Assembly (NCBI GenBank): GCA_033980235.1
Contig: CM067070.1
Coordinates: 4,386,978-4,450,977, forward strand
Length of the DNA stretch: 64,000 nucleotides
Direction: 5' to 3'
Source of the DNA: Diadema setosum
Lineage: Eukaryota; Echinodermata; Echinoidea; Diadematoida; Diadematidae
Shown: positions 1 through 64,000 of the stretch, piece after piece
How positions within the stretch are numbered: the stretch's first letter is position 1
How the letters are laid out: every line of letters begins with the position of its first letter
Notes under the pieces: generated by a model
What the model was told of the DNA's origin: nothing
The model's database searches: none
Seen by the model: only the letters and a program-made list of their open reading frames with translations
Translations under genes and position numbers: made by a program

Positions 1-1040
1 GGGGTAGCCTCTGGTTTGACTTGCAATGTTTGTTTGCCTGGCATACACCCAATTCCTTCAAACACCTTACGATATTCTGTCGTCAAATTGTCTACATTTG
101 TTTGGCTTTTTATGCCTACTTCCTGAACCACATTGACAAGATTTAGATCTTCACAACTTTGTAATCCTAGGATTTCATTCACATTCTTTCCTCTGACTAT
201 CTGAAAGTCAATGGTATGGTACTGATTCTTGTATTCACAGAGGAGTGTACATTGCCCTACTGGTCTAATCTTGTGACCACTGAAAGACGTTAAAGTCACC
301 TTACTTGATCTGAGGGACGTTTTCTCACGACTATCCAGTCCATTATATGCATCTTCCGACAAGACGTTGCATTGGGCTCCTGTGTCGACTTTGAATTTCA
401 CACGCCGTCTCCCCATGTTGAGATGAATGTTCCACTCCTTCTTCTTAGTAGAGCTGTTAGCATCAGAGAGGTGATCCATCATGAAGTCGTCATCCTCATC
501 ATGGAATGTCTCCTCCGCCTCAGCCACGGGATTCCTAGTATTTGGCGATGTAGTTAGATGGTGGACGCCAGCTTGTTTCTTTCTGCAGACAGTGGCAAAA
601 TGATTTGGGCCTTTGCAATATGAGCACGTTTTGCCGTATGCCGGGCAGCTGCGGGGTCCATGTTTGTTACCGCATTTCCGACATGAAAATGTTCTCGATG
701 TCTGCTGTTGTTGTGGAGGCTTTTTTCCTGGTTTAGAGTTCTTGCCTCGATGAGATTTCTTGACTGCATGCACCTCTTGCACTGTTGATGCACTTGCATT
801 GAGATTAGCCGTTTGAGCATTGGTGACCTCCGCTGTTCGACAAGCATCGATAGTTTGTTGCAATGTCAAATCACTCTTTTCCAAGAGTTTTGTGCGAAGC
901 GATGCATCTCTTATTCCAATGATAATTCTATCTTTAACGAGACTATCATTCAAGTTCCCAAACTCACACGTCGACGATTTCCAGTTGTCTGCAGGGTTTC
1001 CTCTTGTTAGTAATTCCCCTGGTGGTTTTAGTGCTTGCAT
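1..1040 (-). pseudogene. Ty3/gypsy (Mag/SURL-like) gag-protease, partial, internally deleted
   Basis: Gag and the start of pol of an LTR retrotransposon, read on the minus strand from an ATG at 1040-1038 and open without a stop to the window edge. Visible in order: a gag start (MQALKPPGELL, then GNPADNWK), a two-knuckle nucleocapsid (CRKCGNKHGPRSCPAYGKTC followed by CSYCKGPNHFATVC, around 690-620), an acidic linker, the retropepsin active site VDTGAQCNVL (around 389-360) and the link towards reverse transcriptase (EGIGCMPGK). The order and motifs are those of Mag-clade gypsy polyproteins. NWK runs directly into a segment (CEFGNLNDSLVKDRIIIGI) that in relatives lies about 100 residues further on, so most of the capsid-like region is missing although the frame is kept. 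The copy is therefore probably defective, perhaps mobilised only in trans. Reverse transcriptase, RNase H and integrase lie outside the window. Family call sure; the size of the deletion comes from family knowledge. Confidence 0.88.
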
Positions 1041-1057
1041 GATGACTGCCAACTTTT

Positions 1058-1385
1058 CCTGACACCATGTAAAGATTGTCTCTATATAATATCTATGTGG
1101 GTTCAGACAGCCATACAACCAAGACACGTGGACACAAGCAGATATGTTCAGTGCTTCTTTATTCCTCAGCTTCTGGAGTGCAAGTGAAGTTAACTGCTGA
1201 TGTGGCAGTGTACATGAGAGGGTTCTCTTGGTTCCTCACAGGGGTACGTGTTACATAATAGGTGCCTAGCAACTGCATCTACTTTGGCACTGATAAACTG
1301 TGATTGGGCATCTCTTACAGATGTGCATTGTTGCTGGGGCTATGCTAGTCTGGGTTGCAGACTGCGCTATACACATATATTACAC
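1058..1385 (-). mobile_element. Primer-binding site and putative 5' LTR of the gypsy element
   Basis: On the minus strand TGGTGTCAGG (1067-1058) lies just upstream of the gag ATG and matches the tRNA-Leu-type primer-binding site used by SURL/Mag elements. The sequence before it on that strand ends in ...TTTACA, so the LTR would start at 1068 in plus coordinates. Its far end is uncertain: TTACA occurs near 1255 and near 1380. The second LTR lies outside the window, so neither the boundary nor a target duplication can be checked. Confidence 0.45.
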
Positions 1386-1445
1386 ACTGGGAGCTACTTA
1401 GAGGGGCAACCTCCATAGGTGCACACACTCAATAGTATACCTATA
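1386..1445. other. Short spacer between retrotransposon and foldback fragment
   Basis: AT-rich sequence with no feature I can support; it separates the presumed LTR from the first core fragment of the foldback family. Confidence 0.4.
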
Positions 1446-2095
1446 TATCTATGATATTGGGAATAACATAACACAATTAGACAATCTTTCATAAAGTTCA
1501 AAGTAAGTCCCATCATTAATACTTTGACTTTTAAAGTCATATGTATTTTCTGAAATCTAGAGTGCTTTTTATGAATATTCATGAGCTATGTAAAAATTTG
1601 TACCACATGAGTACCACAGGAGTACCACAGAAGTCCTTATGAAATTTCATGCTTTACATCAGCACTTTCACTAAATAGGTAATACTGTAGGAGTAGGCCT
1701 ATAGGACAGGATAAGTAATGGCAAATAAATTGCTGTAATTCACAGCATACCTCATCTATCAATTAATTGAGGAATATTAATATGTGCTTTTTTGTTTATA
1801 TTTTTGTTATTGATTTCAGTTGATTCTGCCTTACAATTTTCCTGTGTGGTACTCCTGTGTGGTACTGCTGTTTGATATTCTCCTGATGTGATAGTCCTGT
1901 GGTATCAAATGTTAAGGAAAAAAATGAATATCCTGTAGCATTTTTCTGTGGTACTTACGAATTAAATTTGCTGTGTGGTACTTCTGTGTGGAATAGCATC
2001 ATATTATGATTTTCCTGTTGGATTTTGGACAGTTCCTGTGGTACTCTCCTGTGGTATACATCGAAAATCACCACAGGAATTCCTGTCGTACTGTA
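1446..2095 (+). mobile_element. 13-bp foldback family, partial copy E: right half of the core
   Basis: Begins at ATATCTATGATATTGGG and matches the right half of the core (called T here) found at 5165-5816 (inverted), 21516-22160 and 23651-24300. It includes ATCAATTAATTGAGGAATAT and the first few CCTGTGGTAC words. It stops at 2095, where copy A is inserted. The same sequence resumes at 6496 (TAATGTGGTACGTCCC), which is how the uninterrupted copies read at 22158. The left half of the core is missing here. Confidence 0.75.
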
Positions 2096-2109
2096 CCCCA
2101 ACAAAAAAG

Positions 2110-5100
2110 ACCTGTGGTACTCCCTGTGGTACTTGTCGGTACCACAAAATGTACCACACAATTGTAATGTTACCACAGGAACTGTGTGGTACTGTACCAC
2201 AGGCTTGTAGGGTACTCCCTGTAGTACTTGTCAGTACCACACAATGTACCACATGAATAAATGTTACCACTGTGTGGTACTGTTTTACAGGCTCATGTGG
2301 TACTCCCTGTAGTACTGGCTGGTACCACACAATGTACCACACAAATATTAACACAGGAACTGTGTGGTACTGTGTGACAGGCTCGTGTGGTACTCTGGGA
2401 TGTACCACAGGGCAGTACCACAGGACATTACCACAGGAAAGTACCACAGGACAGTACCACTAGACAGTATACACACAAATTGTCCTGTGGCATTTTGGGA
2501 CGTATAACACACGACAGTACCACAGGACAGTACTGCATGAATTGTCCTGTGGTATTTTGGGACGTAACATAGGAGAGTACAACAGGAAAGTACCACAGGA
2601 TAGTACCACAGGACAGTACCACACGACTTGTTCTGTGGTATTTTACGGCGAACCACAGGACAGTACCACAGGAATTGTCCTGTGGTATTTTGGGACATAC
2701 CACAGGACAGTACCACATTACAGTACCACAGGATAGTACCACACGACAGTACCTCAGGACTTGTCCTGTGGTATTTTGGGACGTACCACAGGACAGTACC
2801 ACAGGGCTGTACCACAGGACAGTACCACGGAGCAGTACCACAGGACAGTACCACAGGAAAGTACCACAGGACATACCACACGACTTGTCCTGTGGTATTT
2901 TGGGACGTACCACAGGACAGTACAACAGGGCAGTACCACAGGAAAGTACCACTGGATAGTACCACAGGACAGTACCAAACGACTTGTCCTGTGGTATTTT
3001 GGGACGTACCACAGGGCAGTACATCAGGACAGTACCACAGGATAGAACCACAGGACAGTACCACACGACTTGTCCTGTGGTATTTTGGGACATACCACAG
3101 GACAGTACCACAGGAATTGTCCTGTGGTATTTTGGGACGTACCACAGGACAGTACCACAGGGCAGAACCAAAGGACAGTACCACAGGATAGTACCACACG
3201 ACAGTACCACACGACTTGTCCTGTGGTATTTTGGGACGTACCACAGGACAGTACCACAGGAAAGTAGCACAGGATAGTACCACAGGACAGTACCACATGA
3301 CTTGTCCTGTGGTATTTTGGGACGTACAACAGGATAGTACCACAGGATACTACCACAGGACAGTACTTCACGACTTGTCCTGTGGTACTTTGGGACGTAC
3401 CACAGGACAGTACAACAGGGCAGTACCACAGGACAGTACCACAGGAAAGCACCACTGGATAGTACCAAAGGACGGTACCAAACGACTTGTCCTGTGGTAT
3501 TTTGGGACGTACCACAGGACAGTACCACAGGAATTGTCCTGTGGTATTTTGGGACGTACCACAGGACAGTACCACAGGGCAGTGCCACAGGACAGTCCCA
3601 CAGGACAGTACCACAGGAATTGTCCTGTGGTATTTTGGGACGTACCACAGGACAGTACCACAGGACAGTACCACAGGTTAGTACCACAGGACATACCACA
3701 CGACTTGTCCTGTGGTATTTTGGGACATACCACAGGACAGTACCACAGGAATTGTCCTGTGGTATTTTGGGACGTACAACAGGACAGTACCACAGGATAT
3801 TACCACAGGACAGTACTTCACAACTTGTCCTGTGGTACTTTGGGACGTACCACAGGACAGTACAACAGGGCAGTACCACAGGACAGTACCACAGGAAAGT
3901 ACCAGTGGATAGTACCACAGGACAGTACCAAACGACTTGTCCTGTGGTATTTTGGGACGTACCACAGGGCAGTACATCAGGACAGTACCACAGGATAGAA
4001 CCACAGGACAGTACCACACGACTTGTCCTGTGGTATTTTGGGACATACCACAGGACAGTACCACAGGAATTGTCCTGTGGTATTTTGGGACGTACCACAG
4101 GACAGTACCACAGGGCAGAACCAAAGGACAGTACCACAGGATAGTACCACACGACAGTACCACACGACTTGTCCTGTGGTATTTTGGGACGTACCACAGT
4201 ACAGTACCACAGGAAAGTAGCACAGGATAGTACCACAGGACAGTACCACATGACTTGTCCTGTGGTATTTTGGGACATACCACAGGAATTGTCCTGTGGT
4301 ATTTTGGGACGTACCACAGGAATTTAGCACAGGGCAGTGTCCACAGGACAGTACCACAGAATAGTACCACAGGAAAGTACCGCACGACTTTTCCTGTGGT
4401 ATTTTGGGACGTACAACAGGACAGTACCACAGGATACTACCACAGGACAGTACTTCACGACTTGTCCTGTGGTACTTTGGGACGTACCACAGGACAGTAC
4501 AACAGGGCAGTACCACAGGACAGTACCACAGGAAAGTACCACTGGATAGTACCAAAGGACGGTACCAAACGACTTGTCCTGTGGTATTTTGGGACGTACC
4601 ACAGGACAGTACCACAGGAATTGCCCTGTGGTATTTTGGGACGTACCACAGGACAGTACCACAGGGCAGAACCACAGGACAGTACCACAGGATAGTACCA
4701 CTGGACAGTACCACACGACTTGTCCTGTGGTACTTTGGGACGTACCACAGGACAGTACCACAGGAAAGTAGCACAGGATAGTACCACGAGACAGTACCAC
4801 ATGACTTGTCCTGTGGTATTTTGGGACGTACCACAGGACAGTACCACAGGAATTGTCCTGTGGTATTTTGGGACGTACCACAGGACAGTACCACAGGGCA
4901 GTGCCACAGGACAGTACCACAGGACAGTACCGCACGACTTTTCCTGTGGTATTTTGGGACGTACTACAGGACAGTACCACAGGAAAGTACCACAGGATAG
5001 TACCACAGGACAGTACCACATGACTTGTCCTGTAGTATTTTGGGACATACCACAGGACAGTACCACAGGAATTGTCCTGTGGTATTTTGGGACGTACCAC

Positions 5101-5160
5101 AGGACAGTACCACAGGACAGTACCACACGAATTGTCCTGTGGAATTTTTGGACGACCACA
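2110..5160. repeat. Long 13-bp array with hairpin units (copy A)
   Basis: Tandem CAGTACCACAGGA words interrupted at regular intervals by an inverted pair, TCCTGTGGTA and TACCACAGGA, around the spacer TTTTGGGACG. Each such unit can fold into a 10-bp hairpin, and several dozen are present. A distinct outer section near 2110-2400 (CTCCCTGTAGTACTTGTC and related words) is shared with the right ends of copies C and F. Because 13 is not a multiple of three and stop codons are scarce in the word, frames of hundreds of codons stay open on both strands. Their peptides repeat every 13 residues and are not genes. Confidence 0.93.
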
Positions 5161-5164
5161 GGAC

Positions 5165-6130
5165 AGTACGACAGGAATTCCTGTGGTAATTTTCAATGTA
5201 TACCACAGGAGAGTACCACAGGAACTGTCCAAATCCCACAGGAAAATCATAATGTGGTGCTATTCCACACAGAAGTACCACACAGCAAATTGAATGCGTA
5301 AGTACCACAGAAAAATGCTACAGGATATTCTTTTTTTCTTAACATTTTATACCAGAGGACTATCACATCAGGAGAATATCAAACAGCTGTACCAGACAGG
5401 AGTACCACACGGGAAAATTGTAAAGCAGAATCTACTGAAATTTATTATAGAAATACAAACAGAAAATCACATAATAATATTCCTCAATTAATTGATAGAT
5501 GAGTTATGCTGTCAAATACAGCAATTGATTTGCCATTACTTATCCTGTCCTATGCTCCTACAGTATTACCTATTTAGTGAAAGTGCTGATGTAAAGCATG
5601 AGAAATTTCATAAGGACTTCTGTGGTACTCCTGTGGTACTTCTGTGGTACTCCTGTGGTACAAATTTTTACATAGCTCATGAATATTCATAAAAAGCACT
5701 CTAGATTTTAGAAAATACATATATGACTTAAAAAGTCAAAGTATTAATGATGGGACTTACTTTGAACTTTATGAAAGATTGTCTAATTATGTTATGTTAT
5801 TCCCAATATCATAGATATTGTTATGAAAGTGTAATTTCATATTTTGATAATAAATTATAATCGAGTTAGTTACCAATGCTTAATGCTTTACGGATAGACG
5901 GCCATATATATATGTACTAATACAGTCGATGGCTACCTAGGAATAGACTATGACTATAAAGATCTATTATAGAACTAGATTGGCACTTGGCCATTAGACT
6001 CTCGTTTGAGGTTATATGTTAGTAGTAGGACATGCTATTAAATAGGGTCATGTTTGTCCTGAAATCCATCACTCACCTATCAGGAATATTCCTTGATATG
6101 TGACTAAAATTCTCCCAGATTTTTTTTTTC
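5165..6130 (-). other. Unique core of foldback copy A (T and M halves, inverted)
   Basis: The only non-repetitive part of the element, about 1 kb. It matches 1446-2095 (T) and 7020-7260, 20590-20920 and 23340-23650 (M). It is AT-rich with no open frame of useful length. The M half carries the stretch that reads CTATCCGTAAAGCATTAAGG on the minus strand. Confidence 0.75.
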
Positions 6131-6495
6131 GATCTATCCTGTGTGGTACTCTCCTGTGGTACCATGGAAATGTTGTGTGTTACTGCCCTGTGGCAATGCT
6201 GTGTGGTAATGATCCGCCTGTGGTACTGTCCCAGAATACCACAGGACAGTTCCTGTGGTACTGTTCTGTGGTACTACTAGTCCTGTGGTACTGCCCTGTG
6301 GTACGTCCCAAAATACCACAGGATTTCATGTGGTACTGCCCTGTGGTACGTCCCAAAATACCACAGGAATTCCTGTGGTACTGTCCTGTGGTACTGTCCT
6401 GTGGTACTTTCCTGTGGTACTGTCCTGTGGTACTGCACTGTGGTACCGTCCTGTGGTAATTACCACAGGAGTACCACAGGACTTTTTCGTAAGGG

Positions 6496-6555
6496 TAATG
6501 TGGTACGTCCCAAAATACCACAGGGCAAGTCGTGTGGTACTGTCCTGTGGTACTA
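6496..6555 (+). repeat. Continuation of copy E after the insertion of copy A
   Basis: TAATGTGGTACGTCCC and following words continue the T-to-array junction broken at 2095. This stretch ends in ...GGTACTA, where the outer terminus of copy D begins. Confidence 0.65.
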
Positions 6556-7666
6556 CCCTTACGAAAAAGTCCTGTGGTACTCCTGTGGTAATTACCACAG
6601 GACGGTACCACAGGACAGTACCACAGGACAGTACCACAGGAAAGTACCACAAGACAACACCACAGGAATTATCCTGTGGTATTTTGGGACATACCACAGG
6701 ACAGTACCACAGGAATTCCTGTGGTATTTTGGGACGTACCACAGGGCAGTACCACAGGAAAGTACCACAGGACCGGTACCACAGAACAGTACCACAGGAC
6801 AGTACCACAGGAATTCCTGTGGTATTTTGGGACGTACCACAGGGCAGTACCACAGGATTTGTTCCACAGAACAGTAACACAGGAACTGTCCTGTGGTATT
6901 TTGGGACAGTACCACAGGACAGTACCACAGGTCGATCATTACCACACAGCATTACCACAGGGCAGTACCACACAGCATTTCCATGGTACCACAAGAGATA
7001 CCACACAGGATAGATCGAAAAAAACAAATCTGGGAGAATTTTGGCCACATATCAATGAATATTTCTGATAGGTGAGTGATGGATTTCAGGACAAACATGG
7101 CCCTACTTAATAACCTGTCCTACTCCTAACATATAACCTCAAACAAGAGTCTAATGGCCAAGTGCCCATCTAGTCCTATAATAGATCTATATAGTCATTC
7201 TCTATTCCTAGGTAGCCATCGACCGTATCCGTACATATATATATGGCCGTCTATCCGTAAACCTGGTATCTCACTGAGCGGCGAACGTTTGCGAACGTAG
7301 CGAATTTGAGATTCGCCAACTTTTCTGACGAATGTTTGCGAAAAATCAAAGTTCGCTTCTGCCATTAGCGACAGTTAGTGACTTTTAGCTATGTTTAGCG
7401 ACAATTAGCAACACTTTAGCGAATGTTTGCGAAAGTGTTTGCGAACACAGGTGGCGACTATTAGCGAATGTTTGCAAATGTTAGCGACAATTTTGCAAAT
7501 GTTAGCGACAATTTTGCAAATATTAGCAACTGTTTGCAAATCATTTGCGACAATTTTGCGAATGTTCTTGGACCTAGAAAAGTACCAGGCGATTGTGTAT
7601 AGTAAGACCCATAAAACGACATAAAACCTTCCACTGAATTCAGATCTCTTGTGACAACCGTTCAAG

Positions 7667-8272
7667 ATGGATTTCCAGGATATGGAAATAAATTTCTGCC
7701 AAGAAGAGGCTCAAGGTGTTGCTATCCTTAAAGAGCTGCTTTGTCAGGCTGCTGCTACAGCTATTCTCTCTAAAAAAGAAAGAGTGAAAATGTTCACTCT
7801 TGAAGAAGTGAATAACAGAAAAGAGTGAGTTTCAAGTGAAATTAGAGTGATTTTGGAGTGAAAATGTTCATTTTCCCCCATTTTTGAGTGACCTCAGGGA
7901 TCACTCCAAGATTTTCGAGTGATCCCTGAGGTCACTCCAAAATGAGTGAAAATAGATATTTTCACTCAAAATTCACTCCAATTTCACTCAAAACTCACTC
8001 TTTTCTTTAATTCACTCCTTCAAGAGTGAACATTTTCACTCTTTCTTTTTAGAGAGTTGTGCAGCATAAGAGAAATAAAATAAAGAAATACAAGAAAGGA
8101 AGAAGAAAAGAAAGAGATTCAGAGAGTGCTTGTTGCAGAGGACAGACTTTAGTCAATATGAAAAGCTTTTGAACCAATTACAATCATGATGGAGATGTCA
8201 AGAGCTTCAAGAACTTTCTTAGAGAGGAACCTTGTCTGTTTCAGAACCTTTTATATAGGAACCATGTGGTTA
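7667..8272 (+). pseudogene. Remnant of PIF/Harbinger transposase N-terminus
   Basis: An ATG at 7667 (CAAGATGG context) opens a frame starting MDFQDMEINFCQEEAQG. It is interrupted at 7766 by a small inverted-repeat element and can be followed again from 8057. In two frames, with a shift in a purine-rich stretch and another near 8190, the second part reads KKKRKRFRECLLQRTDFSQY, then EKLLNQLQ, then SFKNFLREEPCLFQNLL. The spacing of a basic stretch, QYE-LL-L and SFKNFLR matches the start of Harbinger transposases. The catalytic DDE region is missing; the sequence passes directly to the 3' inverted terminus. The remnant cannot give a functional protein. Family call is by motif memory, with no search. 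Confidence 0.6.
7766..8056. mobile_element. MITE with CTCTCTAAAAA termini and AGTGA words
   Basis: Nearly the whole 291 bp is an inverted repeat. Its ends are CTCTCTAAAAA(A)GAAAGAG, followed by TGAAAATGTTCACTC. Inside are many AGTGA/TCACT words and the palindromic pair GATCACTCC and GAGTGATCC. Removing it rejoins the surrounding frame as GCT ATT GTG CAG if two T residues are the target duplication. It is the third level of nesting here (MITE in Harbinger in foldback). Confidence 0.78.
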
Positions 8273-8673
8273 TTTGTTCGCTAGCAGTGGCGAATAATAC
8301 AAAAACGTTAGCGACACCGTATTACGACCGTTTGCGAATTTTTACGAGTGTTTTGCGAATGTTTGCGAATGTTTGCAACTGTTAGCGAAAATACAAATTC
8401 GCAAAGGTTCGCAAAGAAATTTTTGAACATGTTCAAAATTTCTTTGCGGCAAGAAAAACTGTTTCAGACAATTAAAACCGTTTGCGAACTTTCTTGCGAA
8501 TGTTAACGAACCTTTTGCAACCGTTTACGAACCCTGGCCAATTCCCAAATTCGCTACGTTCGCAAACGTTCGCCGCTCAGTAAGATACCCCCTTAAAGCA
8601 TTAAGGCATGGTTACTAACTCGATTATACTTTATCATCAAGATGTGAAATTACACTTTCATAACAATATCTAT

Positions 8674-9180
8674 TATTATTATTATTATTATTATTAATGG
8701 TATCTTTATTCAACAAATCATTGATCGCAGCCTGAGGCTGAACTACAAATGATTTTACAAAAGTGAGAATATACATACACAGTATTACATAAATATACAA
8801 ATGTAAAATTACAAAATCAAAATGACACGCAGGCTCACAAAAAACTAGAACAATTCGAAAAAGAAAGAAACTCTCAGACACTGCATAGGCCTACACAAGA
8901 AATAATGAAAATTTGAATTGACATGGATCATTGACTCTAAAGTTTCCAAGATAATCACTGCCAATCAGTACATGAATATTCATTAAATTCCATAAAATTA
9001 CATTATACCTTAAACCATTTCCGGGTATGAGAAAAAAAAAGAACAAAATTATCACATTTTTCACTTTATGTTTGACCTTTAACCGTGATATTTCCAAAAC
9101 AATTTCTGCCCACCAATACATACATATTCAATTAATTCCATGAAAGTTCCTTGAACCATTTCCCAAATATATAAATTTCT
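8674..9180 (-). mobile_element. LINE 3' end with (TAT)n tail
   Basis: On the minus strand this ends in CAATGATTTGTTGAATAAAG, then ATACCATTAATAATAAT and further ATA units, a microsatellite tail as in many LINEs. Near-identical copies lie at 20921-21492 and 28640-29590. It joins core half M at the same base as in copy B, so the two junctions are copies of one event. Beyond about 9180 the match to the other copies is lost. No coding sequence is preserved. Confidence 0.68.
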
Positions 9181-10260
9181 TTTAGAAAAATAGTGCCACC
9201 ATATGTTGACCTTGAGAAATTTCAACCATAACAAATAATGTTGTTAAGTTTAACTTGCTGTTCCTTTGTGGTAAATATGAAAATGGTCGATATAAAATAG
9301 AAACATAAAACCGTGGATAACGAAATAAAAAGAAAAAAAAATATTTTGCGTGTTTGACATGTAATTTTTAATATTTTTGTAAATTGCGCCCTCAATGGAT
9401 GACCTTGATAAATTCCAAATGTTGGGTCACGTAGAGTATGAGTTGCTCTACCGATGTGTGAAATATGGCGGTCATAAATCAAATAATTAAGGAGTTATAT
9501 ATGGGAAGGGAGCACAATGTGAACCCCCTCCCCTTTAACCTGGAAGGTGTCAAAATAGCTTGGGCTTTAAAGGGTTACAAAAAAAAAGAGATGTAGACTG
9601 TGGACAGTAAGTGTGCGAACTTTCTGTGTAAATCAGCGAGGAAAAATGTTTCGAAACAAAATATTATTTTTTCCCTAACGCAGCAGTTTCTACAAAAGTG
9701 TTACCATAGAAACCACACATTTTATAACAAATTAAGACTTTTGATGACCGAGTTTTATATGACAAACATAATTTTCACTTGTAAAAGACATACTGAGACA
9801 GGCTAAATCACTTGTCTCACATTTGTATTTGGCACATTTGGAAACATGTTAATTTTTTACTAGCTTTATAATTACAGTATGAATAATGATTTTTCTTTTC
9901 GTTTCAATTTGTTACGCTGTTCCTTTTTGCGTTTATCATATTACTTATGAATTGTTAGATACATTAACAGTAATTTCGGTGTTAAATCATAAAGCTATAT
10001 AGATGTAATCATCCTAAATTTTGAATTTAAATGCAAGCAGGTGAGTTTTGTTTATTTTGTGTTATCAACCAATTGTCATAATTATGTTTCTTCATCCTGT
10101 ACATTGTTTATATTTTAGTCTCAATTGTAAAATAGCAAATCCAAAGGGAAAATATAGTATCAGGTGAAATCATGTCATGTCGGTTATTTGCCAAGTAAAG
10201 ATTAGGATCCGTATAATTTTATTATAACATAATCATTTCAAAATATCTTTTTTATTTTCC
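9181..10260. other. AT-rich stretch, no gene seen
   Basis: Contains TTGACCTTGA-type words related to the neighbouring repeat family (9200-9420) and poly-A runs. There is no open frame with recognisable sequence. Probably old repeat remains. Confidence 0.5.
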
Positions 10261-10740
10261 TAGCGATGGCATCAGGACATACAATAATAAACAAAATTAT
10301 TTTCACTTGGCGTTTGCCCTTTGACCTCAACCCCCCCCCCCCCCGGAAAAAAAAAAAAAATTAAGTAATACGAATACACACTAAGTTTCAAAATATGCCC
10401 TCCAGCATTGCACAAGCATGGGAAAAACAAAGAAGAAGAAATGTACATTTGGCCTTCATCTTTAACCCTAAAATTTCAAATATATATAACATAACATAAA
10501 CATAAATATTCATTAAGTTACATGAATGTACATTGTACCTTAAACCATTTCCGGGCATGAGAGAAAAAAAAATTATAACATTTTCACTTTATGTTTGTCC
10601 TTTAAAACTGATATTTTCAAAACAATTTTGCCCATCAATACATACATATTCACTTATTTCAATGAAAATTCCTTGCACCATTTCCCAGATATATGAAAAA
10701 AATATATATATACTTGACGTTTAACCGTTGACCTTTGACT
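10261..10740 (-). repeat. Inner segment of the same LINE-associated repeat family
   Basis: Shares long stretches with 21400-21480 and 29360-29590: TTTTCACTTGGCGTTTG, a poly-C run, GGAAAAAAAA, then AAGTAATAC and CCTCCAGCATTGCACAAGC. It continues with the CATTTCCGGGCATGAG section seen in the other copies. The word order differs from the copy at 8674, so this family contains internal duplications. Confidence 0.6.
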
Positions 10741-11031
10741 TCACGGCCCGAAATATTCTCTCAAAAAACATAATTACACCTCAGGTCATTTATACACCTA
10801 ACAGGTTTGAAATCAATTTAAAACAACTGTTTACCATGACAACGCTTTTCGTGACCAACACACTAATCATACCTTTCACACTCATATTTCAATACCACAA
10901 TATACACCAACTTTAATTTCAGTTACTTCACAATTGCCTATAAAAAACAATAAAAAGATAAATAAATGAATAAATACATAAATAAAAATAAAGAAAAAAT
11001 AAATAAATAAATCTCATACAACTATTTCCCT
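10741..11031 (-). other. Unassigned stretch ending in the 3' tail of the split LINE
   Basis: About 10741-10950 holds nothing I recognise. From about 10950 to 11031 the plus strand is AAATAAAT-rich. Read on the minus strand after the junction at 11036 it gives AGGGAAATAGTTGTATGAG, then ATTTATTTATTT, a natural 3' UTR and tail for the reverse-transcriptase fragment on the other side of the 5.47-kb insertion (stop codon at 16507-16505). Confidence 0.5.
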
Positions 11032-11229
11032 ATTTGTGTGGCGCTCCGTCGGAATGAGTCAAAAGTCGCAAAAAATGAAATCGTAGTTATGCCTATAAGT
11101 GAATTCTACAGACTCTAAGCTTTACACTGATATGTAATACAACTCATTTCGACATCCCTATAGATCATAAAAACGAATATTAACCACGTTTGTTATGTCA
11201 GTTGGTTTTCTAAATAACGGAGAAAATCG

Positions 11230-11565
11230 CTCTCAAAGTTCAGGCTATGTTCATGCTCACAACCTGTTTCTTTCACGGGACGAAACAATACAACTGTCCT
11301 GCTTAGCGACGGTGTTTACGCTCCATCGCACGCACTACCGTATAAGGCGATAGCTTGGGTATGTAAGATAATCAACCAATCGCAGGACAGGTCTATCATT
11401 AACGATTCTGACCAATACGGCAGCCCGAATGTAAACTTCGGCGCGTTTGTGTCCGTGCCGCTGCCGCCGCATGAATGAGTCGGTACGCGTTGTGTGTCGG
11501 CTGCGTTGTGGTTTGCCGCAAGTTTTTAACTCACAAACAATAGGAACAGTAGAAAGAAAAGAAGG
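11230..11565. promoter_or_regulatory. CpG-rich patch inside the 5.47-kb element
   Basis: GC and CpG content rise clearly above the AT-rich surroundings (for example GGCGCGTTTGTGTCCGTGCC and GCTGCCGCCGC). It lies immediately upstream of the short ORF at 11572. Promoter activity is only an inference from base composition and position. Confidence 0.3.
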
Positions 11566-11862
11566 CACGCAATGCGTCTTACGAGAAGCGTCTTTTTAAT
11601 AGCGAGTGCGTTGATCGCTTCCATTCTCCTCCCATGTTGTTGTCAATGGAAACTAAAGAGGATGCGTTTAGCAAGTACCAATACCTAAATAAAACCTGAG
11701 AACCTATTGTAGGCGGGCACGCAATGCGTCTTACGAGAAGCGTCTTTTAGCGAGGGCGTTCATCGCTCCCAGTCTCCTATGTTGTTGTCAATGGAAACTA
11801 AAGAGGATGCGTTTAGCAAGTACCAATACCTATTAAATAGAACCTGAGAACCTAATCTAGGC
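11566..11862 (+). repeat. Direct duplication, offset 152 bp
   Basis: Two tandem copies (about 11566-11717 and 11718-11862) starting GCACGCAATGCGTCTTACG and both ending near AACCTGAGAACCTA. The second copy has small deletions. Confidence 0.85.
11572..11688 (+). CDS. Possible 38-codon ORF with signal-peptide-like sequence
   Basis: ATG at 11572, TAA at 11686-11688. The peptide starts MRLTRSVFLIASALIASILL: a basic start, a hydrophobic stretch of about 15 residues, then PCCCQ, which looks like a secretory signal with a cleavage region. The short remainder is basic (WKLKRMRL). It follows a CpG-rich patch and sits in the first unit of a direct duplication; in the second unit the same frame stops after eight codons. 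It could be a short secreted peptide, a first exon (a weak GTACCA donor lies near its end) or chance. I do not recognise it. Confidence 0.22.
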   Translation: MRLTRSVFLIASALIASILLPCCCQWKLKRMRLASTNT

Positions 11863-12630
11863 GGGGGTTCAAAAGACAGCATCGGTAGAAAAAGTCAATG
11901 AAGTTGATTAACGATAGTCGTCTTTTGAGATCGTGTTCTTTGCGTGTACTTAAAACCCTCAAATTACGCACATGGTCGTAATGTTGCAGAGCATCAAAAA
12001 CTGCTTTCGCGTCTTTTCTGCTGCAGCTGTATACAGCCGTAACATTATGAATTCCCGCCATATTAAAGGCACATTTCCTTTATAGGCGTTGCGTGCACAG
12101 TAATTATCGCTTATCACGCTTGCCAATGCTGCACACATTGTACGTACCAGAAGCAAAGGTTGATGTAGGCTTGACAGCTTCACGTTGGGTTTACAATGAT
12201 TCTCAGTCATTTTTCTAATAGCATAGCATATAAAAAACAATTAATTTGTAGCTTAAGCGGAATTATTTTTTTTTTACATCACATGTGCAGTTACAATCTT
12301 TCTGCGTTTGAGAAGTGGATCATAAATAATAATACTGAAAAATATTCGGAATTAATACTTAGGCCTTCTTCATTTCGTTTTGTATTCACAAACCTTATCA
12401 GAAAAAAAAAAATGATTGCTTGATTACTTTCGGGTAAAGGAACTACCGGAAAGGAACCGCATTTACTTTTCTTGTTAACGAACCTAAGCTAATAGCAAAC
12501 CATATTTCATTGTGTGATTAACGAACCTTCAGAATAATCAATTGTATTAACCCCCTCTCCCAAGGAAAAAAAAAAAGCATTTCAACGTCATGCGTTGTCA
12601 ATAGCGATAAAAGGCCCGTTTTTATTTCGT
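11863..12630. other. No clear gene; one 69-codon minus-strand frame
   Basis: The minus strand holds a frame from 12061 to 11852 with mixed, protein-like composition (including DAKAVFDALQHYDHVRNLRV), but no family I recognise and no visible splice structure. It may be a transposase exon remnant of the surrounding element. Otherwise AT-rich. Confidence 0.25.
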
Positions 12631-12632
12631 AG

Positions 12633-12874
12633 TGTGTCTCAGTACTCCTGTGCTTATTTCTAAGGATGTGCCTCTCTTAATGATTGCGATTGATGTTCAA
12701 CTATTTCTTTCACGCGAGCTTGAACAGGAAGAAGCTAAAATTCAGGCAAGGAGACGAGTTTTCTTCCATGAGATGCAATCATTAAGACACATCTATTCAC
12801 GAAAGTTGTGTGATTGCTTATGTGCTAAAGAATTGTGTCCATTACATGAATCAGGCACTATACAAAACGGTTGA
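12633..12874 (+). CDS. Possible terminal exon of unknown protein
   Basis: A pyrimidine-rich stretch with TTTATTTCGTAG ends at 12632, a plausible acceptor. The frame then runs to a TGA at 12872-12874, with an internal ATG at 12680. The peptide contains RELEQEEAKIQARRRVFFHE and two cysteine clusters (CDCLCAKELC), so it has normal protein composition. It lies within the 5.47-kb element and may be part of that element's own gene. No family recognised; no upstream exon identified. Confidence 0.22.
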
Positions 12875-15800
12875 AATCTACTGAAAGTCGAACTTCGTTT
12901 TGTTTTTTGTTTTTTGTTCGATTTCATTTCAATTTTAAGCGGGGATAGACTAGAAATTAGTTTGTCTATACTGGCAGGAGACATTACAGTTTTCCAGTAC
13001 ATGCTCCGCATTTAAACAGTCGCCATATTTTCGTGGTCAGAATCAGATAATGGACACGTGATATATTATAAAAATGAAAATAGAAAACAAGGAACACGCC
13101 ATATGTACAAACATTATGAACTTCAATGAATTAAACTTACCTGTGATATTCTGCATAAAAAACAAGCACCCGATTAAATGATAATTAATAGAGCACACAG
13201 CGATATCATGCATGGCAGATCAAATCAAGTTCAACTGGTGAGAAAGCTAAATGAAGTTAAAAAGTTGACTTTTCGTTTCTCTTTCAATTCATGAAAACAG
13301 AATTACATTGTATATCTATTGAAGAGGATTGTCTCTGTTGCTAACGATCGCCATATATAGCACTGTTAGTCTCCTGCGCAAATCCGAATCCCTAAATACT
13401 TTAATTTTTGCTTGATAATGTAATAACCCTGCTTATAATTTCATAAAGGACTCGCAAATTCAAAGTTTCAAACCGTATACTGAAACATTATATTGTATAC
13501 GGTGTATTTCAAAAAAAACATTTTGAATGCGTTGCGTGTTAGCATGTTAATAGCACAAATCTGCCTTTTATTTTCCGTACGTAAAGCGCACAGAAACGTA
13601 ACCAAATGTTACAAAATACAGTGAAATGCATTGTACGGCGTGGTACTATCATTAGAAGTATATCCAATTCCTTTTTACTTTTATTTGCTTGAACCAAACC
13701 ATGTGTCATTTTCGTAGCAACATCACTAGAAATTAGAATGTATGAAGATAATCGTTACTCATTTTTTTTTTTTTTGCGCTACTATTATAGCATTTACATT
13801 TTCCAACTTTTATTGACATGCAGTACTATGTTACTGTATTGTTACGATTACGAATGTTGGTTATGAATTCAAAAGACTGGTTTATTAATCGAACTACAAA
13901 GGTAATAGCTGTTTTGAAAGTAGTTCGATACAAGTTCAAAACGCGATCGAAGTCATTGCCATAGGGGGAACTGATAGCTCTAGAAAACTTGTTTAGGCTA
14001 GTAAAGATTGCCGTATAGGCAATCTTTGTAGAAAGTTTTGACTTAAGCCGTCTTTTGAGTATTTTGAGAAATTTAATAAAGAATTATTTGTTTTGATTAT
14101 ATCAAGAATTAGTTTGAACTATGAGAATAAAAAGGCGCGGTTACCCAAACAATGTCGTAGTTCGATTAGACAGTCATGATGGGTAAAGTGAATTCATGAC
14201 TTGACTAATCCTTACTGAATTGATGATCACTTCTGTAAACCATCAGTTATGTCTTGTAATCGTAGTCAAAATTCTTTTGAGCGATGAGACGAAAACCAAC
14301 AAACAAAATGCCGTGTATCATCGCTCGAGATTCCAACATTTGGCGTCACCCGACCAACAATAAGTGACAAATCAAATGGAATATTATGTTGTGTAATAGC
14401 AGACTGTGTTACGATTTTTAAATGTTTCGAGCAATTGTTTAAAAAAGAGAGAGAAAATGAGGCAAAGTTCAAGAAATTAGAAAAAAGCACGTAAATGCCG
14501 GCGATCATGTTTGATAAAGTAAGAGATTACAATCGGCCGTGCGGATGTATATGATTGCCTTATTTACATGTCTGATTTCTGTAAACTATGTGATATTTAA
14601 ATTTAAGTTCCCTTCCCTCCTTGATAGAAGTTTTGTTGGGTTTTCGCTATAGGCATTTATTAGGAAACGCTGTAAAAACGACAACAAATGCCTACTATAC
14701 ATCAAGAGATGACCTATAGATACATGAAACACAAAAAATCTCTACGTTCTGATATAAATCAACTGCTTGTTTGTTTGTTTGTTTGTTTGTTTTGAACTAC
14801 CATGGTCTTTGTCGGGGGAAAGATGAACAAAAGTAGTAGAGTGTATCACTCTCAAATCCGGATGATTGCGATAAGTGTGTATCCCCGCCCTTTCTATACA
14901 GGTAAACGATTTAAGCTTGGTATGCTATTATAAAAGCCTGCATGTGTCACGCGGAAGAACTGATTCCGTGATCACTTTTAGCCTTTCATAAAATTCACGT
15001 TTTAAGATGGTAACGATAGTTTGTAGGAGATAGAGTAAGTTAGCGTCACTGAATGTGGTTCTGAACACAAAAGGAGACTGAAAAATGCCTTTACAAATTA
15101 GCAGACATAATGCCGATCCTCCAACACTGTTGCTCCATTCCGTCACTGATTCTGCTATCAATGGCGAAGAAAGAATACTGGTTGCGTGATTATCCACCCC
15201 TTGATAGCAGGAAGTTTACCTTTCATTGTTTAAGGCTTCGTTGATGCGGAGTTTACTCGGATACAAGGCGTGAACATTGCCGTCCGAGTTCTTTCATTCG
15301 AAATTCCTCAGAATACGCAATTCAATGGGCAATTAGCGCTGCTACTTGGCAAGGCTGTTAGCCAACCCAATTCTTTGCAGACTTGACCTCTCACTTGATT
15401 GTCAGCTACACGCAATACACGACAAACAGCTATCATTACAAACATTCTGATTAAAAAACAAAACAAAATGAAGAAGCACACTTTTGAGTAGCGACGCAGC
15501 TTTCTGTCCCTTTCTCAAATAGGTCTTACTTCTAAAAAATACACAGATGACTAGAGTCAGAATATCCTCCAAAGGGAACACGAGCTATCTGGACATTAAT
15601 AATGTTTGTCTTCCGATTTCTCTCCATGCCGTCACGGCCCAAACCATCATAAGAAATAAGGCAATAAGTTTCATTCACCAGGGAAATAATAGTACGCATT
15701 ACATACATTTGGCGAATTATCACACAAATTGTCGACTTTATAAAAACGAGAATAATTGACAACTTAGGCCCTACTATATCTCCAGAGATGAACTTTAAAC

Positions 15801-16059
15801 AGCAAGTCACATACCAGGGAACGAAAGTTATGATTATTTGAACAAATTCATTAATGAGGCCAATTAATAACCGTTGTAAAAGTACACACACGCATAAAAA
15901 GGTTTAGAGTTCGATATGTGATCATTGTATTAGTTCATAGATAAAGTATCATAAATTTTGCGTGATCGTTCGTTGGAATTATTTTTTTTTTCAGTGCGAT
16001 TTGTGCGTCATGTCAATCACCACTCGTTGAAATGGAGTGCATGTATCAAACGAAACTCG
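12875..16059. other. AT-rich interior of the 5.47-kb element, no gene seen
   Basis: Only short frames without recognisable motifs. Simple repeats include (GTTT)n near 14767-14792. A local hairpin is formed by AAAGATTGCC and GGCAATCTTT around 14003-14030. Confidence 0.45.
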
Positions 16060-16290
16060 CTGGTCATGCAATCAATAGCCTTGGTCAGCTCACTATTATT
16101 GCGTAATTCTATAGCCCTCGCCGCTTGGCCGCCGACGCCGCCGCGCGCACCATGCTTTGTTTTGTCTTCAACCTGGGGTCAAGAGCAATGCCTCATTAGC
16201 ATACACCCTAGCAACGGAGGCGGAGTCTCGATCTGGCAAGAACAATAGGTGCGAAACGCAACGCAAAGGCGAGCGTTCGAAAAAAATGTA
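16060..16290. promoter_or_regulatory. Second CpG-rich patch inside the 5.47-kb element
   Basis: GCCGCTTGGCCGCCGACG and CCGCGCGCACC stand out from the AT-rich background. The patch lies about 210 bp inside the right terminus, as 11230-11565 lies just inside the left one. A paired promoter function is an inference. Confidence 0.28.
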
Positions 16291-16504
16291 ACCGAAAAAA
16301 ATTGTCTCAGAAAAACGGTGATTTGGGACACTTGTACTCATTTTCACACGCTGAAATTTTCTGTACAAACAGATAAAACGTCAAGGAATCAAAATCCGTC
16401 ATAAAAAAAAATTCGACCCGAGTAGTGCTTCCCCTTCATTTTCGGCTCATTACGGGAAAACTCCCCGTGCGACTTATGACTCATTTTGTCGGAGCGCCAC
16501 ACAT

Positions 16505-17830
16505 TTATTGTGAAGTATTCAATAATCCAATAAGATATGGAATTGGGCTTCTCCTGTACCTTTCTGTTCTACACCTCATAGTGGGATATTGTGTTGACCT
16601 TCTTAAAGATGAAGAGTACCTGGTCTGTCGAGGTGCTGGTAACCAGTGCCTGAATTGTTGTGACTTAAGCAGTGACTTGGCAAATTTGCAGCATACATCA
16701 TGCCTGCGAGCCTCACGAGACTGAAGTTGTGTTATTTCGAGAGCATTGAGATAAGTGCCATAGGATTCGCCTAAGATCATTCGTAGGGCTCGTTTTTGCA
16801 CCCTTTCAATTTGGAGTGACAGCTGTTGTGTAAGACCCGGATGCCACACCGGGACAGCGTATTCAACCAGGGGTCTGATGTAACCTGTGTACACTTTTAA
16901 CAAATCTTTCATTGGAAGTTTAAAAGATTTCAATGATCTTAACATGAACAATCTCTTACTAACCTTTGACAGCATGGCACTCACGTAGCTGTCCCACTTG
17001 AGGTTAGACTGCACAAGTACACCTAGGATTTTTACCACATCCACTTCAGCCAAAGTCTGGCCATTTAGACTACATTGTGTAGAAGGCAACTGGGTTTTAC
17101 CAAAATCAACCCTCATTACATGACATTTAGAAGCATTCAGTTGCTTGTTATTTGTAGTGCACCATCTGTCTAATTTCTGAAGGGTACCTTGCATTTCACC
17201 AACCAATCCTCGTTGTGTTGCTTACGCTATCGTCATGTCGTCTACATATTTCCAATGTTCAATACTGGATGGCATCAAGGCGTCGTTAATGAAAATCAGG
17301 AATAACACTGGGCCCAAACGTGTTCCTTGTGGTATTCCCGCATAGAGAGATCTACTTGAGGACAGACAACCACGGTAGCGAACACGCTGGGATTGGTCAG
17401 TGAAGAAGTTGTCAATCCAAGATATGAGAGAAGGATGGACTTGCAATTCAACCAACTTTGACATGATTATTGAGTGGTCTACTCTATCAAAAGCTTTGGA
17501 GAAATCTGTTGTAACTACCACGGACCTAGTACCTAGCTTGTCGGCGTTTTTGGATAAAAAGTTGACAATATCCACTAAGCAGTGCGTACATGACATACCA
17601 GCTCTACTACCAAATTGTTTACTGTCAAGGGAGGGATCAATGGCAGACACCAACCACTTAGTGATAAACAACTCAGCAAGTTTTGCAAAATGATCTGTAA
17701 GTGCTATTGGTCTAAGCTTATCGATTCTGGCTGGTTTCTCTTTCGGGACAGGAACTACTTTTGCTTGCTTCCACTAATGTGGCACAACACGTTCGGTATA
17801 GGAACTGTTCAGAATGTGACATAACGGGGA
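16505..17830 (-). pseudogene. Non-LTR retrotransposon reverse transcriptase (Jockey/CR1-like), 3' part
   Basis: Minus-strand reverse transcriptase from fingers to the ORF end. Motifs in order: VVPVPKEKPARIDKLRPIAL near 17790-17730, FGSRAGMSCTHCLVDIVN, TTDFSKAFDRVDHSI (catalytic Asp), LYAGIPQGTRLGPVLFLIF, the catalytic box YVDDMTIA, then the thumb and C-terminal part (NASKCHVMRV, LGVLVQSNLKWDSYV, IRPLVEYAVPVWHP, VQKRALRMILG) ending RYRRSPIPYLIGLLNTSQ. A TAA codon at 17224-17222 follows the YVDD box in the same frame, so the copy is dead. The 5' part (endonuclease, ORF1) is lost where the foldback sequence starts near 17833. The 3' tail continues at 11031, beyond the inserted 5.47-kb element. 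Confidence 0.9.
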
Positions 17831-17832
17831 GC

Positions 17833-20151
17833 TTCATCAGCACTTTCACTAAATAGGTAATACTGTAGGAGTAGGCCTATAGGACAGGATAAGTAATGGC
17901 AAATAATTTGCTGTAATTCACAGCAAACCTCATCTATCAATTAATTGAGGAATATTAATATGTGTTTTTTTGTTTATATTTTTGTTATAAATTTCAGTCC
18001 TGCCTGTCCTGTGGTACGCCCCAAAATACCACAGGACAATTCCTGTGGTACTGTCCTGCGGTATTTCCCAAAATACCACAGGACAAGTCGTGTGGTACTG
18101 TCCTATGGTACAATCCTATGGTACTGTCCTGTCGTACGGCCCTGTGGTACGTCCCAAAACACCACAGAACAAGTCGTGTGGTACTGTCCTGTGGTACTAT
18201 CCTGTGGTACTTTCCTGTTGTACTGTCCTGTGGTACTGCCCTGTGGTATTGTCCTGTGGTACTGCCCTGTGGTACTGTCCTGTGGTACGTCCCAAAATAC
18301 CACAGGACAATTCCTGTGGTACTTTCCTGTGGTATGTCCCAAAATACCACAGGACAAGTTGTGTGGTACTGTCCTGTGGTACTTTCCTGTGGTTCTGCCC
18401 TGTGGCATTGTCCTGTGGTACGTCCCAAAATACCACAGGACAAGTAGTGTGGTACTGTCCTGTGATATTATCCTCTGGTACTTTCCTGTGGTACTGCCCT
18501 GTGGTACTGTCTTTTGGTACGTCCCAAAATACCGCAGGACAAGTCGTGTGGTACTGTCCTGTGGTACTATCCTGTGGTACTTTCCTGTGGTACTTTCCTG
18601 TGGTACTGCTCTGTGGTACTGTCCTGTGGTACTGCCCTGTGGTACTGTCCTGTGGTACGTCCCAAAATACCAGAGGACAAGTCGTGAGGTACTGTCCTGT
18701 GGTACTATCCTGTGGTACTGTCCTGTGGCACGTCCCAAAATACCACAGGACAATTCCCCTGGTACTTTCCTGTGGTATGTCCCAAAATACCACAGGACAA
18801 GTTGTGTGGTACTGTCCTGTGGTACTTTCCTGTGGTACTGCCCTGTGGCACTGTCCTGTGGTACGTCCCAAAATACCACAGGACAAGTCGTGTGGTACTA
18901 TCCTGTGATACTATCCTGTGGTACTTTCCTGTGGTACTGCCCTGTGGCACTGTCCTGTGGTACATCCCAAAATACCACAGGACAAGTCGTGTGGTACTAT
19001 CCTGTGATACTATCCTGTTGTACTTTCCTGTGGTACTGCCCTGTGGTACTGTCCTTTGGTACGTCCCAAAATACCGCAGGACAAGTCGTGTGGTACTGTC
19101 CTGTGGTACTATCCTGTGGTACTTTCCTGTGGTACTGCTCTGTGGTACTGTCCTGTGGTACTGCCCTGTGGTACTGTCCTGTGGCACGTCCCAAAATACC
19201 ACAGGACAAGTCGTGAGGTACTGTCCTGTGGTACTATCCTGCAGTACTGTCCTGTGGTACTGTCCTGTGGTACGTCCCAAAATACCACAGGACAATTCCT
19301 GTGGTACTGTCCTGTGGTACTATCCTGTGGTACTTTCCTGTGGTACTGTCCTGTGGAACTGCCCTATGGTACTGTCCTGTGGTACGTCCTAAAATACCAC
19401 AGAACAAGTCGTGTGGTACTGTCCTGTGGTACTATTCTGTGGTACTTTCATGTACTCTCCTCTGTTATGTCCCAAAATACCACAGGACAATTCATGTGGT
19501 ACTGTCCTTTGGTACTGACGTCGTGTGGTATACGTCCCAAAATACCACAGGACAATATATATTTTGTGTTCATACTGTATTGTGGTTCTGTCCTGTGGTA
19601 CTGCCCTGTGGTACATCCCAGAGTACCACACGAGCCTGTGACACAGTACCACACAGTTCCTGTGGTAACATTTATTTATGTGGTACATTGTGTGGTACTG
19701 ACAAGTACTACAGGAAGTACCCTACAAGCCTGTGGCACAGTACCTCGCAGTCGTACCACACGACTGTCCTGTGGTATGTCCCAAAATACCACAGGACAGT
19801 ACCACAAGACAGTACGACAGGAATTGCCCTTTGTTATTTTGGGACGTACCACAGGACAGTACCACAAGATATAGGTATTACATGTACAGGTACTATCCTG
19901 TGGTACTTTCCTGTGGTACTACCCTGTGGTATGTCCCAAAATACCGCAGGACAAGTTGTGTGGTACTCTCCTATGGTACTTTCCTGTGGTACTGCCCTGT
20001 GGTATGTCAAAAAATACCACACAAGTCGTGTGGTACTGTCCTTTGGTACTCTCCTGTGGTACTTTCCTGTGGTACTGTCCTGTGGTACTGCCCTGTGGTA
20101 CGTCCCAAAATACCACAGGGCAAGTTGTGTGGTACTGTCCTGTGGTACTAT
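17833..20151 (+). mobile_element. 13-bp foldback family, truncated copy F
   Basis: Starts inside core half T (ATCAGCACTTTCACTAAATAGG), abutting the reverse-transcriptase fragment. From about 18000 it is a long CCTGTGGTAC array with hairpin units. The outer-end section of the family (ACACGAGCCTGTGACACAG, then GTACATTGTGTGGTACTG) is present at 19610-19745 but without the terminal GGACTTTTTT. The array then reverses orientation until copy B begins at 20152. Long open frames here are repeat artefacts. Confidence 0.75.
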
Positions 20152-22840
20152 CCCTTACGAAAAAGTCCTGTGGTACTCCTGTGGTTATTACCACAATACG
20201 GTACCACAGGACAGTACCACAGGACAGTACCACAAGACAGTACCACAGGAATTGTCCTGTGGTATTTTGGGACATACCACAGGACAGTACCACAGGAATT
20301 CCTGTGGTATCTTGGGACGTACCACAGGGCAGTACCACAGGAAAGTACCACAGCACCGGTGCCACAGAACAGTAGCACAGGACAGTACCACAGGAATTCC
20401 TGTGGTATTTTGGGACATACCACAGGGCAGTACCACAGGATTTGTGCCACAGAACAGTACCACAGGAACTGTCCTGTGGTATTTTGGGACAGTACCAAAG
20501 GACAGTACCACAGGTCGATCATTACCACACAGCATTACCACAGGGCAGTACCACACAGCATTTCCATGGTACCACAGGAGAGTACCACACAGGATAGATC
20601 GGAAAAAAAAATCCGGGAGAATTTTGGCCACATATCAATTAATATTCCTTATAGGTTAGTGATGGATTTCAGGACAAACACGGCCCTACTTAATAACCTG
20701 TCCTACTCCTAACATATAACCTCAAACAAGAGTCTAATGGCCAAGTGACCATCTAGTCCTATAATAGATCTATATAGTCATATTCTATTCCTAGGTAGCC
20801 ATCGACCGTATCAGTACATGTATATATGGCCGTCTATCCGTAAAGCATTAAGGCATGGTTACTAACTCGATTATACTTTATTATCAAGATGTGAAATTAC
20901 ACTTTCATAACAATATCTATTATTATTATTATTAATGGTATCTTTATTCAACAAATCATTGATCGCAGTCTGAGGCTGAATTACAAATGATTTTACAAAA
21001 GTGAGAATATACATACACAGTATTACATAAACATACAAATGTAAAATTACAAAATCGAAATGACACGCAGGCTCACACAAAACAAGAACAATTCGCACAA
21101 GAAAGAAACTCTCAGATACTGCATACACAAGAAATAATGAAAATGAATTGACATGGATCATTGACCCTAAAGTTTCCAAGATAATCACTGCCAATCAGTA
21201 CATGAATATTCATTAAATTCCATAAAATTACATTATACATTAAACCATTTCCGGGTATGAGAAAAGAAAAAGAACAAAATTATCACATTTTCACTTTATG
21301 TTTGACCTTTAACCGTAATATTTCCAAAACAATTTCTGCCCACCAATACATACATATTCATTTAATTCCATGAAAGTTCCTTGAACCATTTCCCAAATAT
21401 ATATAAAAAAATTATTTTCACTTGGCGTTTGACCTTTGACTTCAAGCCCCCCCCCCCGGAAAAAAAAAACATTAAGTAATACACTGTAGTAGTACACTTT
21501 CATAACAATATCTATGATATTGGGAATAACATAACACAATTAAACAATCTTTCATAAAGTTCAAAGTAAGTCCAATCATTAATACTTTGACTTTTAAAGT
21601 CATATATGTATTTTCTAAAATCTAGAGTGCTTTTTATGATTATTCATGAGCTATGTAAAAATTTGTACCACAGGAGTACCACAGGAGTACCACAGAAGTC
21701 CTTATGAAATCATTTCTCATGCTTTACATCAGCACTTTCACTCAATAGGTAATACTGTAGGAGTATAGGACAGGATAAGTAATGGCAAATAAATTGCTGT
21801 AATTCACAGCATACCTCTTATATCAATTAATTGAGGAATATGAATAGGTGCTTTTTTGTTTATATTTTTGTTATAGATTTCAGTTGATTCTGCCTTACAA
21901 TTTTCCTGTGTGGTACTCCTGTGTGGTACTGCTGTTTGATATTCTCCTGATGTGATAGTCCTGTGGTATAAAACGTTAAGAAAAAAACTGAATATCCTGT
22001 AGCATTTTTCTGTGGTACTTACGAATTAAATTTGCTGTGTGGTACTTCTGGGTTGAATAGCACCATATTATGATTTTCCTGTGGGATTTTGGACAGTTCC
22101 TGTGGTACTCTCCTGTGGTATACATCGAAAATTACCACAGGAATTCCTGTCGTACTGTAATGTGGTACATCCCAAATTCCACAGGACAATTCGTGTGGCA
22201 CTGTCCTGTGGTACGTAACAAAATGCCACAGGACAAGTCGTGTGGTACTGTCCTGTGGTACGTCCCAAAATACCACAGGACAAATCGTATGGTACTGTCC
22301 TGTAGTACTGCCCTGTGGTACTGTCCTGTGGTACGCCCCAAAATACCATAGGACAATTCCTGTGGTACTGTCCTGTGGTATGTCCCAAAATACCACAGGA
22401 CAAGTCGTGTGGTACTGTCCTGTAGTACTATCCTGTGGTACTGTCCTGTGGTACGGCCCTGTGGTACGTCACAAAACACCACAGGACAAGTCGTTTGGTA
22501 CTGTCCCGTGGTACTATAATGTGGTACTTTCCTGTGGTACTGTCCTGTGGTACTGCCCTGTGGTATTGTCCTGTGGTAGGTCCTACTGCCCTGTGGTACT
22601 GTCCTGTGGTACGTCCCAAAATACCACAAGACAAGTCGTGAGGTACTGTCCTGTGGTACTATCCTGTGGTACTGTCCTGTGGTACGTCCCAAAATACCAC
22701 AGGACAGTTCCTGTGGTACTGTCCTGTGGTATGTCCCAAAATACCACAGGACAAGTTGTGTGGTACTGTCCTGTGGTACTATCCTGTGGTACTTTCCTGT
22801 GGTACTGCCCTGTGGTACTGTCCTGTGGTACGTCCAAAAC
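20152..22840 (+). mobile_element. 13-bp foldback family, copy B, 3' truncated
   Basis: Outer terminus CCCTTACGAAAAAGTCC at 20152, short array to about 20590, core half M to 20920, a LINE insertion, core half T from 21516 to about 22160, then a CCTGTGGTAC array to about 22840. It ends abruptly in G-rich satellite sequence, so the right terminus is missing. Confidence 0.8.
20898..21515 (-). mobile_element. 5'-truncated LINE insertion with a 23-bp target duplication
   Basis: TACACTTTCATAACAATATC plus TAT is repeated exactly at 20898-20920 and 21493-21515. The inserted 572 bp (20921-21492) begin with a TAT/AAT tail and end near GTAATACACTGTAGTAG. On the minus strand this is a truncated LINE 3' end with its microsatellite tail at the target, as target-primed reverse transcription produces. 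The empty site is present intact at 23630-23660. Confidence 0.92.
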
Positions 22841-22930
22841 GGGGGGTGGGAGGGAGAGGGGGAGGGGGTAAGGGGGCAATTGGGGGCGACTGTCTGGGGC
22901 CCCGTGCAGGATAAAATAACTGGCGTTGGT
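22841..22930 (+). repeat. Satellite unit fragment left of copy C
   Basis: A G-rich start, then CTGTCTGGGGCCCCGTGCAG, then GATAAAATAACTGGCGTTGG. It matches the end of the satellite unit at 26400-26640. The unit is broken by copy C and resumes at 26086. Confidence 0.75.
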
Positions 22931-25900
22931 CCCTTACGAAAAAGTCCTGTGGTACTCCTGTGGTAATTACCATAGGACGGTACCACACGACAGTACCACA
23001 GAACAGTACCACAGGAAAGTACCACAGGACAGTACCACAGGAATTGTCATGTGGTATTTTGGGATGTACCACAGGGCAGTACCACAGGAAAGTACCACAG
23101 GACCGGTACCACAGAGCAGTACCACAGGACAGTACCACAGGAATTCCTGTGGTATTTTAGGACGTTCCACAGGGCAGTACCACAGGACTAGTACCACAGA
23201 ACAGTACCACAGGAACTGTCCTGTGGTATTTTGGGACAGTAACATAAGGACAGTACCACAGGTCAATCATTTTCCACACAGCATTACCACAGGGCAGTAC
23301 CACACAGCATTTCCATGGTACCACAGGAGAGTACCGCACAGGATAGACCGAAAAAAAAATCTGGGAGAATTTTAGCCACATATCAAGGAATATTCCTGAT
23401 AGGTGAATGATGGATTTTAGGACAAACATTGCCGTACTTAATAACCTGTCCTACTCCTAACATAACCTCAAACGAGAGTCTAATGGCCAAGTGCCATTCT
23501 AGTCCTATAATAGATCTATATAGTCATATTCTATTCCTAGGTAGCCATCGACCGTATCAGTACATATATATATGGCCGTCTATCCGTAAAGCATTAAGGC
23601 ATGGTTACTAACTCGATTATGCTTTATTATCAAGATATGAAATTACACTTTCATAACAATATCTATGATATTGGGAATAACATAACATAATTAGACAGTC
23701 TTTCATGAAGTTCAAAGTAAGTCCCATCATTAATACTTTGACTTTTTAAGTCATATATGTATTTTCTAAAATCTAGAGTGCCTTTTATGAATATTCATGA
23801 GCTATGTAAAAATTGTACCACAGGAGCACCACAGGAGTACCACAGGAGTACCACAGATGTCCTTCTGAAATTTCTCATGCTTTACATCAGCACTTTCACT
23901 AAATAGGTAATGCTGTAGGAGTATAGGACAGGATAAGTAATGGCAAATCAATTGCTATAATTCACAGCATAACTCATCTATCAATTAATTGAGGAATATT
24001 AATATGTGCTTTTTTGTTTATATTTTTGTTATAAATTTCAGTTGATTCTGCTTTACAATGTACTCCTGTGTGGTACTGCTGTTTGATATTCTCCTGATGT
24101 GATAGTCCTCTGGTATAAAATGTTAAAAGAAAAAAAAATATCCTCTAGCACTTTTCTGTGGTATTTACGCATTTAATTTGCTGTGTGGTACTTCTGTGTG
24201 GAATAGCACCATATTATGATCTTCCTGTGGGATTTTGGACAGTTCCTGTGGTACTCTCCTGTGGTATACATCGAAAATTACCATAGGAATTCCTGTCGTA
24301 CTGTCCTGTGGTGCGTCTCAAAATTCCACAGGACAATTCGTGTGGTACTGTCCTGTGGTACGTCCCAAAATACCACAGGACAAGTCGTGTGGTACTGTCC
24401 TGTGGTACTATCCTGTGGTACTTTCCTGTGGTACTATCCTGTGGTACTGCCCTGTGGTACGTCCCAAAATACCACAGGACAAGTCGTGTGGTACTGTCCT
24501 GTGGTACTATCCTGTGGTACTGTCATGTGGTACTGCCCTATGGTACTGCCCTGTGGTATTGTCCTGTGGTACTGTCCTGTGGTATGTCCCAAAATACCAC
24601 AGGAGAAGTCGTGAGGTACTGTCCTGTGGTACTAACCTGTGGTACTGTCCTGTGGTACTGTCCTGTGGTACCTCCCAAAATACCACAGGACAATTCCTGT
24701 GGTACTGTCCTGTGGGACTGTCCTGTGGTATGTCCCAAAATACCACAGGACAATTCCTGTGGTACTGTCCTTTGGTACTGTCCTGTGGTATGTCCCAAAA
24801 TACCACAGGACAAGTCGTGTGGTACTGTCCTGTGGTACTGTCCTGTGTTATGTCCCAAAATACCACATTATAAGTCGTGTGGTACTGTGCTGTGGTACTG
24901 TCCTGTGGTATGTCCCAAAATACCACAGGACAAGTCGTGTGGTACTGTCCTGTGGTACTATCCTGTTGTACTGTAATGTGCATGGTACTGCCCTGTGGTA
25001 CTGTCCTGTGGTACGTCCCAAAATACCACAGGACAAGTCGTGTGGTACTGTCCTGTGGTACTTTCCTGTGGTACTGTCCTGTGGTACTGCCCTGTGGTAC
25101 TGCCCTGTGGTATTGTCCTGTGGTAATGTCCTGTGGTATGTCCCAAAATACCACAGGAGAAGTCGTGAGGTACTGTCCTGTGGTACTGTCCTGTGGTACT
25201 ATCCTGTGGTACTGTCTTGTGGTACGTCCCAAAATACCACAGGACAATTCCTGTGGTACTGTCCTGTGGTACTGTCCTGTGGTATGTCCCAAAATACCAC
25301 AGAACAATTCCTGTGGTACTGTCCTTTGGTACTGTCCTGTGGTATGTCCCAAAATACCACAGGAGAAGTCGTGTGGTACTGTCCTGTGGTACTGTCCTGT
25401 GGTATGTCCCAAAATACCACAGGACAAGTCGTGTGGTACTGTCCTGTGGTACTATCCTGTTGTACCTTCCTGTGGTACTACCCTGTGGTAAATCCCAAAA
25501 TACCACAGGACAAGTCGTGAGGTACTGTCCTGTGGTACTATCCTGCGGTACTTTCCTGTGGTACTGTCCTGTGGTACTGTCCTGTGGTATTGTCCTGTGG
25601 TACGTCCCAAAATACCACAGGACAGTTCCTGTGGTACTGTCCTGTGGTACTATCCTGTGGTACTTTCCTGTGGTACGTCCCAAAATACCGCAGAACAAGT
25701 CATGTGGTACTGTCCTGTGGTACTATCCTGTGTTACTTTCCTGTTGTACTCTCCTATGGTACGTCCCAAAATACCACAGGACAATTTGTGTGTATACTGT
25801 CTTGTGGTACTGTCCTGTGGTACTTTCCTGTGGTAATGTCCTGTGGTACTGCCCTGTGGTACATCCCAGAGTACCACACGAGCCTGTGACACAGTACCAC

Positions 25901-26085
25901 ACAGTTCCTGTGGTAACATTTATTTATGTGGTACATTGTGTGGTACTGACAAGTACTACAGGGAGTACCCTACAAGCCTGTGGTACAGTACCACACAGTT
26001 CCTGTGGTAACATTACAAGTGTGTGGTACATTGTGTGGTACCGACAAGTACCACAGGGAGTACCACAGGACTTTTTTGTTAGGGG
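22931..26085 (+). mobile_element. 13-bp foldback family, copy C, complete
   Basis: A second complete copy: CCCTTACGAAAAAGTCC at 22931; short array in GTACCACAGG orientation to about 23340; core M (23340-23650); core T (23651-24300); long array in CCTGTGGTAC orientation; the outer-end section near 25855-26070; then GGACTTTTTTGTTAGGGG ending at 26085. It splits a satellite unit: GGCGTTGGT on the left continues as TATTTTGGATTTCTCTG on the right, and intact units read GGTGTTTTGGATATCTCTG. The right arm is much longer than the left, as in copy A. No protein frame in the core. Confidence 0.82.
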
Positions 26086-26995
26086 TATTTTGGATTTCTC
26101 TGATGGGTACTACTTCCATTGCAAAAGAAATTAGCCGTGACCCTTTTTCAGCTGAATGAAACTATTGTGTGAGTATGTGTGCAGGGGGGGGGGGGGGGGG
26201 GGGGCGGGCACTTTGGGGCTACTGTCTGGGGGCCCGTATAGGAAAAAATACCTGGCTTTGGTGTTTTGTATACCTCTGTTGGGTACTACTTACATTGCAA
26301 ATGAAATTAGCCGTTACTCAGCTGAATAAAGTCAATGTGTGTGTGTGTGTGTGTGTGCGTGTGTGTGTTTGTACGTGGGACTTATAGGGGTGGGGCACTT
26401 TGGGGCTACTGTCTGCAATGGGGCCCCGTGCAGGATGAAATAGCTGGCTTTGGTGTTTTGGATATCTCTGATTGGTACTCCTTCCATTGCAAAAGAAATT
26501 AGCCGTGACTCTTTTGAACTTAATAAAATCAGTGTTTGTGTGTGTTTGTACGTAGGGCCTGTGGGGGTGGGGCCCTTTGGGGCTACTGTCTGGGGCCCCG
26601 TACAGGATAAAATAGCTGGCATTGGTGTTTTGGATATCTCTGATGGGAACTACTTCCATTGCAAAAGAATTTAGCGGTGACCCTTTTCAGCTGAATAACA
26701 CCATATTTGTGGGGCCCTTTGGGGCTACTGTCTGGGGCCCCGTACAGGATAGAATAGCTGGCACTGTTTTCATGATAAGTACACCTAAAGGAACAATACC
26801 CCCCAACTTTTGTCCGTGACCCCCTTTGGCTGAATAAATCCATTTTTCGGGGTCCCTTTTTGTGGCCCCTAGGCTCACGGTACAGGATGTACTTGACTTG
26901 CCAGCAATTCATTTTATTGACCCTTGGCCATATCCTTACATGATGAGACCATCAAAAAGTGTGACCCTTTTCAGCTGAATAAATGCTCTGGGCCC
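26086..26995 (+). repeat. Satellite with a unit of about 180 bp
   Basis: Unit landmarks: TTTTGGATATCTCTGATGGG, TTCCATTGCAAAAGAAATTA, AGCTGAATAA, a G/T-rich stretch, then CTGTCTGGGGCCCCGTACAG and GATAAAATAGCTGGC. Copies start near 26086, 26265, 26455 and 26635; shorter, decayed ones follow near 26760 and 26880. The G/T-rich part varies most: poly-G at about 26185-26205 and a (TG)n run at 26336-26366. Confidence 0.85.
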
Positions 26996-27206
26996 CCGGT
27001 CTCCTATAGCCATCGGACGGCGCAGTCTCTCTTACTTCGCGATCTTTAATAAACTTCTCGATCTTTTGCCAGTCTGACCGCGCCTACAGGCCTAAATGTA
27101 CATTTTTGTATAGATACTTATGAATGTAATAATGATATAATCTACATCCAGAGTAGATAACAATGGACTATATTACAAAATAAGTAATGCTGTCACAATA
27201 TAGCTC
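26996..27206. other. Spacer, no gene seen
   Basis: Mixed sequence between the satellite and the GC-rich palindrome; nothing recognised. Confidence 0.4.
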
Positions 27207-27289
27207 CTATTTTGATTGTCGAGACTCAGATATCCAATACCTACAATATCGATGGAAATTGATTACGTCCTTCAGCAGCGGCCCGCAGC

Positions 27290-27810
27290 TGCTGCCACTT
27301 GAAACGATACGGGCGCGAGTCGCAGGCCTGCAGCAGTGCCGTATATAGCCTTTAAACAAGGCGACTCGCTCTGCGTGCCCCCGTATAGCGCGTTTACCCC
27401 ACAAACCAGTTGGCCGGCGAGTGGAGCGAGCCGCCTTTATCCACTCGTTCATCAGGGATGTGTACTTTTGTCGTTGTTGTTGCTTTATATTCTTTGACAA
27501 ATTTGCGTACAAATTTGACGCAGAAAATACACACGGCACCAAGGCAACCCGCGCGCGCTTGCTATTATTCTTTGACAAATTTGCGTACAAATTTGTTAAA
27601 GAATATAAAGCAACAACAACGACAAAACTACACATCCCAGAACGAGTGGATAAAGGCGGCTCGCTCCACTCGCCGGCCAACAGGTTTGTGGGGTAAACGC
27701 GCTATTCGGGGGCACGCAGAGCGAGTCGCCTTGTTTAAAGGCTATGCCGTATACGGCACTGGCCTGCAGCTGCTAGCAGCTGCAGCTAGCTGCTGCACAT
27801 GTTGCATGCA
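27290..27810. repeat. GC-rich palindrome, arms of about 215 bp
   Basis: Left arm about 27300-27515, right arm about 27590-27806, nearly complementary: GCCTTTAAACAAGGCGACTC on the left is matched by GAGTCGCCTTGTTTAAAGGC on the right, and likewise GGCCGGCGAGTGGAGCGAGC. Both strands therefore read almost the same open frame (MAGEWSEPPLSTRS...), which is a mirror effect rather than two genes. It is probably a foldback element. Ends are rich in CAGCTGC words. No target duplication found. Confidence 0.8.
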
Positions 27811-27910
27811 ATGTCGTAACGGCTTTTTATCACGTTTGCTGCCCTCTCGTGTTCACAGTAATCAACGAAAACATGCGCCTGTACGAAAAATACACGCAAA
27901 GTCCGTACGA

Positions 27911-28202
27911 AGCGCACGACCGTATTCAACCCATAGAGATATATACTAAGAACGCTAGAGGGCGGACTCCGTAAAATCCCTGTGACCGAAAGAAGGAGGC
28001 GTTCGCCATTTTGGTCCGGGCAAATTTCGACTCGCGACCGTACCGATAACGTTTAGCGCTACGGAGGGTGCAGCGAGATCGACGACGGGATGCAACGGCA
28101 GTAGGCTAGCATCTATGCCAAGGTATAGATCGGGGTTTGGAAATCGAAACTGTTCTTAAATTCGCAAATTCTACTTAAAGTAGCATAAATCTATGTTGCA
28201 AA
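27911..28202 (+). promoter_or_regulatory. CpG-rich promoter-like patch
   Basis: Contains GCTAGAGGGCGG (27954-27965), similar to the vertebrate CTCF consensus, and CGCCATTTTGGTCC, similar to a YY1 site, followed by CpG-rich sequence leading to the ATG at 28203. A diverged inverted copy of part of it lies at 30620-30740. Function is inferred from composition and motifs only. Confidence 0.4.
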
Positions 28203-28274
28203 ATGCCTGGTTCATGTGCTGCTTTTGGATTTAGAAACAGGAGAAAAGAAGGGGAGCGGAGTTTCCTTTCACAA
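28203..28274 (+). pseudogene. THAP-like first exon, possibly damaged
   Basis: The ATG at 28203 starts MPGSCAAFGFRNRRKEGE, the usual opening of a THAP DNA-binding zinc finger (family form: MPGSCAAFGC-NRR). The second zinc ligand position is Phe (TTT) instead of Cys. The expected GVSFHK follows only in a shifted frame (GGAGTTTCCTTTCACAAG), so a one-base frameshift is likely. ACAA|GTAACT at 28274 is a usable splice donor, in phase 0 of the ATG frame. No second exon (AVPY region) is visible downstream, where LINE sequence begins. It could be a decayed host gene or a P-element-like transposon start. Confidence 0.4.
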
Positions 28275-28639
28275 GTAACTAAAATTACATTTATAGTGTG
28301 TTTCAAACAGAAAATTGATTCAACCATTCTCGATCTATTGCTACTATAGATAGCTGATACAGTTCTACATAACCACCCCCCCCCCCCCCAAAAAAAAAAA
28401 AAAAAAAATCGTTCCTCCCCTCTTTGCTATACCAGCACTTAATTTCACTATGGTGATAGAGTGAGAAAAGCTTAGAATACGTAATATATGCCTGGTGACT
28501 GAACATATTATGCTCCGGCATTGATATCTTTCTGAAAATAGAATTAGCTATGATGGGTCTGATTGGGTTTTTGGTTCAAGGCAGGGTGAGGATTAGGATT
28601 AGGGTTAGGTGTTATGATTTGTTTTTTTTTTTTTTTTTT
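28275..28639. other. No gene; poly-C/poly-A and a short telomere-like run
   Basis: Holds a poly-C run followed by poly-A near 28375-28410 and GGATTAGGATTAGGGTTAGG around 28590, a short interstitial stretch like the TTAGGG telomere repeat. A poly-T run precedes the next LINE copy. Confidence 0.5.
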
Positions 28640-29590
28640 TTTATTAATGGTATCTTTATTCAACAAATCATTGATCGCAGCCTGAGGCTGAATTACAAAT
28701 GATTTTACAAAAGTGAGAATATATGAAGAGTTTGTTTGCAAAAACCGATAAGTCCATTTTTGAAGATTTTGAAGTACGGTATCTGTCATAAGATACAAAA
28801 TAATACCTTTTAAATGATATATTGGTCACTACACATAAATGTATATTTTTAAAGTTATGGTCAAAAGAAGCAAAATTTTTCTTATTATTCTCTTTATTTT
28901 TCTTGACCTTTAATCGCAAATATCTCCATTTGACAAATATGGACTTATCGGTTTTTGCAAACAAACTCTTCATATATACACAGTATTACATAAATATACA
29001 AATGTAAAATTACAAAATCAAAATGACACGCAGGCTCACACAAAACAAGAACAATTCGAACAAGAAAGAAACTCTCAGACACTGCATACACAAGAAATAA
29101 TGAAAATTTGAATTGACATGGATCATTGACCCAAAAGTTTCCAAGATAATCACTGCCAATCAGTACATGAATATTCATGAAATTCCATAAAATTACATTA
29201 TACCTTAAACTATTTCCGGGTATGAGACAAAAAGAAAAAAAATTATCACATTTTCACTTTATGTTTCACCTTTAACCGTAATATTTCCGAAACAATTTCT
29301 GCCCACCAATACAAACATATTCATTTAATTCCATGAAAGTTCCTTGAACCATTTCCCAAATATATATAAACAAAATTATTTTCACTTGGCGTTTGACATT
29401 TGACCTCAAGCCCCCCCCCCCCCCCCCCGGGAAAAAAAAAAAAAACATTAAGTAATACAAATACACACTAAGTTTCAAAATATACCCTCCAGCATTGCAC
29501 AAGCATGGGAAAAACAAAGAAGAAGAAATGCACATTTGGCCTTCATCTTTAACCCTAAAATCTCAAAATAACATAAACATAAATAGTTAG
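28640..29590 (-). mobile_element. LINE 3' end copy, split by a MITE
   Basis: Same family as 8674-9180 and 20921-21492 (CAACAAATCATTGATCGCAG at its start on the plus strand). It is the longest copy here and is interrupted at 28724-28972. It includes the poly-C/poly-A section near 29410-29445 and the CCTCCAGCATTGCACAAGC section. No coding sequence kept. Confidence 0.72.
28724..28972. mobile_element. 249-bp MITE, TGAAGAGTTTGTTTGC termini
   Basis: Perfect inverted ends of about 35 bp: TGAAGAGTTTGTTTGCAAAA, then ACCGATAAGTCCA. TA lies on both sides (probably TATA), and the LINE sequence continues across the insertion. This suggests a Tc1/mariner-type MITE. Confidence 0.85.
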
Positions 29591-29812
29591 GGTTTATTTA
29601 AGCTTCAACATTAATAGCATTTCGAGCTTGAACTTAATATGTCATGGAACCAATAATATGCCTACACGTACTTGTAAAAATGATTTATTTCATTTCCACC
29701 AAAAAATAAATAAATAAAAATAGAAATTCAATGAAACACTGGTATCCGCAGATAGGACTATCGTAGAATGCAGTACCCTCAAAGAGAAAAAAATATAATT
29801 GCAATATATATG

Positions 29813-29814
<2 letters not shown>

Positions 29815-29860
<46 letters not shown>

Positions 29861-29903
29861 GAGTTTGTTTGCAAAAACCGATAAGTCCAAAACAAACCCT
29901 TCA
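29815..29903. mobile_element. (TA)n run with a 47-bp deletion derivative of the same MITE
   Basis: A (TA)n stretch leads into TGAAGAGTTTGTTTGC, then AAAAACCGATAAGTCC (29857 onward), directly fused to AACAAACCCTTCA (ending 29903). Only the two ends remain, so nearly the whole inside has been lost. Confidence 0.75.
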
Positions 29904-30095
29904 TATATTATATAAAAATTGACACAGTATACTGTATCACAAGGGGCACCCGGCTGTCTAGAGACCAAGAGAACCCTTTGTATTGCATGGACCCGTGGTG
30001 GTGTTGGTCGGCTTGAAAGTATTACCTCGTGGAGAATAAAGTAGAAATTTAATTTTCATTTTCTTTACTACTCATAATAAGAGATTGCTAGCAAC
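29904..30095. other. No gene seen
   Basis: Mixed non-repetitive sequence; together with 29591-29814 it holds no frame or motif I can support. Confidence 0.4.
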
Positions 30096-30099
30096 TTAA

Positions 30100-30482
30100 A
30101 GGGATCGTACAGTTCTGGTTGAGACCTAATTTCAGGTTTCTAACATTTTTATGTGAGATAATGAGAAAAGCTTATATGAAATATGAAAGAGCATGGAATT
30201 TTATGAGGAATTCAACGTTTATTTGATAAAAATTGGTTTTGAAATGGCTGAGATATCCAAAAAAGAACGATTCTAGTAAAGTGTGGGACCCACACTTTGT
30301 AACGATCGCTATGTTTTACTTTGTTTTTGGATGTTTCAGTTATTCCAAAACCGATTTTCATCAAATAAACTTTGAATTCCTCTTTAAATGGTAGGCTCTG
30401 TACAATATCAAAAGTGTTTTCTTGGTATCTTGCAAAATTTTAAAAGCCTAATTCTCAACTCGACCGAAACTGTACTATCCCT
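30100..30482. mobile_element. TTAA-type MITE (AAGGGAT...GTACAGT family)
   Basis: TTAA at 30096-30099 and 30483-30486. Ends AGGGATCGTACAGTTCTGGT and AACTGTACTATCCCT are inverted. The interior pairs TTTTGAAATGGCTGAGATAT-type words with their complement. Other copies: 34222-34988, 34505-34887 and 37354-37745. A TTAA target fits piggyBac- or Kolobok-type transposases. Confidence 0.85.
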
Positions 30483-30559
30483 TTAAATTTTGAGTTGTTT
30501 CCTTCTCTCATCTCCGACCCCCTCATCTTCTTGCTGAAAGCCAATACGTATTTGAGCGC

Positions 30560-31228
30560 TTTGTGTACGTGTTCACGTGTCCACCACTACTGCGCTGCCC
30601 GGACGCGATGTTTGTTTTTGCCCGGACAAAGATGGCGCGCGGCCTCTTCATCTCGGCACACGAGCACTACGTACGCGCCACACGCAGTCCGCGCTCTAGT
30701 ATATTATTAGTATACATCTCTATGATTCAACCGTATCGGGACGACAGTCGTGGTACAGAAAGCGAGCGGCGTTGGCTTCATATGATTCGATCAAAGAGCT
30801 AGCGATCACGATCAGGACGAGCGAGCAAACAAACCATCTTCAAACTGGTGTGGCCGGTGCCGTGTTACAGTAGTATAGCAGCTAACAGTTAGTGTCAGTG
30901 GTGTGGTAAAGGCGTACTGTCATGTGCTGGTGTGAGATGAATTCTGTGTTGGACAGGAAGTAGTTTAGACCACCGCCGTAAAAACTTCGGAATTTTCATC
31001 TGACTCCTGAGAGGTTGTTGCTGACTTTCAATTTGAATTTTATTTTGCCTATGGTTACACAAAGTCGATAATTTGCGCACATTCTGCGTGCTGACCAAAA
31101 AGATAGCACACGGAAATCGCGGAGCACCCCACCCCCGAAATGGCGCGTATTTTCTGATGGATGATTCGTTATTTTGGAATTTATAAGGAGTAAAATTTAC
31201 ACGGAATATAAGACACATTCGAAGTGAG
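30560..31228 (+). promoter_or_regulatory. CpG-rich promoter with possible 5' non-coding exon
   Basis: CpG-rich from about 30540, with ACAAAGATGGCGCGCGGCC near 30630 (YY1-like, often at start sites). The sequence to 31228 has no long frame and ends in GAAGTGAG|GTAAGC, a strong splice donor. It could be the 5' UTR exon of the Ig gene, whose first coding exon is preceded by an acceptor at 45009; the intron would then be about 13.8 kb and packed with transposons. The link is an inference, with no transcript evidence. Part of the patch resembles the complement of 27913-28030. Confidence 0.35.
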
Positions 31229-31608
31229 GTAAGCCCATGCCATGTTTAAGCATGTTGGTTTCATTTACTATATTAGCTTGTCATAAAGATAGACCTGCCA
31301 CAACTAGAATCTAAACGTAGGTTTAGACCCCTGAGGTAGCGTGACCAGACCGCTGTGTATAGGAACCTACCCCTGAGGTAGACAAAAAATCCGTCTGTCC
31401 GGTCCGGAGGACTCTTGCCATTAAAACGCTGTCCTCGGAGGGGATCCGTGAAGCCAGACGCAGTCTCCGCGGAACATTCCACGACGGACGTACAGATACA
31501 GACCGATCTTTCGGTCAACCCCTGGCCCCTTGTAGACTAGTAGCACATAGTGAGGCTTAGCCCCGGAGACCGCGCCGCTATAACGCTGCACGTTGGGGCT
31601 GGTCGCAG
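31229..31608. other. Spacer, no gene seen
   Basis: Contains two copies of CCCCTGAGGTAG-like text (31327-31342 and 31370-31383) but no frame or family I recognise. Confidence 0.35.
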
Positions 31609-31612
31609 TTAA

Positions 31613-32170
31613 AGGGAAGGTAAACCCAAAGAGCAATGTGGATTGAGTGAAAGCAGCAACATTAGTAGAACGCATCAGTGAAAGTTTGAGGAAAATCGGA
31701 CAATCGATGCAAAAGTTATGAATTTTTAAAGTTTTGGTGTTGGAACCGCTGGATGAGGAGACTACTAGAGGATATGACGTATGAGTGGACAACAATACAA
31801 AGAAAATATAAAGGAAATTCAACAAAAATTCACTTTTCTAGAATCATGAAAGAGCAATGGACCAACCTCTTTCAGAAAGCAGGGGGAATAATTGCTATCC
31901 TTAACATATGTCAATATCAAGTTGATGGAATTTGTAATTTTCATGAAAAATGGATTTTTGTAGAATTTTCTTTATATTTTCTTGGTATTGTTGTCCACTC
32001 ATACGTCATAACCTCTAGTAGTCTCCTCATCCAGCGGTTCCAACACCAAAACTTTAAAAATTCATAACTTTTGCATCGATTGTCCGATTTTCTTCAAACT
32101 TTCACTGATGTGTTCTACTAATGTTGCTGCTTTCACTCAATCCACATTGCTCTTGGGGTTTATCTTCCCT
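31613..32170. mobile_element. 558-bp foldback MITE, TTAA target
   Basis: TTAA at 31609-31612 and 32171-32174. Arms of about 220 bp are nearly perfect complements (AAGGTAAACCC at the left end with GGGGTTTATCTT at the right; CCGCTGGATGAGGAGACTAC with its complement). Inner words such as GAGGAGACTAC are shared with the element at 34992-35567. Confidence 0.87.
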
Positions 32171-32174
32171 TTAA

Positions 32175-32598
32175 GTGAGGCTGAGCCTTGCTGGCTGGGC
32201 CCTTCCCTTAATTGTAAGTTAGTTGGATGTTTGTTATTGTGGGTTCGTTTATATAGGCTCTCTGACGTTAGGGTCCTACATCAGTCCGGGAAACCCACTC
32301 ATGAGGACCGCTCCCGCGTACGAGGACTGCCGCGCCCCGCCTCATGAGGACCACCCCCCCCCCCCCCCCACGCCTCATGAGGTCCCCTATTCACTTCTAT
32401 TCATCTCACATCTTACGTATAAATTGTCGCAACTTTGCATGGGGATTTTTTGTTACACACACTACACATGTCCACTATCCATGATGAAAAGAAGAAAAAA
32501 TCCTGTCTGTTTTCTTTTTTTTTTTTCTTCAAAAATCGAGTTTTAATCAACCGATGCAGAGCGCCCATCAAAACACGGGCGCCAGCGTGTTCGCACAA
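32175..32598. other. No gene; three CCTCATGAGG-like palindromes
   Basis: CTCATGAGGACC, CCTCATGAGGACC and CCTCATGAGGTCC occur between 32300 and 32385 around a poly-C run. No coding frame supported. Confidence 0.45.
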
Positions 32599-32673
32599 TG
32601 CAAGACTGCGGCACCTAGCGTCCTGATCGGATAGTCGGATCAGGCCGTTGGCGCTAGGTGCGGCAGTCTTGCA
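32599..32673. ncRNA. Long stable hairpin, pre-miRNA-sized
   Basis: TGCAAGACTGCGGCACCTAG plus CG (32599-32620) pairs with CGCTAGGTGCGGCAGTCTTG plus CA (32652-32673), 22 positions with one mismatch. The loop contains a second short stem, CCTGATC with GATCAGG. Size and pairing would suit a microRNA precursor. A short palindromic transposon remnant is equally possible, and near-perfect pairing favours that or a recent inverted duplication. There is no expression evidence. Confidence 0.3.
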
Positions 32674-34217
32674 TTTTACAATGTAAGTAGGTCTACCGGT
32701 ACCTGATTATATTGTTTGATATTAGTTATTACATGTAGGCCCCTATAACTATTATGATTTAGTCTATTACAACTTACACTGTAGTCTGCGACTGATTCGC
32801 AGAAAGAAATTTAACAATACACTAGAACTAATTGTCATGTACTAATGTGGTCGTGAGTCGAGCCAAAGACGACAGACAGAAATTAACGGAATTTAAAAGA
32901 ACAGAATAGATAAAGAAGGCAGGGATTTGGTCATGCAGCAGGTATGAACAGGTTTTGGCTATTGTGCACTTGAATAAAATCACTCAGTTCGAGATTTTAC
33001 CCTGATCGAGGAGTGCGTGTGAATTTGAGTACCCATCAGGCACCACGGGTTTGACAGCATGTGTTCCGGTACTCTGCTGTTTGGAGTCTGCATGTTTGTG
33101 ATATCTTGTGAGATTTCGCATTTGGATGCAGTGTGTGTATTAGTGCCAACGTGAGTGTGCATACTGGTAATGAAAGCAGTAGCCTATGGTACGCCACATG
33201 GTTGCTAATGCCATTCCCTGCACAGTGTGATTGAGAAGAGACAATAAGGGTACTGTGCATCTATGGGCAAACAACTGAAGCCTGAGAAGACAACCAGTGG
33301 CGAACTTTTCTTTTTATTTCTCGTATTTTTTTTTTTTTTTCTGCTAGGGTTATGGGCCTGATGTCCAGATGTGGTTAAACTTGATTGTTTACACGGTGTA
33401 CACAATCCTGTCAGTGTTTATGTCATTGTCTGTCACAATAATTACGGCACAATGTAAAACCTCAAATTGGTACTGGTCCAATGAAAATTAGTGAAAAGGC
33501 CAGTGAAAATCACTGTCAGACCAGTAATTTCCTCAGGAATCTGAGGCCAGTGAAAAGTGGAAAAATTGAGTACATAGAGCTACTCAGCAGTAAGAAAAAA
33601 TGTGCAGCTTGCCTAGTGGCTGTCAACCACCCTACGGTCATATTACCCATTCCCATCAGACATCAGAGCTGTGGTTTTACAAAAATGTACTCCCCTCATT
33701 TATACAATGTACATTTGTACTGTATGTCCAGCTGGGAAAATACACTAGGGGTATATCTCTAATCCCCCTCCTCGCAGTTGTGTGTTTTTGAGGAAAAGAG
33801 AGGAATGGCATCCATGCACTTGAGCTCCTGTGATGAACATTTGCAATTGATGACAGTTTTTCTTGGAGGTGGTTTCACAACAAAGGGCAAATTCCATTAC
33901 AAAGTACTGTTTAAAACAAACTTATAAAAAATCCAAATTGAGGACGATCATGGTATACAAATGTAGATCTGCCTTGTGTGTGTACGGTAACCATAATACT
34001 GTGCACTCGCTGTGTGTGTGTGTGTGTCTTTGTGTGTGTGTGAGTGTGTGTTTGTGTGTGCATGCATGGTATGGTATGGATACACTGCAGAGTGTATTGG
34101 GAAGTTGTAAAATGTTTACATTGTAACTCATTTTAATGTTACTGCTCAAGATGCCTTAGGAGTGAAATGGGTGATAATAATGATTTGGACCGACTTCTTT
34201 TGAACTGGGGATAAACA
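32674..34217. other. No gene seen; (TG)n run
   Basis: AT-rich sequence without a recognisable frame; a poly-T run near 33328 and a TGTGTG-rich microsatellite at about 34010-34062. Confidence 0.5.
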
Positions 34218-34221
34218 TTAA

Positions 34222-34988
34222 AGGGATCGTATAGTTTTGGTTGAGACCTAATTTCAGGTTTTTAACATTTTTTGGTGAGATAATGAGAAACCTCTTATGA
34301 AATATGAAAGAGCATGTAATTCCATGAGGAATTCAATGTTTATTTCATGAAAATTGGTTTTGAAATGGCCGAGATATCCAAAACAGTGATTCTAATAAGT
34401 GTGGGACCCACACTTTATTGTGATCGCTTTGTTTTACTTTGTTTTTGGATGTTTCAGTAATTCCAAACCCGATTTTCATCAAATAAACTTTGAATTCCTC
34501 TTAAAGGGATTGTACAGTACTGGTTGAGGTAGGGATTCATGTTTTGAACATTCCGAAGTGAGATAATGAAAAGACTCTTATGAAATATGAAAGAGCATGT
34601 AATTTTAAGAAGGATTCAACGTTTATTTGACGAAAATTGGTTTTCAAATGGCCGAGATATCCAAAAAAGTGCTAATAATAAAAGGCGACATGCCCCAACT
34701 TTATTAGTATCTCTTTGTTTCACTTTGTTTTTGGATATCTCGGCCATTTCAAACCCGATTTTCATCAAATAAACTTTTGATACCCCTTAGAACTGCATGC
34801 TCTTTGACATCTCATAGAGTGGTTTCTGAATATCTCACAAAACGTTAAAAGCTAAATCTTCACCTCGACCAGAACTGTACATACCCTTTAAAATGGTATG
34901 CTCTCTGCTATTTCATAAGTGTTTCCTTGGTATCTCACAAAAACTTAAAAGCCCAATTCTCATCTCCACCAATATACTGTACCATCCC
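34222..34988. mobile_element. TTAA-type MITE carrying a copy of its own family
   Basis: Outer copy: TTAA at 34218-34221, start AAGGGATCGTATAGTTTTGG, end ATATACTGTACCATCCCTT. It is split by the inner copy 34505-34887, and its interior resumes with AATGGTATGCTCT. The right end runs directly into the next MITE. Confidence 0.83.
34505..34887. mobile_element. Inner TTAA-type MITE (self-insertion)
   Basis: TTAA at 34501-34504 and 34888-34891; ends AGGGATTGTACAGTACTGGT and CCAGAACTGTACATACCCT. The uninterrupted family sequence, CCATTTTAAGAGGAATTC at 37443-37460, contains TTAA at this exact place and so confirms the target. Confidence 0.88.
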
Positions 34989-34991
34989 TTC

Positions 34992-35567
34992 AAAGGACAA
35001 GTTCACCTTCATAAACATACATATGGATTGAGAGAATGTAGCAATATTAGTAGAACACATCATTGAAAGTTAGAGGAAAATCAGACAATCCGTTCAAAAG
35101 TTATGAATTTTTGAAGTTTTTGTGCAGTACCCGCTGGATGAGAAGACTACTGCAGTGTATGAATAACTTAGATGTCATGCGTACAACAATATAAGGAAAA
35201 TATAAAAAGAATTTCACAAAATTCCATCTTTTGAAAAAAGTACACATTCCCCTGACTCGTTACCGATAAATGTTCTGGGTAATATTATTCCCCCTGCCTT
35301 TAGAAAGAGGCAAGTCAATTGCTCTTTTATTATGTGAAAAAAGTGAAAATATGTTGAATTTTCTTTTATATTTTCTTTATACTGTTGTACGCATATGACT
35401 CACAAGCTGTAGTAGTCTCCTCATCCAGCGGTTCCAACACAAAAATTTAAAAAATTCATAACTTTTGCATCGATTGTCCAATTTTACTCAAACTTTCACT
35501 GATGTGTTCTACTAATATTGTTGCATTTTCTCAATCCTTATGTTTATGAAGGTGAACTTGTCCTTTA
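34992..35567. mobile_element. Foldback MITE (AAAGGACAAGTTCACCTTC family)
   Basis: Ends AAAGGACAAGTTCACCTTC and GAAGGTGAACTTGTCCTTT are perfectly inverted. The arms continue with words shared with the MITE at 31613-32170. The left end abuts the previous MITE; the right target is TTAA-like (CCTTTAATTG). Confidence 0.83.
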
Positions 35568-36249
35568 ATTGCCCTCACTAGAATCCTATATTGTTCTTGA
35601 CTTCGACTCAAGCAATACTATTCTAGTTCAGGCAATCATTGTATCCCCCTCAAAGCTAGTCCATTACACTATCACATTGCACATTATGTACTGAAATATC
35701 AATATTCATACTACCATGGTATGAGATAATTTGTGCTGTATGCAGTTTTATAGGACACAAGCTGCACAATGCCAAACTTTATTTTCTTCTTGACACTTTC
35801 ACACAAGACTTGAAATTTGAATCATGAAAAGAATGTGGTGTCACATGTTGGATACATCGTATGTAAATAGTACAGTTTTAGCCTTTCTAATTTGTTCCTC
35901 TCCTCTAAATGCCATCATCTATCTCGTGTATCTGTTAAAATACTGGTGTTCATCACAGCCTCTGAGAGGGTTTAAACAGTTTCTTTCCAGTTCTTCCTGA
36001 ACTCCATGCTGATGATAAAAATTTGCATGAATTGATTTTTGTGTGAGGTACATTCATACATTGATTGTTGTTTGAGTTCAAGACATATAAAGCAGTGAAA
36101 TGTGTACGTACATTTGTACACATCACTACAGTAAATTATCCTACATGTTGATGGATTAAATACAATAACCTGTACTTTACTGTACATTTCTTGTATGATT
36201 TCAGTGTATAGCTGTATCTGCGTGTACAAGTTGTATAGCTGTGATTTTT
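35568..36249. other. No gene seen
   Basis: Unremarkable AT-rich sequence with short frames only; the last seven bases (36243-36249, GATTTTT) are the target duplication of the next element. Confidence 0.45.
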
Positions 36250-37020
36250 GGGGTGCACGTCACGAGACCGACACCCACGAGTCATACAGCCCACAAGTCA
36301 TACAGCTCACAAGTCATACAGCCCACCAGTTATACAGCCCACGAGTTCGACACTGAGTAAATTAAGCCCATGAGTTTGACATCAAGTAAAATAAGCCCAC
36401 GAGTTATTGTATACAGCACATGAGTTCGACATTATGCACAAAAGGTTTCACGAGACCGACACTAAGCAAAGAAAGCCAACGAGACCGACACTACACTTGA
36501 GGCTCACAAGACCGACACTAGGCAAAAGAGGTTCACGAGACTGACACTAGGCAAAAGAGGCTCACAAGACCGACACTAGGCAAAGAAGGCCCACGAGACC
36601 GACAGGATGAACAGCGCCACCTACAGACCAATCAACTGTATAGGGTGTCCAGATAATGGCATAAAGAAGGTATGAGATGGAAAAGGAGAGTTGCTAGGGT
36701 ATTACCCCGTCAGTTGCCCTCCCTCATCCTCTGAAAGGTTCAAGATTGCGTACAACAGTGAGTGTTGGTGAAAAAAATAAACAAAACTCAGTTAATTGCA
36801 TGAGATGTTTCAACATTACTTTCAAAAATGCCAAAACACCCTCATTTCCCTATCTGCAAAGCCCATAACCGGTACACCTACTTAGAAAAAGAATAATAAA
36901 AAGATGTGGACATTCAGATCAACCAACTAGAAAAAACCCAGGTATGAAATGAAGTTCACTACAAGAAAATTATTCACAAAATGGTCAATGTTGTAGTGCA
37001 CACCTGCTTTACATGATATG

Positions 37021-37040
37021 GGGGGGGGGGGGGGGGGGGC
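37021..37040 (+). repeat. Poly-G run
   Basis: About 19-20 consecutive G inside the foldback element; it may adopt quadruplex structure or reflect assembly uncertainty. Confidence 0.8.
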
Positions 37041-37353
37041 TAGTCATCTTCAAAGGTGTTGAAATAAAAAAATCACAGAAAATTATGTAATCGTAAATTA
37101 AGGCAGTGTTAAGAATTCAGAAAAAGAAGATGGATCCATGAAAGTAACTTTCCTATTTCATGAAAAATGTACTGTTTTGAGAAGAATGATTTTACAAACA
37201 CAAGCTACTGAAATCGAGGTGAATCGCTGGGATAAAAAAAAAAAAAAGTTTTCATCCCTTGAATTTCATACCTTAAAGTTAAAGAGAAAATTATAAATTG
37301 AACTCTAAGCAGGCGGGTAAAGGCAGGCAGAAAGGGTACTAAGGCCTATTTAA

Positions 37354-37745
37354 AGGGATGGTACAGTATTGGTGGAGATGAGAATTGGGCTTTAACTTTT
37401 TGCGAGATACCAAGAAAACACTTAAGATATGGTACAGAGCACACCATTTTAAGAGGAATTCAAAGTTTATTTGATGAAAATCGGGTTTGGAATGACTGAA
37501 ACATCGAAAAGCAAAGTACATTGTAAAACAAAGCGATCGTAATAAAGTGTGGGTCCCACACTTTATTATCATTCTTTTTTGGATAAGCTATATCTCAGCC
37601 ATTTCAAAACCAATTTTCATCAAATAAAAGTTGAATTCCTCATAGAATTACATGCTCTTTCATATTTCTCTAGAGGTTTGTCATTATCTCACCAGAAAAT
37701 GTAAGAAACCTGAAATTAGGTCTCAACCAAAACTACACAATCCCT
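37354..37745. mobile_element. TTAA-type MITE inside the foldback element
   Basis: TTAA at 37350-37353 and 37746-37749. Same family as 30100-30482 in the opposite orientation: AGGGATGGTACAGTATTGGT at the left and ACACAATCCCT at the right. Confidence 0.83.
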
Positions 37746-38567
37746 TTAACTTGTGAAGCGAGAAAGAAAAGGGTGAAAAAAAAACTTAGATCTTGTCCAC
37801 CGTCTAAGTAGAAATTAAAAAAGCCTATTGTATAGCATGATGGCATCTAAAAGTAAAGCATTCATTGTTCTTGTCCTCTATCACTTTTTCATTCTTTTTT
37901 TTTTTTTTTTTGGGGGGGGGGGGGTGGGGGTCGTATGAAGAGGACAATTCTATATAAAAAATGGTAACAATGTCGCTCCCCGTAGCGTGACAGAACTGCC
38001 CCCTAAAGGCTACACGTGTAGAAATGCATGATTGATGTCGTTGATATATGTAGATGGTGCTATTATTACAAATGTGTAGTAACAATCTTTCGCTGGACAG
38101 CGTAACAAATTTGTACCCACCAGTATGTAATTTTCCCCTTAATGGAGCACCCTGTACAGGTACATATTTGTAATTGACATGTAGATGGCGCTGTTCATCC
38201 TGTCGGTCTCGTGAGCCTTCTCCGCCTAGTGTCGGTCTCGTGGGCTTTCTTTGCCTAGTGTCAGTCTCGTGAACCTTCTCTGCCTAGTGTCGGTCTCGTG
38301 GGCTTTCTTTGCCTAGTGTCGGTCTCGTGAGTCTCTTTTGTGTACTGTCGGTCTCGTGAGCCTTAATTGTGTAGTGTCGGTCTCGTGCGCTTTTTTTGCT
38401 TAGTGTCGGTCTCGTGAGCCTTTTGTGCCTAGTGTCGAAGTCATGGGCTGTATGACTCGTGAGCCGCATAACTGGTGGGCTGTATGACTCATGGACCTAT
38501 ATTTGATGTCGGTCTCGTGGACCGTATGACTCGTGGGTGTCGGTCTCGTGGGATGACCCCGATTTTT

Positions 38568-39614
38568 GTCCAGGAACTTTCTTAATTTCCCTGCTTATCA
38601 CAGCTTCTGCTCTTTTTCACACACTGGATACTATGCAGGAACTTCCATTCTTGCACATTTGTCAACCAAACAGCTGACTTTACTACACAATCACAAGACC
38701 CAACAAGAACTGTCTTTGAGGGGTACATGTACATGTACATGTACAATGTAAGTATTTTGAAATGTAGTCTATACTAGAAGTAAACTTTTTCTGTTCCCTT
38801 GTACTTTGTAGCACAAAGTCCAAGTTTATGTAATGACAAAAAATAAAACAACAAGTAATCAAATGTGAGAACATTTCGTGCATGTTCTTGTAGAAATATG
38901 AACCTGTTTATGTATTGATCACAGTTTACAGGGAATACTACATAAGCTGTTATTTTCACGTACATTGTACAGTATTTTCACAAATTAGGAGGTCACAGAC
39001 ATGTTCTTTGTGCTAAAAAAAAAAAACTGACCCCAACACTATCAGGAATATATGCATCATTACCCTAGCATGGCATGGCAACATATTTCATGTGTTGAAT
39101 TCTCAATCTAGATGTGATTTGCGAAAATCACACAAAATTAAATCTCGCGAAAATATCAACTTACAGTATACAGTACAGGGTGGTTCATGTGGGGTTTCGG
39201 CATGTCGCTGCAACATGTACAAATTCTTGTGCAACATCCTCAGCTCTTCAACGTCCTCAAAATCCAGCAACATGCTGTGCAACATCCGAAAAATAATTTG
39301 CAACAAGCTCAAAATAAATGTATTCAAATGTTTGAGAAACAAGTGCAAAACATAAGAAATATCAAACTATATTTATACCTAGTACTTAAATAGATATCTG
39401 TGAGCGGAGCATGAGAGAGGACATTGTAATGTATTAAGCAGAATGTAAGCAGCACAAAGTGAGGTAAGCTGCAAAATATTGCGTATTATATGTTTGTGAT
39501 GTGCACAGACATACAAATTTCTGCAATAATCTCAGAATCTGAACTTGCAGTATGCTCAATTTTCAAGTTGTACACCACCCTGCATTAAAAAAAATGGTAG
39601 CACACTGTATTCAG
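38568..39614. other. No gene seen
   Basis: AT-rich; a (TACATG)n run at 38725-38746, and GTGCAACATCC repeated twice between 39230 and 39290. No supported frame. Confidence 0.45.
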
Positions 39615-42600
39615 TATATGGTCAGTTTTACAGTAAAGGGTGTAACTTTGATGTGGCAAGGGTCAAAAATTAAAGTTATGTTTCCACATTTATCTTTGCC
39701 TTTATTTTATATAGGAATGTCTATATTTTCAATATTTTGTCATTCCAGAGCTTAATTCTTAGGCTAGATATGAAATATTAAGTGACTAATATGGAATTTT
39801 AGATAAATTCAGGCAAAAACAACATGAATGTTTTGGTCACCCACAGCGACCAAATGAAGATAAATGGTGGATGCAATGCAACTTTTCATTTGCTGTGAAC
39901 ATATATTTGAAATATCAAAACACTTTTCCCCAGACAGATATTCGCTCTTGCAATTATTTGAATGTGAACTTCAAATTCCAAGGTAAAAATGGTACCTGAC
40001 AAACTTTTTTTTAGTTAAAAGAATGTTCTAGAAGCAAGAGCCACTCTAAACATAGCCCCCAATTATCTCTTGGTAACAAACATTTATCAATCCAAATCCC
40101 AAAGAAATTCGATTATTTTTAACAAAGTTGAAATTTTCAGACTTGTGTGTTTCGGAGGCTTCAGTTAACAAACTAGTGTTTTTCGGAGGCTTCAAAACTG
40201 TTAACACAAAGTTCTAGTCCTGTATTCACTTAGAATAAGAAAACTACAGTAAGCATAGAATAACAACAGGGCATCAATAAAATGTGAATAACAGTATACA
40301 GATGTACATTTTATGGCAGTACATGATGTTTACTCTTCATACCTATTATTATTAGGAAATTGGCTTCCACAAAAGTGAATAACAAACTGTACACACTTTG
40401 AGCGAGGCTCAGTTCGAATTTATGACATTACATGTGGCATTATGATTCTAAAGGAAACTGCAACAGTAGCAATAAAGGTACACTGATTAGGAACACCTAT
40501 TTTGGCGGCTTAAAGTTAGCAGCAACACATGTTTCGGAGGCTTCATCATAAGTGTTAACATGCAAAAAATGTCCATTATAATGTGATATGAAGTACATTA
40601 ATGCAGATGATTGTATTACTAACAATGTTGTAACATGTAAAATAGTATGTATTTGTATGCAGAAAAAAACCTTTCCAACATAAACTATGTTAAGAAACAA
40701 AGAAAAATATGATTTTAAATCTTTATGCTCAGTTGTATATTTGCATGTGTATATCCATGACTTTGGCAATGCAGAACATGGGTAGGCTACACACATGTAT
40801 AGCTGTCTGTATTCGTCAAACTTTTCACCATAATGCAGAAAGGATTACTTTCAAGGAGTTCAACTACAGCTCAGACTCAATGCAAAGATAATGTTTGCTT
40901 GCTTTATTTGTATTTTATAAGGACAGTTTGTGGGATGTATATTGACAAACATGTAAACCACCCATCATAATTGTAGAGTATGTGAAATCAATTTCAGCTG
41001 TTGATGAGAATGGGATAGAAAATAGACTATGTGATGGCATGATGGTTAGATTACAACATAGCGTTGTAAAATATAAAAAGGGGAAAAAAGGCTTTTAAAC
41101 ATTCTTTTGCGTATTATGGACTATGGCTGATAGACTTTTAAAAATTCTTTTGCATATGGACTATGGCTGATATCCTCATAGAGCTCTTTCAAATGCAATG
41201 ACCATGGTTATAGAACAGCAATCTTAAACACCTTTCAGCCATTCCATGTAAGGGTTATCATCAAACTGAAAAAATGGAGTCGAAATAATCAATATACGGG
41301 TTATATTATCATGGAGATAGAAAATAAAATTGTCAAGATCCTATTCGTCTTTTTGAATCGCCTGTTGAAAAGATACATACCCTACCCATGATTGTTTATG
41401 AATTTTGAATTAAAAAAATGTTGACCAAATGTATATTTCCCTATAATATGTGATACTTAGAATTTTGCTATCTTTTTCTGTGGTATACAAGTCACCTCTG
41501 CTTCATATCATTTTCTCATTTATTTTTTTTTTATGCTTCAAAGGCTTTTTTTTGTAGATATTATATAAAATTCCAGTTTGTGTGACTCCTGTGACAGCTA
41601 GAGGCCCATTTTTTAAAGTAACACATTGAGAAATTACTAACAGAACTTTTACTGTTTCTAAAAATGACAACTTTTTAGGAAAAGCAGATTAAAAAGCAGC
41701 AATTGTGTTTAAATATCTAAGTTTGTTTTAGAATATAAACCCACAGACTACAATTTAAACCCTTTGCATTTCAAAATACAGTAGAGGGTTGTAACTTTTT
41801 TTTTTCCAGAAAAGCCAGGACTAAACAGATTATAAAGATTTCAATCATTTCAATATTGTTCTTCATGAACATAACTTCTCCAGTCACCCCACCCATGTAA
41901 ACTACATGTACCCACGGCAACAGGCTATTTACATTGTATGAGTAGAGGTCTACAAATTGTACATGTCATTTATTAACAATCCTATCACAACCATTACTAT
42001 CCATACACTGTTTACTTCACTGGGAACTACATTCACAAACATGTCATAGAGTCTCACACATGTATGAGAAAAGATGTTTCGTAACATAAGCTACATTTTG
42101 TTTGCTCAAAAGTAGTCAAGTGGTTCTGCCAGCATGACAAAATACAGAAAAGTACAGTGATAGTATCAAGATTGTGTTGCACCTACATTGTAGCATGCAT
42201 CAGATATGACATACAGACTGACATAAAAACCTGTCTGAGAGAAGTAATCAAATGTCATAATTCCAAAACAGTACTCTGTGATGCAAGTCACACCACAAAA
42301 ATGATAATCTGCAAGATTTTAGCTATTTTCTATCCAATCACAAATTTATTGATTACTTTCCTCCAAATAAGTATTGGAGATGAAAGCCAAAGAACTTGTT
42401 AAGAAATGGAAAGCTGAAAAAGTCAGATTTTAGTATGGCAAAAACAAATCCCATGTGAGTAAGAATGGAATGGATTTGTCAATGAGTTATGAATGAACAT
42501 GTAAAAGATCGTGTTTCGAACCTATTCACTCAGATCTATGGTAGTGAGTCAAAAGTGTAAAAATCCAAAAAGTAACTTATTTTCCACCATTTGCTTTTGA

Positions 42601-44528
42601 TCATGCAGTAAAGTACAACCTTAAATTCAAAAGTAATATATTTCTTAGTTTTGTGTATGTTTCCCTCTTGAATATCCATCTATTAAAGTCCTTGAATCTT
42701 CAGCCCAGGAATAGTGTTCAGTTCAAAAAAAAAAAAAAAAGAGAAAAGGAAATAGTGTATTTAACACTAAATAATCAAGTAATTATTTGGTCTTCATTTT
42801 TTAAGTCTGACCAGTCGAAAGAGTGATACAAAAATGGTATACAACACTTCAACTTCTCTCAAGAGTACAAAATGAGTTATAAAATCCAACTTAAGAACAC
42901 TGATGTGTCCACAACTACTTGCTTTGTTGCACTACTGTAGCATGATGTGGGCATGTACGCAAGCTGGAAGTCACTTTCATTACTCACAATATCTAGCCTG
43001 TTCCATTGTTTCAAAAGGAAACCTACAAAATAAATGCTTTTCACACACTTAAACAACTATCTACACCTTGCTTGATGAATCATCAAGTCTCATTCAGTCC
43101 AAACAGTTATTTAATAGACTTAGAATTACAAAATTGTAATGAAAACATTCCATTTACATGCTGTTAACATAAAATGAAGCCTCCGAAACATCTGGAAAAT
43201 GAATTTGGTATGCCTTATGTTTTTATGAAAATTATGTATGTTATGTGGAAAGTGATGGGTAAATTGTGTCTTTTTTGGTTGATATACACTGTTTAAACAT
43301 ATTTGTGGGCCAACATCCTCATCTGCCAATATTTCATTGCCGAATGAAGAGGTGAGTTACAGTATGACACGTCTGCACTGTTTAGGAAAAATAAGTAAAT
43401 CGTATAGTAAATCTATATTGGTGAGTAAACAAAGCAGCCAGAAAATTGAATGTTATAAAATATCTTTGGATATGTCATAAATGATCATTGGGTGGGTGAA
43501 CAATAAATCTAATTTGATTTTATCTAGAGAAAATCACAAAAATGCAGTGTTAACATCCTTTTGAAGCCTCCGAAACCACTTTTTCTCTATAAAGTGTATT
43601 GGCTCAAAAAATTATTGCAATATCATATTTTTTGAATTATTTTTGTTGTCTGTCCATGTCTGTTGATGATTTAATGGCATAATTTAGGGCAGACACTAAA
43701 ACAATTTATCAGAAATGTCAAATTAGATGTTTTTGCCGTTTCGGAGGCTTCAATGTGTTTCGGAGGCTTCACGTGTTAACGGAAAATTTGTATTGTCTCC
43801 TATTTTCAGAGAGTTTGGCGGATCCTAACTATTTTTGGTTTATTTGGTTAGGGCCCCATATCCTACTTTTTGACATATAGATTGGGTCACTTCTCTTATC
43901 TATATTCATATTATTTGACTAAACATTTTGTTTCGGAGGCTTCAAAACTGCTAACGGAAATTTCACTCGATGAAGTAAAATCATCACAAAATTTCAAATA
44001 GCCGTAGAATCAAGTAAACTTTGATAAAAGTCTAAAGTTTAGCTATACCTTACTATTTTCAGCATAAAAGAAAGTAACCAAAACACATTCTCTAATCATT
44101 ACTGTCCATCAAAGTTTGCTAACAATTGTTAACGGAAAAAGAAGCCTCCGAAACCTCAAATTTGAAGACATAGTATTCTAAAATACAGGGCCAGCTACCA
44201 ACCAAACTAATTTGGTCATTTCAATTGACCATACAACTATGCTTTTAACATAAAAAATTAGATCTCTGCAGTTGCTGTAGAAAATTATTAACATTTCAAA
44301 AATGTTACATAAATTTCAATGCAACAAAATGGTCATTTTTAGGGTACATATGTGACTGTCAAAACAAAACGCATCAATACCTGGACCTGACTATGCTACC
44401 CAAGGTGGCTACTCATGAGGTGACTCACATGTGAAAAAATCTTTGAGATCTGTAAATCTATGTGTTCAGGGTGGGCCAAAAGGCTAAAAATCGAAAGTTA
44501 CACCCTTTACCGTAAAACTGACCATATA
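39615..44528. mobile_element. 4.9-kb segment with inverted ends and TTTCGGAGGCTTCA words
   Basis: A 35-bp inverted repeat, TATATGGTCAGTTTTAC then GTAAAGGGTGTAACTTT, lies at 39615-39649 and (complement) 44494-44528 with one mismatch. Between them nine near-identical words TTTCGGAGGCTTCA occur in both orientations, most of them close to GTTAAC (separate entry). No transposase, tRNA or other gene found. The true outer limits may lie beyond the 35-bp repeats, and no target duplication was found. A large non-autonomous DNA element is my best guess. Confidence 0.5.
40150..44153. repeat. Nine dispersed TTTCGGAGGCTTCA words
   Basis: Plus strand: 40150-40163, 40181-40194, 40532-40545, 43739-43752, 43758-43771, 43931-43944. 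Minus strand: 43175-43188, 43562-43575, 44141-44153 (13 of 14). GTTAAC (or CTAACGG beside 43931) lies within about 20 bp of most of them. They cluster in two groups, 40.1-40.6 kb and 43.1-44.2 kb, with AT-rich sequence between. Confidence 0.9.
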
Positions 44529-45009
44529 ATGGAGGGTTCTCCATCAATAATTAGGTGAACAGTGGCTAAAAACTACATGTACGTGTACACGTGTACAGCT
44601 GTTCATGGCTTTTGATATGATTTGAATAAATATTTGATAATTTATACTATTCTAAGTCAAACCAGAATCAGTGTAAAATGAAGGGCTGTACAACCATTAT
44701 TTGAATACTCCATGTGCAGATAAAATGCGATGAGGTTATGGTACTTGATTTTATTGTTGGCAGAAGTGAAAAAGAACTTGCTTGAAAGGTTTGAATGGTC
44801 CAAATAAATTTTGAAAGTGGTGCTCAGAGATGTTACATGTTTAACCTCCCCCCTCAAAAAATAAAAAAAAGAAAAGAAAAAGAAGGGGGGGCAGTTAATT
44901 CACTGTGAATGGAGATAACATTTCAAACATAGACTGTAAAATATTATGCTTGATATTCAGTTGATATAGTATTTGGTTTTCTTTTTGTCTCCTGACTCAT
45001 TTTATTCAG
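44529..45009. promoter_or_regulatory. Region before the Ig gene; splice acceptor at 45009
   Basis: No frame here. Its end, GGTTTTCTTTTTGTCTCC then TGACTCATTTTATTCAG, is a pyrimidine-rich acceptor at 45008-45009, which implies that the exon carrying the start codon begins at 45010 and that a 5' UTR exon lies upstream. Confidence 0.45.
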
Positions 45010-45051
45010 CCAGAGAAACTCTTTGACCTGAACATTTAAAAGTGCATAACC

Positions 45052-45103
45052 ATGGAGAGTCCAGTATTCATTAGCCTGCTTATAGCAGCCATATTTCTTC
45101 AGG
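45052..45103 (+). CDS. Ig gene coding exon 1: signal peptide
   Basis: ACCATGG start context. Seventeen codons, MESPVFISLLIAAIFLQ, then G|GTAAGT: a hydrophobic leader ending near the intron. Splicing to 45767 completes a GCA codon (Ala18), so cleavage probably falls near ATYC at the start of exon 2. Phase 1. Confidence 0.85.
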
Positions 45104-45634
45104 GTAAGTATGGTACAGTGTACAGACAGGTTCCTATCAAAATGCATTTCATTTTCACCTTCATAGATTAAAATTCAATTATAGCATTTTCATGCTCAGA
45201 GCAGTGTTACTGTTGCTGACAAATTTCATCAGAAAAAAATCAAGGAAAAAGGACACAGTCAAAAGATCAGAAATATGTATAAGAAATTGAAAACTAAATT
45301 TTTAAATTACTTTATCGATGGCACATTTTTTTTTTTTTTTTTGCTGTATAATTGTAAAGAGCATGCAAGGACATGTACACCAAAAATATGCCAATTTGAA
45401 GCTTATTTTCTAAAAAGCATTCATGTCAAAAGCCTGATTTCACACATACATGTATTAGATGAATTAACACAAATTGATTAAATGCAGAATTTTGTCAGGA
45501 TTGTTTGGTTAATGTCCGAGATCTGGTAGGGGTTCTGAGAGCCCCTGCTCTATCGTCTACTCCTTGTAAACAGCCCTTCTTAGTTTATAGCCCAGGGTTA
45601 AACTTGTTTAATTTGGCATGATTTTCATTCTTGG

Positions 45635-45665
<31 letters not shown>

Positions 45666-48600
45666 CATGGTAGGGTACATTTTGTTTTGATACACTGTGT
45701 TACATGTACAGTGTATCTATGATATTTAACAGTGTGGCTTTTCTGTGTTTGTTTTCATATCAACAGCAACATATTGTCAAACCCTGAATGGACCACCAGA
45801 GCAAGTGCCAGTAGTAGCTGGAGATGATGCAGTAATGACATGTTCAGTGACTGGACTGGCATCGACAACTATTACATGGAGTGACACCTCGGTGACGCCA
45901 AATATTCCCATCTATGGTGGAAATGCCAAGCTCACTTCTGAGACAAAATATGACGACTTCACTGTATCAGTGGATGCGATCTCATCCACACTGACAATCG
46001 CTGGTACACAGGTTGCAGAGGAAGGGAGTTACAAATGTTTGGCGATAGGCACATCAAATTCTGTACAACCAGCACAAGTTACGGTTGAGGGTAAGTCAAA
46101 GATTCACTGCAACTGTAGCTAACAGCACTTGCATTATAGGTGACTACTGATTCCACACACACATTCAAAAGCGACAGGTCAGGGGAGGAGGAAAGTCCAT
46201 TGCCACTGTCCCCACCCCTATATTAAATAAAAGAAAAAGACATCAGGAAAACCATGGACATAAATAGTATTGATTACTATTTGTGGGTAATGTAATGACT
46301 GCTGTTTAGGGGGTTATAATTTCCAAATTAGCACTTCCAATCTTTCTATGAGAATATGAAAAATGTACAAATATATGTACCACTTTCCTTTATAAAGCAA
46401 TTTGGTCATTATAATATAAAATCAGCTGATTTGTATGTTTAATGGGCTTGTCAAAGTACTTTGTGTGTAAAGTCATGCTTTAAGTATCAAGTTTTCTGGC
46501 AACTAACATTTTATGGCAGTAAAGCTACATTGTAAAGTTCTTGGCAGGACCTAAACATTATCTTCCACCATTTTGAATTTGCTTGCAATTTTGTTATTAA
46601 TACAGTGCTCACCACTTAATCGGGAGGGGTCGGAGACAAGTTTTTCTCCCGTTTTTATGCGGTGCTCCTGCTAAGTGGCTAGTATTGGCCCGTGCAAACC
46701 ACTCAACATGAAGCCCAGTAGGGGAAGTGTGGGAGAGTTGAGCCACTGGGAGAGTTGATCCAGGTCACCTCACATCTTCATAGTAACTGACAGCAGTCAG
46801 CTGATGCCATTTCTTGTTCATGCCTATGATTAACTATGAGGCAGCGACGTTGGATGAAGCATGACAAAATAGTCAAAGAAAAACCATTTTTGGTCACCAA
46901 AAGTGAATGTCCACTTGTCAGATATGTGGTTTTCTCTCACACCTATGGTAGAGGATTGTAAGTGTGAATCAGTTGGAGTAGCAGATAGTCTGTATATCAT
47001 TTGTTTCTTTCAGCAAATTTCAACATGTTTGGTGTGGTCACTTTCATAGGTTTTGAGGGTTAGTTTAAATGGCGACTGTGGGGAGAGTTGTGCCAACGTG
47101 TGGAGGGAGAGTTGTGCCATGGCTAAACCCTGTATTCCAATGGCTCAGCCCTCAAGTGGCTCAACCCTCCTTTCAAGTGGCTCAATGAGTGTCATTTTTT
47201 GGTCAAAGAAACGGGTCTGCAATTGGATGAGGTGAGGAATATTGGAAAGGTATGTGGTGTTCTCACCAGGGGTGACGCCCTACAGGCGGTTTCTTCTTCC
47301 TCACACCAAGAGTTGACTTATTATATGCAAATCCACTCAGGGTGCATCTAGAAATCCTGATCATGTGATCGTAGGTGGACCCCAACAACATCCACATTAT
47401 CCATCCATTACACCATCTTTCCTTAGATAGGTTTCCATAGTCATTTTCTTTTATAAGCCTGAACTTCTTAATATGATATGTAGGGCCTATAGCACTGTAA
47501 AAGTGGATATTTTCGCGCGACTAATTTTTCGCGCTAGGCCAGGTCAGAAGAGTTTCGCGTGTTTTTAATTCCGCGGAATCAAGACATCACACACAGGAAC
47601 GTATGGCAAGCAAAAATATTCGCATGTTTTTATTTTCGCGCTAGTTTCTGGTTGCGCGAAATGCGCCAAAATTTCAACACCGCGAAAATTTTCACTTTTA
47701 CAGCGCCTAGTGGCTCAACTCTCCCAACCCCGTGGCTCAACTCTCACCACATCAAGGGAGACTTGAGCCATTTTGCAAAATATTTTTGTTGAAGTGTCAC
47801 CCCCAAGTTGTTTGTGCTAGGTGTCTTATTGGGCTATCATATTATGCCTGAATAGTTGTAGTATACACCAGCGAATGAATAATCCATAAATTTAACTTAC
47901 TAAATGTAAAAAGTGGCTCAACTCTCCCACACTTCCCCTATATGGGCACTACACTAAATCATGCAGTTATCAAACCCGCTGATTATCACAGCAAATTCGC
48001 TCTTCAACACACAGACACATGTTAATGACAATAAGTAAAGGCACAGCAGTTTCATAGTTTTGGCAAGAATTTATGCATCATCGGAACAAACCTTCATTAA
48101 TTTGATCCTCTACCCTCTTTTAGAGTTCAAAGTACATACCAAGTCAGGATGCGTACTCTACAAATGCAGAGAAAGAGGCAGCTATATTTACCACTTCCAC
48201 TGTATGCTGTTTAACATGTTATTTTATCTCGTAATGTACAGTAGAGAATTCAGCCATTGGCTGTGCATTAGCCATTGGCTATTCATGAGAGGCCGTTCCG
48301 CGCGCAATCGCCATCTTCGTTCCAGCGCAATGTTCGATCGCAAAGCGATCGAACATTTTTTGAAAAATTGAAAAATATCATCAAAATCTGCGGAAATACG
48401 GAAATGATTTCGTGCTCTCTTAAAAGCGTGATTATCGTTGGGTTGTTTCGTACTCAGCATGGATGAACCAGCTGACAAATCGCAAAAGGCAAAAGCCCAA
48501 AAAGATGCCAAGCTGTGTGAGCCTAAGGCAAGCCCAGCTCCGGCAGCGAAGAAGAAGGCTGCAGGCAAAACTCTGTCTAGCGGCGGGAGGCCTAATATTC

Positions 48601-51600
48601 ATGTCCCCTGTTATACTGTCACACATTTAAACACACACACTGCATGCATATACAGTACTCTCCGCATAATCGGGTAGGCTCTAGCAGAGCGTTTCTTACC
48701 CAATTAAGCGGAGTACCCGATTAACAGAAGAACACGTCTCATTCACAATTGACACACACAATGTACGTACATAACGCATTGTACACTGCACCAAACACCT
48801 ACACTGAATGCTTAACACGCGTGCTTGTATGGCACATTATACTTATACCCTACATTTGCTCAGTCACGAGCAAAAATTTACACTCTTTTTATGGACAAAT
48901 ATGTTTTCAGAAAACTTTGTCATTTGAATATGGACTCCTCGCTAACAAGCAGGCCTTTTCCGAAATGAACACTTCTCTCACATAGAACGTCGGGTTACTT
49001 TTCGAGAAGTGACTGGGGAAAAGCAAAATTATGGAGCTGGTGCATGACCTGATTTTCGTTGCAAACTTCTCGTATTGTGAAATGTTGCGGAGCAAGGGAG
49101 GAGCGCAAGTGTGTTCAACTCCTGATTGACTATGCAATTGCGAGTGCCAGCTACATGTGTAATGTCCGTTTACATGTGGCAAGTCAGTATACTGGTACAT
49201 GTGTTGTCATGTTTAATCACTCGCAAAATGATCGGTCTTCTTTGCAAATTAAGCAGAGAATGCGATTAGCCATGGAAATTTTGACATTCATTGTTTCTAA
49301 AAGTATTATATCTGCGATAATATGTGGGTAAAAATTAGATTAGACGAAAACTATTTACCCGTTTATGCGGAGAGGCAACCCGATTATCAGGTAATTCTAA
49401 TGTGCATTGGAACTGATTTTGGCATTTCTACCCAATTAAACGGAGTACCCGTTTAAGCGATACCCGATTACGCGGAGAGTACTGTACTACATGTAGTATG
49501 CACAAACAGGGAGAGTATGGGCTGCAGGGGGAGGATTCTCTCTGTACCGTATCGCACAAGGAGGTGGTGCAGTGTAAAGTGCATGAGTAGAAGCTGATGA
49601 TGCACGATAAGATGACGCTTGATAAGACTGCCTCTCTGCTACATCTCACTGCCTAAAAGCAAATGTTTAGACTGCTGTTAGCATTTATAATCTATCAGGA
49701 ACAGGTTTACAAAATAATCCTTCTGGTATTAAAGGAAATGAAATCCCTGCAATTATATCTAAAGATTTACCTATCATTTGTAGTTACTATCATAATACAC
49801 AGACAATGAAAGTGTTTTAGCCAGGTTTGTCCCAATAGAGTGGTTTCTGGTTCCGATTCTAAAGCGGAGGGACATATATGCGAAAAATTTGTTACATCAA
49901 GTTTTGTTGCACTTGATTATAAACGGGTTTCCCACTAAATCGGTTCCCAATAAATGGGTGAGCACTGCATTGGAATAATTGCTTACTAATTTGTATTCAG
50001 TAAGCATCCTCCCCCATTCAGTAGTTAGTGCAAGTACATGTACATGTACAAGTGATGGTCGAATTGCGTCCCAGCAATGGTATTGAATTTGTAGAAAGAT
50101 GGATGATTCATGTACATGTATACCAATTTGATCAATGAGGATATTTGTGACAATAAATGTGAACAGAAATGAAATGTAAAACAAAAAGAAAGAAGAAAAG
50201 TAAGAGATCTATACAGGCATTGTTTCTGTGCTTGTTTTTCCTGTTTATAGATTACAATATGTACCAATGTATTTTAGTGCATGTACATTGTAATACATGA
50301 TATTTGCCATGGTCAACTTGAGTGTACAATGTACAATACACTTGTATTTTCTCTATACCGTATTTATGTGTGTGATTTACTTTATTATATCTGAAGAAGG
50401 ATCTTAGAGGTATTTTACTTGAAAACTGATGTTCACCTACACATGTAAAACTGTATGAAATTTGCTAGCTGCAGTACTCTTTACAATTTACAAAATTGGG
50501 ATTTGATTCCAAGTACTGTGCCATCCTCACATGGTGTTCCTTTTGTACTAACAGTACATAAAATGTTCATTACAGGGTATAAGATTACGTACTTGTACTT
50601 TTCAATTCTATTCAATACTATTCAAGTACATTGTATCAAATAAAGCTTGAAATCTCTTCCCATAATGGCTCCATGATACCTGCTATAATTGTATTGGCAG
50701 TAGGAAGTTACTGTCACCACATAAGTTTAAAAAAAATCTCAAAACAATAAGTGTTACATTGGCAGATTTACCCAAAAGTTCTGATATGGCACTGCTACAT
50801 GTACTATATGAGATGAACATAAGAAGCAAGAAGAATGTTAAATGTTATTCTGAAGCTACCTGCCAGCAGTTTATTTACTGGCTGAATTAAAGATTCTATT
50901 CATTCACCCATCTATTCTCTTTCTCTGTTCTTTCCTTTTGTGGTCTTGTTATTCCCTTTATAGTGATGCCAACTTTTACTTTAACATCGTTGAATTCAAC
51001 TTTGATCGCTGGAGAAACATACGAGGCAACATGTGACGCTGTGGGAAGCCGACCAATGGTAGACATCATCTGGTATCTTGGAGACGTACAACAGACTGAT
51101 GGGGTAGTAACAACAAATACTCCAAATACTGGTAACGCGAATTTGACCGATACAACAAGTACGTTCACCTTCAAACCAACACAAGGAAATAATGAACAGA
51201 GTTTGCGATGTGAGACCACCGGACATCTGTTGACCAATCTTGACCAACAGCAGAGCATATCTTCTCTCAATGTTCACTGTAAGTCACATTAGATTGCCTC
51301 AAGCTCTCAAAACAATTACTTTTTTTGTGAACTAATTATATAATATGCTATTTATTTTTATGCCTCCGCCAACGAAGTGGCCGGAGGCATTATGTTTTCG
51401 GGTCGTCCGTCCGTCTGTACGTCCTTCCCGTTTTTTTGTCGATATCTCAAGAACCGTGTGGTGGTTTTGCATCAAACTTGGTATGAGGGTATATCCTGGG
51501 AGGATGATACTTTGTTTGGATTTTAGGGTCATGGGGTCAAAGGTCAATGGTCACAGGTTATTTTGTGAAAAAAAAGGTTGAAATTTCATGTTTTTCTCCA

Positions 51601-54600
51601 TATCTCGCAAATGGTTGAAGGTACCTTCATGGAACTTAATATATTATGAATGTACCGATGAGCAGTGATTATCTAGGGAAGTTGGGGGTCATGGGTCAAA
51701 GGTCAGGGGGTCAAAGGTCAAGGTCAACTCCTCAAAATATCACTACTTTCCTTATAGTTATGCAATGCCTGAAGGATTTTTTTTTTTTTAAACTTGATGT
51801 ATGCATGTATAACCCAATGTATATTCTGTGGGAAGTTTCTTGCCAAAAGGTCAAAGGTCACAGGTCAAGTGAAAGTGCTAAATTGCACTTCTTTCTCCAT
51901 ATCTTAAAAGTAACTCAAGGTATTATCATGAAACTTACATATTTATGCATGTTCTACCTAACAGTGATTCTCTTTGGAACTGTGAGGTCAAAGGTCAAAG
52001 GCCAGGTTTAGATAATACTATTTTACCATTTGATACTGAAATTATACTTTTTCTCAATACCTTGAAAATTACTCAATGCAAAAGTCAAGTAAAAATCATC
52101 AGTTCCCCCAAATACCTGCACTCTGACATTTTAATCATTCATCCAATTGAACCTAGTTCTAGGAAAGTGAACATTCAGCACATTTGTGGCAAACCTGTCA
52201 TTTTAATATTTGATGACATAAATGGTACCCTGGGGTACCAGAAAAAAATCGGCCATTTTGTTGAATTATTTATTTTTTTTTTAGGGCTGTACCCTGGGTT
52301 ACCAAAAAGTGGGAAATTAATTTTTTTGTGTGTGATTAATTCTTCAACATTCAATTATGGCCATTGTTCTTGTAAAAAAAAAACCCTCTTCATCCTGTAG
52401 TTTTCTCAATTAATCCCTTGTTAACGTTATGAGTAACTATTTTACAGTGTATCATTGATATTGTTTCATGCTGTTATGATACTTGTACACCCTGTATTAT
52501 TATTTTATTGATTCCCCATGAAATAGCTATCTTGTGTACTGTGATTTCCTTCTTTTCCGGCCCTTTCCTTTCAGTGCGGCATAGCCCCCATCACCTGCTG
52601 GCATTTTTGCAGCTTGATCCTAATTGCGAAAGGATATTTTGTTCGGCACAAAGTGCACAAAGCTTACAAAATTACGGGATCGAAACTACGTCTACGAGAT
52701 CGTAACTTTGGCACAGCTAGCGGGCTATTATAATAGTGCGTGTAGTCAGTGCATGAAGCGCTATACTGAGTATCGCACCGTACCACGGGTCAGTACAGTG
52801 CGCATACGTAACGCAGTAACTCTGCGGTTGTACTCGAGTGAACGTGAGATGGCGCTACACAACGTGGTACCCCGGGTTACTACGATACCCCGGGGTAGCG
52901 CGTGGTGCATCATTTTGCCAATTGTGTGAAACTGTCACACATTGTCAAGACATTGTACTATAGACCTATTGGGAGAACCATGCATTATGGCGGAGGCATA
53001 CACCAGTCGCCGTAGCGACATTTCTAGTTCACTTATAGCTCAATTTGAAAGATTCCAGTGTGATATTTAGATACACTTTCCCCATCCATAGTTTAAAACT
53101 CACATAATTCACTATGATGGCACTAGGTGAGGGCTTCAAAACTTTTACACAGAATTTTGACCTTTGACTTCTTTGACCTTTGACCTTGATTTTTTACCTA
53201 TATTGCACATTTTGCTACAAAATGCTACTTCCGGCGGGGACAATACGCACCGCGTAATTTCTACTTTTCCTTGTTTGCACTTTATGCAAAGCTTGCCAGA
53301 CAGTGTTATTCGATAAAGTGGTGTGTGTCAATGTAGCAGGAATTCCCTTGCTGTTCTGTATTGTTTTTTCAAAGAAGAGAGAATATAGAAGATTTTATTT
53401 ATCAACCAGTTACATATTCATACAATTTTTGTATGTTAAATTTTGCCAGTAGCTTTAAAAATCAAAACATTATAGCTTCAAGATCTGATTGATGTATCAA
53501 TAAAATGGATATTTATATTATAAGGTATTCACTGTTATTTTGACTACACGTCTACAAACTGTACATGATATAAAAGTGTACAGTTGCAGCCAATTAATGG
53601 ATAATTAGTTACAAAAGATCTGTGCTGTAATCCAGCAGTTGTCATTATTATAAAAACTGGGCTCTGAAGTTGAAATTGTCATGTGGTGCATTGAGTTGGA
53701 GCTACAACACATGTAGGCTGGGTTCAGCCTGCAGATAGATGATGTGATGCATTATACCAGAAGTAAATCCTTGTGCTCATCTAAATTGCAGTGTCAATGA
53801 CATTGGTAATATTATTTTTCATTTTTATTTTGCTCGTATTTATTTCTCTCAAGAGTTAGATTTTGTCATGTCTTATTTCATCCAATCCCATCTATTAGCT
53901 AGCAACATACACTGTATGTTCATAATCATCCGTGGTACAGAATGTGTGGTTCAGGTTCTGAAGGGGTCAGTGGAATTTCTTTTAGTGTAAATGAAAATTG
54001 CATGAGAAATTCACATAAGAGAATGTTTTGATTAAAGTGCTCTACATTTCAAGGTATTAATAAGCCCATAAATATCAACAACAACAACAAAAGAAACGGA
54101 TTACATGTTTAAATAATCCATAAATTACAGAATCATCAATATATTGCTCTTCAGAGTTGAGTCTAGAGTTTCATATTAATAGCATCAATGGAACTTTGAG
54201 TCCTGAAGATAAAGCTTGGTTTCTATTTTCTGCTTTAAATGACTCATTCCACTTTATACTAATCAGATCTCATATAATTACCAGATTTTTCTTTGGTTTT
54301 CTGACTGTATCTTTCTCATAAGTATTCCTTGAATCCATACATGCCATAGTTTACACCTCGGCTGTGGAACATTGCTCAGAGACTGCAACTTGTTTTAAAA
54401 GCCCTTTTTTTTAATGGAAAATGTTCTAGTACTGCTTTTCAAAGCCAAATGACTTTTTATGGAGGTGTTGTTATCTAGACATACAATGAACAAAGATGGA
54501 GTAAAAATCCCAACCTTTTCTGTGGTATAAATTTTATGACAAAGCTATGATTTGATAATATTTTTCTTGCAGATGGCAAGTAACTATTCAGTAACAAGGT

Positions 54601-57600
54601 CTGGGAGGCATGACTTTTGCAGACGCAGACTTGACAGAAAAGATTTATTACACTTGTATTTCCTCCCGAAACAAAACCACATGAAACCACTTGAAAAACA
54701 CAAGGCAAGATTAAGCTAATTGTGTGAGGAAAGGAATTGCAGATGATTTCATTGTACTGGGGCATTTAATAGCGATTTCTGGATTGGTTTTGTAGGCAGG
54801 TGAGCAAAATATCAGAACTTGGCAGTCTATACTGAGTGCAGCACTCAACCTTGGCACATCAAACGTAATCACAGTAGAACCACTGGTTCTTACTTTTCAT
54901 TTGAAGTCAACCTTTATTAGTGAGATGGCAGTGTTTATTTTGGTTGTGTAGTCATGAAAAACCCTCTTATATGCTGAGATATGAAGTGATTTATTGATTG
55001 ACAACACATTCCAGAAGAAGTGTTCCTGTTCAAAACTTATTTAGAGTTCTCATTCACATAGTCATGATTAACCCTATTAAAACTAGGCCGGGCTATTTAG
55101 GTAGTTGATAGAGTCGGGGAGGAGGCCTCCCAGGCCCCCGCCCCCCTCCAGATCTCGGCTGTCAACTGCGCGATCGCGACAAAAATTGGCACACACATTG
55201 CCTATGATGTAATCTAAAATACCATAAAATTATTTTTTTTTTAAATTATCATTTATGCTAAATTATGCTAATTTATGCATGAAGATGCGTAAAATCAGAC
55301 TATTTGGTATAAATCATGTAAAATAAAGCTCAAAACAGGCACATTTTTTGTGTAAATATTCTTTTTAGTGTCCTTAGCAAATGTAATTAAAAAAATTGTG
55401 ATATCAGAAAAAATTCGTAAGTATTTTATTGTTTTTTTAAATTTCTTATGTATTTCTCTGTTTTTTCGACTTTATGTTTTTCATTGCTTTTTCGATGAAA
55501 TTTGTCCGCGACATCGCTCCGAACAAGAAAATATGTTATTCAATTGTAATCAATAAAACACCAAAATAATCATGCTTTTATGAAATTTGCCTGTAAGCAC
55601 AGTTTGCATTGAAATTGTACACGAATTAACGTTTTTGAGCAATTTTTGGTCTGACATGCATGTACATATTTATGCCTAACTTCGGAATCGCACGCCCGGG
55701 CGTCGCAAATTTGGTGTCAAAAGATGTGGGAGAATCGAAAGAAAAAAGTCATGAAACGTCGCGGCGATAGCTTTTTGCGATTGCGATACATCGCGCGGAA
55801 CATCAAGGGGGGGGGGCCTTGGAGGCCCCCCCAGGCCTACGTGTAGTTAGGGTTAAGTATTGGATGTTGTCTAGATGCAGTCTTGTTTTCCTTTTGTTGA
55901 AAAGTTTTGATGTCAATATCGTTTCAACACAGCTGAATACTGCGTAGAAATCACTCAAAAATAATTTTGCATTTGCCATTGCAGTCCCACCTGATGCTGA
56001 TATCATGACAGTTGTCTTCAATGAGGACACAGCTACCACGATGCTCACTGTGACCTGTACCATCGAGCAAGCTAACCAGCCAAACCCATTCGTTAATACC
56101 TACTACATTTATGAAAACGTTACTGACAACCCTGATCCAGTCACAACAATGTCAACTTTCACCAGAACAACTCCTGATTATGAAACGGCGTATCTCTGTG
56201 TTGGTGAAAATTACCTTGGAAACACCACAGCTACGAGAACATTTGTTCCAGGCAGTAAGTACAGTTCAGTTGACATTCTTTGGTTGGTGAGAAAATGATA
56301 AATATATGCCATTTGGTCCCACATTTGTACTTGATACAAGTGGCATTTGTTTTCACATGATACATTTTGTCAGAACTACATTGATACACTAGACAGTGGA
56401 CCTATTGTCAATTATCAACTCCTCACACAGTGAAATACACACTGTACAAAGTCTGAATGTACAGATTACACAGTATTTTTGTGAGTATATTGCAGTACTG
56501 GTCATAGGATGTGAACTGCATCATTGCTATGATGAAAGAAAGTTACATACAGAAAATAAAGGGGAATTTACACATTATGAGTAAATGAATAAACAGCATG
56601 CATCATACACCATAAAGAAAATAGTTTTTTTGTAAACAGATGAAGTAAAGCCAACTCTGACTGTGACTTTGTCTTTCATATTAAGAATAAGACTTGCAAG
56701 CATTGGGACTTATAGGCAAATTAAATGAATGATTAGGAACAGTGACTTTTGATAACTTTTGATAACGAGAGAGATACTGTAAGACATTGTGTTACCTCAG
56801 TTGACTCTATGCAAGAAAATACTGATGGTGCTGGTTAGAATGCATTGTTTTCAAGTGTTTTATGTGTGTATTTAATAGTGTCATGGTGTCTGTGTATGAT
56901 GCGTAAGTGTGTGTGTGTATATCGTGTGTGCACACTCCTGCCTAAATGTGTGTGGTATATTAAAGCAAATTGTTATGCCTTGAAGATATTTGTCATTGTT
57001 TGCCTGGGATGTTGCCATAATGCAACCTGATTTACTATTAAAACTGAATCTCCACATGGATAGTCAGATGGAAGTTGCTATGTATAATTCTTCTCGCATT
57101 GTACCCCATTTTTTTTGTATGAGATACTTTTTTAGTTGATGATAATATGCTTACATGCTGAACCGTGAAATACATACAACACTTGTTCTTCAAAAAGAAA
57201 GAAAAAAAGATTGAGACTGATATTGAGATGATACTCTTGTTGTTCCAGAAATATAAAATATGTGGAGCTCTCTGTTGATTTTCTCAATATTGTTGTACTG
57301 AAATTCAGTGACATCTTCAAACTTTGTATGGACCCACACCTACAAAATGTATTTGTGGTGAATTCGTCTTTTAGGTCATTGTTCAAGACACGACCTCTGA
57401 CCCTGTCATATAAAAAAAAAAAAAAAAAAAAATGCAGCTAGTCATTCTGTCTTTCAGTACAATGTACAAATGTGCCATGTAGCTTCTTGATACAACTTGT
57501 ACCTCCATGTTATGCCAGCTGACAGTTTGAAAGCTTTGTATACTCTTTCAGTGTATTCAAATGCTCCTAGGTAGTTTAAAATGGCTTCTGTTTGAAAATT

Positions 57601-60600
57601 CTATGAGTTGCATGACCTTCCATGCTAAGTACTGGAATTACAATGTATCTTTGATTGGGGGGGGGGGGGGGTGGTGGTGGAAACTCATGTTTTCAGGGAC
57701 CAAAAATGTGAGTAAAATGAGCATTCAACACTTACAGTGATAATCTGTGAGTGACCAAAGCTGTACCTTCTGTACATAGACTGTAAGTGGATTGTGAAGC
57801 CCCTACACATTTAGAAAATGAGTACTGTATACGCTATATATTTCGCGTGGGTTTATTTTCACGAATTTCGCGAGTGGGGAGCTATTCGCGAAATTAACAA
57901 CACGCGAAAATATTACCTTCCAAAATGAATCCCTTGCCTTGATGATACGAACATTTCAGTACTAGTATACCATGTCACGGCTTACCGAACAGACCATACT
58001 GGCTATTAGAGCTTGTTTACGCACGTCCATGTCTACTTACGAATACTGTAGAGAGCCAATCCATTATCGCAAGGGGACCACTCGTCATATATAGTATACC
58101 ATGTCATGGCTTACCGAACAGACCATACTGGCTATTTGAGCTTGTTTACGCACGTCCATGTCTACTTACGAATACTGTAGAGAGCCAATCCATTATCGCA
58201 AGGGGACCACTCGTCAGAAATCTAGCGCGATGGACTTAACCACTTCAAAAATGTTGAATTCTAACTTACTAGTTCGCAGAGTTTGGTAAGTTTTTTTCAT
58301 GCAGTGTATAACTAGTATCATTCTTACTTGCTAGTAAGTTGAAAATTCACACTTTCTTTGCCACTTCATATTTTCTCTGGTCCCCCAATCGCGAATTTAA
58401 CCACTCGCGAAAATGTGTGACAGCGGCAATTCGCGAAAATTTATGTACGCGAAAATTATAGTGTATACAGTAATCAGTAATCAGATTCTTGAGACATCAT
58501 TGATACCAGTACTGGTATCAGTGACACTGACAACTCTATGCTTCCATTGAGTCATGATGAGGTGGTACGCCGTGTCAGTCCAATGCTGTGATTGATTACA
58601 GTCCTGCAGTTGTTTCTCACCCTTTCATCACCATCTGTCAATGTTGTGGGGTTTCCATGGAAGTTGGGGCTTTCTGTTTGAATGGCATCGTTGCATGCTT
58701 GGCACTTGCGTGCACATTTGTGTCACAAGCTCCTTTGTTTCATTACACTGTTGCTGCGTAAAGAGATTTGAAGTATGTTGTAGAATCAATGTGATGATAA
58801 GTAAGGAATGAGATGACATCATTCTGTACCTTTGCAGGGCAAAGGAGTTGAAATATGTTCAGGAATATGATGAGGGTTTGGAGGACCACTGAATTTTCAC
58901 TTCAGATGTGGTGTACAATTTTGTGTATACAGTAGTTGCTTTGGAGTGTACAGTACATTCATAAAGAAATTCTTTAATTTTTCCTTTTGATTCCCATCAC
59001 AATTTCCATACTCATCTTTCTGCATCTTTGAGGAAGAGCATCCAATTACAGTGTAATGCCTAAGTGAAATCTTGCCAAGATGCATACCAAAAAGTTGATG
59101 AAATGGATTTTTCTTGATTCAAGTGTACAAATAGGTGTGCACTTTACGTTGTATATCAGTTCGTGTTAGCATTTACAAAGTGTACTATTCAAATAGTTTT
59201 TTTACCAATATCATCATTTAAAGCGCTTAATGCAGTCATTAATTATATCAAATATCTATTGGTGCATCTATCAGCATGAAACATTTCACAAAAACTTGCT
59301 ATCATTAAGAACCATGAACATCTAAAGTGCTATGGTATGTTTAAAAAAAAAAAAAAAAAGATCTCCATAAATTTGCAAACCTCTCTCCCTCAAGAATTTA
59401 TTTCCATCAGGAATTGAGCTCTGACTACTCATTGGCCCACAGATAAGTATTGGTGTTGGGCAACAAAATGTTCACTTTTGTTCTGTTTTTTAAGCATTGC
59501 GGATGCATTGTGTGTTTGTGTACGTATGTGTGTATGCTTGTGTGTGTGTGTGTGTTTGTTTGTCAGAGAACGGCGGAAGCCAGTGGAAAAGTAGGATTAA
59601 TGCACCTCCATTTTACTGCAGTAAACATGCAAAAGTCTCCACTTTTTTGTTTTGTTAATTAAGGACATCTCTTCTGCTTTCTGTTTCAAGTGTATTTAAA
59701 GCCTTGTACATACTCTCACAATAACATGATGAAGTCACTTTTGATTTCATGTACATCTGCTTTATTTTTGTTTTTCTTTCTGTTTGTTTGCTGGAGGGGG
59801 CAAGGACACTTCCAGAAATTGTTGGAAGGATAACAAGTGGCATATATTGCAAAAGTCATATATTGTTAAAAAAAAAATAGCCCTTTGAAGTTGGACTACG
59901 TGTATGTACAGGAGTAATTATTTATTGAATATTTAGTCAACAGCACAAACCTGTAGCAATGTATTATTTATGCGGGTATTAGTGTGTTGTTGTGATAAAA
60001 AAGAAAAGAACTTTACATCGGTTACATCAAAATAAAATTCAGCAGAAGTTTGTCATATTCAGTTTACCTTTTGTTTCAGTCTCTCAGAAGGAAGCTGTAA
60101 AATATAGATTAAAATCCACAGCAACTATTTTGTTTGTTTTGTTTATCATTGAGGTACTTTACAGGGTATAATATTTAATAGCATTCATCTTTGCACAGTT
60201 TGCATGCTTCATGGAATCATTTTGGTGACATTGCCACTCTCAGTACTTTTTTTTTTTTCTCACATGAGCCCATTCAGAACATCACATGTGAAGTGATTTA
60301 GTTTTTTTTAAGTCCAGAAATGCTTTGCTACAATTGACATATTTTGCACATGATCTGAAGACTCAAATTGATGTTTTCATAGACTGATGCATTACAGTGT
60401 GCTTGAAATATAATCACTGTAGAAATTGCGCTTGCTGCAAATTAGAATTCTCTGATATTTTGGATCTATAGTACTGTGGCCACAGGGTACACTTGTACAG
60501 CTGTATAGTGTTTTAAAGTAAAGAGGGGGTTCTAAATACAGGTTTAGTGTTTTATTGTTTAAAAAAATAAATAGATTGTCAAGGAATTGGCTTATATATA

Positions 60601-62849
60601 TATCGATCTTCATCAGCAGTGACACAGCTATCCCTTCACAAGCTGACTGCAAAAACAAAAACAAAACCTGGCACATGACTATACATGTGTACATAATAAT
60701 CACATCAATTCTAAATTCTCATTTTGCCCACACTATGAACTTGGACTTGTAAAGCAAAGCTGATTCAGAAAACTTATATTGTGCAATTTAACATGCTAAA
60801 AGTTTATATTCTAAGTCCTTTAATAACAAACTTGTTCTCATTATTTTTTTATGTTCTTTTGAATGATTTATTTTCCCAAAGGAAAGTGGTATACAGGTAG
60901 TTGATTGCTATAAACAATGTTCTACAAACAAGTACATTGCATAATTTACAAAATAAAAATCAACATTATGTCAGTCTCTGTGCATCCCCCTAAAAAAAAA
61001 GAGAGTTAAATAACCCCCCCCCCCCCCCACCCTTATTAACAAAACCAATCAGTGAAAGAGAGCATGAAATGAGATTAATTCATATTTAACTTCCCAATAG
61101 CAATATCTTGATGTTATCTGTGTATTCTGTTTGGCAGATATAATGTGCAACCTTGTTGGATGTTTAATCACATGATTTGCTGTTCAGAGTCCATTTCATA
61201 AGGCAAAGGTGCATATTCAACCGTAGTTACCAATTCCAAAACAGTTGTATCCAATGCATTTTCAGTAAAGAAAGTTTAGCCTCTCATGCGCTTGATACAA
61301 AACAAATAGGTAGTTGGTGTCTGCAGTCCATTGTACAGAGTTCAACATACTCACAGCAACAATGTTTTCTTGGTTTCTTTTGAATACAATACCACACCCC
61401 TACATACAAATTGTATGTCAATACAGTGCACTGTGAAGAATTTTTAAATAGCTAGATGCCTTCATTATATAAAATCAATTAGAGGACACTCATTTGAAGC
61501 TCACACAAAGTCAGAGGCTTCCATCCAAGCAATTTTGTATAATTTACACACCATTTATAGCACTGAAGTAGTGTTAGTCCTGCATGTGCCGTTTGGTGTC
61601 AGTTGCAGCTAACGGGCCCCATGTATTATTTTCCTTTATTTCTTTTTGTTTGCTCATTTCCATAACAGGTACAACCACCCTTGCTCCAACAACTGGTATG
61701 TCCTATGTTTTGAAATTATTATTCCATTCATATCCATATATACATACTCCCAGTTATCTTGAAAGTTATTATTGTAGTTCTGAATTATTATCCTTCAACT
61801 GAAGTACTATAGGATATTTAAAGGTCCATGTGATTGGATGCATCATGTTGTTAAAAAAAAAATAAGAATATACAAACTTTTGTAATCATGATGCTGAACT
61901 ACTGAAATTGTTTAGAATCTTTCCCTTTCCTATCCCCCTGTTTCTATTGCCTTGAAAGCTGTGTATCTCCCACCCCTTTAATCCGGTTTAATAGAATGAA
62001 ATTGCCTGCATGATGTGTTGCACCCATACGTTATCCACCAAAATTGATTAATTATTAATAGTACATTCAAGGCTTTGCCCACGTACACTTGATTGCTTTT
62101 TAGCACCCAATCTCCATATCTGCATGTGATCATCTATTAATCAATAACACTCTATCACCTTTATGACATTTGTAACTGCATGCCATATCCCATTAATGTT
62201 CACTTTGAAAACAAACACTACATGTTCATATAGAGCGTGCAAGCAGATTTTCACAATTATTTTGTTTTTGTTAACCTTTTTTAATGAAAATTCAATTTTC
62301 ATAAGAAAGAGAAACACTCTCTACAACAAAGGGAGTACTTTCAATTTGCAAATTTGGCATGTTTTGAATAGCTCCTTTATTTCAATTGGTTTGATTAATT
62401 GTTATAATATGTAATGGACCAATCTTATTTGTGTATAATCACGGGACCAATCTAGAAACATGAAATTGCTTAATATATCTTTGTAGAAATAGTGTACGAG
62501 TGTAGTTTATGGTTGTGTTGGAGATGCCATACAACTCAGATCTCCAAAATTTAAGAAATAGTTTGCCATGCAATATTCAACACTGTGTTTTCTCCAGTAA
62601 CTGGTAGGCACTGATTGTAATCCAGCTTCCTGCATAGAACCATTACTATCAAGTTGGTTTGAGTATGCATCTTATGTGAACTTGTGATAAGCGCATAAAG
62701 TTAGTGTCCATATATCGGGTGATACTGTATGAAAACTAGGAACTATACAGTATGTATACTTACTCACTACTAAAGCATTGTGTTGCTAACAATCATGTGT
62801 TCTATTCTATAACTCCAACCAGATTTGACAACTGGAGGAACTGAACCTG
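45052..62849 (+). CDS. Immunoglobulin-superfamily cell-surface protein, N-terminal 338 residues (six exons)
   Basis: Spliced model: 45052-45103, 45767-46090, 50964-51278, 55985-56254, 61669-61695, 62823-62849, open at the 3' end. Every intron is GT-AG and phase 1, the usual arrangement for Ig exons. Residues 1-17 form a signal peptide, 18-125 Ig domain 1, 126-230 Ig domain 2, 231-320 Ig domain 3, and 321-338 the start of a Thr-rich stalk. Sequons: N136, N185, N275 and N310. This looks like a secreted or membrane adhesion/recognition protein with the outer topology of nectin/CADM/Kirrel relatives. A membrane anchor, cytoplasmic tail or further domains must lie beyond 64000. No orthologue is assigned. 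Transposons fill all the large introns. A 5' UTR exon may lie at 30.6-31.2 kb. Confidence 0.85.
45767..46090 (+). CDS. Ig gene exon 2: Ig-like domain 1
   Basis: Acceptor ATATCAACAG, donor GAGG|GTAAGT, 324 nt, phase 1-1. Residues 18-125. The Ig hallmarks are Cys43 (AVMTCSVTG), Trp55 (TITWSD) and Cys108 in EEGSYKC, a close variant of D-x-G-x-Y-x-C. The long stretch between Trp and the second Cys (about 53 residues) suits a V- or I-set fold. An extra Cys21 sits near the mature start. The domain ends in QVTVE. A clear single-exon Ig domain. Confidence 0.92.
46091..46600 (+). other. Intron 2, 5' part, no feature seen
   Basis: Donor GTAAGT at 46091, then AT-rich sequence with no further exon that keeps phase 1 (the acceptor-like site near 46139 runs into a stop). 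Confidence 0.5.
46721..47938. mobile_element. 1.2-kb TIR element with GGGAGAGTTGAGCCA words
   Basis: Ends GGGGAAGTGTGGGAGAGTTG and CAACTCTCCCACACTTCCCC, continuing inward with GAGCCACT, are perfectly inverted over about 27 bp and flanked by TA (46719-46720 and 47939-47940). Further copies of GGGAGAGTTG(A/T)GCCA or its complement lie inside (46740, 47080, 47105, 47710-47760). No gene inside; one MITE is nested. Confidence 0.83.
47490..47708. mobile_element. MITE with GTAAAAGTG...TTTTCGCG termini, nested
   Basis: AGCACTGTAAAAGTGGATAT followed by TTTCGCG at the left pairs with CGCGAAAATTTTCACTTTTA then CAGCGC at the right. It contains several TTCGCG words. Confidence 0.72.
48230..48458 (+). promoter_or_regulatory. 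Promoter-like patch with two CCAAT boxes (inverted)
   Basis: GCCATTGGCTGTGCATTAGC and GCCATTGGCTATTCATGAG carry two inverted CCAAT boxes 23 bp apart, followed by CpG-rich text (CCGTTCCGCGCGCAATCGCC) and the near-palindrome TTCGATCGCAAAGCGATCGAA. The patch lies directly before the ATG at 48459. It resembles a compact promoter within the Ig gene intron. Confidence 0.4.
48459..48599 (+). CDS. Possible nested small coding exon, Lys/Ala-rich
   Basis: The ATG at 48459 starts MDEPADKSQKAKAQKDAKLC. The frame continues with a KKKAAGKTLSSGG stretch and stays open to a TAG at 48675-48677, but from about 48600 the composition becomes repeat-like. The first 45 or so codons are basic and Ala/Lys-rich, like the tails of nuclear or chromatin proteins, and follow the CCAAT-box patch. 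It could be a first exon of a nested gene, a retrocopy fragment or chance. I do not recognise the protein, and no donor is convincing. Confidence 0.3.
48653..49491. mobile_element. pogo/Tigger-like MITE
   Basis: CAGTACTCTCCGCATAATCG at 48653 pairs with the complement of CGATTACGCGGAGAGTACTG ending about 49491, with TA on both sides. Inner GCGGAGTACCCGATTAA words repeat the motif. CAGT...CTCCG ends with a TA target are typical of Tigger-type elements. Confidence 0.82.
49492..50963 (+). other. Intron 2, 3' part
   Basis: AT-rich, with a (GTACAT)n run near 50034-50052. It ends in the acceptor TTCCCTTTATAG at 50963. No extra exon seen. Confidence 0.5.
50964..51278 (+). CDS. Ig gene exon 3: Ig-like domain 2
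   Basis: 315 nt, phase 1-1, acceptor TTTATAG, donor CACT|GTAAGT. Residues 126-230. Cys149 (YEATCDAVGSRP), Trp162 (IIWYLGD) and Cys208 (SLRCETTG) form the Ig core. The short C-terminal half and ATC-x-A-x-GSRP opening recall the C2-type second domain of nectin/CD80-like proteins. Sequons at N136 and N185. Ends SSLNVH, the usual linker to the next domain. Confidence 0.9.
51357..53030. mobile_element. ATGCCTCCGCCA repeat element with TCAAAGGTCA words
   Basis: ATGCCTCCGCCA (51360-51371) and TGGCGGAGGCAT (52989-53000) are inverted. The left part has GAAGTGGCCGGAGGCATTAT and GGGTCGTCCGTCCGTC, the right end GTCGCCGTAGCGACATTTCT. The inside holds tandem units with GGGGTCAAAGGTCAA. This type of repeat is common in marine invertebrate genomes. 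The family name is not assigned. A GC-rich stretch (52680-52930) near its right end carries GGTACCCCGGG/CCCCGGGGTA. Confidence 0.65.
53031..55081 (+). other. Intron 3, no gene seen
   Basis: AT-rich, with TTTGACCTTTGACC words near 53160-53195 that belong with the preceding repeat. No phase-1 exon found. Confidence 0.5.
55082..55852. mobile_element. TTAA-type element with CCCTA and GGCCTCC-rich ends
   Basis: TTAA at 55078-55081 and 55853-55856. The left end reads CCCTATTAAAACTAGGCC and the right end, complemented, CCCTAACTACACGTAGGCC. Next to each lie G/C runs (GGCCTCCCAGGCCCCCGCCC at the left; GGAGGCCCCCCCAGGCC at the right). Old and imperfect; interior AT-rich. Confidence 0.6.
55985..56254 (+). 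CDS. Ig gene exon 4: Ig-like domain 3
   Basis: 270 nt, phase 1-1, acceptor CATTGCAG, donor GGCA|GTAAGT. Residues 231-320, opening FPPDADIM, a typical inter-Ig linker. Cys255 (LTVTCTIEQ) and Cys302 in YETAYLCVGEN form the disulfide. The core Trp is absent; Tyr270/Tyr271 occupy about that place. Sequons N275 and N310. The domain is short (about 85 residues) and ends TRTFVPG before the stalk exons. Confidence 0.88.
56255..57825 (+). other. Intron 4, 5' part, no gene seen
   Basis: AT-rich, with poly-A (57413-57432) and poly-G (57657-57671) runs. Confidence 0.5.
57826..58472. mobile_element. MITE with GTATAC...TTCGCG ends and an inner duplication
   Basis: CTGTATACGCTATATATTTC then GCG at the left pairs with CGCGAAAATTATAGTGTATA then CAG at the right. 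Inside, about 117 bp (TAGTATACCATGTCACGGCT to GGGGACCACTCGTCA) occurs twice in direct orientation, near 57963-58079 and 58091-58215, almost without change. TTCGCGA words are frequent. Confidence 0.78.
58473..61668 (+). other. Intron 4, 3' part, no gene seen
   Basis: AT-rich with (TG)n at 59540-59552 and short poly-A and poly-C runs (61015-61029). No phase-1 exon with good sites found. Ends with the acceptor TTTCCATAACAG. Confidence 0.5.
61669..61695 (+). CDS. Ig gene exon 5: 27-nt Thr-rich micro-exon
   Basis: GTACAACCACCCTTGCTCCA then ACAACTG between AG at 61668 and GTATGT. Phase 1-1, nine codons: joined to exon 4 it gives STTTLAPTT (residues 321-329). Thr/Pro-rich, so probably an O-glycosylated stalk. 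Because length is a multiple of three and both introns are phase 1, it can be skipped without changing frame. Short exons are easily miscalled, but the match in phase to the Ig exons supports it. Confidence 0.65.
62823..62849 (+). CDS. Ig gene exon 6: second 27-nt Thr/Gly-rich micro-exon
   Basis: ATTTGACAACTGGAGGAACT then GAACCTG between the acceptor CTCCAACCAG and GTAGGT. Phase 1-1 and the same length as exon 5. Gives DLTTGGTEP (residues 330-338). It looks like a sister of exon 5 in a run of small stalk exons. Confidence 0.6.
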
Positions 62850-64000
62850 GTAGGTTTTTTCTTATTCTTGAGGAAAATTCATTGCTTTTTACATTACATT
62901 TTTTACATGAGTGTTGGTAGAATTATTTCAAAATGCATTTCATGCATCATTTTTGCTCATCCTGTTAATAATCAAGGTGTTAAAATTGTAAAGGTATTTT
63001 GTCTTTCTGTTTTCAAAATCTTGTTCTTTAGATTTGGAATTCAGTTATCAGTTCCAGGTTTCATTCAAAGTTAGAGTTTGTATATTTCAGTTTTGTTCAT
63101 TGGGATTTTTGAATTATCAGATTTTATTCATGTTTAAAGTTGTTCAAATTGAATGCATCAAATATGCAGAAATACATTATAGTGACCAAAAAAGAGAGAT
63201 AGTATTCAGGTGGTTAAGCTTTTCAATCTAGCAAACTATGCTGAACATATTCCCCTAAAAGGCTTATTGATACCTGAATGAAATTTTCAAGAACAGATAA
63301 TGCCTTTTAATATTATTCTACTAGCAGTATTCAGATCCCTGTAGACTGTCTTTCCTCACTAGACTCTACCCAAATTGATTTTATAGATTTGATACAAACA
63401 TTGGTGGTATTCTAGACAACTGTTTCACATAATTTCACTGAAAGAAAGAAAGAAAGGAAAAAAATGTTATCTGTCACAATTAAATAGATGGTTATGCAAA
63501 TGAACTAAGGTGATGTCATAAGCTTGCAGCTTTTCTGTTGGTTTCATACAGTGAAGTATAATAATTATAACTCTAGTCAGCAATTCAATGACAATCACTC
63601 TTCCCCCTCAAAATCATCAAAACTACTTTTTAGAATAGTTTTAGGGGAAAATCACTGATGATAAATTGTGTGGCACACTCAAAAATAAATCCAGCAAAAC
63701 ATGAAAAATTTAAATGTCATGAAATAAGAAATTGCTTACCTCAGTAATTTTTTCTTCAATATTTCTATTTCCTCAGTGAGGATTTCCTCTTTTTTCAGAT
63801 ATTTAGCAGTTTTAAAATTCTTGTTGAAATATTAGAAACTTAAGCCAAGACTCATGCAAATTTTGTGTACAGTTATTAATTAGCTGGCTAGAAAAATATC
63901 AACCACGGCTAAAACACACTTTAGATATTTTTCAGCAAAGACTTCAGCAAAGTGAGAAACCCTTAAATATATATTCATAATCTTGTACTTGGCATTTTGG
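62850..64000 (+). other. Intron 6, open at the window end
   Basis: AT-rich. No further phase-1 exon with acceptor and donor seen; acceptor-like sites near 63312 and 63385 run into stops or lack donors. Confidence 0.45.

What the first reader, a model, noticed from the sequence alone, without database searches (positions are those of the whole stretch)
2096..26085. Foldback transposon family built from a 13-bp word, at least six copies with three interrupting one another
Two complete copies (2096-6495 and 22931-26085) share outer termini (CCCTTACGAAAAAGTCC), asymmetric inverted arrays of CAGTACCACAGGA and a core of about 1 kb. Empty-site comparison defines the insertion of copy A (TA at both ends). 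Copies A and D sit in the array or core-array junction of copy E, and B in the array of F, so the family seems to use its own arrays as landing sites. The general foldback organisation is known (FB, TU); this sequence family is not one I can name.
Basis: partly seen in the sequence, partly recalled or inferred. Interest (0 to 1): 0.8.

Follow-up and report, generated by a model that had tools for sequence, protein, structure and literature searches.

The report
Foldback transposon family, sea urchin
A stretch of probable long-spined sea urchin DNA holds several copies of a protein-less jumping element whose arms repeat a 13-letter word up to about a hundred times, some copies lying inside others; the general design is already known, but this family and its very short target duplication look new.

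Summary
The sequence features are real. Two complete copies (A 2096-6495, C 22931-26084) share a left terminus, a core of about 0.9 kb, oppositely oriented word arrays of unequal length and a right end with 88-bp subterminal repeats. Four partial copies (D, E, F, G) also lie in the window. Arrays are a two-unit text: a 13-bp word and a 34-bp unit that is itself an inverted repeat of the word. Joined flanks show exactly 2 bp of duplication: TA/TA for A, and GT/GT (or TA with one junction indel) for C. The cores have no stop-free stretch over 66 codons. A gag-type protein beside them is 98% identical to one of Diadema setosum. Best reading: a non-autonomous foldback DNA transposon moved by an unseen transposase, possibly Tc1/mariner. 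Correction: D and E most likely descend from one insertion later duplicated, so two of three independent insertions lie in own-family arrays; "uses its own arrays as landing sites" is not established. The genome could not be searched.

The parts
2096..6495 (-). Copy A, complete: right end 2096, right arm/array to 5235, core 5236-6128, left arm 6129-6495
22931..26084 (+). Copy C, complete: left arm 22931-23345, core 23346-24224, right array 24225-about 25870, right end with 88-bp subterminal repeats to 26084
6556..8676 (+). Copy D, left half: left arm 6556-7012, core 7013-7261 and 8591-8676, interrupted by a separate element (about 7262-8590), then broken by a LINE-like insert
20152..22837 (+). 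Copy E: left arm 20152-20601, core interrupted by a LINE-like insert, array 22085-22837, right end missing
1445..2095 (+). Copy F: partial core and the core-array junction into which A inserted; continues as 60 bp of array at 6496-6555
6496..6555 (+). Remnant of F array between A and D: one 34-bp unit and two words
17835..19751 (+). Copy G: partial core (17835-17998), array and right subterminal repeats, outermost end missing; possibly the right half of D
19752..20151 (+). Rearranged array of mixed orientation immediately left of E; carries the flank motif shared with D
2094..2095 (.). TA, left copy of the 2-bp target duplication of A (right copy 6496-6497)
   Evidence: uninterrupted homologue in E near 22155
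22929..22930 (.). GT, left copy of the 2-bp target duplication of C (right copy 26085-26086); TA is possible if one junction indel is allowed
   Evidence: uninterrupted homologues in the repeats found near 26216, 26403 and 26580

Best explanation
This is a family of non-autonomous foldback DNA transposons. Shown: fixed left termini of 17 bp (left and right ends alike over about 35 bp), a core without a long open frame, arms of opposite orientation made of a 13-bp word and a 34-bp inverted unit, and 2-bp target duplications at the two insertions that could be tested. Inferred: a transposase made elsewhere in the genome pairs the termini, binds the array words as extra sites, cuts the element out and pastes it at a short target, TA or nearly so, probably as a Tc1/mariner-type enzyme would. 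Arrays then grow and shrink by recombination or slippage; A and C have long internal repeats of their own. One block holding an insertion (D/E) was duplicated locally, which makes the nesting look more frequent than it is.
For: Termini and words far above chance. Common order terminus, arm, core, array, subterminal repeats, terminus in both complete copies. Words (up to 1 mismatch) per strand, +/-: A right arm 76/4, A left arm 1/9; C left arm 11/1, C right arm 1/59. Exactly 2 bp excess in the joined flanks of A and of C against uninterrupted homologues. No stop-free stretch over 66 codons in core A or C. Two-unit arrays: 311 words and 85 34-bp units in five array stretches. Internal repeats: A-A 95.1% over 514 bp and C-C 94.7% over 570 bp, against a best A-C match of 93.0% over 371 bp. 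Folded as single-stranded DNA: z -6.60 and -4.21 for the two outer ends of C, -3.25 for a piece of its array, -0.60 for one control stretch.
Against: No transposase or autonomous relative was seen, and the genome could not be searched. The 2-bp duplication rests on two insertions, one of which reads GT rather than TA by the simplest alignment. That the words bind transposase was not tested. Array repeats are not private in every copy: for G the top within-copy match (88.0% over 491 bp) is no better than its match to C (90.2% over 499 bp), and E-E (93.8% over 227 bp) is about equal to A-E (93.2% over 294 bp).
Confidence: 0.75

Rival explanations
1. The family is moved by a transposase of a superfamily other than Tc1/mariner that also makes 2-bp duplications (for example ISL2EU of the PHIS group, or a CMC-group enzyme, for which 2-4 bp duplications are reported).
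For: Copy C reads GT/GT by the simplest alignment and E's left flank ends in TAT, so TA is not strictly required. 2-4 bp for CMC and AT for ISL2EU are stated in PMC4482050 (passages).
Against: ISL2EU's reported target is A|AT|T; A's target is G|TA|A and C's is GT or TA.
Confidence: 0.35
2. The family directs its insertions to its own arrays, for instance because transposase bound to the words captures nearby TA sites.
For: Two of three independent insertions lie in family array DNA or at a core-array junction.
Against: The third lies in an unrelated repeat; even landing within this window gives two or more of three with probability 0.062, and the window came to attention for its cluster. Neither array insertion used the commonest TA (in GGTA, 337 of 560 TA steps in five array stretches).
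Confidence: 0.2
3. The arrays are a satellite DNA that only contains captured pieces of a smaller transposon.
For: Arrays make up most of A and C, and 19752-20151 is rearranged and lacks termini. Tetris shows that foldback arms can seed satellites (PMC4079207, abstract and sections 10 and 16 part 1).
Against: Arrays lie at the same place between core and subterminal repeats in A and C, and word arrays are also present in the left arms of A, C, D and E.
Confidence: 0.15
4. Assembly artefact of a repetitive region.
For: The region is dense in repeats.
Against: Core pairs differ by about 3-9%, so they are not near-identical duplicates, and D holds an insert that E lacks. A D. setosum assembly from PacBio HiFi reads is in print (PMC11066563, passages), but it was not shown that the window comes from it.
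Confidence: 0.05

Closest known systems
TU elements of the sea urchin Strongylocentrotus purpuratus (recalled; in the papers only a citation of a sea urchin foldback was seen, in PMC4079207)
   Same: Sea urchin foldback elements with arms built of short tandem repeats and a variable middle (recalled).
   Different: Recalled: 15-bp repeats and 8-bp target duplications; here a 13-bp word plus a 34-bp inverted unit and 2-bp duplications. No sequence comparison was possible.
Tetris foldback of Drosophila virilis (PMC4079207; abstract, section 10 and part 1 of section 16 read)
   Same: Apparently non-autonomous, tandem repeats inside inverted arms, array length variable, rearranged copies and array growth.
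   Different: Units of about 220 bp and 8-10 bp duplications; here 13 and 34 bp units and 2-bp duplications.
Galileo, P superfamily (PMC3688188; passages seen)
   Same: Long, internally repetitive inverted ends; binding of the transposase's THAP domain to extra sites in the repeats was shown there.
   Different: Placed in the P superfamily by its transposase; the 8-bp duplication of that superfamily is recalled. Binding to words was not tested here.
Tc1/mariner-type non-autonomous elements, including the C. elegans palindromic element Tc6 (recalled)
   Same: TA target duplication in copy A; the foldback form exists in this group (recalled).
   Different: Termini CCCTTACG do not match the Tc1 or mariner ends that I recall; no transposase was seen.

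Membership tests
Foldback elements (structural class) | Long inverted arms with internal tandem repeats around a middle segment | tested here: met
Foldback elements (structural class) | Fixed termini and target-site duplication | tested here: met
   four left ends identical over 17 bp, 2-bp duplication at the two testable insertions
TU (sea urchin) | 15-bp outer repeats and 8-bp target duplication (recalled) | tested here: not met
   Word is 13 bp; duplication is 2 bp. TU's definition is from memory
Mutator/P-type foldbacks | 8-10 bp target duplication (Tetris 8-10 bp; P superfamily 8 bp recalled) | tested here: not met
   2 bp for A and C
Tc1/mariner superfamily | TA target duplication | tested here: inconclusive
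   A is TA/TA; C is GT/GT, or TA with one junction indel; D's left flank ends in TA, E's in TAT
Tc1/mariner superfamily | Transposase with a DD(E/D) catalytic domain in an autonomous relative | not tested
   The genome search did not complete (12 calls)
ISL2EU (PHIS) | Target A|AT|T with AT duplication (PMC4482050, passages) | tested here: not met
   A's target is G|TA|A; C's is GT or TA

The most novel reading that the evidence does not exclude
A foldback family whose arm words act both as binding sites and as landing pads: transposase held on an array inserts new copies into older copies' arrays, so the family nests in itself and grows local satellite-like blocks, with a 2-bp target that is unlike the 8-10 bp foldbacks.
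Probability: 0.2. Interest if true: 0.55.

Novelty: new member of a known kind. Interest (0 to 1): 0.42.

Why it matters
[quoted passage not shown] a foldback family with 2-bp duplications would be further evidence that the form arose more than once from different transposases. The clean two-unit arrays, whose order differs from copy to copy, would also be a good place to study how transposon arms turn into satellite DNA.

Tried and rejected
Self-targeting counted as three events: reduced to two after D and E were seen to share a rare flank motif and a LINE junction.

RUNX-type binding sites in the word: the core TGYGGT (consensus recalled) is dense in the three arrays counted (52-58 per kb against 0.9 per kb in a 22-kb control stretch), but the longer form TGYGGTY occurs only 5, 0 and 2 times in them, so the density is probably a by-product of repeating one word.

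Preference for a particular TA in the word: neither array insertion used the commonest TA, but two events cannot show a preference.

Searches that led nowhere: the extended left terminus (22 bases) in viral contigs, 0 hits; a double word in prokaryote genome contigs, 0 hits; Rfam at gathering thresholds, 0 matches; tRNAs, 0. By their descriptions the two collections are viral and prokaryotic, so these negatives say little about the host. Paper searches listed no paper whose title or abstract start names this family. Some lists were cut (25 of 98 papers shown, 15 of 551, 10 of 13, 15 of 45), and only four papers were opened, in part.

Full report
What is there. The left terminus CCCTTACGAAAAAGTCC is found 5 times with up to 3 mismatches (0.05 expected) and the 13-bp word 274 times with up to 1 mismatch (0.09 expected). 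Comparing pieces of copy C with the window gives one plan: left arm (0.37-0.46 kb), core (about 0.9 kb), array, right end with 88-bp subterminal repeats. Two copies are complete: A, 2096-6495, in minus orientation, and C, 22931-26084, in plus orientation. D, E, F and G are partial. The left ends of A, C, D and E are identical over 17 bp; the right ends of A and C differ from that at 4 and 2 of 17 positions; left and right ends resemble each other over about 35 bp.

Host. A gag-type ORF at 3-1235 (minus strand) matches a Diadema setosum protein at 98% (248 of 252 residues). It belongs to a mobile element, so it points to the genus rather than proving the species. Its Pfam match (gag-type protease) is below the curated cut-off. 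A chromosome-level D. setosum assembly from PacBio HiFi reads is in print (PMC11066563; passages seen); it reports 25.87% unclassified repeats.

Arrays. An ungapped segmentation into two units covers 92-97% of the arrays of A, C, G and E, 73% of the rearranged stretch 19752-20151 and 76-82% of four left arms, against 6-7% of a control stretch (both strands) and 15% of core C, which holds some word-like pieces. The units are the 13-bp word (311 tokens, 90 variants, in the five array stretches) and a 34-bp unit (85 tokens) that is itself an inverted repeat of the word around a spacer. Of 69 uninterrupted intervals between two 34-bp units, 68 hold 1 to 8 words and one holds none. Right after a 34-bp unit the commonest words are TCGTGTGGTACTG (23) and the standard TCCTGTGGTACTG (18); right before one they are the standard word (32) and CCCTGTGGTACTG (14). 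A and C have long internal repeats more alike than their best match to each other; for G and E this does not hold. Two outer ends and an array piece of C fold as single strands better than their shuffles, one control stretch does not. In A and in C the words of the two arms lie mostly on opposite strands.

Insertion sites. Joining A's flanks gives exactly 2 bp more than the homologous uninterrupted site in E, which has the TA once: TA is at both ends of A. The homologous junctions of C and of A itself are also 2 bp shorter but read TCC where E reads TAA. Joining C's flanks gives 2 bp more than three of the four neighbouring repeats aligned; the fourth (26722) diverges at this point. The simplest reading for C is GT at both ends; TA is possible if one base was lost at the left junction and the right terminus is CCCC. 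D's left flank ends in TA and E's in TAT.

How many events. D and E share a 13-base flank motif seen only at 6518 and 20113, where the usual form of it occurs 18 times on each strand. They share the left junction of a LINE-like insert, and are 96.6% identical in the left arm, 96.0% in the left core and 97.3% in the first part of the insert. Against this: D is nearly as close to A in the left arm (95.5%; D-C 94.7%, E-C 93.9%), and the far side of the LINE-like insert differs between D and E (below). I still read D and E as one insertion later duplicated. So three independent insertions can be read: A in the core-array junction of F, D/E in an array, C in an unrelated repeat. Family arrays and arms make up 15.2% of the window, so two or more of three in arrays has probability 0.062 under even landing, before allowing for the choice of a clustered window.

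Mechanism. Shown: termini, arms, cores without a stop-free stretch over 66 codons, 2-bp duplications at two insertions. Inferred: a transposase supplied in trans pairs the ends, with array words as extra binding sites; in Galileo such extra sites were shown to bind the transposase's THAP domain (PMC3688188, passages). The 2-bp duplication separates this family from Tetris (8-10 bp; PMC4079207, section 10) and, from memory, from TU. ISL2EU's A|AT|T target (PMC4482050, passages) is not met. Tc1/mariner is the leading candidate but is not proven.

Unexplained. In E the LINE-like insert is short and flanked by a 22-bp duplication (20898-20919 and 21493-21514; the uninterrupted site is seen in C at 23644-23665). 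In D the same left junction (8651-8672) leads into a longer insert and no second copy of the 22 bp was found; a reverse-transcriptase domain at 17222-17773 may be its upstream part, and G's core sequence begins at 17835. G may therefore be D's right half after a rearrangement.

Limits. The host genome could not be searched, so copy number, an autonomous relative and a general target rule remain open.

Noticed in passing
about 7262-8590: A 1.3-kb element inside copy D with inverted ends of about 45 bp (ends read ACCTGGTATC and AGGGGGTATC), a TAA at both borders that fits a PIF/Harbinger-type TWA target (for the target), and internal arrays of a GCGAA-type word.
   Followed up: partly
about 11036-16504: A 5.5-kb stretch with inverted ends beginning GTGTGGCGCTCCG and a possible 4-bp ATTT duplication, lying between LINE-like pieces; its one listed ORF over 120 aa (15532-15903) has no Pfam match.
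   Followed up: partly
20920-21492: LINE-like insert in copy E with a (TTA)n end and a 22-bp target duplication; related pieces at 8673-9173, 10287-10734 and 28623-29585.
   Followed up: partly
28719-28977: Inside the LINE-like copy at 28623, an insert of about 250 bp bounded by 44-bp inverted repeats (97.7% alike); a related piece lies at 29815-29889.
   Followed up: no
3-1235: Partial gag-type ORF of a retroelement, 98% identical to a Diadema setosum protein and lacking an internal stretch present in it.
   Followed up: partly
45730-46122 and 50891-51292: Two ORFs with immunoglobulin domains, probably exons of host gene(s).
   Followed up: no
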